Positions 1-52,457 of a stretch of DNA of 52,457 bases are shown piece by piece. The notes beneath the pieces are model-generated. The model made no database searches. It was not told the DNA's origin and saw only the letters and a program-made list of their open reading frames with translations. Origin of the DNA: Clostridia bacterium (GTDB lineage Bacteria > Bacillota > Clostridia > Oscillospirales > Acutalibacteraceae); NCBI GenBank assembly GCA_017471765.1, contig JAFURT010000030.1, positions 1 to 52,457 of the forward strand, written 5' to 3'. Position 1 is the stretch's first letter, and the number at the start of each line of letters is the position of its first letter. The translations under genes and the position numbers were made by a program.

Positions 1-957
1 GTGACTACCCTGGGTTACATGGCTTTCTCCGCTTCCGGTCTGGAGAGCATCGTGATTCCCGCTTCCGTCACCGACATCAAGAACTATGTGTTCTACCGTT
101 GTAAGAGCCTGGTGTCTGCTGAGATCTATGGCTCCACCGAGTATATCGTTGGTAAGAAGGCTTACCGTGCTACCGGTGCCCGTATGTTCTCCGAATGCTC
201 CAAGCTGGAGAATATCGTGCTGGGCGATGTGATCACCCTGCTGAACACCTACACCTTCCACGGTGCGGCGTTGACCGAGTTCACCGTTCCCGCCCGTGTG
301 AAGTTCATCTACGATGCGGCTTTCCATAGCAACACCAAGATGACCAAGTTCGTGATGGAAGAGGGCGTGACCTATCTAGGCTGGGCTGCTCTGTTCGGCT
401 GCTCCAGCCTGACGGATGTGTCCCTGCCCAGCACCATCACCAGCGGCAACATTGCTACCTGGGCGTTTGGTGCCTGTACCTCTCTGGAGAGCATTGAGCT
501 GCCTGCCAACCTGACCAACCTGAAGAAGCGCACCTTCTCCGGCTGTACCAGCCTGAAGAGCATTGAGTTGCCCGCCGCTGTGACCACCCTGGGCGACCGT
601 GTGTTCATCGGCTGTACGTCTCTTACGAGCGTGAAGCTGTCGAACATCACCAAGATCGATGTGCAGACCTTCAACAACTGCCCGAAGCTGCAGAGCATCA
701 CCATCCCGGAGACGGTGACCTCCATCGGCGACCTGGCGTTCCGCCTGAACAGCAGCCTGAAGACCGTCTACATCGATTCTGCCACCATCGCCGCCGGCCT
801 GACCGGCAATGCGGTGTACGGCAACATGATCAAGTGGGCGGAGACCATCGCTATCCGTGCGGACATCGAGAATGTTCCCAGCTATGTGACCTCCAACTAC
901 AAGACGGTTGGTTCTGTCACCGTGGACGGCGTGGATTACGTCACCTATAGCAAATAA
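1..957 (+). CDS. BspA-like leucine-rich repeat surface protein, 3' part (5' end outside window)
   Basis: The reading frame is open from base 1, so this is a C-terminal fragment of at least 318 residues; the GTG at base 1 is probably an internal valine codon. It consists of degenerate ~23-residue LRR_5 (BspA/Treponema pallidum type) repeats of the pattern L-x-x-I-x-IP-x-x-V-T-x-I-x-x-x-x-F-x-x-C-x-x-L, seen for instance at LESIELPANLTNLKKRTFSGC and LQSITIPETVTSIGDLAF. The last ~60 residues, which end in VTYSK, leave the repeat pattern and form a C-terminal cap. BspA-type LRR proteins are usually secreted and bind host or matrix proteins; no anchor is visible in this fragment. Its last 356 bp recur inverted at the other window end with about 94% identity. 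A strong hairpin follows the stop codon. Confidence 0.85.
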   Translation: MTTLGYMAFSASGLESIVIPASVTDIKNYVFYRCKSLVSAEIYGSTEYIVGKKAYRATGARMFSECSKLENIVLGDVITLLNTYTFHGAALTEFTVPARVKFIYDAAFHSNTKMTKFVMEEGVTYLGWAALFGCSSLTDVSLPSTITSGNIATWAFGACTSLESIELPANLTNLKKRTFSGCTSLKSIELPAAVTTLGDRVFIGCTSLTSVKLSNITKIDVQTFNNCPKLQSITIPETVTSIGDLAFRLNSSLKTVYIDSATIAAGLTGNAVYGNMIKWAETIAIRADIENVPSYVTSNYKTVGSVTVDGVDYVTYSK

Positions 958-1000
958 GTCGAACTTACAGTAAGTAAGCAAAATCAAATACCCTAAACAC

Positions 1001-1040
1001 AACGAGGGCTGTGGATGAATCCACAGCCCTCGTTTCTCCT
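1001..1040 (+). terminator. Rho-independent terminator after the LRR gene
   Basis: A perfect 15-bp stem (AACGAGGGCTGTGGA with its complement) closes on a 4-nt loop at 1001-1034 and is followed by a T-rich stretch. It lies between the + strand LRR gene and the - strand 43-aa ORF, so it may serve both. Confidence 0.85.
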
Positions 1041-1082
1041 TTTACCGCAAATTGCTTCTTGGGGTATCGGTTACCCTTTTGC

Positions 1083-1214
1083 TTATCCCTGCTCCGGCTC
1101 GGTGGGAACGCCTAGGCGGCGCAGGGCCTCCTCCCGCTGTGCCCCCTCCAGGCACACGCTGGCATACAGTACCTCCCAAACCTTGTTATTGTAGCTAATC
1201 TCTGCAAACCCCAT
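1083..1214 (-). CDS. Small protein, 43 aa, function unknown
   Basis: A 43-codon ORF on the minus strand starts with ATG at 1214 behind a strong ribosome binding site (AAGGAGG, 7 nt before the ATG) and ends with TAA at 1083. The product begins MGFAEISYNNKVWEVLYAS and ends in an acidic, proline-containing tail (PTEPEQG). A TATACT -10-like hexamer lies on the same strand at 1249-1254. I do not recognise the family. The ribosome binding site and promoter-like element argue that it is translated. Longer overlapping frames here have no such signals. Confidence 0.6.
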   Translation of the reverse strand: MGFAEISYNNKVWEVLYASVCLEGAQREEALRRLGVPTEPEQG

Positions 1215-1304
1215 AGTCGTTCCTCCTTCGTTGTTTGTCTCTGTACACAGTATAGCAAAGGCGGTGTGTCATAAACCGGACAATGCGACTTCGGCAAATT
1301 TCTC

Positions 1305-1333
1305 TTGCGCAATGGGAAAGATTGCCGTATAAT
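1305..1333 (+). promoter_or_regulatory. Sigma-70 type promoter of recG
   Basis: TTGCGC at 1305-1310 and a perfect TATAAT at 1328-1333 are separated by 17 bp, about 34 bp upstream of the recG start. Confidence 0.65.
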
Positions 1334-1366
1334 AAGGGTAGAAACTAGGAGAAAGGAGGCGTCGCC

Positions 1367-3412
1367 ATGCCGGGAAAAGCATCCGTCCGCACCCTGAAAG
1401 GGGTAGGGGAGAAGCGGGCGGCCCTGTATGAGAAGCTGGGCATCTGCACGGTACTGGATCTGTTACAGCACTACCCCCGCACCTACGAGGACTGGTCAAA
1501 GGCGGTGCCGGTATCTCTCGCCACCCCCGGAGAGCCGCTGTGCGTCCGGGGCTGGGTAGTGAACGCCCCCACCGAATACCGGGTGCGCAAGGGGATGACC
1601 CTCTACCGCTTCCGGGTGACCGACGGCCAGGCCACCTTGCAGGTCACCCTATTCAACAATCCCTATGCGGCGGCGAAGATTCGCCGGGATGACGAAATCC
1701 TGCTGTACGGTACGGTGGTGTCCGACGGACGGCGGGCGGAGATGACCTCCCCCCAGATCGAGCCGGCGGCCACCGGCGGGCGCATCCGCCCCCTGTATCC
1801 GCTGACCGAGGGGCTGACCAGCCGGATGGTGGAGACCAACGTGGCCCAGGCCCTGGAACTGGTCAGCCAGTGCGGCGTGCCGGAATTGTTGCCCGCCGAC
1901 CTGCGGCAACGGGAAGACCTGTGCGGCCGGCTGGAAGCGTGGCAGAAAATCCACTTTCCCCAAAGCGAACAGGATATCCTCGACGCCAGGCGGCGGCTGA
2001 TATACGAGGAATTATTTGTCCTCCAGCTGGGTCTGTTGCGGCTGAAACGCCGTAGCCGTAGCCAAAACCGGGCCTTGCTGGCGGCTGACCATACCGATGG
2101 GTACACCGCCGGGTTGCCCTTTGCCCTCACCGGCGCCCAGCGCCGGGCCATCGCCGCCTGCGTGGCGGATATGCAGGGGGAACGCCCCATGTCCCGGCTG
2201 GTACAGGGGGATGTGGGCAGCGGTAAGACCGCTGTGGCCGCCGGCGTAGCCTATTCCCTCATCCGGGAGGGCTGGCAGGCCGCCATGATGGCTCCCACGG
2301 AAATTCTGGCCGAGCAACACGCCACCAGCCTGCAGAAGCTGTTGGGGGACGATGTCCGGGTGGGACTGCTCACCGGGTCAGTCCCCGCCGCCGCCCGACG
2401 GAGGCTGGAGGCGGCCATCGCCGCCGGGGAAATCGACCTGGTGGTGGGCACCCACGCCCTCATCAGTGAATCCGTGACCTTCGCCCGGCTGGGGCTGGTC
2501 ATTACCGACGAACAGCACCGCTTCGGCGTGGCGCAACGGGCCCGCCTGGCCGCCAAGGGGCAAAATCCCCACATGCTGGTCATGTCCGCCACCCCCATTC
2601 CCCGGACGTTGGCGCTTATTGTCTACGGCGACCTGGACGTATCGGTGCTGGACGAGCTCCCGCCCGGACGCCAGCCGGTAGAAACCTACGCCGTCGGAGG
2701 AGACAAGCGGGAACGGGCCTATGGCTATGTCCGCCGCCATCTGGACGAGGGGCGGCAGGGCTTCATTGTCTGTCCGCTGGTGGAGGAGGGGGAGACCACC
2801 CCCTCTGACCTGAACGCCGCCACAGCGGTATACCGGGAGTTGTCCGAGGGCCCCTTCCGGGGCTACCGGGTGGGCCTGCTCCACGGCAAGATGAAGGCCG
2901 CCGAGAAGGAGGCTACCATGGCCGCCTTTGCGGCTGGGAATATTCAGCTGTTGGTTTCCACCACCGTCATCGAGGTGGGGGTGGACGTGCCCAATGCCGT
3001 GATTATGGTGGTGGAGAACGCCGACCGCTTCGGCCTGGCTCAGCTCCACCAGCTCCGTGGCCGGGTAGGCCGGGGGGTACATCGCTCCACCTGTATCCTC
3101 ATCTCCGACAGCCGGGGGGAGGAGACACGGCGCCGCCTGCAGGTGATGTGCGCCACGGGCGACGGCTTCCGCATCGCTGACGAGGACCTGAAGCTCCGTG
3201 GCCCCGGCGACTTTTTCGGCAACCGCCAGCACGGCCTGCCCCAGTTGCGGGTGGCCGACCTGCTGGAGGATATGCCCCTGCTCCAACGGGCGCAGACCGC
3301 CGCCGGCCTGCTGTTAGCTGACGACCCCGACCTGACCGCCCCTCAGAACGCCCCTCTGCGGGAGGAGGTGGCCCGGCTGTTTGATCGGGTGGGGGAGCAT
3401 GGGCTGAACTGA
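1367..3412 (+). CDS. recG: ATP-dependent DNA helicase RecG
   Basis: RecG is a cytoplasmic superfamily 2 helicase that remodels stalled replication forks and Holliday junctions. The 681-residue length is normal for the family. The N-terminal third holds a helix-hairpin-like segment and the OB-fold wedge domain. Helicase motifs follow in order: Walker A in QGDVGSGKTAVA (about residue 285), motif II DEQH (about 385), motif III SATPIPRT, motif V STTVIEVGVDVPNA and motif VI QLRGRVGRG (about 565). An AGGAGAAAGGAGG ribosome binding site sits 7 nt before the ATG at 1367. The gene has its own promoter and no operon partner downstream, where a palindromic repeat element begins. Confidence 0.97.
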   Translation: MPGKASVRTLKGVGEKRAALYEKLGICTVLDLLQHYPRTYEDWSKAVPVSLATPGEPLCVRGWVVNAPTEYRVRKGMTLYRFRVTDGQATLQVTLFNNPYAAAKIRRDDEILLYGTVVSDGRRAEMTSPQIEPAATGGRIRPLYPLTEGLTSRMVETNVAQALELVSQCGVPELLPADLRQREDLCGRLEAWQKIHFPQSEQDILDARRRLIYEELFVLQLGLLRLKRRSRSQNRALLAADHTDGYTAGLPFALTGAQRRAIAACVADMQGERPMSRLVQGDVGSGKTAVAAGVAYSLIREGWQAAMMAPTEILAEQHATSLQKLLGDDVRVGLLTGSVPAAARRRLEAAIAAGEIDLVVGTHALISESVTFARLGLVITDEQHRFGVAQRARLAAKGQNPHMLVMSATPIPRTLALIVYGDLDVSVLDELPPGRQPVETYAVGGDKRERAYGYVRRHLDEGRQGFIVCPLVEEGETTPSDLNAATAVYRELSEGPFRGYRVGLLHGKMKAAEKEATMAAFAAGNIQLLVSTTVIEVGVDVPNAVIMVVENADRFGLAQLHQLRGRVGRGVHRSTCILISDSRGEETRRRLQVMCATGDGFRIADEDLKLRGPGDFFGNRQHGLPQLRVADLLEDMPLLQRAQTAAGLLLADDPDLTAPQNAPLREEVARLFDRVGEHGLN

Positions 3413-3443
3413 ACAAGGTTTTCGTTTCCGGTGCCGGGGTTAC

Positions 3444-3514
3444 CGTAGGGGCGACCTGCGGTCGCCCGGGAAATCGGGGCAAACCCTGGCGGGCGAACAC
3501 AGTTCGCCCCTACG
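3444..3514. repeat. Palindromic repeat element (REP/MITE-like doublet)
   Basis: Two imperfectly related palindromes face each other: GTAGGGGCGACC-TGC-GGTCGCCC at 3445-3467 and GGGCGAA-CACAG-TTCGCCCCTACG at 3491-3514. The outer arms CGTAGGGGCGA (3444-3454) and TCGCCCCTACG (3504-3514) are exact inverted repeats. It lies directly behind recG in non-coding DNA. A single related unit occurs at 17067-17090 behind the ATP synthase operon, so this is a dispersed intergenic element and possibly also a transcription stop. Confidence 0.7.
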
Positions 3515-3544
3515 AAATAGCAATATGCCTGTGTGTGAGGATGG

Positions 3545-3790
3545 TCATTCCAACCGTTGGGCGAACAAAGCCGCCGCCGGGATGTGGAAATGCATCATAG
3601 CCTCAAAAATCACCTCCACCCCAAGCCGGGGCGGCTGGATCCCCTGTTCGATTTTATTCAGCGTTTTTATGCTGATTTTCAGAATCGTCGCCATTTGCTT
3701 TTTTGACAACCCATGCCTGCACCGCAGAACAGCCAGATTATGTAAAAAATTCGCCTCCTCTTGCCTGATCCTCTCATGAATATTTTTCAT
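3545..3790 (-). CDS. XRE-family helix-turn-helix regulator (81 aa)
   Basis: This 81-residue DNA-binding protein has one Cro/C1-type helix-turn-helix at about residues 20-60 (HGLSKKQMATILKISIKTLNKIEQG). No effector domain follows the HTH. The ATG at 3790 is set by an AAAGGAGG ribosome binding site 7-8 nt upstream. The gene is transcribed divergently from a second XRE gene at 3967 across an operator-rich spacer. A minus-strand promoter can be read there: TTGTGC, 17 bp, TATACT preceded by TGG (an extended -10) at 3864-3892. Base composition is visibly more AT-rich than the flanking genes, which hints at transfer. Confidence 0.8.
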   Translation of the reverse strand: MKNIHERIRQEEANFLHNLAVLRCRHGLSKKQMATILKISIKTLNKIEQGIQPPRLGVEVIFEAMMHFHIPAAALFAQRLE

Positions 3791-3845
3791 ATTCTCTGCC
3801 TCCTTTAAAATAGTACATCAAACTCCACAGCGGTACGTGCCGCCT

Positions 3846-3948
3846 GGGAAATTTGGTATTCACAGTATACCATATGTTCCAATTTGGCACAATAGGAATA
3901 CTTGCCAAAATGGCAAGTTGTTTTTGAGAAAATGTGCTAAAATGGTAC
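3846..3948. promoter_or_regulatory. Operator cluster between two divergent XRE genes
   Basis: Three related dyads share the core (T/G)(C/T)CAAxxTGG(C/T)A: TTCCAATTTGGCA at 3877-3889, the perfect palindrome ACTTGCCAAAATGGCAAGT at 3900-3918, and GTGCTAAAATGGTAC at 3934-3948. A weaker half-match, GGAAATTTGGTAT, begins near 3847. Site 1 falls between the -35 and -10 of the leftward promoter. Site 3 overlaps a TGC-TAAAAT extended -10 (3935-3943) of the rightward gene, and site 2 covers its -35 region. This is the layout expected for autoregulation or mutual repression by small HTH proteins. Confidence 0.6.
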
Positions 3949-3966
3949 ATATAGGGAGGCGAGTGT

Positions 3967-4188
3967 ATGTACGGAAAACGACTGCGAGCAGCAAGAAAGC
4001 GAGCAAATATGACCTTAGAGCAGGTTGCACAGAGCATGAACACCTCCTACACAACCATTTCTCGTTATGAAAATGAAAAAAGGCAGGTGGATCCTGCCGC
4101 AATGACCGCCTTTTGCACCCTGTATCAGGTGTCGGCGGATTATATTTTAGGGTTGCCCAAGGATTTACCCTATCCGGACGAGAACTAA
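3967..4188 (+). CDS. XRE-family helix-turn-helix regulator (73 aa)
   Basis: A 73-residue Cro/C1-type DNA-binding protein with the HTH at about residues 5-60 (ANMTLEQVAQSMNTSYTTISRYENEKRQ); the recognition helix is around TTISRYE. A GGGAGG ribosome binding site precedes the ATG. The C-terminal stretch SADYILGLPKD matches the end of the HTH_3 domain and nearly repeats in the third XRE protein (STDYILGLTDD), so the two may be related. It is divergent from the 3545-3790 gene and shares the operator region with it. No effector domain is present, so it probably acts as a compact repressor. A hairpin terminator lies just downstream. Confidence 0.8.
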   Translation: MYGKRLRAARKRANMTLEQVAQSMNTSYTTISRYENEKRQVDPAAMTAFCTLYQVSADYILGLPKDLPYPDEN

Positions 4189-4203
4189 CCCCTACAGCCA
4201 CAC

Positions 4204-4241
4204 AAAAAGGACAGTGCTCCACCTGGAACACTGTCCTTTTT
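4204..4241. terminator. Bidirectional terminator between convergent XRE genes
   Basis: The arms AAAAGGACAGTG and CACTGTCCTTTT enclose a loop; A and T tracts flank both sides, so it can stop transcription from either strand. Confidence 0.8.
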
Positions 4242-4259
4242 CTATTTATTACCTTATAT

Positions 4260-4472
4260 TCATCTCGCCCGGGGTGGCGTGGGGTCATCCGTCAGCCCCA
4301 AAATATAGTCGGTGGACACCCCGAAATAGGCCGCCAGGCGGATGAGCACATCCACCGGCAGCTGTCGCTGTCCGTTTTCGTATTGGGAATAGGTATTCTG
4401 CTTAATGTGAAGATAGGCCGCCAGAGTTGCCTGTTTTACATCGGCATCCTCACGAAGGTCCTTCAGCCGCAT
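4260..4472 (-). CDS. XRE-family helix-turn-helix regulator (70 aa)
   Basis: This 70-residue single-domain HTH protein (MRLKDLREDADVKQATLAAY..., recognition segment QNTYSQYENGQRQ) is typical of the Cro/C1 family. The ATG at 4472 follows an AGGAGG site. A minus-strand extended -10 (TGG-TATAAT, complement at 4502-4510) lies about 30 bp upstream. It is convergent to the 73-aa XRE gene and shares the terminator with it. It is also divergent from a strong + strand promoter at 4528-4556, so that promoter may be its target. No partner toxin or phage gene is visible. Confidence 0.8.
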   Translation of the reverse strand: MRLKDLREDADVKQATLAAYLHIKQNTYSQYENGQRQLPVDVLIRLAAYFGVSTDYILGLTDDPTPPRAR

Positions 4473-4527
4473 AAGCGCCTCCTAAAAATACATTCTGTAA
4501 AATTATACCATATTATTCGTCGAAATA

Positions 4528-4556
4528 TTGACAATTTTCTCATTTTGTGATATTCT
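4528..4556 (+). promoter_or_regulatory. Strong sigma-70 type promoter with no gene directly behind it
   Basis: TTGACA at 4528-4533 (perfect) and TATTCT at 4551-4556 are spaced by exactly 17 bp. The next start codon on this strand with a ribosome binding site is at 4711, behind a hairpin terminator at 4613-4643 and a second promoter. Confidence 0.6.
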
Positions 4557-4562
4557 TATCCC

Positions 4563-4643
4563 AGCAAAGTCACATGCTAACTATGCTTGTATACCTCGCT
4601 TTTATATTTCGCAAAAGGTCGTCGCATATGCGGCGGCTTTTTG
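4563..4643 (+). ncRNA. Candidate small RNA or terminated leader (~80 nt)
   Basis: The interval from the expected start point of the 4528-4556 promoter to the terminator at 4613-4643 has no ORF with a ribosome binding site. It would give an ~80-nt transcript ending in a stable GC-rich hairpin and a U tail. It could be a trans-acting small RNA, an antisense-like partner of the adjacent XRE gene, or a leader that attenuates the DHH gene. No family match is recognised. Confidence 0.35.
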
Positions 4644-4644
4644 C
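4613..4644 (+). terminator. Rho-independent terminator upstream of the DHH gene
   Basis: AAAAG, then the stem GTCGTCGC, loop ATAT, stem GCGGCGGC (two G-T pairs) and CTTTTT. It stands between two promoters and ahead of the DHH phosphoesterase gene. Confidence 0.7.
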
Positions 4645-4654
4645 TGTTTTTAGG

Positions 4655-4683
4655 TTGTTTTTTTCGCCGGTTTTCGGTATACT
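4655..4683 (+). promoter_or_regulatory. Promoter of the DHH phosphoesterase gene
   Basis: TTGTTT at 4655-4660, 17-bp spacer, TATACT at 4678-4683. An AAGGAGG site follows at 4699-4705, directly before the ATG at 4711. Confidence 0.6.
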
Positions 4684-4710
4684 GGAGAAAACACCGTCAA
4701 GGAGGCACCT

Positions 4711-5727
4711 ATGACGATTACTCTTCCACAATTTATTACCTATCTAGACACCTGTCGCCGGAAGGCGGAGACCGCCCGGCTGTTTGTGCTGGGACACCCC
4801 GCCCCCGATGGGGATGCGGCGGTTTCCTCGCTCCTGGAGGGGTGGCGGCGCACCCTGGCCGGAACGCCGACGGTGCCGGTTTTGCAGGCGGACAGCCTCC
4901 CCCGGGAGGTAGCCTGGCTGTTGGGGGAGGCGGCCGCATCGGTACTCACCGCCCCGGAAGCTACTGCGGCACTGGCTCACCCCGACAGCCGCTTTATACT
5001 TACCGACCACCACGATTCCCCCTACCTGTCCCGGACGGTGGCCATCGTGGACCACCACCCCCTGACCCCCGGCCTCTCCCTTGCCGGAATCGATGTCCGG
5101 CTGAGCCACGTAGGGGCGGCCACCACCCTGGTGGCGGAGCAGATGCAGGCAGACGGCCTGTTGCCGGACGCCGGGGTAGCCCGGATTCTGCTGGGGGGCA
5201 TTCTGTTGGATACCGATGGCCTTTCCCCTCACAAGGCGAAAGCGCAGGACGTGGCCACCGCCCGTCGGCTGGCTGCCCTGTGCGGCGAGGACACAGAGGC
5301 CTTCTATGCCGCTTTGCAGGGAGAACTGCTCAGCGAAACCGACGTGGCGGCGCTCTACCGCCGGGACTATCGGCGGTACACCCGGCCGGACGGGACGCTG
5401 AGCCTGGGCTTCGCCATCCTGAAGGCGTGGCGGGATGCCCTGCCCGACCGGGAGGCGGTGCGCCGTCTGCTGGCGGCGGATGTGGCGGCCGAGGGGTATG
5501 ACGCCTGCATCGCCAAGCTGATGCTGTTCACCCCCGACGGAGAGCGTGAGGAACAGTATCTGGTGGCCGGGCCAAAGGCCGGCTGGGTGCTGGACACGGT
5601 GCTGGCAGAAACCGGCGGCGGTGCCCGGCGGCTGGCGGAGGATGAACTGTACCTCTCTTCCGCCTGCCCTCAGCCCGGGCGTAAAAAGTTGGCGCTCCGT
5701 TTGTTGGAACACACAAAAAACCGGTGA
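4711..5727 (+). CDS. DHH/DHHA2-type phosphoesterase (family II pyrophosphatase-like)
   Basis: This 338-residue cytoplasmic protein has the DHH-superfamily metal motifs in order: motif I HPAPDGDAAVSS (about residue 29), an acidic DHHDS segment (about 98), the signature VDHH (about 112) and LLDTDG (about 170). The C-terminal half (from about 215) resembles a DHHA2 domain rather than the GGGH-bearing DHHA1 domain of NrnA nano-RNases. Order and length fit Mn-dependent inorganic pyrophosphatase or Prune-like exopolyphosphatase, but motif I reads PDGD, as in oligoribonuclease-type members, where family II pyrophosphatases have NPDTD. The substrate (pyrophosphate, polyphosphate or pAp) therefore stays open. 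It is monocistronic, with a close promoter and an AAGGAGG site. Confidence 0.75.
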   Translation: MTITLPQFITYLDTCRRKAETARLFVLGHPAPDGDAAVSSLLEGWRRTLAGTPTVPVLQADSLPREVAWLLGEAAASVLTAPEATAALAHPDSRFILTDHHDSPYLSRTVAIVDHHPLTPGLSLAGIDVRLSHVGAATTLVAEQMQADGLLPDAGVARILLGGILLDTDGLSPHKAKAQDVATARRLAALCGEDTEAFYAALQGELLSETDVAALYRRDYRRYTRPDGTLSLGFAILKAWRDALPDREAVRRLLAADVAAEGYDACIAKLMLFTPDGEREEQYLVAGPKAGWVLDTVLAETGGGARRLAEDELYLSSACPQPGRKKLALRLLEHTKNR

Positions 5728-5837
5728 AAAAAAGATGAAAATCAAGCGAAAAAAGGCTGGCATTTTTTGTTTTTGTGTGCTAGAATAAGGTGACATATTA
5801 CGGCAGAGGGAAACTCTCTGCGGAAAGGGCGTTTTTT

Positions 5838-6680
5838 ATGGAGGCAACAACCAAAAAAGACCTGCAAATCATCGCCACAAAAATTCGGATGGGCATCATC
5901 GAGGGGACGTTCCATGCAAAGAGCGGTCACCCCGGTGGCTCCCTGTCCATTGCGGAGGACCTGGCCTATCTGTACTGGAAAGAGATGAATATCGACCCCA
6001 CCGACCCCAAAAAGGCCGACCGTGACCGCTTGGTGCTGTCCAAGGGCCACGCCGCCCCGGCCCTGTATGCGGCGCTGGCTCTGCGTGGGTATTTCTCCAC
6101 CGCCCTCATCCCCACCCTGCGTAAGCCCGACTCCATCCTGCAGGGACACCCGGATATGAAGCACATCCCCGGTGTGGATATGTCCTCCGGCTCCCTGGGC
6201 CAGGGCATCTCCTGCGCTGTAGGCATGGCGCTGGCCGCCAAGCTGGACAAGGCTGACTGGCGTGTATACACCATCCTGGGCGATGGCGAAATCGAAGAGG
6301 GGCAGGTGTGGGAGGCCGCCATGTTCGCCTCCGCCAAGGCGCTGGACAACCTGGTGGTTATCGTGGATAACAACAACCTGCAGATTGACGGTGCCATCAC
6401 CGAGGTCAACTCCCCCTATCCCATCCCGGAGAAGTTTGCCGCTTTTGGCTTCCACGTCATCGAAATTGACGGCAACGATCTCACGCAGATCGAGGCGGCA
6501 CTGGCCGAGGCGCGCACCGTTAAGGGCAAGCCCACCGCCATCGTGCAGAAAACCGTTAAGGGCAAGGGGGTCTCCTTCATGGAGAACCAGTGCAGCTGGC
6601 ACGGCACCGCCCCCAACGCAGAGCAGTACGACATCGCTATGGCGGAGCTGACCGCCCGGCTGAAAGAACTGGAGGGCTGA
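5838..6680 (+). CDS. Transketolase, N-terminal (TPP-binding) subunit
   Basis: This is the first half of a split transketolase, which moves two-carbon units between ketose and aldose phosphates in the non-oxidative pentose phosphate pathway. Over 280 residues it shows the N-terminal motif SGHPGGSLS (about residue 29) and the thiamine-diphosphate/Mg motif GDGEIEEG...NN (about 148-180). I chose the ATG at 5838 because it follows a GGAAAGGG site and because family homology starts at METTKK-like residues; a longer frame from 5790 has no such site. A TAGAAT -10-like element lies at 5781-5786, and a small hairpin (GCAGAG/CTCTGC, near 5804-5822) sits just before the ribosome binding site. The C-terminal half follows 4 bp downstream. 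Confidence 0.93.
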   Translation: MEATTKKDLQIIATKIRMGIIEGTFHAKSGHPGGSLSIAEDLAYLYWKEMNIDPTDPKKADRDRLVLSKGHAAPALYAALALRGYFSTALIPTLRKPDSILQGHPDMKHIPGVDMSSGSLGQGISCAVGMALAAKLDKADWRVYTILGDGEIEEGQVWEAAMFASAKALDNLVVIVDNNNLQIDGAITEVNSPYPIPEKFAAFGFHVIEIDGNDLTQIEAALAEARTVKGKPTAIVQKTVKGKGVSFMENQCSWHGTAPNAEQYDIAMAELTARLKELEG

Positions 6681-6684
6681 AACT

Positions 6685-7635
6685 ATGGCAGACGTAATCA
6701 AACAAGCCACCCGTGACGCCTACGGCCAGGCTCTGGTCGAGTTGGGTGCCGCCAACCCCGACCTGATCGTCATGGACGCCGACCTGGCCGCCGCCACCAA
6801 AACAGGCGGCTTCAAGAAGGCATACCCCGACCGGTTTTTCGATGCCGGTATCGCCGAGGGCAACATGATGAGCATTGCGGCCGGTCTGGCCGCCGCCGGC
6901 AAGACGGTGTTTGCCTCCTCCTTTGCCATGTTCGCCGCCGGCCGTGCCTTTGAGCAGGTGCGTAACTCCATCGGCTACCCCCATCTGAACGTGAAGATCG
7001 GCGCCACCCACGCCGGCATTTCCGTGGGCGAGGACGGCGCCACCCACCAGTGCAATGAAGATATCGCCCTCATGCGCTCTATCCCCGGGATGGTCATCCT
7101 CAACCCGGCGGACGGCATTGAGGCCAAAAAGGCGGTGTTTGCCGCCGCCCAGTGGGACGGCCCGGTGTACCTGCGGTTTGGCCGGTTGGCGGTGCCGATG
7201 GTCACCGCTGAGGAGGAGCCCTTTGTCATCGGCAAGGGGCAGGTGCTCCGTTCCGGTACCGACGTGACCATCATCGCCTCCGGTCTGCCGGTCTCCCTGG
7301 CCTTGGAGGCCGCCCAGCTACTGGAGAACGAGGGCGTTTCCGCCCGGGTCATCAACATGGCCACCATCAAGCCTATTGACAAAGACATCATCCTGGCGGC
7401 GGCCGCCGAAACCGGCTGTATTGTCACCGCCGAGGAGCACAACATCATCGGGGGGCTCGGCAGTGCCGTGGCCGAGGTGGTGTGTGAAGCTAACCCCGTA
7501 CCGGTGGTGCGTGTGGGCGTGGAGGATGTGTTCGGCCGTTCCGGCCCGGCCACCGAGCTGTTGGGACTGTATGGCCTGTCTGCCGAAAACATCGCCGCCA
7601 AGGCCAAACAGGCGCTGGCGCTGAAAAAACAGTAA
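6685..7635 (+). CDS. Transketolase, C-terminal (pyrimidine-binding) subunit
   Basis: The 316-residue second half of the split transketolase contains the Pyr domain (MDADLAAATKTGGF, then FDAGIAEGNMMSIAAGLA with the glutamate that activates the thiamine ring) and the C-terminal domain (about residue 190 on; AEEHNIIGGLGSAVAE). It pairs with the preceding subunit to make a functional alpha2beta2-type enzyme; the two genes are only 4 bp apart and clearly co-transcribed. A DXS-like role is less likely, because the split gene arrangement and motifs follow the transketolase pattern common in Clostridia. A hairpin terminator follows. Confidence 0.93.
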   Translation: MADVIKQATRDAYGQALVELGAANPDLIVMDADLAAATKTGGFKKAYPDRFFDAGIAEGNMMSIAAGLAAAGKTVFASSFAMFAAGRAFEQVRNSIGYPHLNVKIGATHAGISVGEDGATHQCNEDIALMRSIPGMVILNPADGIEAKKAVFAAAQWDGPVYLRFGRLAVPMVTAEEEPFVIGKGQVLRSGTDVTIIASGLPVSLALEAAQLLENEGVSARVINMATIKPIDKDIILAAAAETGCIVTAEEHNIIGGLGSAVAEVVCEANPVPVVRVGVEDVFGRSGPATELLGLYGLSAENIAAKAKQALALKKQ

Positions 7636-7636
7636 G

Positions 7637-7686
7637 AAAAACGGCTGTCGACAGCCCTTCAGGGTTGCCGCCGGCCGTTTTTTCCC
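7637..7686 (+). terminator. Terminator after the transketolase genes
   Basis: AAAACGGC at the left pairs with GCCGTTTT at the right, with an inner CAGCCC/GGGTTG hairpin, followed by six T residues in total. Confidence 0.7.
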
Positions 7687-7735
7687 GTTTTGCAGGGACA
7701 ACTCCTGCCCGACAACCATAACCGAGGCGATCATC

Positions 7736-9097
7736 ATGCAAAAGAAATCCATCGACATGACCTCCGGGCCATTATTCAGCAACATTATCCGCTTCACCAT
7801 CCCCATCATCCTCACCGGCCTGTTGCAGCTGCTGTTCAACGCCGCTGACCTGGTGGTGCTGGGGCAGTTCTGCGGCAGTGATTCGGTAGGCGCTGTTGGC
7901 TCCACCGGCTCGCTGATCAATCTGCTCGTCAACCTGTTCATGGGCCTGTCGGTAGGCGCCGGCGTCACGGTGGCCCAGGGCCTCGGCAGTGGCCGGGAGG
8001 AGGAGGTCAGCCGCACCGTGCACACCGCCCTCCCGGTAGCGGCCATCAGCGGTGCGATGCTGACGGTGCTGGGCTTTTTCCTGGCCCCCGCCCTGCTGGG
8101 GTGGATGTCTGTCCCGACGGAATATATGGCCCTGTCCACGCTGTATGTGCAGATCTATTTCCTGGGCATGGTGCCCCAGATGGTGTACAATTTCGGCGCC
8201 GCTATCCTGCGCGCCGCCGGAGATACCAAAAGCCCCCTGCTGTTCCTGCTGTTCGCCGGTGTGCTGAACGTGGGGCTGAATGTGTTATTTGTTACCGCTT
8301 TCCGCATGGACGTGGCCGGCGTGGCGCTGGCCACCAGCCTGTCCCAGACCCTGTCGGCCGTGCTGGTGGTGTGGGCGCTTGCCCGGCGCACAGACGGGTG
8401 CCGGTTTATGTGGCGACGGATGTGCATCTGCCGGGTGCCGTTGCTGCGCATGGTGCGCATCGGCGTTCCTGCCGGCATACAGGGGTCACTGTTTTCCATC
8501 TCCAACGTGCTGATCCAATCCACCATCAACGGCTTCGGCCCGGCCGTAGTATCCGGCTTTGCCGCTGGCGGCAACATCGAAGGGTTTGCCTATGTGATGA
8601 TGAATTCCTTTCATCAGTCAGCGATGAATTTCGCCGGGCAGAATGTGGGCGCCGGGCGGTATGACCGGGTACGGAAGGTGATCCGCACCAGCCTGCTGTG
8701 TGTGGCAGTGGCCGGTGTGCTGTTTGGCACCCTTATCTGGGCGTTGGCCGAGCCGCTTCTGGGGCTGTATATCACGGATTCCACCAAGGCCATCGAATAT
8801 GGTGTCATCCGGCTGACGGTCACCTGCCTGCCCTATTTCCTGTGCGGCCTGATGGAGGTCTCCTCCGGCGTGGTGCGTGGCATGGGGGCCTCTCTGTTGC
8901 CCATGCTGCTGACGGTGCTGACGGTGTGCGTGTTCCGTGTAGCCTGGGTGTGGTGGGTGTTTCCGCTGTCGCCCACCCCGGCCTTCCTGTTCGTTTCCTA
9001 CCCCGTCACATGGGGGCTGAATTTCCTGGCCCAGACCGGCATTTATGCGGTGCTGATCCGCCGGCGGCTGCGGCGACCGAAACCAACTGAAACATGA
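7736..9097 (+). CDS. MATE-family multidrug/toxin efflux transporter
   Basis: This 453-residue integral membrane protein has about 12 hydrophobic helices in two homologous halves. It opens with the family-typical MTSGPLFSNIIRFTIPIILTGLLQ, and shows LFNAADLVVLGQF early on and FAAGGNIEGFAYVMMNSFHQSAMNF at the start of the second half. MATE proteins export cationic drugs or metabolites in exchange for Na+ or H+. The start is weakly supported (GAGGCGATC before the ATG). The stop codon lies only 7 bp before the start of the pseudouridine synthase gene, so the two are probably co-transcribed. The substrate cannot be told from the sequence. Confidence 0.9.
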   Translation: MQKKSIDMTSGPLFSNIIRFTIPIILTGLLQLLFNAADLVVLGQFCGSDSVGAVGSTGSLINLLVNLFMGLSVGAGVTVAQGLGSGREEEVSRTVHTALPVAAISGAMLTVLGFFLAPALLGWMSVPTEYMALSTLYVQIYFLGMVPQMVYNFGAAILRAAGDTKSPLLFLLFAGVLNVGLNVLFVTAFRMDVAGVALATSLSQTLSAVLVVWALARRTDGCRFMWRRMCICRVPLLRMVRIGVPAGIQGSLFSISNVLIQSTINGFGPAVVSGFAAGGNIEGFAYVMMNSFHQSAMNFAGQNVGAGRYDRVRKVIRTSLLCVAVAGVLFGTLIWALAEPLLGLYITDSTKAIEYGVIRLTVTCLPYFLCGLMEVSSGVVRGMGASLLPMLLTVLTVCVFRVAWVWWVFPLSPTPAFLFVSYPVTWGLNFLAQTGIYAVLIRRRLRRPKPTET

Positions 9098-9104
9098 GGT
9101 GCTT

Positions 9105-10004
9105 ATGAGCCTGTTCACCTATATTGTGCCACCGGAATACGACGGCGAGATGCTGCAAACCTTCCTGCGGCGGGAATGCGGCCTTTCCTACCGGATGCTG
9201 GTCAAGCTCAAGCGTGTGCCGGGCGGCATGACCCTGGACGGTCAGCCGTGGCGTTCCATCGACCGCATTCGGGCAGGGCAGACGGTGGAGCTCCGTATGC
9301 CGGAGGATGCCGTCCGCATCGAGGGAGAGGCCATGCCCCTGTCCGTCGCCTACGAGGACGACTACCTGCTGGTGGTGGATAAGCCCCCCTATCTGGCGGT
9401 GCATCCCTCCGCCGGCAAGCCGGAGCCGACCCTGGCCAACGGCGTTGTGGCCTATTTCGAACAGCAGGGGACGCCCTTGTCCTTTCGCCCCATCAACCGG
9501 CTGGACCGCAACACCAGCGGTCTGCTGGTGGCGGCCAAAAGCCCTCACGTGGCCTTTGCCATGGCGCAGAAGCCGGAGAAGGCGTACTACGCCATCCTGC
9601 TGGGAGCGCTGACCGGAGAGGGGGTCATCGACCAACCTATCCGGGTGAAGGAGGGAAGCTGCATCACCCGGGAGGTGGGGGAGGGCGGCAAGGACAGCCT
9701 CACCCGCTGGCAGGCGCTGGCCACCGACGGCGAGATCACCCTCGCCCGGGTGGTCATCGAGACCGGCCGCACCCACCAGATTCGGGTGCACATGGCCTGG
9801 TTGGGGTATCCCCTGGCCGGGGACACCATGTACGGCACCGACGAGACGGTGATGCCCCGCCACGGCCTGCACTGCGCGCGCACCACCTTCATCCACCCCA
9901 TCACCGGTGACCGGGTAGCGCTGAAGAGCCCCATCCCCCCGGACATGCGGCAGGTGCTGGAGACCCATGGCCTGTGGCGTGACGACTGGGATATTCTGCC
10001 GTAG
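9105..10004 (+). CDS. RluA-family RNA pseudouridine synthase
   Basis: This cytoplasmic enzyme converts specific uridines in rRNA or tRNA to pseudouridine. An S4-like N-terminal region (about residues 10-65) leads into the catalytic domain. The family motif NRLDRNTSGLL (about residue 132) carries the catalytic aspartate, although the usual H-R-L-D is here N-R-L-D. GRTHQIRVHMAWLGYPLAGDTMYG follows (about 220). I chose the ATG at 9105 because the GAGGT site at 9096-9100 fits it better than a GTG two codons earlier. The usual length is 290-320; this form has 299 residues. Which RluA/C/D subgroup it belongs to, and so its RNA target, cannot be fixed. Confidence 0.9.
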   Translation: MSLFTYIVPPEYDGEMLQTFLRRECGLSYRMLVKLKRVPGGMTLDGQPWRSIDRIRAGQTVELRMPEDAVRIEGEAMPLSVAYEDDYLLVVDKPPYLAVHPSAGKPEPTLANGVVAYFEQQGTPLSFRPINRLDRNTSGLLVAAKSPHVAFAMAQKPEKAYYAILLGALTGEGVIDQPIRVKEGSCITREVGEGGKDSLTRWQALATDGEITLARVVIETGRTHQIRVHMAWLGYPLAGDTMYGTDETVMPRHGLHCARTTFIHPITGDRVALKSPIPPDMRQVLETHGLWRDDWDILP

Positions 10005-10162
10005 TTTCAATACAATCTGTATAGATTTGACAGAAATATACCGTTCGTTTGCTTTCTTTGTCGATTTTTGGGCGGCCGACAGCCACCTTGTCGCCCCAAA
10101 AACGGCTTGTGTGACCAGTTTGTAAAATTTCCGGAGATTCCCGGAGATTTTGCTGATTTTCT

Positions 10163-10191
10163 TTGACTATTTATCCAAACTATGCTAGAAT
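10163..10191 (+). promoter_or_regulatory. Promoter of the ATP synthase operon
   Basis: TTGACT at 10163-10168, a 17-bp spacer and TAGAAT at 10186-10191 lie 40 bp before the atpI-like start. A direct repeat of CCGGAGATT sits just upstream, around 10130-10150. Confidence 0.65.
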
Positions 10192-10231
10192 GAGTCTAAT
10201 TACGATATTTCCCCCCGGAGGTGAGCACACT

Positions 10232-10663
10232 ATGCGTAAAATTGACCCGGTTGTACGGAAAGAGACCGGCTTTATCGCCACCTTTTTGCTGGCCGGCAGC
10301 ATGCTGATACAGGGCGTCTGTATCGTTGTGGGCTGGTGGAGTCTGCCGGTACTGCTGGGCAACCTGCTGGGTGCTGTCACCGCTGTGGGCAACTTCTTCC
10401 TGATGGGGCTGATGATTCAGCGGGCGGTGCTGCAGGACAAGAAAAAGGCAACCAACACCGTACGCCTAAGCCAAGGCGGTCGCCTGCTGATGCAGGGGCT
10501 TATTTTGGTGTTGGCGGCCGCTCTGCCCCGGGTATTTAACATCTACACAACGGCGATTCCGCTGTTGCTCCCCCGGATTGGGGTGATGCTCCGGAACAAG
10601 TTCGGCCCGGCCGACCCGGTGCCGGTGGTCACCGCCACAGCGGACGAGGAGGACGAGGACTGA
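10232..10663 (+). CDS. atpI: ATP synthase subunit I (AtpI-like) assembly factor
   Basis: This 143-residue membrane protein has four hydrophobic helices (about residues 16-36, 40-60, 88-108 and 110-128) and an acidic tail ending DEEDED. It matches the small AtpI/ATP-synthase-I proteins that stand first in bacterial F-ATPase operons and help c-ring assembly or Mg/Ca handling. The ATG at 10232 follows a perfect GGAGGTGAG site; an in-frame start at 10163 would fall inside the promoter. It is the first gene of the operon, 51 bp ahead of atpB. The assignment rests on position and topology more than on motifs. Confidence 0.8.
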   Translation: MRKIDPVVRKETGFIATFLLAGSMLIQGVCIVVGWWSLPVLLGNLLGAVTAVGNFFLMGLMIQRAVLQDKKKATNTVRLSQGGRLLMQGLILVLAAALPRVFNIYTTAIPLLLPRIGVMLRNKFGPADPVPVVTATADEEDED

Positions 10664-10714
10664 CCGGTTCCCCCGGCCGTCTGCCCAATGACTATTAACC
10701 ACGAGGTGTTGTCT

Positions 10715-11644
10715 ATGAACACAAAATCCCGCCGCTTTTTGGCGGTGGACATTCTGCTATTGGTGGGGGCTATCCTGCCGCTGGTGGCCTGCATGGTGCT
10801 GAAGGTGCTGTTCACACCGGCCAGTGAAGGAATCACCATCACCGGTGCGCTGGTGTATTTCACCATCCCCACGCCGGTACAGCCCCTTCCCATCACCGAG
10901 GCACAGGTGAATTCCTGGGCGGTGATGCTGACCATCCTGTGTCTGTGCCTGTATCTCACCCACGGCATCGCCGTGCGCCCCGGCACCAAGCGCCAGCTGG
11001 CGGCAGAGTGGGTGGTGGAGAAATGCAAAAACATGGTGCACAACAACATGGGCGACTATTTTGCCGGCTTCGCCCCCTTTATCGCCGCTATTATGACCCT
11101 GTCCGGGCTGTCCAGCCTGCTGTCCCTGCTGGGTCTGTTCCCCCCCACGTCGGATATGAACGTGGTCGCCGGCTGGGCTATTTTGGTGTTCAGCTTGATT
11201 ACCTATTATAAGTTCAAGGCCGGCCCTATCAAGTATCTGAAGAGCTTTGCCGAACCGGTACCCTTCCTGGCCCCCATGAACATCATCAGCGAGGCGGCCA
11301 CACCGGTGTCCATGGCTTTCCGTCATTACGGCAACATCCTGTCCGGCAGCATCATCTCGGTGCTGATTGCCGCCGCCTTGGGCGGGCTGAGCAACCTGGT
11401 GCTGGGTTGGTTGCCCGGTATTCTGGGCGAATTCCCCTTCCTGCGTATCGGCATCCCTGCTGTGCTGAGTTTGTATTTCGATATATTCAGCGGTTGCCTG
11501 CAGGCCTTCATCTTCGCCACCCTGACGATGATGTACGTGTCCGGCGGCTTCCCGCAGGAGGACTACGAAAAGCGCAAGGCGCGCCGCGAAGCGAGAAAGC
11601 GGGAAAAACTACTGGCAAAAACGGCACAAGCCGAAAAAGCATAA
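10715..11644 (+). CDS. atpB: F-type ATP synthase subunit a
   Basis: Subunit a forms the two ion half-channels next to the c-ring in the membrane sector. The essential arginine is in AFRHYGNILSGSII (about residue 205), the counterpart of E. coli Arg210 in the RxxGNxxxG context. The protein has 309 residues, 5-6 transmembrane helices and a long basic C-terminal tail (KRKARREARKREK). The ATG at 10715 with GAGG 8 nt upstream is preferred over an in-frame start at 10688. The gene lies 51 bp behind atpI and 39 bp ahead of atpE. Confidence 0.95.
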   Translation: MNTKSRRFLAVDILLLVGAILPLVACMVLKVLFTPASEGITITGALVYFTIPTPVQPLPITEAQVNSWAVMLTILCLCLYLTHGIAVRPGTKRQLAAEWVVEKCKNMVHNNMGDYFAGFAPFIAAIMTLSGLSSLLSLLGLFPPTSDMNVVAGWAILVFSLITYYKFKAGPIKYLKSFAEPVPFLAPMNIISEAATPVSMAFRHYGNILSGSIISVLIAAALGGLSNLVLGWLPGILGEFPFLRIGIPAVLSLYFDIFSGCLQAFIFATLTMMYVSGGFPQEDYEKRKARREARKREKLLAKTAQAEKA

Positions 11645-11971
<327 letters not shown>

Positions 11972-11984
11972 GGGGTAACGCATT

Positions 11985-12491
11985 ATGCAAACGTTGGAAA
12001 TCATTTCGGTCAATCTATGGCAGATTCTGATTTCTCTGGCCAACCTGCTGCTGATTTTTCTCATTCTGAAAAAGTTCCTGTTTAAGCCGGTGCAAAAGGT
12101 GATGAACCAGCGCCAGGCCGAGGTGGATAAGCAGTACGCTGACGCTGAGCAGGCCGCCGCCGATGCCAGACAGGACAAGGCTGCCTGGGCGGAGAAGCTG
12201 GCCGGCGCCGACGACGAGGCTGCCGCCCGGCTGAAGGCGGCAGATGCCACCGCCCGGGAGCATGGCGACCGCCTTGTGGCGGATGCCCGTGGCCGGGCTG
12301 ATGATATCATCCGTCAGGCGAAGAACGAGGCCGCCCTGGAAAAGGCCAAGGCAGAGGCCGCCATGAAGGAGGAGATCGTCCAGGTCTCCACCGCCCTGGC
12401 GGAAAAGATGCTGGAACGGGAGATCGCCGCCGCCGACCATCAGCAGCTGATCGATTCCTTCCTGGACGAGATCGGAGATGCCCATGACTGA
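11985..12491 (+). CDS. atpF: F-type ATP synthase subunit b
   Basis: The peripheral stalk subunit has 168 residues. One N-terminal membrane helix (about residues 12-32, LISLANLLLIFLILKKFLFKPV) leads to a long charged, alanine-rich coiled-coil region with heptad character (RQAEVDKQYADAEQAAADARQ and on). It joins subunit a to delta and alpha. An AAGGGG site precedes the ATG. Its 3' end overlaps the start of atpH by 8 bp, implying translational coupling. Confidence 0.95.
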   Translation: MQTLEIISVNLWQILISLANLLLIFLILKKFLFKPVQKVMNQRQAEVDKQYADAEQAAADARQDKAAWAEKLAGADDEAAARLKAADATAREHGDRLVADARGRADDIIRQAKNEAALEKAKAEAAMKEEIVQVSTALAEKMLEREIAAADHQQLIDSFLDEIGDAHD

Positions 12492-13014
12492 ACAAAGTAA
12501 AGAGTACGCCGAGGCGTTATTCGCTCTGGCGGCAGAAACCGGCGAGCAGGAGGCCTGCCTGACCGGACTTACGCTGGTGGCCGACCTGCTGGCCGACAAC
12601 CCGGACTACCGGGAACTGCTGGCCAACCCGGCCATTCCGGCGGCAGAGCGCTATGCTCTGCTGGAGCAGGCGCTGGCCGGAGCCGTCCCGGAGTCGGTGC
12701 TGTCCTTTTTGGGGCTGTTATGCGCCCACGGACGCATCCGCATGCTGGACGACTGTCTGGAGGATTACCGGGCATTGTACCGGGCGTCTATTTCCCTGTC
12801 CACCGCCTATGTGACCAGCGCTGTGGCGTTGACCGACGGGCAACGTGACCGCCTGCAGAACAAATTGGAGGCCCTCACCGGCCACACGGTGGTGCTGGAG
12901 TGCGCCGTGGACGAAACCCTGCTGGGCGGTATGACCGTCCACATTGACGGCAAGGTGCTGGACGGCAGTCTGCGCCACCGCCTGCAAGAAGTGAAGGAAG
13001 TGATCGAGCAGTGA
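12484..13014 (+). CDS. atpH: F-type ATP synthase subunit delta
   Basis: The 176-residue OSCP/delta protein clamps subunit b to the top of F1. The N-terminal six-helix bundle ([21 protein letters not shown], residues about 8-105) and the conserved C-terminal stretch [30 protein letters not shown] are clear. The ATG at 12484 is preferred over 12478, because GGAG at 12474-12477 leaves 6 nt rather than none. The gene overlaps atpF by 8 bp and atpA by 4 bp. Confidence 0.95.
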
Positions 13015-14504
13015 GCAACAAGCCGGCTGAAATCAGCCAAATCATTAAAGAACAGATCCGCCATTATCGCTCCCGCATCGAAATGACCGAGACCGGCACC
13101 GTCATCCTGGTGGGCGACGGCATCGCCCGGGTATACGGCCTGCGTAGCTGTATGGCAGGCGAACTGCTGGAGTTTGAGGACGGCAGTGTGGGCCTGGCCC
13201 AGAACCTGGAGGAGGAAACCGTCTCCGTAGCCGTCCTGTCGGATGAAAATGACATCCGGGAGGGCAGCACCGTCAAGCGCACCGGCCAAGTGCTGAATGT
13301 GCCGGTAGGTGAGGGGATGCTGGGCCGTGTGGTGAACGCCTTGGGCGCCCCCATCGACGGAAAAGGCCCCATCGCCACCACGGCTACCCGGCCCATCGAG
13401 TCGGAGGCACCCGGCATCATCGAGCGCAAGAGCGTGTCCGTCCCCCTGCAGACGGGTATCAAGGCCATTGACAGCATGATCCCCATCGGCCGTGGCCAGC
13501 GTGAGCTGATCATCGGCGACCGGCAAACCGGTAAGACGGTCATCGCCATCGATACCATCCTGAATCAGAAGGACACCGGTGTGCTGTGCATCTATGTGGC
13601 CATCGGGCAGAAGAGCACCTCCGTGGTGCAGATTGCCAACGAATTGGAGCGTGCCGGCGCCATGGCGTACACCGTCATTGTGTCCGCCTCCGCCTCCGAG
13701 AGTGCGCCGCTACAGTATATCGCCCCCTATGCCGGGTGCGCTATGGCTGAATATTTCCGGGAACAGGGCAAGGACGTGCTCATCATCTACGATGACCTGT
13801 CCAAGCACGCCGTGGCCTACCGTGCCCTGTCCCTGCTCATTCGTCGTCCCCCCGGCCGTGAGGCCTATCCCGGCGACGTATTCTATCTCCACTCCCGCCT
13901 GCTGGAGCGTGCGGCCTGTGTCGCCCCCGAATACGGCGGCGGCTCCATTACCGCCCTGCCCATCATCGAGACCCAGGCCGGTGACGTGTCCGCCTATATC
14001 CCCACCAACGTCATCTCCATCACCGACGGCCAGATTTTCCTGGAGACCGAGCTGTTCCACAGCGGCGTCATGCCGGCTATCAACCCGGGTATTTCGGTCA
14101 GCCGTGTGGGCGGCTCCGCCCAGCTGAAGGCCATGAAGAAGGTGTCCGGCGAGCTGAAGCTGCTGTACTCCCAGTACCGGGAGCTGCAGGCCTTCGCCCA
14201 GTTCGGCAGTGACCTGGATGCGGATACCAAGGCTCGTCTGGCTTTGGGCGAGCGCATCGTGGAGGTGCTCAAGCAGAAGCGCAACGCCCCTGTCCGGGTA
14301 GGCTGTCAGGTGGTTATCATCTACGCCGTTACCCACGGCTGGCTGGACAACGTGCCGGTGGCCGAGGTAGGCAAATATGAAGAGCGCCTGTTCCGTCTGC
14401 TGGAACAGAAATACAATGACCTGCTCACCCGGTTTGAGCAGGGCTGTTACGACGATGAGGACGTGGCCGCTATGGAGGCCGCCCTCACCGAGATGACGAG
14501 GTAA
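13011..14504 (+). CDS. atpA: F-type ATP synthase subunit alpha
   Basis: The non-catalytic nucleotide-binding subunit of F1 has 497 residues. It has the N-terminal beta-barrel, the P-loop GDRQTGKT (about residue 169), the alpha signature [24 protein letters not shown] (about 285) with the arginine finger region near [10 protein letters not shown] (about 363), and the C-terminal helical domain. Translation starts at a GTG in a 4-bp GTGA overlap with the atpH stop codon, so it is coupled to atpH. atpG follows after 5 bp. Confidence 0.98.
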
Positions 14505-14509
14505 CCGCC

Positions 14510-17002
<2,493 letters not shown>

Positions 17003-17012
17003 GTAACCCCCC

Positions 17013-17040
17013 AAAAGGGCGCCTGTAGGCGCCCTTTTTT
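17013..17040 (+). terminator. Terminator of the ATP synthase operon
   Basis: A perfect stem AAAAGGGCGCC, loop TGTA and GGCGCCCTTTT followed by more T residues, 10 bp after the atpC stop. Confidence 0.92.
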
Positions 17041-17066
17041 TGCTGTTGGGGATATTGATTTTATAA

Positions 17067-17090
17067 GGGCGACCACTGGTCGCCCCTACG
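17067..17090. repeat. Palindromic repeat unit related to 3444-3514
   Basis: GGGCGACC-ACT-GGTCGCCC followed by CTACG. It matches one unit of the element behind recG (GGGCGACC-TGC-GGTCGCCC, with CGTAGG on the opposite side), in inverted orientation. It lies in non-coding DNA just after the ATP synthase terminator. Confidence 0.65.
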
Positions 17091-17121
17091 GACAACACCG
17101 TAAACCCTACCATAAAACGCT

Positions 17122-17156
17122 AAAAGCCATTCACCTGCCCGGTGAATGGCTTTTTT
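17122..17156. terminator. Bidirectional terminator next to the 44-aa ORF
   Basis: AAAAGCCATTCACC, a 5-nt loop and GGTGAATGGCTTTTTT. It is 9 bp past the stop codon of the minus-strand 44-aa ORF and has the A-stem-T form that works in both directions. Confidence 0.8.
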
Positions 17157-17164
17157 GGCTTGGC

Positions 17165-17299
17165 TTACACATCCTGTTCGTCGGCGGCGGTCAGATCCAT
17201 GTCGTTTTCCAGGTTATCCCGGGCCAGGTCGTTATCGATAGGCCCCAGGGCCGGCGAAATCGGGCGCTCCTGCTTGGGGGACGGTTTTTTGCTGTCCAT
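17165..17299 (-). CDS. Small acidic protein, 44 aa, function unknown
   Basis: A 44-codon ORF on the minus strand (MDSKKPSPKQERPISPALGP..., ending TAADEQDV) starts at 17299 behind an almost perfect anti-16S ribosome binding site (AGGAGGTGA, 4 nt before the ATG). It is followed by its own hairpin terminator. The basic, proline-rich N-terminus changes to an acidic C-terminus (DNDLARDNLENDMD), and no membrane segment is present. I do not recognise the family. The quality of the ribosome binding site and the terminator make it a convincing gene despite its size. Confidence 0.65.
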   Translation of the reverse strand: MDSKKPSPKQERPISPALGPIDNDLARDNLENDMDLTAADEQDV

Positions 17300-17434
17300 G
17301 TCATCACCTCCTGGCGCTAGTGTGCCGAAAACCAACCAAAACTATGTAAAAAACGCCCCACCGAAATTGGCAGGACGGCGAGGCGTTTTTCCCGGAACAG
17401 ATAGGGAGGTATGACAAAGCACCCATTTCTCCGG

Positions 17435-17510
17435 GTTATGACATTCACTAAATGTCATAACAGGCTTCATTATAGCATATAATGTCTTTGTTGACAAGCA
17501 CTAAATGTCA
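17435..17510. promoter_or_regulatory. Operator/promoter region of the 84-aa XRE gene
   Basis: A perfect 11-bp inverted repeat, GTTATGACATT at 17435-17445 and AATGTCATAAC at 17451-17461, encloses CACTA. The 12-mer CACTAAATGTCA at 17446-17457 is repeated exactly at 17499-17510, where TGACA/TGTCA also form a shorter dyad. TATAAT-like hexamers lie between the two sites (around 17472-17483). The arrangement suggests cooperative binding of the HTH protein encoded just downstream. Confidence 0.6.
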
Positions 17511-17527
17511 AATCGGGAGTGTTTTTT

Positions 17528-17782
17528 ATGTTTATCAACAAAGCGAGCGACGGCATGAACAACCTGTGTGGCAAAAACATCTATAAATTCCGCACCGCCC
17601 TCCACCTATCACAGCGGCAGTTGGCCGACCGGATGCAGTTGGACGGTCTGGATATGGACAAAAACGCCATCCAGCGCATCGAGTGTGGTAAGCGATTTGT
17701 CACGGATATTGAGATAGCCGCCTTTTCCAAAGTGTTTGCCGTACCGGTCGGCGACCTGCTAACCACAAGCGAAAGCCCGTAA
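17528..17782 (+). CDS. XRE-family helix-turn-helix regulator (84 aa)
   Basis: A small DNA-binding protein with a Cro/C1 HTH at about residues 15-70 (IYKFRTALHLSQRQLADRMQLDGLDMDKNAIQRIECGKRFVTDIEI). The ATG at 17528 lies 10 nt after GGGAG; a GTG at 17519 and an ATG at 17552 are alternatives. The HTH carries a three- to four-residue insertion (LDGLDMDK) before the recognition helix, a form seen in clostridial XRE regulators. The palindrome upstream is the likely autoregulatory site. It is convergent with spoIIE, with a shared terminator. No partner gene is apparent, so its targets are unknown. Confidence 0.8.
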   Translation: MFINKASDGMNNLCGKNIYKFRTALHLSQRQLADRMQLDGLDMDKNAIQRIECGKRFVTDIEIAAFSKVFAVPVGDLLTTSESP

Positions 17783-17815
17783 GCCGCCAAAGCGGCCTAC
17801 GGGCTGTCGTTTTTT
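17774..17815. terminator. Terminator between the XRE gene and spoIIE
   Basis: AGCCCGTA-AGCCGC, loop CAAA, GCGGC-CTACGGGCT, then a run of T residues on the + strand. It overlaps the last codons of the XRE gene and ends beside the spoIIE stop. Confidence 0.75.
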
Positions 17816-20120
17816 ATTCCTCCACCTGTACCAGTCGCAGAGCCACCACGGTAATATCGTCCCGGTGCTCCGGCTGGAGGGCGGCGGCCAGCGCCATCAC
17901 CTCATTGGCCAGCGTCTGCATATCCCCCTCCTCCGGGTAGTCCCGGAGCAGTTCCTCCACCGGGGCGACGCCCCCGGCGATGGCTCCGTCGCTCAGCAGT
18001 AACAGCACATCCCCCTGGGTCAGCCGGTCGTGGCTGTGCTCGAAACGAATGTCCCGCAAAATCCCGATGGGCAAGGAACTGCGCTCCAGCCGGGACACCC
18101 GGCCATCGCACCGCAACAGAGACACCGCCGCCCCGGCCTTGTAGCTGTCCAGCCGGCCGGTGTGGGTGTCGATGACCGCCACATCCAGCGTGGCTAAGGT
18201 TTCCTCCCGGCTTTTCACCAGCAGGGCGGCGTTCACCGTCTGCAGAATGCCGGCCGGGCTGTACCCGGCCTGCCACAGCCGGGAGGTAATGCCCACCGCC
18301 ATGGCGCTGTCCACCGCCGCCCGGCCACCGGCACCCATGCCATCGCTGAGGACCGCCAACAGGCCCCCCTCCAGCGGCACCACATCGGCGGTGTCGCCAC
18401 ACAGCTTCTCGTTCTCGCTTCGCATCTGAGCCAACCCCCACTCCACCCGGTATCGGGGCGGCTCGGTGAGGGTAACCCGCAGGTGTTCTCCCCACTCCGC
18501 CACGGCAGGCGGTGCAAAACGGCGGCCGCACACCTGCTCCAGCCGCTGTAACCACCGGCCGGAGGAGGGCGGCTCACTGCCATCGGCGGTGAGAATATCC
18601 ACCGTCAGCCGGTTGCCCCCGTCCCGGGTGCACAGCGCATCCCGGACGGTCATACCGTGGTCCTCACACACCGCCAGCACCTGCCCTGACAGCTCCATAT
18701 CCACCTGGCCGGGATCTTCCAGCCGGGCGGCTAGGCTGTGCAACAGCTCCCCGGTGCCGGCGAACTGGTCCTCCACCGCCTGCTGTAATTCCTGCAGCCG
18801 TTGCCACGCCCCTTCCCGGGCGATATGCTGGGCGTAGCCGTGGCTGATATGCTCTGTCAGCCTGTCGGGACGGCGGCAGTTGGTGGCCGGGTAGCCGGTC
18901 AGCTGCTCCGGCGTCACCGCCCCTTGCTGGCGAAGCAGGGGGGTGAGCGCCTCCAGCGCCCCCCGCATCTCCTCTGCATGCTGGCCCCAACACACCCCTT
19001 GCAGAGGGCAGGCGCCACACACCGCCTCATAGGTGTCCCGGTAGAGGGCGTGCACATCCGGGGCGGCACTTTTGGCCAGCCGCCGGGAAACCGCCGCCAC
19101 CGACCGGGACACCTCCTCCAACGCCGCCGAAGCCACCTGCAGGCGCATGGTCATCATCCGACGCACCCCCTCCACCGCCGGCAGGTCTCGGCTACGGATA
19201 AACAGACGGCTCAGCCGCCGGTCGGCCTCCCGGGGGAGAAGCACAAACAGCACCCCGGCGGCAAAAATCTCGTATAAGTAAAACAGCGTCCGGTCATCCG
19301 CCTCCCCCAGCGTCACCACCCCGGCGGTCAGCAGGAACAGCGCCGCCTCCGCCAACCGCCCGAACCGGGAAAACACCCCGGCCATCATGCCGCCGAAGGC
19401 CAGGGTAATGGCCAGCGTAGTCTGCCCCGGCACCATCAGCGCCATGGCGCCGCCCAGGATAATCCCGGCCAGGCTACCCCCGGCCTCCCGGCCGGAACGG
19501 GCCAAAATCAGAATTAGAAACGCCGCCACCACCCGACCGGGAGCAAAGCCCTCTACCGTCAGGGTGGAGGCCGCCATCACCCCCACCGCCCCGGTGAAGA
19601 TGACAGCCGTCTGCTGGCCGGGGGTCATGTCTCCGGCACCGCCCCGTCGCCAGCCCTCTGCCGTGCGAGAGGCGGCGGCGAAAAACAGGGCACTGCCGGC
19701 GGCCACACCGCTTTCTGCCAAAATCAGCAACCCCCGGAATATATCCAGCCCTGTCTGCCCCAACATCACAAATCCGGTCAGGGCGGTGGCCACAAACCCC
19801 AGCAAGGGTGGCACAAAGGGGCGCGCTTTCAACTCCGGCAGGGCAGACAGCACCCACCGGATGCCCCCCACCATCGCCACCGTGGCCACATACCGTAGCG
19901 GCAACAGCACCGGCTGGGCCAGCAGATAGCCCACTGCCAGGCACAAAAGGGCAGGCAAGCCCCCTACCTGGGCCGCGGCCAGGCCGATGCCGAAGGGGGC
20001 CAGCTCCCCATATAAGGTTGCCCGTGGCACCAACAGCCCCAGCACACACCACAGCAGGGTCAGCGTGCCACTGCGGGTGTGGGCTTGTCCGTTGGGAATG
20101 GCGGCGGTGGTGGTTTTCAT
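17814..20120 (-). CDS. spoIIE: Stage II sporulation protein E (serine phosphatase)
   Basis: SpoIIE is the membrane-bound PP2C-type phosphatase that dephosphorylates SpoIIAA at the asymmetric septum and so activates sigma F in the forespore. The 768-residue protein has a multi-helix N-terminal membrane region (residues about 20-300, roughly ten hydrophobic segments), a central oligomerisation/FtsZ-interaction region, and a C-terminal phosphatase domain (about 560-768). The latter carries the PP2C metal motifs LSDGMGAGGRA (about residue 603), LLLSDGA near 715 and HRDDITVVAL at the end. A GGGATGACC stretch precedes the ATG, and a TATACT hexamer lies just upstream. It shows that the organism belongs to a sporulating lineage. 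Confidence 0.93.
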   Translation of the reverse strand: MKTTTAAIPNGQAHTRSGTLTLLWCVLGLLVPRATLYGELAPFGIGLAAAQVGGLPALLCLAVGYLLAQPVLLPLRYVATVAMVGGIRWVLSALPELKARPFVPPLLGFVATALTGFVMLGQTGLDIFRGLLILAESGVAAGSALFFAAASRTAEGWRRGGAGDMTPGQQTAVIFTGAVGVMAASTLTVEGFAPGRVVAAFLILILARSGREAGGSLAGIILGGAMALMVPGQTTLAITLAFGGMMAGVFSRFGRLAEAALFLLTAGVVTLGEADDRTLFYLYEIFAAGVLFVLLPREADRRLSRLFIRSRDLPAVEGVRRMMTMRLQVASAALEEVSRSVAAVSRRLAKSAAPDVHALYRDTYEAVCGACPLQGVCWGQHAEEMRGALEALTPLLRQQGAVTPEQLTGYPATNCRRPDRLTEHISHGYAQHIAREGAWQRLQELQQAVEDQFAGTGELLHSLAARLEDPGQVDMELSGQVLAVCEDHGMTVRDALCTRDGGNRLTVDILTADGSEPPSSGRWLQRLEQVCGRRFAPPAVAEWGEHLRVTLTEPPRYRVEWGLAQMRSENEKLCGDTADVVPLEGGLLAVLSDGMGAGGRAAVDSAMAVGITSRLWQAGYSPAGILQTVNAALLVKSREETLATLDVAVIDTHTGRLDSYKAGAAVSLLRCDGRVSRLERSSLPIGILRDIRFEHSHDRLTQGDVLLLLSDGAIAGGVAPVEELLRDYPEEGDMQTLANEVMALAAALQPEHRDDITVVALRLVQVEE

Positions 20121-20293
20121 GGCAGGTCATCCCTTTCCTCGTTCTCCCTCCAGTATAGGACAAGCCCGGGGCGAAACCTGTCACATCCCCACCGGGAAAA
20201 CCGGGGGTTTCCGGCGGAATAGCCCACATCCTCCCGACCGGGCTATTTCCCGTCATTTCCCTCCCGGCCAGCTTCCGTTTTTTTGTTTTTCCG

Positions 20294-20322
20294 TTGCTTT
20301 TTCTCACTATCTATGGTATGAT
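20294..20322 (+). promoter_or_regulatory. Promoter of the alpha/beta hydrolase gene
   Basis: TTGCTT at 20294-20299, a 17-bp spacer and TATGAT at 20317-20322, 35 bp before the ATG. Confidence 0.6.
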
Positions 20323-20357
20323 GGCAACAGAAACGGTACAAACAGGAGGTCTTTTTC

Positions 20358-21140
20358 ATGCTACCTGCAGGAGTCACCGATTTTTTCGTCACCAAATATT
20401 ACGATTCCGGGATGGATCAGCTTAATTTTAAGTACAACGGCCGGGACAGCGTCATCATCGTCCCCAAGCATCCTCTGCCGGGCAACCCCTGGGTGTGGCG
20501 GGCCGAGTTTTTCGACGCCTTCCCGGCGGTGGACGTGGCGCTGGCCGAACAGGGCTGGCACATTGGCTACCACATGGTCAGCAACCTGTACGGTTGTCAG
20601 GCGTCCATCGAGTATCTCCGGGATTTTCAGGACATGGTGGAACGGGAGTACCACCTCCACCGTCAGCCGGTGATGCTGGGCTTCAGCCGGGGCGGCCTGT
20701 ATGCGGTGAACTACGCCGCCGCCTATCCCTCCCGCATCGGAGGGCTGTATCTGGATGCGCCGGCGCTGGACATCCGTAGCTGGCCCGGCGGCCTTGGCGC
20801 CGGCACCGGGGATGAACGGTGCTGGAAGGAGTGCATGGCCCTGTACGGGCTGACGGAGCATTCCGCCCCCGGCTTTGCCCAAAATCCGCTGGATCAGGCC
20901 GAACGTGTAGCCGCCGCCGGCATCCCCGTTGTGGCTGTGGCCGGGCTGGCCGATGATATTGTCCCCTACGAGGAAAACCTCAAGCTGTTCGCCTCCCGGT
21001 TCCGCAAGGCCGGCGGCCATATCCAGGTCTTTGGCAAGCCCGGTGTGGGGCATCATCCCCACTCGCTGACCGATCCCACCCCGGTGGTGGATTTTATCCG
21101 GCGGTATTGCGCCCCGGAGGAATTACGCCCCCGGGATTGA
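20358..21140 (+). CDS. Alpha/beta-fold hydrolase, likely esterase/peptidase-like
   Basis: A 260-residue cytoplasmic protein with the alpha/beta hydrolase triad in order: nucleophile serine in LGFSRGGLYAVNYAA (GxSxG form GFSRG, about residue 109), aspartate in GLADDIVPY (about 197) and histidine in GVGHHPHSL (about 231). It lacks a signal peptide. An AGGAGG site precedes the ATG. The substrate is not predictable; the family covers esterases, lipases and acyl peptidases. It is followed after 34 bp by lemA, possibly in one transcript. Confidence 0.85.
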   Translation: MLPAGVTDFFVTKYYDSGMDQLNFKYNGRDSVIIVPKHPLPGNPWVWRAEFFDAFPAVDVALAEQGWHIGYHMVSNLYGCQASIEYLRDFQDMVEREYHLHRQPVMLGFSRGGLYAVNYAAAYPSRIGGLYLDAPALDIRSWPGGLGAGTGDERCWKECMALYGLTEHSAPGFAQNPLDQAERVAAAGIPVVAVAGLADDIVPYEENLKLFASRFRKAGGHIQVFGKPGVGHHPHSLTDPTPVVDFIRRYCAPEELRPRD

Positions 21141-21174
21141 GATATACTATCCGTAAGAAAGGCAGGAAATCAAC

Positions 21175-21741
21175 ATGAAAAAATCGTGGATCATTCTTAT
21201 TGCTGTTATCGCCGTGGTGGGCATCCTCATCGGCTCTTTTGTGGGTACCTATAACGGGCTGGTGGAGCTGGAGGCCAATGTAGAGGGCAAGCAGGCGGAG
21301 ATTCAGACCCAGCTCCAACGCCGTGCTGACCTGATTCCCAACTTTGTGGCCACGGTCAAGGGCTATTCCGACTATGAGCAGTCCACCCTGCAAGCGGTCA
21401 CCGAGGCGAGAGCCGCTGTGGCCGCCGCCGACACCCCCGAGGAACAGGCGGGCGCCAGCGCCCAGCTGGACAGCGCCATTGATATTTGGGTCAATGCGGT
21501 GACGGAGGCCTATCCCGACCTGAAGGCCAACACCCAGTATATCGCCCTGCAGGACGAGCTGGCCGGCACGGAAAACCGCATCGCCACCGCCCGGCGGGAC
21601 TACAACGAGGCGGTAACCGACTACAACAAGAGCATCCGCAAATTTCCCCGGAGCCTGTTGGCCGGGATGTTCGGGTTTGAGAGAGCAGAGCTGTTCGAGG
21701 CGGACGACGATGCCCAGCATGTGCCGGAAGTGAGCTTTTAA
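21175..21741 (+). CDS. lemA: LemA family protein
   Basis: This 188-residue protein has one N-terminal membrane helix (residues about 4-24) and a long helical domain with the LemA signature LVELEANVEGKQAEIQTQLQRRADLIPNFVATVKGYSDYE (about 30-70). The C-terminus carries NKSIRKFPRSLLAGMFGFE, as is typical. LemA proteins are membrane-anchored helical bundles of unclear role and often neighbour TPM-domain proteins, exactly as here: the TPM gene starts 3 bp downstream. Confidence 0.93.
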   Translation: MKKSWIILIAVIAVVGILIGSFVGTYNGLVELEANVEGKQAEIQTQLQRRADLIPNFVATVKGYSDYEQSTLQAVTEARAAVAAADTPEEQAGASAQLDSAIDIWVNAVTEAYPDLKANTQYIALQDELAGTENRIATARRDYNEAVTDYNKSIRKFPRSLLAGMFGFERAELFEADDDAQHVPEVSF

Positions 21742-21744
21742 CCT

Positions 21745-22533
21745 ATGAATAAGACAAAATTAGCCGGGTTTCTTTCGGTGACCTTTGCCGTGCTGCTGGT
21801 GTTGGTCATCGGCGGCAACCTGCTGGGCGGCTGTGCCGAAGCGGAACCTTTGCCCACCGCTACCGACCGGTTTTTTATCAACGATTTTGCAGAGATTATG
21901 GCCGACACCGACGAGCAAGCGGTGTATGAGGCCGGTGCGGCCCTGCAGAATGCCACCACCGCCCAGGTGGTGCTGGTCACGGTGGAGAACACCGGCGACC
22001 GGGATTTGGAGGACTATTCCCTGACCCTGGCTCGGGAATGGGGCATCGGCCAGGATGAAGGAGACAACGGTATTCTGCTGTTGTTCACCGTAAACGGCCC
22101 TCACTCCCGTATCGAGGTAGGCTACGGCCTGGAGGGAGCGATGCCTGACTCCAAGGCCGGGCGCATCCTGGACACCTATCTGGTGCCGGCTTATGGGGAC
22201 GAGGCCGCCTGGTCGGCCAGCCTGCTGAATACCTACACCGCCATAGTGAATGCGGTGTATGGGGAATACGGCATGACCGACAGCCAGCTCCCTCTGGAAA
22301 CACCGGAGGAAGCGTATGAGGAGCTGACCGGCGGCGATATGCTGATTATGTTGCTGATTATCCTGGTGGTGCTGGCTTTTGTGTTTATCGGTATGCACCG
22401 GGGCGGCGCTCACGTATACGGCGGCGGTGGCTTCCACGGTGGATTCAGCGGCCATAGCGGTGGCGGATTCCGTGGTGGAGGCGGTTTCCGAGGCGGCGGT
22501 GGCGGCTTCGGCGGCGGCGGTGCCTCCCGCTGA
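21745..22533 (+). CDS. TPM-domain (YgcG-type) membrane protein with Gly-rich tail
   Basis: A 262-residue envelope protein. An N-terminal hydrophobic segment with a lipobox-like LLGGC (about residues 26-30) leads into an extracytoplasmic TPM domain (DRFFINDFAEIMADTDEQAV ... REWGIGQDEGDNGILLLF ... GYGLEGAMPDSKAGRIL, about 40-160). A second membrane helix follows (about 198-215) and a low-complexity tail of GGGF/GGFSGHSGGGF repeats ends in GASR. Such proteins always travel with LemA and may help repair or assembly of membrane complexes. The tail's GGC-rich DNA is prone to slippage. Confidence 0.9.
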   Translation: MNKTKLAGFLSVTFAVLLVLVIGGNLLGGCAEAEPLPTATDRFFINDFAEIMADTDEQAVYEAGAALQNATTAQVVLVTVENTGDRDLEDYSLTLAREWGIGQDEGDNGILLLFTVNGPHSRIEVGYGLEGAMPDSKAGRILDTYLVPAYGDEAAWSASLLNTYTAIVNAVYGEYGMTDSQLPLETPEEAYEELTGGDMLIMLLIILVVLAFVFIGMHRGGAHVYGGGGFHGGFSGHSGGGFRGGGGFRGGGGGFGGGGASR

Positions 22534-22553
22534 CCCACCTTTTTTGCTGACAC

Positions 22554-22585
22554 AAAAACAGGAGGGCGTTGCCCTCCTGTTTTTC
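22554..22585. terminator. Terminator between the TPM gene and the 61-aa ORF
   Basis: AAAAACAGGAGGGC, a 3-nt loop and GCCCTCCTGTTTTT; the A/T flanks allow function on both strands. It serves the convergent TPM and 61-aa genes. Confidence 0.9.
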
Positions 22586-22588
22586 CAC

Positions 22589-22774
22589 TTACAGGTCATC
22601 TGCATCCTGCACCGGCACGCCGCCATCGGCCGGACGGCCGGTATAGCTGCCCAGCGGGTCGGTAAAGCTCCCCACCGGGGGGTTCACCATCTCACCGGCG
22701 GCGATAATCGGCTCCACAATGCCGGGGCGCTCCGGCAGGGGCAGTTTTTCCGGCTGTTTCGGGTCTTTTTTCAT
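22589..22774 (-). CDS. Small proline-rich protein, 61 aa, function unknown
   Basis: A 61-residue soluble protein beginning MKKDPKQPEKLPLPERPG, with a middle of GEMVNPPVGSFTDPLGSYTG and an acidic end (DADDL). The ATG at 22774 follows an AAGGAGGG site; a longer frame upstream has no comparable site. It has no membrane segment, is predicted disordered, and ends at a strong bidirectional terminator. I recall similar short PPVGSFTDPLGSYTG proteins as hypothetical proteins of Clostridia, but no function is known to me. Confidence 0.75.
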   Translation of the reverse strand: MKKDPKQPEKLPLPERPGIVEPIIAAGEMVNPPVGSFTDPLGSYTGRPADGGVPVQDADDL

Positions 22775-22896
22775 AATGATTTCCCTCCTTTCGAGGGTAG
22801 TATGCCCCTTCGCCACAATTTGTTTACATTCCCACCGGGATTTATTCACGATTTTTGTATATACTCTGGATAGACTTTCCAACAGGAGGAGACGCT

Positions 22897-23319
22897 ATGT
22901 TACTGCGGTTGCGCAACACACTGATCCGCTTTATGGCCGGCCGGTACGGCATGGACAGCTTCGGCCGGTTTCTCATGGGGCTGTATCTGGGGCTATGGGT
23001 GCTGTCCCTGTTTTTCCCCCGGGGGCTGACGGAGTTTATCCTGTCTATGGCCACCACAGCGGTGCTGGTGGTGCTGGTCTGGCGGATGCTCTCCCGGAAC
23101 ATTCCCCGGCGACAGGCGGAAAACCAGTGGTTCCTGCGCTGGTGGTACCCCACCGCCGACTGGCTGCGGCGGCAAAAAGACCGCCTGCGGGACATCCGCC
23201 GGTGTCGCTATCGCCGGTGTCCTCATTGTAAGGCGTGGCTACGCCTGCCCATCAAGCGTGGCCGCCGCACCGTCACCTGTGCCCGGTGTCGCACCCTCTT
23301 TAAGGCTTTCTTTTTGTGA
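22897..23319 (+). CDS. Membrane protein with C-terminal zinc ribbon, function unknown
   Basis: This 140-residue protein has two membrane helices in its N-terminal half (MGLYLGLWVLSLFF and TEFILSMATTAVLVVLVWRML), a strongly basic linker rich in Arg, and a C-terminal zinc ribbon with two CxxC knuckles (CPHC at about residue 107 and CARC at about 128). The ATG at 22897 has AGGAGGA 6 nt upstream; an in-frame ATG at 22855 has none. The basic cytoplasmic zinc ribbon may bind nucleic acid or protein. It is a clostridial-type conserved hypothetical. A hairpin follows 36 bp downstream. Confidence 0.8.
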   Translation: MLLRLRNTLIRFMAGRYGMDSFGRFLMGLYLGLWVLSLFFPRGLTEFILSMATTAVLVVLVWRMLSRNIPRRQAENQWFLRWWYPTADWLRRQKDRLRDIRRCRYRRCPHCKAWLRLPIKRGRRTVTCARCRTLFKAFFL

Positions 23320-23355
23320 TACTGCACGTAAAATATATACGTTTCTATACAAACG

Positions 23356-23389
23356 GTAAACCCCTCGTCCGGTTGGACGAGGGGTTTAC
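23356..23389. terminator. Perfect 15-bp hairpin between convergent genes
   Basis: GTAAACCCCTCGTCC, loop GGTT, GGACGAGGGGTTTAC. It lies between the zinc-ribbon gene and the end of the isomerase/epimerase operon; the T tract is weak, but the stem is long. Confidence 0.75.
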
Positions 23390-23407
23390 ACGATTTATAC
23401 AGTTTAC

Positions 23408-24295
23408 TTACGCCATGCCGTGCTTACATAGCATTTCCTTCTCGAAATTGAGCAGATAGGCCGCCTCGGCATCGATAGCCGCCTCGGAGGTATCCGCAAT
23501 CAGGTCGCGGAACACGTGAATGTCACGGCCTACCTCGCCGCCCTGCATGATGAAGGGCTCAGACACAATGCGGCCTTTATAGCCGATGTCCGCCAAGGCG
23601 CCGAAGATCTCATCCCAATCCAGATGGCCACGGCCGGGTGCTGTACGGTTGTTCTCGCCCGTATGGAAGTTCTTGAGTTTGTCAGCACCAACCATGCGGA
23701 TGGCATCGCCAATATTGGTCTCCTCGATGTTCATGTGGTAGGTATCCAGCAACACGCCGATATTGGGGCTGTCGATACGGGCCACATAATCCAGTGCCTC
23801 GGCGGCCGTATTGATAATACAGGTCTCAAAGCGGTTGACCGCCTCCACACAGTAGGTAACACCGCACTCCTCAGCTACCTTGACGATCTCCTTCATGCTC
23901 TTGACCGACTGCTCCAGGTAAGGGGTCTTATCGTTCATGACCACGTTGGGACAGCCCCAGCCGGCATAGCTGACACCGGACAGCAGAGTGCCGCCGGCAA
24001 TATGCATCTTGCGGATGATGTCCTGCAGATACTTGACGCCACCCAGTCGCTGCGCCTCGTCCAGAGAGGACACGTCATAGGCAGGATCCAGACCCAGGCT
24101 GTAGGTCAGCTCAATGCCATTGGCGTCAGCGCACGCCTTCAGCTCACGGATGTGGTCATCCGTCATATCCAGCAGAGGCTGTGCCTGGAACTCCAGAATA
24201 TCATAGCCGATCTTGGCCACCTTCTCGATATACTTCTTGTGGTCGGCTGCCCAATTCTTCTCCCAGAAGTTCATGAAAATACCCAATTTGTTCAT
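23408..24295 (-). CDS. Ketose 3-epimerase (D-psicose/D-tagatose 3-epimerase family)
   Basis: A 295-residue TIM-barrel enzyme of the xylose-isomerase-like superfamily that inverts C3 of ketoses. The four metal/catalytic residues stand in family context: Glu in VEAVNRFE (about residue 150), Asp in LLDTYHMNIEE (about 183), His in NFHTGENNRTAPGRGHLDW (about 209) and Glu in SEPFIMQGG (about 243). Family members act on D-fructose, D-tagatose, L-ribulose and similar sugars. The ATG at 24295 lies 9 nt behind AAGGAG; a GTG at 24304 is too close. It is the second gene of an operon 31 bp behind the isomerase gene, so it probably takes that enzyme's ketose product. Confidence 0.88.
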   Translation of the reverse strand: MNKLGIFMNFWEKNWAADHKKYIEKVAKIGYDILEFQAQPLLDMTDDHIRELKACADANGIELTYSLGLDPAYDVSSLDEAQRLGGVKYLQDIIRKMHIAGGTLLSGVSYAGWGCPNVVMNDKTPYLEQSVKSMKEIVKVAEECGVTYCVEAVNRFETCIINTAAEALDYVARIDSPNIGVLLDTYHMNIEETNIGDAIRMVGADKLKNFHTGENNRTAPGRGHLDWDEIFGALADIGYKGRIVSEPFIMQGGEVGRDIHVFRDLIADTSEAAIDAEAAYLLNFEKEMLCKHGMA

Positions 24296-24326
24296 AGTGC
24301 ACACTCCTTATGTAAAAATTTGTTTC

Positions 24327-25718
24327 TTACAGCACATCGATCTGATACCCAAGGTAAGTTTGGAACGCCTCCCGGACGGACTCGCTCCAGTTCCCCTTGG
24401 TAATGGCCACATGGTGACGGTAGCCCTCGCGGCACATATACTCCAGCATCTTCTCGATGTTATCCTTCTTGAACACAACACCGCAGCCGAAGAAGCCCTC
24501 GCCCACAAAATCATCGGTCAGGTCACCCTCGGTGACAAAGGAACACATCTCACCATCCTCGGTCTTGAAGCTGCCCACCGTCACGTGACCCTTGGCGATG
24601 GTAGCCTTGTTGATGCCCACGCCGGAGCCCTCGCCAAAGGTCTTGCGGAACATCAGATGCTCCTCGATCTCACCCTTGCCCTCCAGCAGGGACTTGGGCA
24701 CCGGGCCGCAGTGGAAGAAAATGCAGCGATCATCGGCCTCACCAAAGTTGTTGTTCACATCCAGCAGCATCACCGGGCAGTCGGCGGCCAGATACAGAGC
24801 ACGCATCATGACGGCGTTGTTAATATCCAGCTCACAGGCCGCCGCAATACCACGCTCGTTGAGCTCACCCAACACAAGGCAGGGGGCAATACCGTAGGTA
24901 ATCTCCAGCTCGTTCCAACAACGGATCGCCACCGCCTGCAGGTCAAACTCAGCGATGAGGTCGTCCACCACCACGCCGAAGCGAGCAATGTTTTCCAGCT
25001 TTTCCGGCGCCCAGCAACCAAAATTCGCCAGTTCGGTATATACAGCCTTCTTCGCCTCGATGGCAGCAGCGTCTACCTTATCCATGCGGGCAAACACCTC
25101 GGACAAGTCGATAGTCTCCACATTTACTCGCTTGTTGGCCATGGCGATCTCATCACAGCGCACCGTCTTGAAGGCAGTGGTGCGGGCCCCGATGGCACCG
25201 ATGTTAAACTGCCGCATACCAGCCACTGTACGGCAGGTGCCGGCGAACAAACGCAGATCCTCTGCAAAGGAGGCAGACAGGGGGCTGACGGTGGTACGCT
25301 TGGTCAGGGTATAGGGGATCTTCAGCTGACGCAACACATTGCACATAGCGATCTTGCCGCACAGGGCGTCACGGCGATGGGCAAAATCCATCTTGTCTAT
25401 CTCGTCGGGATACGCCTGCACCAGCACCGGCACATTCACGTCCTTCAGAGCGGCAGAAGCACCGTTTTCGTCACCAAAATTGGGCAGACACATAACAATG
25501 CCCTGATACTCCCCCTCGTGCTCCTTCAGGAAAGCGGCATATTTCTGTCCCTCGGCCAAGGTTTCTACAGCACCGTAGCGGGTGAGGCTCTCCTCCATGC
25601 AGATGTAGCCGTAACCGGCGTCGGTGACCGCCTTGATCATCTCCTCACGGGCAGAAGCGATGACCTCGCCGGGGAAGAACCCACGGTTGGCAAAATACAA
25701 AGCGAATGTTGTTTTCAT
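24327..25718 (-). CDS. L-fucose/L-arabinose isomerase family protein
   Basis: This 463-residue protein resembles the fucose/arabinose isomerase superfamily, which converts aldoses to ketoses using Mn2+. It has the N-terminal Rossmann-like part (GIVMCLPNFGDENGASAALKDVNVPVLVQAYPDE), the ligand region CWNELEITYGIAPCLVLGELNERGIAAACELDI (about residues 265-298) where CELD replaces the common CEGD, LLDVNNNF (about 316) and FHCGPVPKSLL (about 332). The ATG at 25718 follows GGAGG. The promoter and operator lie just upstream. Its pairing with the 3-epimerase suggests an aldose to ketose to 3-epimer route. The true sugar is unknown; arabinose or fucose-like substrates fit the family. Confidence 0.82.
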   Translation of the reverse strand: MKTTFALYFANRGFFPGEVIASAREEMIKAVTDAGYGYICMEESLTRYGAVETLAEGQKYAAFLKEHEGEYQGIVMCLPNFGDENGASAALKDVNVPVLVQAYPDEIDKMDFAHRRDALCGKIAMCNVLRQLKIPYTLTKRTTVSPLSASFAEDLRLFAGTCRTVAGMRQFNIGAIGARTTAFKTVRCDEIAMANKRVNVETIDLSEVFARMDKVDAAAIEAKKAVYTELANFGCWAPEKLENIARFGVVVDDLIAEFDLQAVAIRCWNELEITYGIAPCLVLGELNERGIAAACELDINNAVMMRALYLAADCPVMLLDVNNNFGEADDRCIFFHCGPVPKSLLEGKGEIEEHLMFRKTFGEGSGVGINKATIAKGHVTVGSFKTEDGEMCSFVTEGDLTDDFVGEGFFGCGVVFKKDNIEKMLEYMCREGYRHHVAITKGNWSESVREAFQTYLGYQIDVL

Positions 25719-25777
25719 AATCAATACCTCCAAAATATCACGATTTTTCACTACAAAGTCAAACTGCAAGGAATTTT

Positions 25778-25795
25778 ACTTTATCGGTAATGTTC
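25778..25795. promoter_or_regulatory. Candidate LacI-family operator, isomerase operon
   Basis: ACTTTATCGGTAATGTTC holds the 14-mer TTATCGGTAATGTT (25781-25794), identical to the core of the palindrome at 51876-51893. It has the central CG typical of LacI-family sites. On the minus strand it begins right after the -10 hexamer, over the expected start point. Confidence 0.7.
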
Positions 25796-25801
25796 CCTTA
25801 C

Positions 25802-25830
25802 ATTATAGGCCATCCGGCCTGCAAAGTCAA
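25802..25830 (-). promoter_or_regulatory. Promoter of the isomerase/epimerase operon
   Basis: On the minus strand TTGACT (complement at 25825-25830), a 17-bp spacer and a perfect TATAAT (complement at 25802-25807). The operator-like motif follows immediately downstream. Confidence 0.8.
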
Positions 25831-25914
25831 GGTTTTGCGAAGGCGTTTGGGCTGGGGATACGTAAAAATCTGTTTCTCTTTTTTGGCCCTTTTGCCGAAA
25901 TTTTATTCCTCAAT

Positions 25915-27564
25915 TTATCCGTCGTTCGCCTCCTCTATCACGTTCCACGCCATAGATGCAGCGGCCTCACCGTAGCGCCAGTATGCATCGTAGAACGGCT
26001 CCCAATCGGCTCCGGAGCGGCGGCCAAGCAGGAGATCTCCCCGTAAGCGACGGCGGCCGGGCAGCGAATGGATATTGACAGTAGCCTCCGGCGTGTCCGG
26101 TAAGGTGAAGGAAAGCCTCCACTCCCCATCCCCCGTCACGGGTATCTCAGCAAAACCGGTGGCCTCCCGCCGCCGGGAGAGGGAAGAGCCGTCTGCGGCG
26201 ATGAGCTGTATATCGACGGCAGTGGCAGGCAGATATACCAGCACACGCCGAATTTTTACATTGTTCTGCAACCGGACGGTAAGACGGTTTTCTTCGGGAT
26301 AGGTGGTGGACACCACCGCTGTAAACCCTTCTCCCCGCACCGTTCCGCTAACCGGAATGGGCAACCACAGGGTGTCGCCCTCCTGCCGGGCGGCAAAATC
26401 CCACAACTTTTCAAAAAATTCGCCACCACGCATGGTACAGCACCAGTGGGCCTCACAGATGCCCTTTTGCGGAGGCTTGACCTCCCAGGTGTCTGCCCCC
26501 ACGCAGGTGTGCAGGCCAAAACCGCCGTTTTGCCGCTGGGTGGGAAGGATGCCGTTGTAAAGAATACGGTTGGCCAGTTGGATGTACGTTGCCTCACCGG
26601 TGTCCTCCCACAGCCAATAAGCCAGGATAAAGCTGTCGATCGTTCCACAGGGCTCGGTATGCACCGGGCGAGTAAACCAGTTGTAGTTCTCGTAATTCTC
26701 CGTCATGCCCTCACGCAGGTAGAGGTCGAACACCCGACGCACCTCGGCCAGCAAAGCCTCATCCTGCTCAAGGCGAGCGAAGCGTAATACGCCTCGCAGG
26801 CCACTGAGGGTAGCGTGGGTCTGTACAGCCATGCGGATAAATTCCAGCCGCAGAAACACCCCACACATCTCCCGGATGAGCACACCGGTGCGGCGGATGA
26901 GATCCCCCTGCTCCGGCATATAGCGTTTCATACATTCATAAGCGGCGGTCACACCGTCCATCATGATGAACGCACAGCCCACATCGGTAGAGATATACCA
27001 CGGGCCCACCTTACCGGTCAGCCGGGTGATTAGCTGCATAGCGTCCTCACCATCGGTGTCGTCCGAAAAAGCAAAGGTGTCCGTTTTTCCGGCCAGGCCT
27101 TCCTGCACCACGTTATCACCGGCGCGCTGGGCCTTGTCTGCCGGGTACAGGCCGTAGAAGCCCGTGGCCGGTAGCAGCAGATGCTCCACAATATCCAACA
27201 CCATTTGCTTTGCCCGAGGCTCCCGGAAACAGGCGTACGCCTCGCACACTCCCCGCAACAGCCAACTGTTGCCGGACAGCTGCTGCTCGTTGAAGCCATC
27301 GGTCAACACCGGACCCATATAGCCCTTTTCGTTGCGATGAACCCACAGAGTATCCAGCACAGCCTCGTAATTGGGCACCTTCTCTCCCCGGATAGCGGAT
27401 AGCAACACCAGGGCCAAAAAAGCCCGGCCCTCGTAGTCTCCTGCCCAGCCGCTATCCTCAACAACCAGGACATCGGGGTCATATTCTCGCTGGTGCAGGC
27501 GCTGCAGCAACAGCTCCGCCCGGGCCGTCGGCCAGCCGGCCAGACGATTTGTACAGGTTTTCAT
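25915..27564 (-). CDS. GH127/DUF1680-like glycoside hydrolase (beta-L-arabinofuranosidase-type)
   Basis: A 549-residue protein without a signal peptide, so probably cytoplasmic. Its (alpha/alpha)6-barrel-like region carries the hallmark zinc/cysteine set of GH127-type enzymes: an E-x-C motif in HTEPCGTIDSF (about residues 302-304), LANRILYNGIL about 25 residues on, and a Cys-Cys pair in AHWCCTMRGGEFFEKLW (about 375-376). In HypBA1 the matching residues are Glu338, Cys340, Cys417 and Cys418, and the first of the paired cysteines is the nucleophile. A beta-sandwich-like C-terminal part follows. The ATG at 27564 has GGGAGG upstream. Overall similarity is remote, so the sugar specificity is uncertain. 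The gene is divergent from the LacI regulator and upstream of the isomerase operon. Confidence 0.7.
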   Translation of the reverse strand: MKTCTNRLAGWPTARAELLLQRLHQREYDPDVLVVEDSGWAGDYEGRAFLALVLLSAIRGEKVPNYEAVLDTLWVHRNEKGYMGPVLTDGFNEQQLSGNSWLLRGVCEAYACFREPRAKQMVLDIVEHLLLPATGFYGLYPADKAQRAGDNVVQEGLAGKTDTFAFSDDTDGEDAMQLITRLTGKVGPWYISTDVGCAFIMMDGVTAAYECMKRYMPEQGDLIRRTGVLIREMCGVFLRLEFIRMAVQTHATLSGLRGVLRFARLEQDEALLAEVRRVFDLYLREGMTENYENYNWFTRPVHTEPCGTIDSFILAYWLWEDTGEATYIQLANRILYNGILPTQRQNGGFGLHTCVGADTWEVKPPQKGICEAHWCCTMRGGEFFEKLWDFAARQEGDTLWLPIPVSGTVRGEGFTAVVSTTYPEENRLTVRLQNNVKIRRVLVYLPATAVDIQLIAADGSSLSRRREATGFAEIPVTGDGEWRLSFTLPDTPEATVNIHSLPGRRRLRGDLLLGRRSGADWEPFYDAYWRYGEAAASMAWNVIEEANDG

Positions 27565-27596
27565 TGCTTGTTTCCTCCCGTGTAACAACAATTTTC

Positions 27597-27625
27597 TTGA
27601 CATAATCACAGATTGCGTGTAAAAT
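27597..27625 (+). promoter_or_regulatory. Promoter of the LacI-family regulator gene
   Basis: A perfect TTGACA at 27597-27602, a 17-bp spacer and TAAAAT at 27620-27625. No copy of the TTATCGGTAATGTT motif is seen here. Confidence 0.65.
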
Positions 27626-27659
27626 ATAATTTGTATATGTTTAAAAGAAGAGGTAAAAT

Positions 27660-28661
27660 ATGACTCCAAACAGGACGAGAAACGTCGTCACTCTACGAGA
27701 TATTGCCGAGGCGTGCCACGTGTCCATCAACACCGTTTCCCACGCCCTCAGCGACAAGGCGGATATTTCCGAAGAGACCAAGCGACGCATCCGAAAAAAA
27801 GCGAAGGAACTGGGCTACATCCGCAACCGCACAGCCACATCGTTGCGGTTCCAGTCCACCCATACAGTAACGCTCATCGTCAGCGACATCTCCAACCCCC
27901 TGTTCGCCATCATGGCCAAGAAAATCGAGCAGCGTCTGAGCCAGGAAGGCTACGCTCTGTTCATCATGAACACCGAAAGCAACGCCGAGGCAGAATACGC
28001 TGCCGTGGTCTCTGCCATCGAAAATGCAGCCGACGGTATCATCATCTGCCCCAACCAGGAGGACACCCGGGCAATGGAGCTGATGCAAAAGCGGCAGGTT
28101 CCCTTTGTACTGTTGGGCCGTCGCTTTATCGACAGTGATATGGACTATGTCATCTGGAACGATCGCCAGGGCGGCCATCAAGCGACCAACCACCTTGTGG
28201 GCAAGGGTCATCGGCGTATCCTCTTCGTAGGTGAAGCGCCCCACATCTCCAGCACCAACGAGCGTCTGGAGGGCTATCGTCTGGCTCTGGAGGAGCATGG
28301 GTTGCCCTTCGACCCCTCTCTGGTGTACACCAAGGGTGTCGCTAAGGAAAAGCTGGAGGCTATGCTCCGCACCCAGCTGAATCAGCCGGATCCCTTCACC
28401 GCCATTTTTGCCTTTAGTGATTTTGTGGCCTGCGACCTGCTGGCCATCCTGTATAAGCTGAATCCGCACCATCGCATCGAGGTGGTGGGCTTCGACGACA
28501 TTATGACGAATATTGCATTTCCGTTGAATATCTCCTCTGTTCACACGCCCAAGGCAGCTATGGCCGCAGCACTGGTGGACTCCCTGCTGGATAAGATCCG
28601 CAACGGAGATGAAGCGAACCCCTGTCGCATTGTCATTGATACCACGCTGACTGTTCGCTAA
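27660..28661 (+). CDS. LacI-family transcriptional regulator
   Basis: A 333-residue regulator with the N-terminal LacI HTH and hinge (VTLRDIAEACHVSINTVSHALSDKADISEETKRRI, about residues 10-45, then the hinge region near 50-62) and a periplasmic-binding-protein-like sugar domain (about 65-330: IVSDISNPLFAIMAKKIEQ, DGIIICPNQED, IFAFSDFVACDLLA, VVGFDD, SSVHTPK). It sits between the GH127/isomerase genes and the 23-kb operon. The operator-like motif in the promoters of both makes it the obvious candidate repressor, released by an imported sugar. The N-terminal MTPNRTRN precedes the first HTH helix normally. Confidence 0.92.
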   Translation: MTPNRTRNVVTLRDIAEACHVSINTVSHALSDKADISEETKRRIRKKAKELGYIRNRTATSLRFQSTHTVTLIVSDISNPLFAIMAKKIEQRLSQEGYALFIMNTESNAEAEYAAVVSAIENAADGIIICPNQEDTRAMELMQKRQVPFVLLGRRFIDSDMDYVIWNDRQGGHQATNHLVGKGHRRILFVGEAPHISSTNERLEGYRLALEEHGLPFDPSLVYTKGVAKEKLEAMLRTQLNQPDPFTAIFAFSDFVACDLLAILYKLNPHHRIEVVGFDDIMTNIAFPLNISSVHTPKAAMAAALVDSLLDKIRNGDEANPCRIVIDTTLTVR

Positions 28662-28675
28662 ATACAGCTGCTCTC

Positions 28676-28708
28676 CGGATACCGACACCCGTCGGTATCC
28701 GTTTTTTT
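28676..28708 (+). terminator. Terminator of the LacI-family gene
   Basis: CGGATACCGAC, loop ACCC, GTCGGTATCCG followed by seven T residues. It also lies just past the last gene of the convergent 23-kb operon, though the minus strand has no T tract there. Confidence 0.92.
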
Positions 28709-28711
28709 GTG

Positions 28712-29611
28712 TTAATCGTCGGAATGTAGCAGCTTGGTAATGATCCGCCCGATGAAAAAGGTCATCAGGAACAGCATCATGGATACCGCCGAAGCATAGC
28801 CCATCTGGAACCGGATAAAGGCGTAGTCATACAGGTGCGCCACCACGGTATGGCCAGCATAGTTAGGGCTGGGCAGTCCGGCGAACTGCACCGCCACGTC
28901 AAACACACCAAAGGAGTTGACGATGGACATGATGGCGCCGAACAGCAACTGGGGCTTCATCTGCGGTACAATGATGTACCACAGCTCGGACACGGGGTCG
29001 TTCAGACCGTCGATACGGCCCGCCTCCAACTGCTCCTTGGACAGATTCTGAAAGCCTGCCAAGAAGGTGAGAAAGCCGGTGCCCATACCCATCCAGATGG
29101 AAATGAAAATAATGACCGGCATAATGGTCTGATCCGATTGGTTCCACAAAATCGGCTCGCTGATAAGCCCGACGGACATAAGAATGTGGTTGACCCAGCC
29201 ATACTTATCGGAGGAGAAGAAATAGCCCCACACCGTTGTCATGGCAATGGCGCTGGTGATGGAAGGAGTGTACACCGCTAAGGCAAAGAAATTCTTTCCC
29301 TTCAGGTTGTTGATGACCCATGCCAGCAGGAAGGAGGCGATGTACCCTACCGGGCCCACCACCACCGCAAAGGTGAGGGTGTTTCTCAGCGAGGTGATAA
29401 ATACATCATCATCCAAGATCAGCTGACGGTAATTGGTAATGCCCACCCACTGGGGCGTCTCCAGCATGTTATAATTGGTAAAACTTAACCCAAGGCCAAT
29501 GATAATGGGTAAGATGGTAAATACGGTAAACAGGAGGAGAAAGGGCGCTAAAAAGGCATACCCAACCCGTCCCCGTTTCCACCATAAGGCCAGTTTACTG
29601 TTGCTTCTCAT
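28712..29611 (-). CDS. Sugar ABC transporter permease (MalF-type), last gene of the operon
   Basis: A 299-residue inner membrane protein with six hydrophobic helices. It has the MetI-like permease loop SKEQLEAGRIDGLNDPVSELWYIIVPQMKP (EAA motif, about residue 190) that docks to the ABC ATPase. The opening GYAFLAPFLLLFTVFTILPIIIGLGLSFTNYN is typical of CUT1 (oligosaccharide) permeases. The ATG at 29611 has AAGG 8 nt upstream. It is paired with the MalG-type permease 29 bp upstream. No ATPase gene is in the window, so a shared MsmK-type ATPase encoded elsewhere is presumed. Confidence 0.92.
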   Translation of the reverse strand: MRSNSKLALWWKRGRVGYAFLAPFLLLFTVFTILPIIIGLGLSFTNYNMLETPQWVGITNYRQLILDDDVFITSLRNTLTFAVVVGPVGYIASFLLAWVINNLKGKNFFALAVYTPSITSAIAMTTVWGYFFSSDKYGWVNHILMSVGLISEPILWNQSDQTIMPVIIFISIWMGMGTGFLTFLAGFQNLSKEQLEAGRIDGLNDPVSELWYIIVPQMKPQLLFGAIMSIVNSFGVFDVAVQFAGLPSPNYAGHTVVAHLYDYAFIRFQMGYASAVSMMLFLMTFFIGRIITKLLHSDD

Positions 29612-29640
29612 AGACAAACCTTGCCTTTCCCGAAAGGATA

Positions 29641-30567
29641 TTATTCGGCACTCAGGCCGGAGTGCTCCAGGCCCTGAATAAACTGTCGCTGCACCACACA
29701 GTACATCAGTAACATCACGGCAATGACCAACAGCGCCGCCGCCATCAGCACGCCACGGGTGATGATAGAATCGGCGTTGGTGGTCAACTCAGCAGAAGCC
29801 GCCAGATACTTCTCATAGATGGTGGGCAGCATTGCCGGCAGCGGCCACTGGGAGGATTTGCCTAGGTAGATGACCGGCTCGTAATAATCGTTCCAGTGCC
29901 ATACCACACTGAGCACAAAGCACACCAAAATAGAGGAACGCGCCGTGGGGAAGGCAATCCGGAAATAGGCCCCCATAAAGCTGCAACCGTCAATCTTTGC
30001 CGCATTTTCCAGATCCCGGGGCAGACCTATGAAGAACTGGCGGAACAGGAAGATCATGATGCCGCCTCGCAGGCCGAAGCCGAAGAAGCAGGGCACCATC
30101 AGCGGCAGATAGGTGTTCAGCCAGCCCATATCCGTATACGTCAGGTACAGGGGCAGGATAATAACCTGCGAGGGGATGATGATGGTCAGCACCACCAGCA
30201 CGAACCACAACCCCTTCAGCGGAAACTGATACCGCGCAAAGCCGTAGGCGATAAACGCACAGGACAGGATATGCCCCAGCGTACACACCGACACGATCAG
30301 CAAGGAATTCCAGATATGGGCGGAAAAATCCAGGTTGACAAAGGCTGCCCGCCAGTTCTGCCACTCAGCACCGGAGGGGATCCAGTTGATACTCACATCA
30401 AACAGATCCGCCTGGGATTTGATGGAGGTAACGATCATGTACAGAAAGGGGTACAGGAACATATAAGACATGATAATGAGGAAAACATAGATAAATATCC
30501 GGGACAGCTGTACTTTGTGCCGGAGGGCATTGCCTTTTTTGAGGAGAGTTTGCATTGTTGTGTTCAT
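29641..30567 (-). CDS. Sugar ABC transporter permease (MalG-type)
   Basis: A 308-residue CUT1 permease with six membrane helices and the EAA loop PRDLENAAKIDGCSFMGAYFRIAFP (about residue 190). The N-terminal helix SRIFIYVFLIIMSYMFLYPFLYMIVTSIKS is characteristic of MalG-type partners. It pairs with the downstream MalF-type protein (28712-29611) or with the upstream one (30580-31452), which ends 12 bp before it. The membrane position, operon context and lack of an ATPase match oligosaccharide uptake. Confidence 0.92.
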   Translation of the reverse strand: MNTTMQTLLKKGNALRHKVQLSRIFIYVFLIIMSYMFLYPFLYMIVTSIKSQADLFDVSINWIPSGAEWQNWRAAFVNLDFSAHIWNSLLIVSVCTLGHILSCAFIAYGFARYQFPLKGLWFVLVVLTIIIPSQVIILPLYLTYTDMGWLNTYLPLMVPCFFGFGLRGGIMIFLFRQFFIGLPRDLENAAKIDGCSFMGAYFRIAFPTARSSILVCFVLSVVWHWNDYYEPVIYLGKSSQWPLPAMLPTIYEKYLAASAELTTNADSIITRGVLMAAALLVIAVMLLMYCVVQRQFIQGLEHSGLSAE

Positions 30568-30579
30568 ACCGGCACCTCC

Positions 30580-31452
30580 TTAGCCCTGCCCCACAGTGCG
30601 GTTGACGATCCTGTTCATAAACAAGAACACCAACCCCAGCAACACCGCTACAAACAGGAAATAGATCCAGCTCAGCGCCGCCGCATAGCACACCTGGTTT
30701 TCGGAAAAGCATTTGTCCGTAAAATAGTTTATCATAGCGTTATTCACATCGCCGAAGCTGTCCACAATGGTATACACGATATTGAGGAAGATAATGGGGG
30801 TCATCATAGGCAGGGTGATCTTCCAGAAGATGTCCCATTCGGTGGCGGCATCCACCCGGGCAGCCTCATACAGCGCCGGGGAGATGCTCTGCAGGCCGGA
30901 CAGGAAGATGATGATCTGCACACCGGATTTCCACAGCACCGTGGAGATCCGGGAGAAAAATTCATCCACCACATTGACCACGCCCGGGCCTACCAGCTCC
31001 TTGATCTCGTCAGTGAGCAGCAGGTCCTTAGCCCCGGACACCGCCATCTGGTCAAGGCCCAGATCCAGCAGCACGCTCATCACGTAGCCAGAGCCCAGCA
31101 GAAAGGGTAGGAAGAAGACCACCCGAAAAAAGCCACGGCAGCGGATATTCCGACTGAGCATGATTGCCAGAATGAAGGAGAACACCAAAATCATGGGCGT
31201 ATTTACCAGCGTGTCGGTGATGACCTGCAGGAACTTAGGGATAAACTCCACATCCCCGGTGAAGGCATACACATAGTGCTTAAAGCCAACCAGCGTCATA
31301 TCGCTCAAGCCCACCATCTTAGTGACATCAGAAACGCTTAGCGTGATAGACCGGATGAGGGGAGAGAGGAAAAACAGGAAAAAACCAACGATAAAGGGAA
31401 GGATAAATATATAGCCTTCCAGCTTGTGCCGTGTATCTGAACGCAGTCTCAT
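30580..31452 (-). CDS. Sugar ABC transporter permease (MalF-type)
   Basis: A 290-residue permease. The family opening LEGYIFILPFIVGFFLFFLSPLIRSITLSVSD and the EAA loop ISPALYEAARVDAATEWDIFWKITLPMMTP (about residue 197) are clear; six helices are predicted. The ATG at 31452 overlaps the stop codon of the DUF5696-type gene by 4 bp, so translation is coupled. An extracellular loop of about 50 residues (GLDQMAVSGAKDLLLTDEIKELVGPG and on) is longer than usual and may touch a binding protein. Confidence 0.92.
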   Translation of the reverse strand: MRLRSDTRHKLEGYIFILPFIVGFFLFFLSPLIRSITLSVSDVTKMVGLSDMTLVGFKHYVYAFTGDVEFIPKFLQVITDTLVNTPMILVFSFILAIMLSRNIRCRGFFRVVFFLPFLLGSGYVMSVLLDLGLDQMAVSGAKDLLLTDEIKELVGPGVVNVVDEFFSRISTVLWKSGVQIIIFLSGLQSISPALYEAARVDAATEWDIFWKITLPMMTPIIFLNIVYTIVDSFGDVNNAMINYFTDKCFSENQVCYAAALSWIYFLFVAVLLGLVFLFMNRIVNRTVGQG

Positions 31453-33653
31453 GCTTTTCCTCCTTCCTGTACAACATAGCCGAGAGCCGGTATGGTAATC
31501 CCGTCCACCTCAACGGCCTCGCTGCTATAGTTCACGTACACCCGCACACCATTGCTGTAGGTCGTACAGAACAGCGTCTCTCCCAGCGCCTCGTGGGCAG
31601 TCATATAGGCATCCCAAACCTGCCCCAGGTCGCCGGAAAGCACCGTATATAACGCCTCTGCCTTGTCCAGATAGGCAGCGTAATAGGAGGAGAACAGGGT
31701 GTTGCTGGTGGTGCTCTTCAGCCCCTCGGAGCGCTCGTATGTGAGCTTGAAATACGGCATATAGCCGTATTCAATCAGCTTCAGCACCTGGGCGTCATAG
31801 TCATAAAACAGATTAGCAGGCTCGGTGGAGTAAGCAACGCTACCATGCACCACCATTTGATAGAAGGGCACCGACCGGTCAGACACGGAGAAGCCGGAAT
31901 CCGTCATGGGAATACCGTGTAGCCGGGATGCCCGGTTAAGCAGATACGCATTACCGCCGTAGACGGCGGAAGCGCCCACCGTCTCGTTGGCGGTGGCCAG
32001 CAGGTCGCTCCAGGAGGCGGCCATATCCCCTCGCTCCGTCAGATTGTTGCCCTGGTAGTCGTTATATAGGGTGCTGCCGAAACCCTCGAAGGCTACACCG
32101 GCCACACCGGCAGGCAATCGCTTGCTGTCAGCAGCAAACCACTTGTGGGCGCTGGCAGCGGTAAGTAAATATCGGCTGTCAATCAGATCTGTTACCGGCG
32201 AATTGCTCCGGTTGCGGATAATATCCCGCTTGATTGAGAATCGGGAGCCGTCCGCCGCCACGTCCACATAGTTCATATTCAGCCACACCCGGGCCCCCAA
32301 GGACTGGGCAAGCCCGGTCAGAGCATGCAACCCGGTCTTGCCGCCCGCCTGCCCATTAACTCGGTAATCAGCAGGCCATTGGCCGTAGCCGTCCTTGTTC
32401 CAGCCCTCCAGGGTAACATCAAAGGCCTTCACACCCCGGTCGGCCAACAACTGCAGAATTTCACCGCCCTCAGCGAACGTGGTCATGGACTGGTAATCGC
32501 TAATGAGCGCCTGAGTCATAGTGCCGATAAACAGGTCAAGTCCCAGCGGCACCTGGTCAGCGGCAGTGATACGGTCAACAAGTGCTCCGGTTTTTAGCAT
32601 ATACTCCCGTATCGCCACAGCCATATCGCTGTAGCTGCCCTCGCCGTCCAGTAGCAGATACCGTAGTTCCCGGTCGGCAGCGATGATCTCGTCGTCGATG
32701 TCGGTGAACTTGGACCGGGACTCCCCGTCGCCGTCCAGGTTGGTCACATACACATCGTAGGTGCGGCGGTAGATAAACTCACAGCAGATACGGTTACGCT
32801 TCACCGCCAGGGCACTGGTATACAGGTTTATCTTGGCATCCGTATCCCCCTCGGTGATAACGGCGGCAAAGCCGGAGCCATTCACCTGTGCACCAAACAC
32901 CGGTAGGAAGAAATTGCCGTTCTCCGCCATAGTGTAATCGGTGTTGGCCAGATATTCACTGCTACTGCCGTACACCAGCCAGCTATAGGATTTGGTGGCC
33001 AGCTTCTTCTCCGGCATCTTTTGGAACTCCATCAGAGCTCCGCTGCCATCGGGGTAGAAGAAATACCCTTCATCCGTATCAGCGGCGCTACCGAAGAACT
33101 GCATCACCTCCACCGAGGTGAGGATGGCGGTGCCGTATTCCCGCACCTCCGCCTGGGGAATGCGGCAAACAAGTTGGTTCCCCTCCACCCACAGGCAGAG
33201 AGCCAGTTCGATCTGCAGGGCCGTAAAATCATAGACAAATTTTACGCCGTTTTCAATGCGGTAGGCGGTGCATTTGGCCCCCGCCTGTACCGGGGTGGTG
33301 GACAGGATCTGCACGCTGGCGCTACTTTTTGAATAGCTGATTTTAATCAGAGATTGCACCGTGCCCTGCCAAATTTTGGTCAGTTCACTCACCGGGTAGA
33401 CCGCTTCTGTTAAAGTCGCATTCCAGGCAGTGCCGTTCTGCTTGTTCGCCACAGAAACGGTGCCGTCGCCAGCGGTAAGGGTGAGTTGCTCGCTTTCTCC
33501 CACCACCACCGGCGAGGAAATATTCAGCGTACCCGTTGTTGGTACCGCATCAAATGTTTTTTCGGTATCCGTTTGTTTCTCACCACAGCCGGCAAGCAAC
33601 AGACAGCCCATCAACAGGGTGCATACCGTAAACAGAGACAGAAAACGCTTCAT
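31449..33653 (-). CDS. DUF5696-type lipoprotein (putative glycan-active TIM-barrel protein)
   Basis: A 734-residue surface lipoprotein: signal peptide with lipobox LLAGC (Cys23), a beta-rich N-terminal half (about residues 45-340) with a GYFFYPDGSGALMEF segment, then a probable TIM barrel (about 360-700) containing AFDVTLEGWNKDGYGQWPADY, VWLNMNYVDVA and GVAFEGFGSTLYNDY. This pattern matches my recollection of DUF5696 proteins, which sit in clostridial and Paenibacillus sugar-transport clusters; their barrel recalls GH101/GH129-type enzymes, but no activity is established to my knowledge. The start at 33653 leaves 9 nt to GGGG; the ATG at 33659 is the alternative. The gene abuts the Yip1-type gene. 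Confidence 0.75.
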   Translation of the reverse strand: MKRFLSLFTVCTLLMGCLLLAGCGEKQTDTEKTFDAVPTTGTLNISSPVVVGESEQLTLTAGDGTVSVANKQNGTAWNATLTEAVYPVSELTKIWQGTVQSLIKISYSKSSASVQILSTTPVQAGAKCTAYRIENGVKFVYDFTALQIELALCLWVEGNQLVCRIPQAEVREYGTAILTSVEVMQFFGSAADTDEGYFFYPDGSGALMEFQKMPEKKLATKSYSWLVYGSSSEYLANTDYTMAENGNFFLPVFGAQVNGSGFAAVITEGDTDAKINLYTSALAVKRNRICCEFIYRRTYDVYVTNLDGDGESRSKFTDIDDEIIAADRELRYLLLDGEGSYSDMAVAIREYMLKTGALVDRITAADQVPLGLDLFIGTMTQALISDYQSMTTFAEGGEILQLLADRGVKAFDVTLEGWNKDGYGQWPADYRVNGQAGGKTGLHALTGLAQSLGARVWLNMNYVDVAADGSRFSIKRDIIRNRSNSPVTDLIDSRYLLTAASAHKWFAADSKRLPAGVAGVAFEGFGSTLYNDYQGNNLTERGDMAASWSDLLATANETVGASAVYGGNAYLLNRASRLHGIPMTDSGFSVSDRSVPFYQMVVHGSVAYSTEPANLFYDYDAQVLKLIEYGYMPYFKLTYERSEGLKSTTSNTLFSSYYAAYLDKAEALYTVLSGDLGQVWDAYMTAHEALGETLFCTTYSNGVRVYVNYSSEAVEVDGITIPALGYVVQEGGKA

Positions 33654-33655
33654 GG

Positions 33656-35722
33656 TCATGCACCCCTTTCCAGAGCATAGGTCACTTCGGTAAACACGGT
33701 ACGGATAAAGCCCACGAACTGGCCGCCCAGAGCATAAATGAGCAGAACGATCGCCCAGATCAGCAGCATAGCCAGCAGGGTGATAACGGTCACTAGTACC
33801 ATACGGCCAAAGAAATAGCCGTTAGCGTATTTGAGGCACCGCAGCAGCAGGACGATCGTCCACACCAGCATAATGCCGGTCAGCATGCTGTACAGGCCCT
33901 GCTCCCCCCGCCCCATAAGGCGGGACAGCAGCGCAATCGGCACCGAAAGTAGCATATATGGAACCGTCGAGATGGTGGACAGGGTGACGATCTCCCCGAA
34001 GGTGGCCTCTCCGCTGAAGATGGCGGTGACTGCGTACTGGGCGATCGCCCAGGTGAACAGCAGTGCCATCACCAGCAACCCCTGGGTCACCGGATTGACG
34101 TTCTCGGCTGCCGTGGTGGCCAAAGGATAACTGGTGAGCATCATTCCGCCCACATGGGCCACGATCAGCCCCACCCACATCAACAACAGTGAAGGCAGCT
34201 TAAGCCGCATCCGGTCACGCTTGACATAGAAGCATACCTCCTGGGGCTCCACCAGCATACACAGCAAAAGAGGCACAAAATAGAACACACGGGCCTTCAC
34301 CTGCCCCCGGAAATACCGACCACGCAGGACAACGGCGGCTTTTTTCAGCCCGATGACGGCAAAATATGCCCCCACCAGCAACACCACCGCCGCCAGCACG
34401 ATCCAGAAGAAATACGCACGGAAGATTTCATGCCGCTGTTTGGAGAAGGCGGTGGAATACCCAGCCTTATCGTTGGCCATGCGGTAGTAATCCATCGCCC
34501 CAGTATAGTCCTCTTCCTTCACCAGAATGCGGGCAATACCCTCATAGGCCAGGTCATAATTGCCGTCGATTGCCAGTACCGCCTCAAAGGCGGTTTTGGC
34601 CTCCTGGTATTTGCCTGCATTGTACAGGGCTACGGCGGCATGGACACTCTCAATAAAGGCGGTAGGCTCATACACAACGATTGCACCCATCTGGGAATCC
34701 AGTACGTAAATATTGCCGGTGCTGTCCACATCCACCGCTACAGGGATAGAGAACTGGCCCTTCTTCTTGCCGATGCCATAGCCGAATACCGCCAGCAGAT
34801 TGCCGTCGGCGTCGTACTGATATAGCTTGCCGGTGTGCTGCTCAAGAGCCGTCACCACCGACTGGCTGTCGGCCGTGATGTCCGCAAAATAGGGAGCCAC
34901 TGTGTTGCCATCGGCATCCACGGAATTTTCACCGTAAAACACGGCCGGAAACATGTTCGCACCCGTTACATCCAGCTTCATGACCTGTCCGCTGGCGCTG
35001 TCGGTGGTGGTGGCATACAGCTCGCCGTCCCGGGCCAGGGCAAAGCTCAGGTAGGGGGGCGGCTCCTGATTGAGCAGCTTCGCTTTCTGTTCCTTCGAGG
35101 CAAACAGGCGGATAAACATATTTTTCAGGCTAAACGCCAACGTTGTGGCGCCAATATACCCCTGGAACGTGTTGTTGGCATCGATTTTCATCAAGGCTTT
35201 TTCCTTGATGGTATATAGGTAGCCGGTATCCGACACGGCAATACGCCGGGGGGAATAGATAAAATCCTTGCCCAGCACATCCGACTCCGGCACCCCAAAC
35301 TCCTCGATGTATTCTCCCTCGGCAGACAGATGCAGAATGCGCTTGTTGCCGGTATCGCCGATGTACAGGCTGCCGTCGGTATCGCAGAATACACCGCCGG
35401 GGGCATCCAACGCCCGCTTATCCTCCCCGTCAAAGCGCAGCACCCGCACCGTCTCCCACTTATCATTCAGAACGAGAATAGCATTGTTGCCAGTATCGGC
35501 GATATACACGTAGTTGTTTGCATCGACGTACAGATCCTCCGGCACCAGCAGTTCGCCGTGGTCGCCGAAGAGGGAGATGGTCTCTTTGTACACATACGCC
35601 TGGGACAGGGCCAGCTTTTCCCCATCATCCAGCAGGTAGTCGGTGCCGGCACTCACCGGCAGCACGCCCAGCAAGGTCACCAGGCACAGCAGCAGGGCTG
35701 TTATACGAAAATACAGTTTCAT
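33656..35722 (-). CDS. NHL-repeat/TPR/Yip1 membrane protein (probable glycan or envelope sensor)
   Basis: A 688-residue mosaic. After a signal peptide (residues 1-25), extracellular NHL beta-propeller blades repeat the pattern P-x-x-L-x-V-D-x-x-x-x-x-Y-I-A-D-T-G-N-x-x-I (about 55-350: EDLYVDANNYVYIADTGNN, GGVFCDTDGSLYIGDTGNK, VAVDVDSTGNIYVLDSQ). A TPR-like helical pair follows (AAVALYNAGKYQEAKTAFEAVLAI, about 358-420), one membrane helix (about 438-460) and a four- to five-helix Yip1-type domain (about 500-688). An outside propeller linked to a polytopic membrane domain suggests sensing or coupling rather than catalysis. Yip1-family proteins with this build recur next to DUF5696 and sugar permeases, as here. 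Function is unknown. Confidence 0.78.
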   Translation of the reverse strand: MKLYFRITALLLCLVTLLGVLPVSAGTDYLLDDGEKLALSQAYVYKETISLFGDHGELLVPEDLYVDANNYVYIADTGNNAILVLNDKWETVRVLRFDGEDKRALDAPGGVFCDTDGSLYIGDTGNKRILHLSAEGEYIEEFGVPESDVLGKDFIYSPRRIAVSDTGYLYTIKEKALMKIDANNTFQGYIGATTLAFSLKNMFIRLFASKEQKAKLLNQEPPPYLSFALARDGELYATTTDSASGQVMKLDVTGANMFPAVFYGENSVDADGNTVAPYFADITADSQSVVTALEQHTGKLYQYDADGNLLAVFGYGIGKKKGQFSIPVAVDVDSTGNIYVLDSQMGAIVVYEPTAFIESVHAAVALYNAGKYQEAKTAFEAVLAIDGNYDLAYEGIARILVKEEDYTGAMDYYRMANDKAGYSTAFSKQRHEIFRAYFFWIVLAAVVLLVGAYFAVIGLKKAAVVLRGRYFRGQVKARVFYFVPLLLCMLVEPQEVCFYVKRDRMRLKLPSLLLMWVGLIVAHVGGMMLTSYPLATTAAENVNPVTQGLLVMALLFTWAIAQYAVTAIFSGEATFGEIVTLSTISTVPYMLLSVPIALLSRLMGRGEQGLYSMLTGIMLVWTIVLLLRCLKYANGYFFGRMVLVTVITLLAMLLIWAIVLLIYALGGQFVGFIRTVFTEVTYALERGA

Positions 35723-35735
35723 CCCAGCACCCCCT

Positions 35736-36617
35736 TTATTTAATGCCGCTGTAGGCCATCGTCTCGATGACCTTGCGCTGCATCAGCAAAAACACGATGA
35801 CCACCGGTAGAACCATCAGGAAGGAGGATGCCGCCACTGCGCCGGAACGGGCCAAAGCGGCACTGCCCACGCCACCGGCGATGGATTGCAGCGCCAGCGG
35901 CAAGGTCTTCATGCTGTCCTTGGTAGTGTACACCAGGGCGGAAAAATAGTCGTTCCACGCAGAGGTGAAGGAGAACATCACCAAGGTGGAGATAACCGGG
36001 CGCAGCATAGGCATAATGATGCGGAAGAATACCCCCAGCTCAGTGGCGCCATCCAGGCGGGCGGACTCCAGCAGGGAATTAGGAACCTGCCCCATAAACT
36101 GCTGCACCAGGAAAAAGTTGAAGGCCACCGCCACCTTGGGCAACACCAGCGCCCAGAAGGTGTCCATCAGCCCCAGGCCATTGACGATCATAAAGGTGGG
36201 GATGGTGGTCACCTGCGGCACTACCATCAAGGAAGCCACCACGATACCGCTGATGACCGAGGCGCCGGGAGGGGTATGCTTCACCAGCCCAAAGGCACCC
36301 ATGGAGCAAACCAGCGTGGTGAGAATGACGATGAGCACCGTCACCAGCACACTGTTAAACAAATACCGCACAAAGGGGGTATCTGCGCTTTCTAAAGAGG
36401 AAAACAGGTCAAAAAAGTTGTTGACGGTAGGGTTTTCTACATAGAACTGGGGCGGGAATTTGTACAGCTCCTCCAGTGGCTTAAAGGCAGTGACGATGAC
36501 ATACACCATCGGCAGCGCCATAAAGGCCACCAGCGCCAACATGAACAGATATACCACTATCCGTCCGGGCGACACCCGCCGCAGACGGCGTATAACGGTT
36601 TTTTGCAGATTTTCCAT
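35736..36617 (-). CDS. Sugar ABC transporter permease (MalG-type)
   Basis: A 293-residue CUT1 permease with six helices. The EAA loop is PNSLLESARLDGATELGVFFRIIMPMLRP (about residue 185), and the N-terminal helix reads GRIVVYLFMLALVAFMALPMVYVIVTAFKP. The ATG at 36617 has AAAGGA 8 nt upstream, and the gene lies 15 bp behind the large solute-binding protein gene. It most likely pairs with the MalF-type permease at 30580, separated from it by the Yip1-type and DUF5696-type genes, an unusual split of a permease pair. Confidence 0.92.
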   Translation of the reverse strand: MENLQKTVIRRLRRVSPGRIVVYLFMLALVAFMALPMVYVIVTAFKPLEELYKFPPQFYVENPTVNNFFDLFSSLESADTPFVRYLFNSVLVTVLIVILTTLVCSMGAFGLVKHTPPGASVISGIVVASLMVVPQVTTIPTFMIVNGLGLMDTFWALVLPKVAVAFNFFLVQQFMGQVPNSLLESARLDGATELGVFFRIIMPMLRPVISTLVMFSFTSAWNDYFSALVYTTKDSMKTLPLALQSIAGGVGSAALARSGAVAASSFLMVLPVVIVFLLMQRKVIETMAYSGIK

Positions 36618-36632
36618 GGTCACTGTCCTTTC

Positions 36633-39557
36633 TTATTTGGAGGAGCCGGCTTCTTCCCGGCGCATCCGCAGCTCGGTGTTAATATCCGCTACGGCATCTT
36701 CCAAGGAATCCCGGGTATTGTAGGCACTGAGCACCGTCCGGTTCCAGGCGTTGGTGATGTGGCGGGTTGTGTAGTAACCGCCAAAAATCACCGGCCGTTC
36801 CTTCGCCCATCGGAAGCCCTCCTGGATAACGGCCTTTTCTGCCTCTGTCCAGGACATAGCCAAAAACGCATTCAGGTTGGCGCTGCCCCACCGGGAGGCT
36901 GTACCAACAATGGCCTCCAGGCTCTTACCATAGGCGATCTGCACCTTGTCAGAGGTCCACCAATCCAGAAAAGCGAAGCACGCCTCAGGATGCGCTGTAT
37001 CGGCAAAGGCCATACAGCCGGTATCCGCATAGCCGCCAGCAGAACGGTCGATCTCACCTTCCCCGTTCATATGGCCAGGCAGCGCCGCCATGCCGATGCG
37101 ACCCATCAGCTCAGGGGCGGCATACAGCAGTTGGATATACTCGAGATAACTGGCCACGCCCATGGGCATGCTGCCACTACGGAAGCGGTTGTAGAAGCTG
37201 GCGGACACGTCGATGCCCTGGCGAGTGAACAGATCCGTCCACTCCTTAAAGGCGGCGTAGGCCTCAGCGGAATCCAGCGCAGAATACTGCCCGTCTTCGG
37301 TATAGTAATCCCCTCCGTGCTGGTAGAGAAACACCGAGAACCCGGTATAATCGCTGGGGTAATAAAATTCCAGGTTGTTCTGGTAGAGGATCGGCAACAC
37401 GTTGCTGTAGATGTCCTCCCACGTGTTCGGCACGGCGATGCCTAGCTCCCGAACAATGTCCGTGCGGAACAGCAGCACCCGGAAATTCATGGTTTCCGGC
37501 AGACCGTAGCAGGCCTTGCCATCGGTGAAGGGTAACAACACACCCGGCAGAAAGCGATTGCTGACCGCCTCATAGCCGGCAAAGCCGGACAGATCCAATG
37601 AGGCGTTGCGGAAGGAGAACTCCACCGGCAGTTCGTAGGACACGCCCAAAGCCACATCCGGCTCCCGGTCAGCGGCCATGGCCAGCATCAGCGTATTCAG
37701 GCCACCGGTAGATAACTGGCCGGAAGGGATCACGTTGATACGCAGAGCAATGCCCGTCTCTGCCGTAAAGGCATCGCCGGCTTGCTCGTCCAACAGCTGT
37801 GCCCATTCTTTTCCTCGGCCGATCCATACATCCAGGGTAACATCTGCATCTCCGGCGGCAGACAGACTGCCCATATCGTTGTAATCCTCCGAGAAGGAGC
37901 GGAGAAAGGCCTTAAAGGTGATGATGAAATAATCCCAAAAAGTCGCCTTTGGCGTTTGCACAGGAGCATCGGGACTGCCCAGCGTGATAGTATCCATCGC
38001 CAGAGGCTGGGACTGGAACTCCGAATACCAGCCACCCAGCGTCTCCAGGTCATCATTCAGGGTGTCCAGCTTGCGGGGAATGAGGTCGGGATCTTCATAC
38101 ACCGTGCCAAAATCATCCAGGATGGAGGCAAACTGGTTGGCGGCGGGGCTACTCTTGGAGGATATCTCCATGATGGTCTGATACCGGGTGTTCAGCCGGT
38201 TGTACACCTCTCGCAGACTTTGCAGCAGGGTGGGGATCTTCTCGTCCAGGTGGTATTCGTAATTCAGGTCGGGATCCTCGCCGGTGACCCGCTTGATGTC
38301 GGTCAGCAGAGCAGAGATGACATCCATGTCCTCCTTGATGCCTTGGATGAGAGCGCAGTTGTCGCTCATCTTTACCGTCATGGTCAGCTCGTGGGTGCCG
38401 GCCGTAAGATAAAACAGATATGGCTTGCCCTTTTCGTCGCTAACAGTCTCGGTGGCCCAGTTCCGATTGTAAGCAAAGGTATACTGAAGCATCTCCTCGA
38501 AAGGCACTTCCCCGTCGATAGCAATGGTACGATAGACGGGCAAGCCCTCCATAAGAGATTGCTGAACATGCATGTTTAAAGTGTAAAGACCGGTCTCGGG
38601 CGCATCAATAACCCAGGTGATCTCTTCGTTGCCGGTCTTCCAATACTCCCCCTTGAGGATGTTCATGACCCGGGTGTCGTCATTACGGGGGGATACCGTG
38701 GGGTTGGAGATATTTTGCATACGGATGACCGAGCTGGATTTATACGCAATATCCCGCTCTGCCTCAATGGTCACGGGCTGGGTGGCGTTTTTATAGCCCT
38801 TTGCCGCATACTCGGCAGCCACCTGGGCATAGGTGGGTAGCTGTTCGGCCGGCTCTACCACCAAGGTGGACAGGTACAGGCCCACATTCACATACTGCAG
38901 ACGCACTGTGTGCACGCCCGGCTCAAAATAAAATGCATAGGGCTGGGAATACAGGCCCTGGCTGTCGCAAAACCAAAATTCCCGCCAGGCAGGCAACTCG
39001 TTCTGGGAGGGGCTGACCTCGTCACCTCGGCTGTTAATGAGGGGCTTTTCCGTACTGTCGGTATACATCTGCTGAAAATGAAGCGTGGTTGCCTCTGCAA
39101 AGGGTAGCTTGCCGTCCACGGTGAAACTGCGAACCGCCTTCTCGTTGGTTCCCTCGGGTATGTAATACACCGCCCCGATCTGATACAGGCCGGCAACCGG
39201 CACCGTGAAGGAAAACTCCACCCACTTCAGGGCAGACCCCGTCCAATCCAACACCTGGCTGTCCAGGCCCCCTATGTCGGTCATCAGCACAAACTCGCTG
39301 CTGCCCACAGCACCTGTTGCTACCAGCTCCAGTCGGTCTGCGGCGGCCTGCTCATAGCCCTTTGCTGCATATTTGGCCAGCAGGACAGAATAGCTGTCTG
39401 CGTCAGACGCCGTATTCGATTCTGCGGTGATGGTCTGTCCACTGCCAGAGCTGTTCACCTTATCCTTCAAGGTCTGTCCGGCAAAAACCGGCAGTCCCGC
39501 TTCAAGGATGAGCAAACCCGCCATAACCAAGGACAAAACAGTGTTTTTTCTCTTCAT
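36633..39557 (-). CDS. Large solute-binding protein with N-terminal carbohydrate-binding-like domains
   Basis: This 974-residue secreted protein has a signal peptide (residues 1-26, MKRKNTVLSLVMAGLLILEAGLPVFAG). Two beta-sandwich regions resembling CBM6/CBM35 domains follow (about 85-230: GLYQIGAVYYIPEG...RSFTVDGKLPF; and 265-415: TGLYTLNMHVQQ...RTIAIDGEVPFEE), then a helical linker (about 420-570) and a C-terminal ABC solute-binding domain (about 590-960: VTLDVWIGRGKEWAQLLDEQ... WEDIYSNVLPILYQNN ... FLDWWTSDKVQIAYGK). There is no lipobox, so the anchoring is unclear. The two domains repeat the phrase (R)SFTVDGKxPF / RTIAIDGExPF, indicating duplication. ATG 39557 follows AAGGAG. Confidence 0.85.
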   Translation of the reverse strand: MKRKNTVLSLVMAGLLILEAGLPVFAGQTLKDKVNSSGSGQTITAESNTASDADSYSVLLAKYAAKGYEQAAADRLELVATGAVGSSEFVLMTDIGGLDSQVLDWTGSALKWVEFSFTVPVAGLYQIGAVYYIPEGTNEKAVRSFTVDGKLPFAEATTLHFQQMYTDSTEKPLINSRGDEVSPSQNELPAWREFWFCDSQGLYSQPYAFYFEPGVHTVRLQYVNVGLYLSTLVVEPAEQLPTYAQVAAEYAAKGYKNATQPVTIEAERDIAYKSSSVIRMQNISNPTVSPRNDDTRVMNILKGEYWKTGNEEITWVIDAPETGLYTLNMHVQQSLMEGLPVYRTIAIDGEVPFEEMLQYTFAYNRNWATETVSDEKGKPYLFYLTAGTHELTMTVKMSDNCALIQGIKEDMDVISALLTDIKRVTGEDPDLNYEYHLDEKIPTLLQSLREVYNRLNTRYQTIMEISSKSSPAANQFASILDDFGTVYEDPDLIPRKLDTLNDDLETLGGWYSEFQSQPLAMDTITLGSPDAPVQTPKATFWDYFIITFKAFLRSFSEDYNDMGSLSAAGDADVTLDVWIGRGKEWAQLLDEQAGDAFTAETGIALRINVIPSGQLSTGGLNTLMLAMAADREPDVALGVSYELPVEFSFRNASLDLSGFAGYEAVSNRFLPGVLLPFTDGKACYGLPETMNFRVLLFRTDIVRELGIAVPNTWEDIYSNVLPILYQNNLEFYYPSDYTGFSVFLYQHGGDYYTEDGQYSALDSAEAYAAFKEWTDLFTRQGIDVSASFYNRFRSGSMPMGVASYLEYIQLLYAAPELMGRIGMAALPGHMNGEGEIDRSAGGYADTGCMAFADTAHPEACFAFLDWWTSDKVQIAYGKSLEAIVGTASRWGSANLNAFLAMSWTEAEKAVIQEGFRWAKERPVIFGGYYTTRHITNAWNRTVLSAYNTRDSLEDAVADINTELRMRREEAGSSK

Positions 39558-39590
39558 ACGGATACTCCTTGCCAAAAAACGGTGGGGGAA

Positions 39591-39622
39591 GGGGCCACTG
39601 CCACCGATATAGCAGTGGCCCC
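39591..39622 (-). promoter_or_regulatory. Intercistronic hairpin upstream of the large solute-binding protein gene
   Basis: GGGGCCACTG and CAGTGGCCCC pair exactly around a 12-nt loop, 34 bp before the ATG of the 974-aa gene on the minus strand. The RNA lacks a U tract, so I read it as an mRNA stabiliser or weak attenuator rather than a terminator. Confidence 0.6.
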
Positions 39623-39651
39623 TGCTTACGTTGTTCTATTCGTTTGAGGGA

Positions 39652-40794
39652 TTACTTCTTTTTCATCACAAAGAACACCACGGTTGCCGCACCGGCAACC
39701 ACAACCACGGCAATAACCACAATGGCCCATACCGGGAAACCGCCCCTATCGGCCCCATCACCGCCACTTACAGAGCCCTGAGCGCCATTGCCCTCGTCCT
39801 CAGATGGGGTGCTACTATCGGGCGTGCTGCTGTCCGGTTCACTCTTATCAGGGTCACTGTTACCGGGATCTGTATCCGTAGCCGTTGTATCCGAGCTGTC
39901 GGAATCAGCAACGGTGGTGGCACCCGGCTCACCGGCGGTGGTGGTAGCATCACTGCTACCCACGGCCGTCGTGGTGGTGCCGACAGGGGCATCGATCTTT
40001 GCCGTAGTGGTGCCGGCAGAGGTATCCTTCTTCGTGGTGGTGGCATCTGCCTTCTTCGTGGTCGTGGTAGTAGCGCTGTCATCCACGCCCCGTACCTCTA
40101 CCACGCCAGTGGCATTGCTCAGGAACAAAGACAGCGTCACACGACTGGCCTTGCCGAACACATCATTCATATCCTTGTCGAAGTTCTTATACGGAGTACG
40201 AATAATGTCAATACCGTTAATGTACACGTGCCAGGAGCCGTTAGCATCCTTATCCAGCTCAAAATCGATCCAGTCGCCGTCACCCCAGCGGAAATCCTCA
40301 TAGGGCTCGGTCAGAGCGTCACTCTCGCCGGTGTACAGATCGCCGGCAATCAGCTCCTGGTTGGCTACCTGATCCCAGCCGGCGCCCTCATCAGACTTGA
40401 CCAGGCGGGAGTTCACGCTGTCGGAGGTGCGCCAAATCAAGGTGGACAGGCCGGTGCCCTCGCCCAGGAAAGCCTCACCATCGGTGGTAATATTCACACC
40501 TACCCAGTCAAACTCCGGGTCCACACTGGTATCAATACGCAACTGAAAATGCAGGTTCTCAACGTCCGTGATGTACTGCCAGCAGCCGGCACCCACCTTG
40601 GGGAACTCGCACTTGACCACACCGTTGGCGTAGGTGGAAATGCCGTCGGTAGTGTACAGGTTGGGGTTATCCTTGTTGACGGCGTGGAAGCCGTTGAACT
40701 TACGGGTGATGCTGGATGCAGCGGCGGGGACAACGCAAGCCGCCATCAGCGCCATGGCACACAGGACAACCAATACTTTTCTCATGTTTTTCAT
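39652..40794 (-). CDS. Membrane-tethered lectin-like surface protein
   Basis: A 380-residue protein: signal peptide (residues 1-27, ...MALMAACVVPAAAS), a concanavalin/LamG-like beta-sandwich (about 30-238: NLHFQLRIDTSVDPEFDWVGVNI ... GLSTLIWRTSDSVNSRLVKSDEGAGWDQ ... WIDFELDKDANGSWHVYINGIDI), a Thr/Ser/Asp-rich linker of about 105 residues (TTTTTKKADATTTKK...), one membrane helix (about 352-374) and KKK at the end. The lectin-like module has the same motif order (DW-V/LG, GxGLxTLxW, GWxxx, W...I-DG) as modules of the giant protein at 45855-51662. It probably binds glycans at the wall. There is no sortase motif. ATG 40794 follows AAGGAGAG. Confidence 0.8.
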   Translation of the reverse strand: MKNMRKVLVVLCAMALMAACVVPAAASSITRKFNGFHAVNKDNPNLYTTDGISTYANGVVKCEFPKVGAGCWQYITDVENLHFQLRIDTSVDPEFDWVGVNITTDGEAFLGEGTGLSTLIWRTSDSVNSRLVKSDEGAGWDQVANQELIAGDLYTGESDALTEPYEDFRWGDGDWIDFELDKDANGSWHVYINGIDIIRTPYKNFDKDMNDVFGKASRVTLSLFLSNATGVVEVRGVDDSATTTTTKKADATTTKKDTSAGTTTAKIDAPVGTTTTAVGSSDATTTAGEPGATTVADSDSSDTTATDTDPGNSDPDKSEPDSSTPDSSTPSEDEGNGAQGSVSGGDGADRGGFPVWAIVVIAVVVVAGAATVVFFVMKKK

Positions 40795-40809
40795 GATACT
40801 CTCTCCTTT

Positions 40810-42702
40810 TTATCGAATAAATAGGGCAGAAGACCGGGTCTTGGGCATGGTGACCACGGAATAGTCGCCGTCAGCGGTGACGGTTGCCTCATCGCCGCAA
40901 AGCAGCTTCCATTCGCCAGCACCGCCAGGCAGCTTGACCCGAACAGACTCCTCGCCGTAGGTGCGGAACACGAACAGCAACTGCTGTTGCTTCTTGCCGT
41001 CGCCGAACACTACCATATCCCAGTCCTTCACAGTGCGGGTCTGGGGGAGGGGGAAGAAGGTGTCCTGGTCCTTCAGGTGGCGGGTCTGCTTGTAGATGTC
41101 CACCAGCTCACGGACCATCTTAGTCTCCTCCGGAGTCCAGGAGGCCACGTCGCCCATAAACTCCAGCGTCCCCACCATACGGGACAGCACATTATGGGTA
41201 GTAGCGTTCTCGCTGGGGCGGTTCATAAAGGCAATGACCGCCAGCGACAGGTACTGATAGGGCCAGAAGTGGAGTGCGCCGGTCTGCATAAAGCGACACA
41301 CCTCAGCGTTGCCGTGGTGGTCGGACAGGGAGTTGGTGTGGGTGAGCCCTACCATGTTCATATCCAGCCGCATACCGCCGCCGTTGCAGTCCATAATGAT
41401 GAGGTCAGGGTATTTCGCCAAAATACGGCGGATGACCTCATTGTAGCCCTCGTTATAGGCCAGGCCGTCCTCCGGGCCGCTTTCGTGCTTAAAGTACTTG
41501 AGACCCCAATCGTCGATGAGCTTACTCAGCAACTCCACTGCATAGTCCACGCCATCGGGGGTCTCCAGCTTGATGAACTTGCCCAGGCCCCGGTTGTCGG
41601 GGGTGGTGGATTCCCGGAACAGCTCAGGGCGCTTCTTATAGGCGTCAGCGTGTTCGTGGGAGGCCTGCAGATACATCCAGGAGCCAAACTTCATGCCAAG
41701 GCTGCGGCACAGCTCCGCCAGCTCCTTGATGCCGTCGTAGCCCTTCACAAATTTGCGGGGATCGGCGGTATCCCAGTTGCCGATACCGCCGTCGAAGATA
41801 TCGTTGGGGCAGTAATACCACCCCGCATCCAGCACGTAATACTCACAACCCAGCTCCGCCGCCCGGATGATCTCCTGCCGGATAAGCTCATGGTTGAGGT
41901 CCATGTAGATGCCAAACCAGGAATTACAGGCAACCACACCGGGCACGATCTGGCCGTCTATGCGGGGCATCAGCTTTTCACGCATGAAGCGGCGCTGCTT
42001 GTTCTCCAGAGTGTCGAAATCGTCCCCCTCGAAGAAACCCATGTATACCTTGGGTAGCGCCAGCTCCCCATGAGCAGGCACCTCCAGCTCCAATAGAGCC
42101 ATATCGCCGTTGACGGTGAAGAAATAGTCCTCCGGCCGCTGGCCGTGCCAGGACTCGGCATTCCAGCCGGCACTCAGGTTCCAACTGCCCGACCACTCCA
42201 TGCCGATGAAGAAACCGGCACGGTGCTCTCCCTTATCATCGAAGATAGCAAACTGCAGGATGGGCACATCCTTACGGGCACAGGCGCCGTCCAGCACCAC
42301 CCGCTTGCAGTGGTCGTGGGTCATGTAGACCTCCTCGTGCAGGCGGAAAGCGGTGGTGGGGTAGATACCATTGTAGTGATCGGATCCACTCAAATGCCGC
42401 ACACAAGGCAGATTTTTGCGGGCATCCACTGCAAACCACAGCTCGATGGGAATATACCGCAGGTTACCGATAGGCACATCCGTCTCATTCTTCAGTACCG
42501 GATAGTAAATAATGCTGTCCAGTGCCTTGTCCCACGCATACCGCAGCTCCACAGACAGCCCATCGGCAGCACCGGTATAGGCATCCGTGCCGTTATCGAC
42601 CAGCGGAATAGGCTGCCCGTCACGCAAAAGGACGGCAGGCGCCTTCTCCATGATAAAGGGTCGCAGGAAATCCGGTGCTGCCCGAGTAATCAAATGTTCC
42701 AT
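40810..42702 (-). CDS. GH36-like alpha-galactosidase with Glu at the usual nucleophile position
   Basis: A 630-residue protein without signal peptide, so cytoplasmic. A beta-sandwich N-terminal domain leads into a TIM barrel with GH36/clan-D landmarks: VLDAGWYY (about residue 288), LKYFKHESGPEDG (about 404), IIMDCNGGGMRLDMNMVGL (about 440) and SLSDHHGN (about 457), which matches the acid/base SD-motif. In typical GH36 enzymes the nucleophile is Asp in KWD; here the aligned triplet is KHE. It may be a divergent subfamily using Glu or acting on another substrate. The ATG at 42702 follows GGAGGACA. The gene sits 14 bp behind the solute-binding lipoprotein gene. Confidence 0.8.
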   Translation of the reverse strand: MEHLITRAAPDFLRPFIMEKAPAVLLRDGQPIPLVDNGTDAYTGAADGLSVELRYAWDKALDSIIYYPVLKNETDVPIGNLRYIPIELWFAVDARKNLPCVRHLSGSDHYNGIYPTTAFRLHEEVYMTHDHCKRVVLDGACARKDVPILQFAIFDDKGEHRAGFFIGMEWSGSWNLSAGWNAESWHGQRPEDYFFTVNGDMALLELEVPAHGELALPKVYMGFFEGDDFDTLENKQRRFMREKLMPRIDGQIVPGVVACNSWFGIYMDLNHELIRQEIIRAAELGCEYYVLDAGWYYCPNDIFDGGIGNWDTADPRKFVKGYDGIKELAELCRSLGMKFGSWMYLQASHEHADAYKKRPELFRESTTPDNRGLGKFIKLETPDGVDYAVELLSKLIDDWGLKYFKHESGPEDGLAYNEGYNEVIRRILAKYPDLIIMDCNGGGMRLDMNMVGLTHTNSLSDHHGNAEVCRFMQTGALHFWPYQYLSLAVIAFMNRPSENATTHNVLSRMVGTLEFMGDVASWTPEETKMVRELVDIYKQTRHLKDQDTFFPLPQTRTVKDWDMVVFGDGKKQQQLLFVFRTYGEESVRVKLPGGAGEWKLLCGDEATVTADGDYSVVTMPKTRSSALFIR

Positions 42703-42716
42703 TGGATGTCCTCCTC

Positions 42717-44351
42717 TTACTTCAACGCATTGTTTACTTCCGTGGTGATCTGGTCGCCTCCCATGCGCTTCCATTCCGCCACAAAGGTGTCGAAATAGTC
42801 GATGGGCTTTTCACCGGTGATAATGGCCTGGAAGGTCTCGTTCTCAAAGGTGAGAAGCTGCGCCCAGTAGGTGTTCATGCCGGCGGTGTTGGCACCACCC
42901 CAGGCGTTGCGGATGTAGTTGTCGGTGGAGAAATAGTTTTCATACACCGCCTCTAAGGCGCCGCCGGGGCCGTACACGATGTTCATGGACCAGTCGTCCT
43001 TATTTTCCGAACCGTTTACCCGGTAGTTCTGCATGGAGTCGAACCGTTCCTTGTACAGCTGGTTGAGGGAGCTGGTGTCGCCCGAGGCCAGCACATCCTT
43101 AAATTTGAGATACATATTCATGTTTTCATTGGCGTTGCTCAGCTTGGGATAGAAATAGTTGTGCAGCTCAATGCCCGATTCAGAGACGCCAAAGGTGGAA
43201 TACTCGTTGTCGATTTTATCGGTATACATATTAAACAGCTTCATTACGGCGTCGGGATGCTGGCAGGCACTGGTGATATACCAATAGGTGTTGGCCGCCG
43301 TCTCGATCTGACTGGGAGCTACCTCTCCGGTAGCCGAAGGCAGGGGACAAGCTACCCATTCGCCGCCGGTCTTTTTCCAGGCGTTCTTGATCAGTACGCC
43401 GGATACATAGTTTGCCATGGCCACGCCCATACGGTTGTAGCCCATCAACTCCACGATACGGTCGTCGCCGGCATTGTAGTAGGTGGGGCTGATGTAGCCC
43501 AGCTTATACCAGTTCGCCAGCGTTTGCAGGGCTGTTTTCATCTCCGGCTGAATAGAGCTGTAAGCATATTTGCCATCCTTCTCTGTCCAGATTGCTTTGT
43601 AAGCACCAAGACTGTTCATCAGGCCCTTGATGCTGCCCGTCCAGGCCTCATTACTGACGCCCAGAGGGATGTAGTTGTCCTCGCCGGTGCCGGCGGGGTC
43701 ATCCTCCTTAAAGGATTTCAGCACCGCCTCCAGATCGTCAATAGTGCGGGGAATATCCAGGCCCAGATTATCCAGCCAATCCTTGCGAATCCACATGATG
43801 TAGGCGTTGGACTCGTGGCCGGCGGGCTGGACAATGCCGAAACGGCGGCCGTTCACCGTCACCAGCTCCTGTGCGGCACCGTTATCGCTGGCCAGGATGG
43901 CCTTGTTCGCCTGGGACAAGTACTGGTCGGCATAGTCGGTGATGTCTTTCAGCTGACCTTCCTTATGCAACCAATCAAAATTATCCGCCGTGCCGAAGAA
44001 ATAGTCCGGCATATCGCCCGAGCTGAGCATAAGCTGGAACTTCTCCGCATATTCGGAATTGGGTACCGTCCATTTGTAGGTGATCTTGATGTTATACTCT
44101 TCCAACGCCTGACGGGTCCAGACGTTGTCCTCGATAGAATCGCCATTCTCAAAGGTTATGTTGGATGCCAGGCCGCGGATAGTGGTAACCTCCACTACCT
44201 CGTCGTACTTCTTGCCGCCGGGCGTGTCGTATATAGAGTCAGTGCCGGTATCCGGTGTGCCGGATACATCGCCGCTACCCCCATTACAGCCCGCTGCAAA
44301 GGTCAGAATGATCGCTAAAACTGCCATCAGCGCAATCAATCGCTTATACAT
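42717..44351 (-). CDS. ABC transporter solute-binding lipoprotein
   Basis: A 544-residue lipoprotein with signal peptide and lipobox FAAGC (Cys22), followed by a type-1 solute-binding fold (EYNIKITYKWTVPNSEYAEKFQLMLSSGDMPDYFFG, residues about 65-100; NAYIMWIRKDWLDNLGLDIPRTIDDLEAVLKSF, about 185). The length matches the large CUT1 binding proteins for complex oligosaccharides (about 500-560). AGGAGG precedes the ATG at 44351. It should serve the MalF/MalG permeases further down the same operon; two binding proteins and two permease pairs are present. Confidence 0.92.
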   Translation of the reverse strand: MYKRLIALMAVLAIILTFAAGCNGGSGDVSGTPDTGTDSIYDTPGGKKYDEVVEVTTIRGLASNITFENGDSIEDNVWTRQALEEYNIKITYKWTVPNSEYAEKFQLMLSSGDMPDYFFGTADNFDWLHKEGQLKDITDYADQYLSQANKAILASDNGAAQELVTVNGRRFGIVQPAGHESNAYIMWIRKDWLDNLGLDIPRTIDDLEAVLKSFKEDDPAGTGEDNYIPLGVSNEAWTGSIKGLMNSLGAYKAIWTEKDGKYAYSSIQPEMKTALQTLANWYKLGYISPTYYNAGDDRIVELMGYNRMGVAMANYVSGVLIKNAWKKTGGEWVACPLPSATGEVAPSQIETAANTYWYITSACQHPDAVMKLFNMYTDKIDNEYSTFGVSESGIELHNYFYPKLSNANENMNMYLKFKDVLASGDTSSLNQLYKERFDSMQNYRVNGSENKDDWSMNIVYGPGGALEAVYENYFSTDNYIRNAWGGANTAGMNTYWAQLLTFENETFQAIITGEKPIDYFDTFVAEWKRMGGDQITTEVNNALK

Positions 44352-44386
44352 TGACAGACCTCCTTTTCATTGACAAAAGCACTGCC

Positions 44387-44413
44387 CTGTGAGGGCATAG
44401 ATCACCCTCACAG
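44387..44413 (-). promoter_or_regulatory. Intercistronic hairpin upstream of the solute-binding lipoprotein gene
   Basis: CTGTGAGGG, a 9-nt loop and CCCTCACAG, 36 bp before the lipoprotein start on the minus strand and just after the phosphatase gene. No clear U tract follows. Confidence 0.6.
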
Positions 44414-44430
44414 GTACACAGTCGTCTTTA

Positions 44431-45834
44431 TCAGGTATACTCGATCAGGTTTTTCTTGATAGCCGCCAACTCTGCCTCGGTCATGCCAATATCCAGCAGA
44501 TATTTGGTGACATTCTGCTGCCAGTTGCCGGTGGAATACTTATCGATTCCCTTTACCAGCGGAAGGAAGAAATTAGAATGCATCACCGAAGGCTTGTGGT
44601 CGCCGTTGGCGGAGAAGAAGGACAAATCATACTCCCGGAAGATGTCCTCCTCGCTCATGCCACACAGTGCCTGCAGCAGGAAGGCCACCGTGCCGGTGCG
44701 GTCACGGCCTACCGAGCAGTGGAACAGGATGGGATAATTATCTTCATCCGCAAACACACGCATGATCTTCACCAAAGCTGCGTGGTTGGACTCCAGGTAG
44801 ATGCTACCATCGCTCTGGCCGTAGTAAGGAGAGGAGATGTTGATATAGTTCACCGTCGGCCCCAGTGAGCTGGTGCCGGAATTGCCCTCATCCGGCTTGC
44901 GCAGATCCAGCTCCGTCTTGACCTTCAGTACGTTGAGACTGTAATCGATGCCCTTTTGGGTTATGTTGTCCAACAGCCCGGTGCGGAATAGCATCCCCTG
45001 CTTCATCCGACCACCGTCTGCAGTCTTCCAGCCGCCCATATCCCGGGTATTGGTCACGCCCTCGATGTAGACGGTACGGGGGGTGGCGGCGGTGGTGAAG
45101 GAATATACGTCACTCTTCACCTTATCGCCCCACACCTTCCAATAATAGGTGGTGCCGCCCTTGAGGCCGTCCAGCACCAGCGACTTACCGGTGACCGTAT
45201 AGGCCTCTGCGTTAGCAAAGCGGTTGTTCTCTGCCAACAGCAACGTATAGCTACTGTCATCTCCCTCCCAGGCAAAGGTCACCTTGGCCGGTGCGTATTT
45301 GTCGCTCAGCAGGTCAAAGTACTTATCGCAACCGGTGAGAGTGTACTCCTCCGATACAAAGGAGAGAATGAGATCGTTCGTAATCTGCACATTCTTTGTG
45401 CCGTTGGCGGGGGTCTTCAAGGCAATCTCCACCTTCCAGTTGGCATCCTCTGCGGGAGCAGAGGCAGTTGGCGTAGTCGATTTTTGGGTAGTCGTAGTCC
45501 CCTTGGCGGTAGTCTGCTTGCCAGTGGTGGTTGCCGTCCCACCGCCAGTCTTGGTAGGCACTTTGGTTCCGCCCTGACCGGTTGTTTCCGTTTTACCGGC
45601 AGAATCCGTGCCGCCGGTAGTGGCGTCGGTCTCCTCCAAAGGGGGCGCGCTATCCGTTGTCGTCCCGTCACCGTCCTGTGCAGAGGGGGCGGTAGTGGTG
45701 GTCACGGAAGAGTTATCGGAAAATGGCTCCTCCCCGCCGTCTGAGACGGCAGGGGTGCCGCCGCAGGCGGTCAGCACAAGGCCGAATGCCAGCAGCAAGC
45801 AGACACAGGATACCCATTTACGAAAACGAAACAT
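44431..45834 (-). CDS. Lipoprotein tyrosine-phosphatase-like enzyme with Ser/Thr-rich linker
   Basis: A 467-residue surface lipoprotein: lipobox LTAC (Cys24), a long Thr/Ser/Lys linker (about 25-135, like the linker of the neighbouring lectin protein), a beta-sandwich (Big_5/Fn3-like, about 140-245, KTPANGTKNVQITNDLILSF ... TYYWKVWGDKVKSDVYSF), then a Y_phosphatase3/IphP-type domain. The family N-motif VTNTRDMGGW (about 255) and the active-site loop HCSVGRDRTGT (CX5R, Cys about 372) are intact. Such enzymes hydrolyse phosphotyrosine, phosphoinositides or inositol phosphates. A cell-surface phosphatase inside a sugar-import operon is odd; it may remove phosphate from an extracellular substrate. 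Confidence 0.85.
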   Translation of the reverse strand: MFRFRKWVSCVCLLLAFGLVLTACGGTPAVSDGGEEPFSDNSSVTTTTAPSAQDGDGTTTDSAPPLEETDATTGGTDSAGKTETTGQGGTKVPTKTGGGTATTTGKQTTAKGTTTTQKSTTPTASAPAEDANWKVEIALKTPANGTKNVQITNDLILSFVSEEYTLTGCDKYFDLLSDKYAPAKVTFAWEGDDSSYTLLLAENNRFANAEAYTVTGKSLVLDGLKGGTTYYWKVWGDKVKSDVYSFTTAATPRTVYIEGVTNTRDMGGWKTADGGRMKQGMLFRTGLLDNITQKGIDYSLNVLKVKTELDLRKPDEGNSGTSSLGPTVNYINISSPYYGQSDGSIYLESNHAALVKIMRVFADEDNYPILFHCSVGRDRTGTVAFLLQALCGMSEEDIFREYDLSFFSANGDHKPSVMHSNFFLPLVKGIDKYSTGNWQQNVTKYLLDIGMTEAELAAIKKNLIEYT

Positions 45835-45854
45835 CTTTTGTCCTCCTCCAGAGT

Positions 45855-48800
45855 TTATTTCGCCTTGGCAGTGCGGCGGGTAGCCAGCACCACAGCCAGG
45901 GCGGCCAACAGCAAGACCATAATGGGTAGCACAGAAGCGCTACCGGTATCGGGAGAGGTGTTGTCATCATCCGCAGGCGGGGTGTTCTCGGTAATCTCCT
46001 CGTCGGTCTCAACCAACGAGAAGGAGCCGCCTGCAACAGCCTTGAAGGATACACGAGCACCCTTGACTGCAACCACAGCGGTGGCCGTGGTGCCATTGTC
46101 GTAGGTCATAGTGACCTTATAGCGGTCGCCGTCCTTTGCGCTGTCGGGCAGGTCTACGGTGACAATGTACTCGCCATCGGAGCCCAGCTCATAGGCCTCA
46201 AAGGTCAGCCAATCCTCAGCCGCCAGATCAAAGGCAATACCGTTCTCTGCCTGATAGTTATCCAACAAGATGTGGACATAATAGGGCAGGGTCTCACCGC
46301 CGATGGTGACGCCATTCTCGCTACGGAGCAACGCATACACCTGCCGGCGCACGGTGGCCAGATCCGCCACCGCTTCATCGGAGACCAACGCCTGCTGTGC
46401 CTCGGTCAGAGCCTCCCAGGCATCGATCACGATCAGGGCATCATACAGGTTGTCCTCGTTGACCTCGGTACCGAAAGCGGCGATGTCCTTTTCAAACTCG
46501 ATGGAGTCATAGGTCAGCTCCACAGCTGCCAGGAACTCGTTGATAGCCGCCTGCATAGCATCCTTAGCAGCAGAAGCCTCCGCAAAGGTCACGTCGGGCT
46601 TGGCCTTTACTGCCTCGGCGGTAGCGATGGCCGCACGTAGAGCCTCAAAAGCGCTGGCAGGGGCACGGTTCTCCTCGGTCTCGGCCAGCAACGTTTCCGC
46701 CTGTTGGATGAGGGTGTTCAGCGCGCCAAAAGAAACCTTAGCGCCGGTAGTATCCTGATAGACATCCACCTCACCGTAGGCGCCATTGGTGTACAGGTTC
46801 ATGGTCACGGTGTTGCCGCCTCCCAGCAGACGGTCAAAATCAGACCAGATACCCTCGTACTCGTTGACGATCAGATCCTTGCCGTCCAGCGTGAAGTACC
46901 AGCTACCATCGGCGTTGCGACCCAGCTTGAACTCCGCCCACTCGCCATCTTTGAAGTCCTTGAAGGCGTCAGCGAAGCTATCGCCGGCCAGTGTGCCGGT
47001 GAAGAGCTGCTTGTTCTTGCCTTCACCGTCCCATCCCTTGCCGGAAACGCTCTCCACCACACGGATATCTGCCTTGTAGTCCAGCCAGAACACGGCACAG
47101 ACGCCGTCGCCAGCCAGACGGTTGGCTCCGCTGTTGGAGAAGACCAGCGAAAACCACTCGAAATTCTGAGAAGGATCCACACACACCTTAAAAGTGAGAT
47201 TGACGGGGTTGACCACCGTATTGACCTGGCTGCCGGCGATGGGGAGCACCGCATGAATCGTCTCGGCATCCAGATTTTCAAAAGTCGCACCGTTCTGCGC
47301 CAGCCAGTCGAAGGCAATGGGGGTATCGTCCACCACCACAGCGGAGGCAAAACGGGATACCACATCGGTCAGCTCTGCCAGCATCTCGTCCAACATCGCC
47401 TGGGTTACGCCCTGAGTGCGGTAAACCTTGATAGCCTTATCAATGGCCGCCTTCATCTCGTCATAGTTGGCCTGCGGCACCTGACCGGGGGCGGTACCCA
47501 CGCTAGCCTTGGCAAACATATTCTGAGCAGACTGGAGAATGGTCGCCAGGTCACCGAAGTTACAGGATTCCACAACGGCCGCCTTGAAGGTGTCGATAGC
47601 TCCCTGCAGGTCGTCGATGGCGGCGGTGATCACAGAAGCAGAGGGATCCTTGCTCTCCGCCACAGCCACAGCCGCCTTACCGGCCACAGCCAAAGCATCC
47701 TTGGCCTCCTGAGAGACCTGACCGTAGTTCACACCTACGGTGGTGTTGTTATACAGATTCTTGGCCACCTGAATCTTCAGATCCAGCTTAGCCAGGTCGC
47801 CATCGGAGGCGCCACCTTCGTCCGCATCTGCCAGATCACGGATCTGCAGGTTGCCGGTGTGTCCGTTGGCACCAATGACAATATAACCTGTCTCGCCGTC
47901 CAGCAGACCGTTCAGGGTAGCCAGGTTATCGGCGTCGATTCCATCCAGCATCTCGGCACCGTCCACCTTGATGGACCACTGACCGGAGGTCTTACTAATG
48001 GATACCTTGTGCCACACATCATCGTTGACCAGCGCCGTAGCGATGCCGCCCACACGATTGACCCAAGGGGCGTTGTTCCAGCCGGCGGCCTCGGTCTGGG
48101 TAATCAGACGGGCTTCAGCTGATCCGTCTGTCTTAGCCAGCACCTTCAAACCGGTGCCATGGCAGAAATCATAGAAGAAATCATCCCCCTCGGGGAACAC
48201 TGCGGCGGCATTACCGATGTTCATGAAGAACCAATCCTGAATACCGGACGCCTTGTACTCGAACTCCACGCCTGCCTCCAGATTGCCTGTCATGTAGTGG
48301 CTGTTGGTAATGCCTACGGTAGAGTAGACATCCGTCTCCAGATCATACGTCCACGCCTCGCCACGGGAAGAGAAGTTCAGCCCGCCAGACGCAACAGAGC
48401 CGGAATCACCACCCGCCGCATTCTCGCGGATGCTCACGTTGCCGGTGTGTCCGTTGGCACCAATGACAATATAACCTGTCTCGCCGTCCAGCAGACCGTT
48501 CAGGGTAGCCAGGTTAGCGGCATCCATTCCCTCCAGCATATCCACGCCGTCCACCTTGATGGACCACTGACCACTGGCCTTGCTGATGGATACCTTGTGC
48601 CAGGTGGTGCCGTCATGGAAGTTAGCCGCCACGCCGGACTTCATGTTCTTCCAAGGAGCCCCGTTCCAGCCAGCGGCCTCAGTCTGGGTGATTAGACGAG
48701 CTTCCGCAGAGCCGTCGGTCTTGATCAGCAGTTTCAAACCGGTGCCATGGCAGAAATCATAGAAGAAGTCATCCCCCTCGGGGAACACCGCACTGGCGTT

Positions 48801-51662
48801 ACCGATGTTCATGAAGAACCAATCCTGAATGCCGGAGGACAGGAACTCGAATTCCACGCCTGCCTCCAGATTGCCTGTCATGTAGTGGGTGTTAGTGATG
48901 CCCACAGTGGAGTACACCTTAGTCTCCATATCATAGGCCCAAGCCTCGCCGCGAGAGGCGAAGGTCAGCTCGCCCTCGGGAATGACGGGGGTGTCCGGCT
49001 GGTCGCCGGTTGCTTTGATCTCCCGGACTTGCAACGCGCCGGCATAGGCGTTAGAACCGATGACGATGTAGCCCATTTCGCCGTCCAGCTTGCTATTCAG
49101 GGTTTCCAGGTTAGCGGCATCGATATTGTCCAGCAACTCGCGCCCGTCAATCTTCACCGACCACTTGCCGGAGGCCTTGCTGATGGATACCTTGTGCCAC
49201 ACATTATCGTTGACCAGCTTGGAAGCAATGCCGCCCACCGTATTCTTCCAGGGGGCGCTCTCCCAACCGGCAGACTCGGTCTTGGTGATCAAACGGGCCT
49301 CGGCGGCGCCGTCCGTCTTTGCCATCACCTTCAGGCCGGTGCCGTGGCAGAAGTCATAGAAGAAGTCGTCGCCAGCCGGGAACACGGCGTCGGCGTTACC
49401 GATGTTCATAAAGAACCAATCCTGGATGCCGGAGGCTTTATACTCGAACTCCACACCCTCTTCCAGGTTGCCCGTGATGTAATGGCTGTTGGTGATGCCT
49501 ACGGTGGAGTACACATCGGCCTCCAGATCGTATGCCCACGCCTCGCCACGGGAGCCGAAGGTCAGCTTGCTCTTTGCCGGAACATCCTCGTCGGTGGCCA
49601 CCTTCACGCTGAAGGCACCGGTGCCACTGGCAGAGTAGAAGGTGAGGAAGGTGGCAGCGCCGCCCACCAGCTCGGTCATATCCCCATCGAAGCCCGCATA
49701 GGCGTTCTTGGAGATGCAGGTGCCATCCACATAGATGTCCCACTCACCGAAGTTGTTGGTGATCCGCAGGGTGTGCCAACCGCTGTTCAATGCGGTAACG
49801 GCAGGGCCGTCATGCAATGTCTGGGTAGCTGCAGCGGATTCCCAGCCAAAGCCTTCATAGCCATTGACCATACGGGCGGTCACATTGCCATTTGCCCACA
49901 GTAGAGTGCGCAGACCCACGCCCTCGCCCAGGGTAGAGGCCGCCCGGTTATCCACCGAGATGCCCAGCCAGTCGCCCACATTCTCGTCAATGCGGAAGGC
50001 GATCTCCAGGTCGTTGCCCTGATAGCGGGTGTAGGCGGTGTTACCGGTTGCGGACAGGGTGATGGCGGTGATGCCGGTCTCCTCGTCCAGCTGGGTAGCC
50101 GCAGCAGAGCCGCTGAAGTCCAGCGCACTGATAGCACTGGCGTTATACGCCGGAGCTGCCGGAAGCACACCTGTAGTGCGGTAGATGTCGTGGGTTTCCG
50201 CTGTGTCCACATATGTGTCCAGATTTTCCGGCGTCCACTCGAAATACACCAAATAGGCCTCGGGGGCCTCGCTGAAATCTGCAGCGTTGGTGTACAGGTC
50301 GATCATGGGCCAACGGGAGCGCACATGCTCACGCAGCACCATCGCCGTGGCCTTGGCGGTACCGGCAGCAGAAGTAACGATCACATCCGGCACGGGATAG
50401 ATGCCTCGCAGGCCACCGTCCTTCTCCTCCTTGGACACCTCCGGCAGGCTGTCAGCAGGCACAGAGACCCAGCCGGACAATTTGTTGGAGCCACTGTTCA
50501 GCATGGCGGCGCCGGAGAAGGCCAGCTCGCCCACCTGGATAGTCAGGTTGGCATCGCTGCTCTTGGTATAAGAACCGCCGTATGTAATGATGCGGCTGTC
50601 GCCCACGCTGTCCCAGCCGAACTGCAGAACGAAATCGTCCTCAGCCGCCTCGGAATAGGCAATGCTCTTGTTGTCGCGGGCCAGGTTGCCGTAAATACGG
50701 CCATCCTCACCGTAGGTAATAAAGGTCAGGTAGTCCATACCGGTGGAAACCGGCTCGATGGCTCGGGTACGGGGGTCATAGCGGGCGACCAGGGAGGAGT
50801 TGCCGTTATCCCAGGCGTTGCCCTCGCCGGTGAGCAGTACATAGCCGTACTCGTCAATGGCCAGGCCACGGGAGCGCCATACATACTGGTTGTTATTACC
50901 TGCTACTCGCTCAACAGAGCCGTCGGTATTGATCTGATACAGTGTGCCGCCACGAATAGCCACACCGATCAGCGGCACATCCGTAGCAACACTGTAGGTC
51001 AACGCATACACTACGCCGGTCTTATCAACCGCTACGCTCTGCAGGCCGCCCAGACCGGAAGCCACCACGGTCACCTCGCCGGTAGCCTTTTCCCACTTCT
51101 TGATGACGCCGTTCTCACAGGCAACATACACATTGTCGCTGCCGTCAACAAAGCAGTCGTTGGGACGCACCAGATCGGGGATGATCTTCGTGGTGGTGCC
51201 GGCTGCCAGGTCATAAAGTCCCACGTAGCCGCCCTCGTCATAGCAAACACAATAGGCCAGCTTGTCATCGCTGGTCATGGCCAAGCCGAAGATAGCGCCG
51301 GTCTCCATTTTGATGGTCTCTTCCTCAGACAGCAGGGAAATATACCCAAAAGCATCCTTATACCGGACAGAGATGGTTCCCTTGCTATAAGAAGAGGTGT
51401 ACAGGTTGCCCTTCGAGTCCATAGCGGTACCGAAGGAATAGGTGGCGCTGTCATCCACCACAAAATAGCCGTAGGGCAGGCCGTCCTTCAGGCCCTGGTC
51501 ATACCCTTCGGGCAGAGTCTTGTCTGTGTTGATGCTGGGGTCAATAATGGGGTCTGTTCCTGCAATGACCGCCGAGGACATCAGCGGAAACTGAGCCAGC
51601 ACCAAGCCAAAGCAGGCCAGTATACTCAGCATCGACAGACCAAGCTTAAATCGTTTTTTCAT
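45855..51662 (-). CDS. Giant sortase-anchored surface protein with beta-propeller and five lectin-like modules
   Basis: A 1935-residue cell-wall protein. Order of parts: signal peptide (1-33); SMP-30/NHL-like beta-propeller (about 45-350: VRPNDCFVDGSDNVYVACENG, RGLAIDEYGYVLLTGEG); a lectin-like module (about 511-690); three ~195-residue lectin-like repeats beginning FxSRGEAWxYDxExxVYSTVGIT (about 697, 897 and 1090); two FIVAR-like helical segments (about 1287-1445); a fifth lectin-like module (about 1450-1645); another helical segment (about 1645-1780); a beta domain (about 1790-1885); and the sorting signal SPDTG (about 1903), hydrophobic stretch and RRTAKAK. ATG 51662 follows AAGGAGTGA. It is the first gene of the 23-kb operon, behind a ~200-nt leader. 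Predicted role: multivalent glycan capture. Confidence 0.85.
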   Translation of the reverse strand: MKKRFKLGLSMLSILACFGLVLAQFPLMSSAVIAGTDPIIDPSINTDKTLPEGYDQGLKDGLPYGYFVVDDSATYSFGTAMDSKGNLYTSSYSKGTISVRYKDAFGYISLLSEEETIKMETGAIFGLAMTSDDKLAYCVCYDEGGYVGLYDLAAGTTTKIIPDLVRPNDCFVDGSDNVYVACENGVIKKWEKATGEVTVVASGLGGLQSVAVDKTGVVYALTYSVATDVPLIGVAIRGGTLYQINTDGSVERVAGNNNQYVWRSRGLAIDEYGYVLLTGEGNAWDNGNSSLVARYDPRTRAIEPVSTGMDYLTFITYGEDGRIYGNLARDNKSIAYSEAAEDDFVLQFGWDSVGDSRIITYGGSYTKSSDANLTIQVGELAFSGAAMLNSGSNKLSGWVSVPADSLPEVSKEEKDGGLRGIYPVPDVIVTSAAGTAKATAMVLREHVRSRWPMIDLYTNAADFSEAPEAYLVYFEWTPENLDTYVDTAETHDIYRTTGVLPAAPAYNASAISALDFSGSAAATQLDEETGITAITLSATGNTAYTRYQGNDLEIAFRIDENVGDWLGISVDNRAASTLGEGVGLRTLLWANGNVTARMVNGYEGFGWESAAATQTLHDGPAVTALNSGWHTLRITNNFGEWDIYVDGTCISKNAYAGFDGDMTELVGGAATFLTFYSASGTGAFSVKVATDEDVPAKSKLTFGSRGEAWAYDLEADVYSTVGITNSHYITGNLEEGVEFEYKASGIQDWFFMNIGNADAVFPAGDDFFYDFCHGTGLKVMAKTDGAAEARLITKTESAGWESAPWKNTVGGIASKLVNDNVWHKVSISKASGKWSVKIDGRELLDNIDAANLETLNSKLDGEMGYIVIGSNAYAGALQVREIKATGDQPDTPVIPEGELTFASRGEAWAYDMETKVYSTVGITNTHYMTGNLEAGVEFEFLSSGIQDWFFMNIGNASAVFPEGDDFFYDFCHGTGLKLLIKTDGSAEARLITQTEAAGWNGAPWKNMKSGVAANFHDGTTWHKVSISKASGQWSIKVDGVDMLEGMDAANLATLNGLLDGETGYIVIGANGHTGNVSIRENAAGGDSGSVASGGLNFSSRGEAWTYDLETDVYSTVGITNSHYMTGNLEAGVEFEYKASGIQDWFFMNIGNAAAVFPEGDDFFYDFCHGTGLKVLAKTDGSAEARLITQTEAAGWNNAPWVNRVGGIATALVNDDVWHKVSISKTSGQWSIKVDGAEMLDGIDADNLATLNGLLDGETGYIVIGANGHTGNLQIRDLADADEGGASDGDLAKLDLKIQVAKNLYNNTTVGVNYGQVSQEAKDALAVAGKAAVAVAESKDPSASVITAAIDDLQGAIDTFKAAVVESCNFGDLATILQSAQNMFAKASVGTAPGQVPQANYDEMKAAIDKAIKVYRTQGVTQAMLDEMLAELTDVVSRFASAVVVDDTPIAFDWLAQNGATFENLDAETIHAVLPIAGSQVNTVVNPVNLTFKVCVDPSQNFEWFSLVFSNSGANRLAGDGVCAVFWLDYKADIRVVESVSGKGWDGEGKNKQLFTGTLAGDSFADAFKDFKDGEWAEFKLGRNADGSWYFTLDGKDLIVNEYEGIWSDFDRLLGGGNTVTMNLYTNGAYGEVDVYQDTTGAKVSFGALNTLIQQAETLLAETEENRAPASAFEALRAAIATAEAVKAKPDVTFAEASAAKDAMQAAINEFLAAVELTYDSIEFEKDIAAFGTEVNEDNLYDALIVIDAWEALTEAQQALVSDEAVADLATVRRQVYALLRSENGVTIGGETLPYYVHILLDNYQAENGIAFDLAAEDWLTFEAYELGSDGEYIVTVDLPDSAKDGDRYKVTMTYDNGTTATAVVAVKGARVSFKAVAGGSFSLVETDEEITENTPPADDDNTSPDTGSASVLPIMVLLLAALAVVLATRRTAKAK
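47810..49580. repeat. Three ~590-bp direct repeats inside the giant surface-protein gene
   Basis: Units of about 590 bp start near 47810, 48400 and 48985. Long blocks are nearly identical at DNA level, for example 47848-47935 and 48439-48523 (encoding TGYIVIGANGHTGN), and 48150-48240 against 48740-48830. This points to recent tandem duplication and possible repeat-number variation by recombination. Confidence 0.8.
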
Positions 51663-51870
51663 CGTATCACTCCTTGCTTAGAAATCGGCTATACTTAAAC
51701 GCTGTGTGCCACCGGCCACGGCGCAACGGACTATATACGTTCTATCCCTCCTTCTTGCGTTCGCCCGGATAAAACAGAACGCCGCCAAAGCGGTCATTCA
51801 CGCCATCTGGTGACCGTTTCGGTAGGGGTCCCTTTTCCCTCCGGGAAAAGAGTTTTCTTCTTCTCCCCCT

Positions 51871-51899
51871 ATTTTAACATTATCGGTAATGTTTTGCAA
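51871..51899 (-). promoter_or_regulatory. Promoter of the 23-kb glycan operon with operator in the spacer
   Basis: On the minus strand TTGCAA (51894-51899) and TAAAAT (51871-51876) are 17 bp apart. The spacer is almost entirely the palindrome AACATTATCGGTAATGTT (51876-51893, two 7-bp arms with a central CG), whose core also lies at 25781-25794. Repressor binding would cover both promoter elements. Confidence 0.75.
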
Positions 51900-52047
51900 G
51901 AACTTTTTTTATTTTGGATGATTTTTACAAAATCGTGCCTGCTTTTTATGCTTTTTTAGGGCCTCACTTTTTCGTGTGTATTATTCAAAAACAAACGGAA
52001 AATCCCCGTATTTTTCCTCCCCGCATCCTTGTAGACCATATAAAAGT

Positions 52048-52083
52048 AGCCGGGGGCTGTGGATAAACCCACCGCCCCCGGCT
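52048..52083 (-). terminator. Terminator of the LRR gene at the window end
   Basis: AGCCGGGGGC...GTGG pairs with CCACCGCCCCCGGCT around a short loop, and on the minus strand it is followed by TACTTTTATA. Its GGCTGTGGAT core resembles the terminator at 1001-1034 behind the other LRR gene. Confidence 0.75.
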
Positions 52084-52101
52084 TGAGCTTTACAAGGGGA
52101 A

Positions 52102-52457
52102 TTACTTGCTATACGTCACGTACTCCACGCCGTCCACAGTGACAGAACCAACCGTCTTGTAGTTGGAGGTCACGTAACTGGGAACATTCTCGATGTCCGC
52201 ACGGATAGCGATGGTCTCTGCCCACTTGATCATGTTGCCGTACACCGCATTGCCGGTCAGGCCGGCGGCGATGGTGGCAGAATCGATGTAGACAGTCTTC
52301 AGGCTCTCGTTCAGACGGAACGCCAGGCTACCGATGGAGGTCACCGTCTCGGGGATGGTGATGCTCTGCAGCTTCGGGCAGTTGTTGAAGGTCTGCACAT
52401 CGATCTTGGTGATGTTCGACAGCTTCACGCTCTCCAGAGCCGTACAGCCGATGAACA
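52102..52457 (-). CDS. BspA-like leucine-rich repeat protein, 3' part (5' end outside window)
   Basis: The frame is open to the last base, so at least 118 C-terminal residues are present; the ATG at 52428 is probably an internal methionine of the repeats. It carries two LRR_5 repeats (VKLSNITKIDVQTFNNCPK and LQSITIPETVTSIGSLAF) and the same VTYSK-ending cap as the gene at 1-957. By eye it differs from 602-957 at about 21 of 356 bases, with four amino acid changes in the last 108 residues or so. Being on the opposite strand, the two form an inverted pair flanking the whole window. Confidence 0.85.
   Translation of the reverse strand, partial: FIGCTALESVKLSNITKIDVQTFNNCPKLQSITIPETVTSIGSLAFRLNESLKTVYIDSATIAAGLTGNAVYGNMIKWAETIAIRADIENVPSYVTSNYKTVGSVTVDGVEYVTYSK

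Follow-up and report, generated by a model that had tools for sequence, protein, structure and literature searches.

CUT1 carbohydrate ABC importers, such as MalEFGK2, MsmEFGK and UgpABCE, are composed of a binding protein, two permeases and an ATPase. In Gram-positive polysaccharide utilization loci, a glycosidase, a transporter and a regulator are encoded in a single locus, while glycan uptake in Bacteroidota relies on SusCD. We analyzed a window of 52,457 nucleotides, contig C22 of a 1.92-Mb assembly that is 78.6% complete, and found in it a cassette that appears to be made of CUT1 importers with uncharacterized dedicated subunits. This cassette resembles CUT1 importers by its MalF/MalG-type permease pairs with EAA loops and its CUT1-type solute-binding domains; CUT1 importers use a separate MalK/MsmX-type ATPase, and one OB_MalK ATPase was found in the source genome. 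Unlike CUT1 importers, however, each cassette has two permease pairs and three dedicated extra components, NHL/TPR, Yip1 and DUF5696, and its solute-binding protein, SBP980, carries two CBM-like domains and a stalk. As in Gram-positive polysaccharide utilization loci, glycosidases, an ABC transporter and a LacI regulator occur together (in the window, GH36-type and GH127-like enzymes, the permeases and LacI), but the eight-component importer is constant whereas the enzymes vary by locus. To our knowledge, no described locus of that kind includes SBP980, NHL-Yip1 or DUF5696. The likeness to SusCD is one of idea, namely surface glycan-binding parts beside a dedicated importer; the proteins and the envelope are different.

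Positions 28,712 to 51,662 of the window are filled by twelve minus-strand ORFs. In the order of transcription, they code for a giant LamG/FIVAR protein, a phosphatase, a solute-binding-like protein (SBPa), a GH36-type enzyme, a LamG-like protein (LecB), SBP980, the permease P6, an NHL/TPR-Yip1 protein, a DUF5696 protein and the permeases P3, P2 and P1. The gaps between them range from -58 to 79 bp with longest-ORF starts, and the LecB-SBP980 gap reaches 94 bp if SBP980 starts at its likely ATG, at 39557. The ORF coordinates thus bear out the preliminary description, in which twelve same-strand genes were separated by less than 95 bp, domain matches agree with the permeases, giant lectin protein, phosphatase and DUF5696 protein that it named, and similarity to the giant protein agrees with the second lectin. 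Each of the two widest gaps in the putative operon contains a strong stem-loop, preceding the gene for SBP980 (39560..39655, minus strand; -35 kcal/mol, z -3.5) or for SBPa (44360..44435, minus strand; -31.8 kcal/mol, z -4.7), both of the solute-binding type. The two stem-loops are possible mRNA processing or stabilizing elements setting stoichiometry, and the one before SBP980 is possibly an element that processes, stabilizes or attenuates the mRNA. Counted on both strands and with coding sequence included, terminator-like patterns numbered 31 in 34500-52457, versus 13.0 in shuffles (sd 3.4), and showed no excess in 27400-36700 (8 versus 9.7 in shuffles).

We propose that a twin CUT1-type ABC importer cassette makes up the core of the operon (28712-39575) and would serve for oligosaccharides released from plant-type glycans. 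One importer would be formed by block A (SBP980-P1-P6), in which SBP980 would hold the glycan at the wall and feed P1/P6. Block B (NHL/TPR-Yip1, DUF5696, P3 and P2) would be the second importer, to which three additional parts are dedicated. Yip1 would be a multi-span membrane subunit packed beside P3/P2, and the extracytoplasmic NHL propeller and TPR, carried by or paired with Yip1, would provide a scaffold onto which DUF5696 and a solute-binding protein could dock. DUF5696, an exported GH129-fold protein whose catalytic activity would have been lost, would bind the glycan and hand it over to the solute-binding protein or the pore, and both pumps would be powered by an MsmX/UgpC-type ATPase encoded elsewhere. 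We consider this explanation as a whole, with NHL/TPR, Yip1 and a glycan-binding pseudo-glycosidase dedicated to P3/P2 and with a shared ATPase, to be reasonably probable. That the eight components assemble into one envelope-associated supercomplex, with the two permease pairs on a Yip1-anchored NHL/TPR scaffold and SBP980 and DUF5696 as receptors, is a tentative and rather doubtful extension.

The four permeases, all encoded on the minus strand, comprise two of the MalF/UgpA type, P1 (28712..29617, block A) and P3 (30580..31452, block B), and two of the MalG/UgpE type, P2 (29641..30567, block B) and P6 (35736..36623, block A). PF00528 (BPD_transp_1) was matched in all four, and their best NCBIfam models were UgpA/GlcT or UgpE/GlcU, with every score under the equivalog cut-off. 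EAA loops are present in P1, P6, P3 and P2 (15-16 sequences inspected per permease), that of P3 being slightly degenerate. P1 was assigned on gene order as well; it stands at the operon end in the window and adjoins P6 in most relatives. The preliminary description placed the Yip1 and DUF5696 genes between the two genes of a permease pair. They do lie inside the split pair P6...P1, but so does, as judged by orthology, the complete second pair P3/P2.

SBP980 (36633..39575, minus strand) matched PF01547 (E 2.4e-21) and CBM35. It is made up of two CBM6/35-like domains, a helical stalk, an amphipathic helix and a CUT1-type solute-binding domain (AF2 model, pLDDT 87.7), and its top Foldseek matches include maltose-, cello- and beta-1,2-glucooligosaccharide-binding proteins. 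With two carbohydrate-binding domains on a helical stalk, SBP980 would be able to hold glycan near the wall. Further ATPases of the source genome may be missing from the incomplete assembly; in Paenibacillus cellulosilyticus, ugpC heads the cassette.

In the NHL/TPR-Yip1 protein (33656..35722, minus strand), an NHL propeller and TPR are fused to a Yip1-type membrane domain. The protein has a signal and six hydrophobic segments, and NHL and TPR are placed on the extracytoplasmic side. Of the three parts announced for it, NHL and TPR were matched, and Yip1 gave 26.9 bits, slightly below the Pfam cut-off of 28.6. NHL and Yip1 are fused in some copies of the source genome and encoded by separate genes in others and in many relatives.

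The DUF5696 gene (31449..33659, minus strand; DUF5696 E 4e-150) overlaps P3 by 4 bp in the window. Its product has a lipobox in this copy, and a lipobox-like motif was found in 20/85 DUF5696 proteins. The protein has a GH129/GH101-like fold, with the beta-sandwich, TIM barrel and C-terminal domain of GH129; these two families are related, according to PMC8106489. Alternatively, DUF5696 might be an active GH129/GH101-type exo-glycosidase by which oligosaccharides would be trimmed at the membrane prior to uptake, with the mechanism otherwise unchanged. We regard this as unlikely, since over 85 sequences the barrel has no invariant D or E and no invariant acid pair. Its most conserved acids are E630 (82/85), which is in a helix of the model, and D534 (75/85); D204, conserved in 79/85, is located in the N-terminal sandwich. 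The residues preceding the N-x-Y motif also vary (S, T, E, D, Y and others), and the GH129 profile PF11308 was not matched, PF18952 being the only model reported at E <= 0.001. DUF5696 thus differs from GH129 enzymes (NagBb, ZgGH129) and the more distant GH101 by the lack of an invariant acid pair and of a PF11308 match, and by its location beside importer genes. As argued from conservation, DUF5696 is probably a pseudo-glycosidase that has lost catalysis.

The source genome contains seven DUF5696 genes, each within a complete SBP980-P1-P6-NHL-Yip1-DUF5696-P3-P2 copy (7/7, window included). The presence of the same eight-component set at six further places of the genome indicates that the arrangement is more than chance. 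P1 is shifted behind P2 in the window and in one other copy, L010. As a set, the five genes upstream in the window are not found again among the own-genome copies; the solute-binding-like gene is the only one that recurs before SBP980, in L010 and L008. SBPa (42717..44351, minus strand), tentatively an ordinary-sized solute-binding-like lipoprotein, has no Pfam match of its own, but it is 26% identical (E 4e-30) to the product of the gene upstream of SBP980 in L010 and similar (E 1e-7) to that of an SBP_bac_1-carrying gene in L008. The 23-kb operon is not supported as the single system first put forward, as the giant wall protein, the phosphatase, the GH36-type enzyme and the second lectin fall outside the recurring cassette.

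A DUF5696 scan with one genome per species identified 330 relatives, the best 80 of which were kept as named loci. These come from Paenibacillus, Cohnella, Lachnospiraceae, Oscillospiraceae, other Clostridia, Limnochordaceae and Chloroflexi records. Of these best 80 of 330 DUF5696-bait relatives, 63 contain the full set of eight components. In the other 17, genes are missing toward the contig end as far as visible, except in L072 and L088, which duplicate the block-B-only loci L189 and L184 (identical P3). That a near-identical gene set is found seven times in the source genome, and again in numerous other bacteria, makes the unknown parts look like real importer components. DUF5696 itself had served as the bait, so that 299 genomes of the phylum were also searched with other baits; the SBP980- and P3-anchored sets obtained in this way remove the bias only partly. 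DUF5696 was detected in 33 of these genomes at E <= 0.001 and in 26 above the Pfam cut-off, and P3 at E <= 1e-60, a limit fixed beforehand, was found in the same 26. The SBP980 N-terminus was matched in 38/299 genomes at E <= 0.001, of which 27 scored above 300 bits and one more, G103, was cut by the contig start. DUF5696 is present in 26 of these 28 strong-SBP980 genomes, the two without it (G104 and G154) being represented by ~4-kb contigs. The remaining ten comprise five marginal matches and five genomes of family f15 (123-177 bits), which have SBP980-like genes without DUF5696 above its cut-off.

Among the matches listed, 48 strong SBP980-anchored loci were obtained: 31 have all eight components, 6 have block A alone within flanks that are covered, and most of the other 11 are truncated by the edge of the contig or of the stretch fetched. 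Five of the A-only loci belong to family f62, share common neighbors and look orthologous; the sixth, in f47, has different neighbors. In the P3-anchored loci fetched, again among the matches listed, NHL, Yip1, DUF5696, P3 and P2 occur together in 20/20, and block A is absent from 19/20. Block B precedes block A in L022, L026, L143 and L147 (L146 repeats L022). The A-only, B-only and block-order-swapped loci show that there are two blocks and that NHL-Yip1-DUF5696 belong to P3/P2. Among the matches listed, the Yip1 and DUF5696 genes, which the preliminary description took for parts of the transporter whose permease genes flank them, are thus both missing from 6 of the 48 SBP980-anchored loci in which SBP980-P1-P6 is intact, but these 6 also lack P3/P2. 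Therefore, Yip1 and DUF5696 go with P3/P2 and not with the flanking P6/P1, and block A does not require block B. In L139 (G082:C150), one of the 11 other loci, a single gene call separates P2 from the SBP980 gene behind it, and P1/P6 were not recognized beside SBP980.

That block A can stand alone would also fit a scheme in which P1/P6 transports and block B (P3/P2-Yip1-NHL-DUF5696) is a glycan sensor controlling uptake or expression. NHL and TPR are interaction modules, and a two-component system is encoded ahead of the cassette in Butyrivibrio fibrisolvens pNP243. We nevertheless find a sensor quite improbable: the EAA loops that couple permeases to the ATPase are kept in P3/P2, and a solute-binding-type gene directly follows P2 in 9 of the 18 B-only loci tested, which fits a pump. 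It is less probable still that P3/P2-Yip1 handles other cargo, for instance by exporting or flipping a cell-envelope glycan, and merely shares its operon with a sugar importer. Of the four permeases, P3 diverges most, with 41.7 bits to its best NCBIfam model versus 78-105 for P1, P2 and P6, and eukaryotic Yip1 proteins participate in vesicle budding, as stated in PMC6682643. Against such a role, the permeases are of the importer type (UgpA/UgpE models) with EAA loops, and their neighbors are often solute-binding proteins and degradative CAZymes. Each of the two blocks has the look of a complete CUT1 importer.

The components are also inherited together. DUF5696 and P3 overlap or lie at most 20 bp apart (longest ORF) in 130/136 loci, or 127/133 without duplicates. 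When pairwise distances are compared between the eight components, correlations of 0.83-0.93 are obtained with 97 complete loci and likewise with the 82 left after removal of near-duplicates. Because species history could cause such a correlation across genomes, we tested the seven own-genome copies. In these paralogs a correlation was seen for 28/28 component pairs (0.59-0.93), and between 1 and 107 of 5040 permutations did equally well. The cassettes thus seem to have been copied whole and retained in that form. The view that Yip1 and DUF5696 are not passengers is supported, in that they stay with P3/P2 in the loci examined, wherever the contig or fetched stretch made this visible, and their divergence tracks that of the permeases. 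Linkage across distant genomes, a block B that remains intact in rearranged block orders (L022, L026, L143) and correlated divergence among paralogs make it exceedingly improbable that Yip1/NHL and DUF5696 are passengers in an ordinary CUT1 operon, devoid of a common mechanism.

The gene before SBP980 codes for a solute-binding protein in 32/58 cases. The flanking glycan-active enzymes are diverse and change from locus to locus, so that the importer looks like a general chassis. NCBI annotates the genes singly, as 'NHL repeat-containing protein', 'YIP1 family protein' (the annotation of the Yip1 counterparts on two plasmids) and 'DUF5696 domain-containing protein'. DUF5696 appeared in no paper of the open literature searched, where papers giving locus tags only would escape, and no paper on a system combining NHL repeats, Yip1 and an ABC transporter was found among the titles listed from that literature. 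The proposal of an undescribed system is supported for the core cassette but not for the whole 23-kb operon. An importer lineage is present seven times in one genome, with three further components very tightly linked to one permease pair. If these are working subunits, this would be the first function for DUF5696, for bacterial Yip1 proteins and for NHL/TPR receptors in transport, and a glycosidase fold would have been turned into a transporter part. The cassette could serve as a marker for glycan importers across Bacillota, with substrates readable from the changing neighbor enzymes. Should the supercomplex exist, its logic would parallel, on the Gram-positive side, that of surface glycan-uptake complexes such as SusCD, and bacterial Yip1-type proteins would act as ABC-importer subunits.

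In the window, four upstream genes are local additions, all on the minus strand. The giant surface protein (45855..51662) has LamG and FIVAR domains and a PDTG-type C terminus, which we take to be a sorting signal. LecB (39652..40794), a LamG-like surface protein with a C-terminal transmembrane segment, is 31% identical to part of it. A tyrosine-phosphatase-like lipoprotein (Y_phosphatase3; 44431..45834) matched PF13350 (E 2.2e-33) and has a lipobox. The fourth gene (40810..42774), not named in the preliminary description, encodes a GH36/melibiase-type glycosidase without a hydrophobic signal segment (PF02065, E 4.9e-26; E 4e-22 to solved alpha-galactosidases). Beyond P1, a LacI-type regulator gene (27660..28661, plus strand; PF00356, PF00532) is convergent with the operon. 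It is followed on the minus strand by genes with profile matches to GH127 (25915..27669), fucose/arabinose isomerase (24327-25769) and a xylose-isomerase-like TIM barrel (23408-24304), which together likely form a pentose catabolic set beside the operon (23408-27669). The GH36-type, GH127-like and pentose-isomerase-like neighbors suggest that the importer of the window serves for arabinose/galactose-containing glycans.

Several loci have particular surroundings. L176 (G007:C9) is a different arrangement built from block A parts: relatives of P1/P6 and of the SBP980 N-terminus are accompanied by two MalK-type ATPases, separate CBM-like proteins, a radical-SAM/SPASM protein and a TPR protein, with no DUF5696 within the stretch. 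On a P. cellulosilyticus plasmid (L200), the full cassette and ugpC have several LLM flavin-dependent oxidoreductases and additional solute-binding proteins as neighbors, which is odd for a polysaccharide importer. The 243-kb plasmid pNP243 (L199) carries the whole cassette with a histidine kinase, a response regulator and a GH43 gene. In L129 (G152:C1, ~8862 to beyond 11074), the cassette is complete except that P6 is matched in two pieces, whose starts lie ~2 kb from each other as though an insertion had split the gene. Elsewhere, the window holds a spoIIE gene, in line with a probable origin in Bacillota, and, on the plus strand, ATP synthase genes (10688-16739), of which the one for a beta-like subunit (15300-16739) matched the V/A-type C-terminal domain model PF22919.
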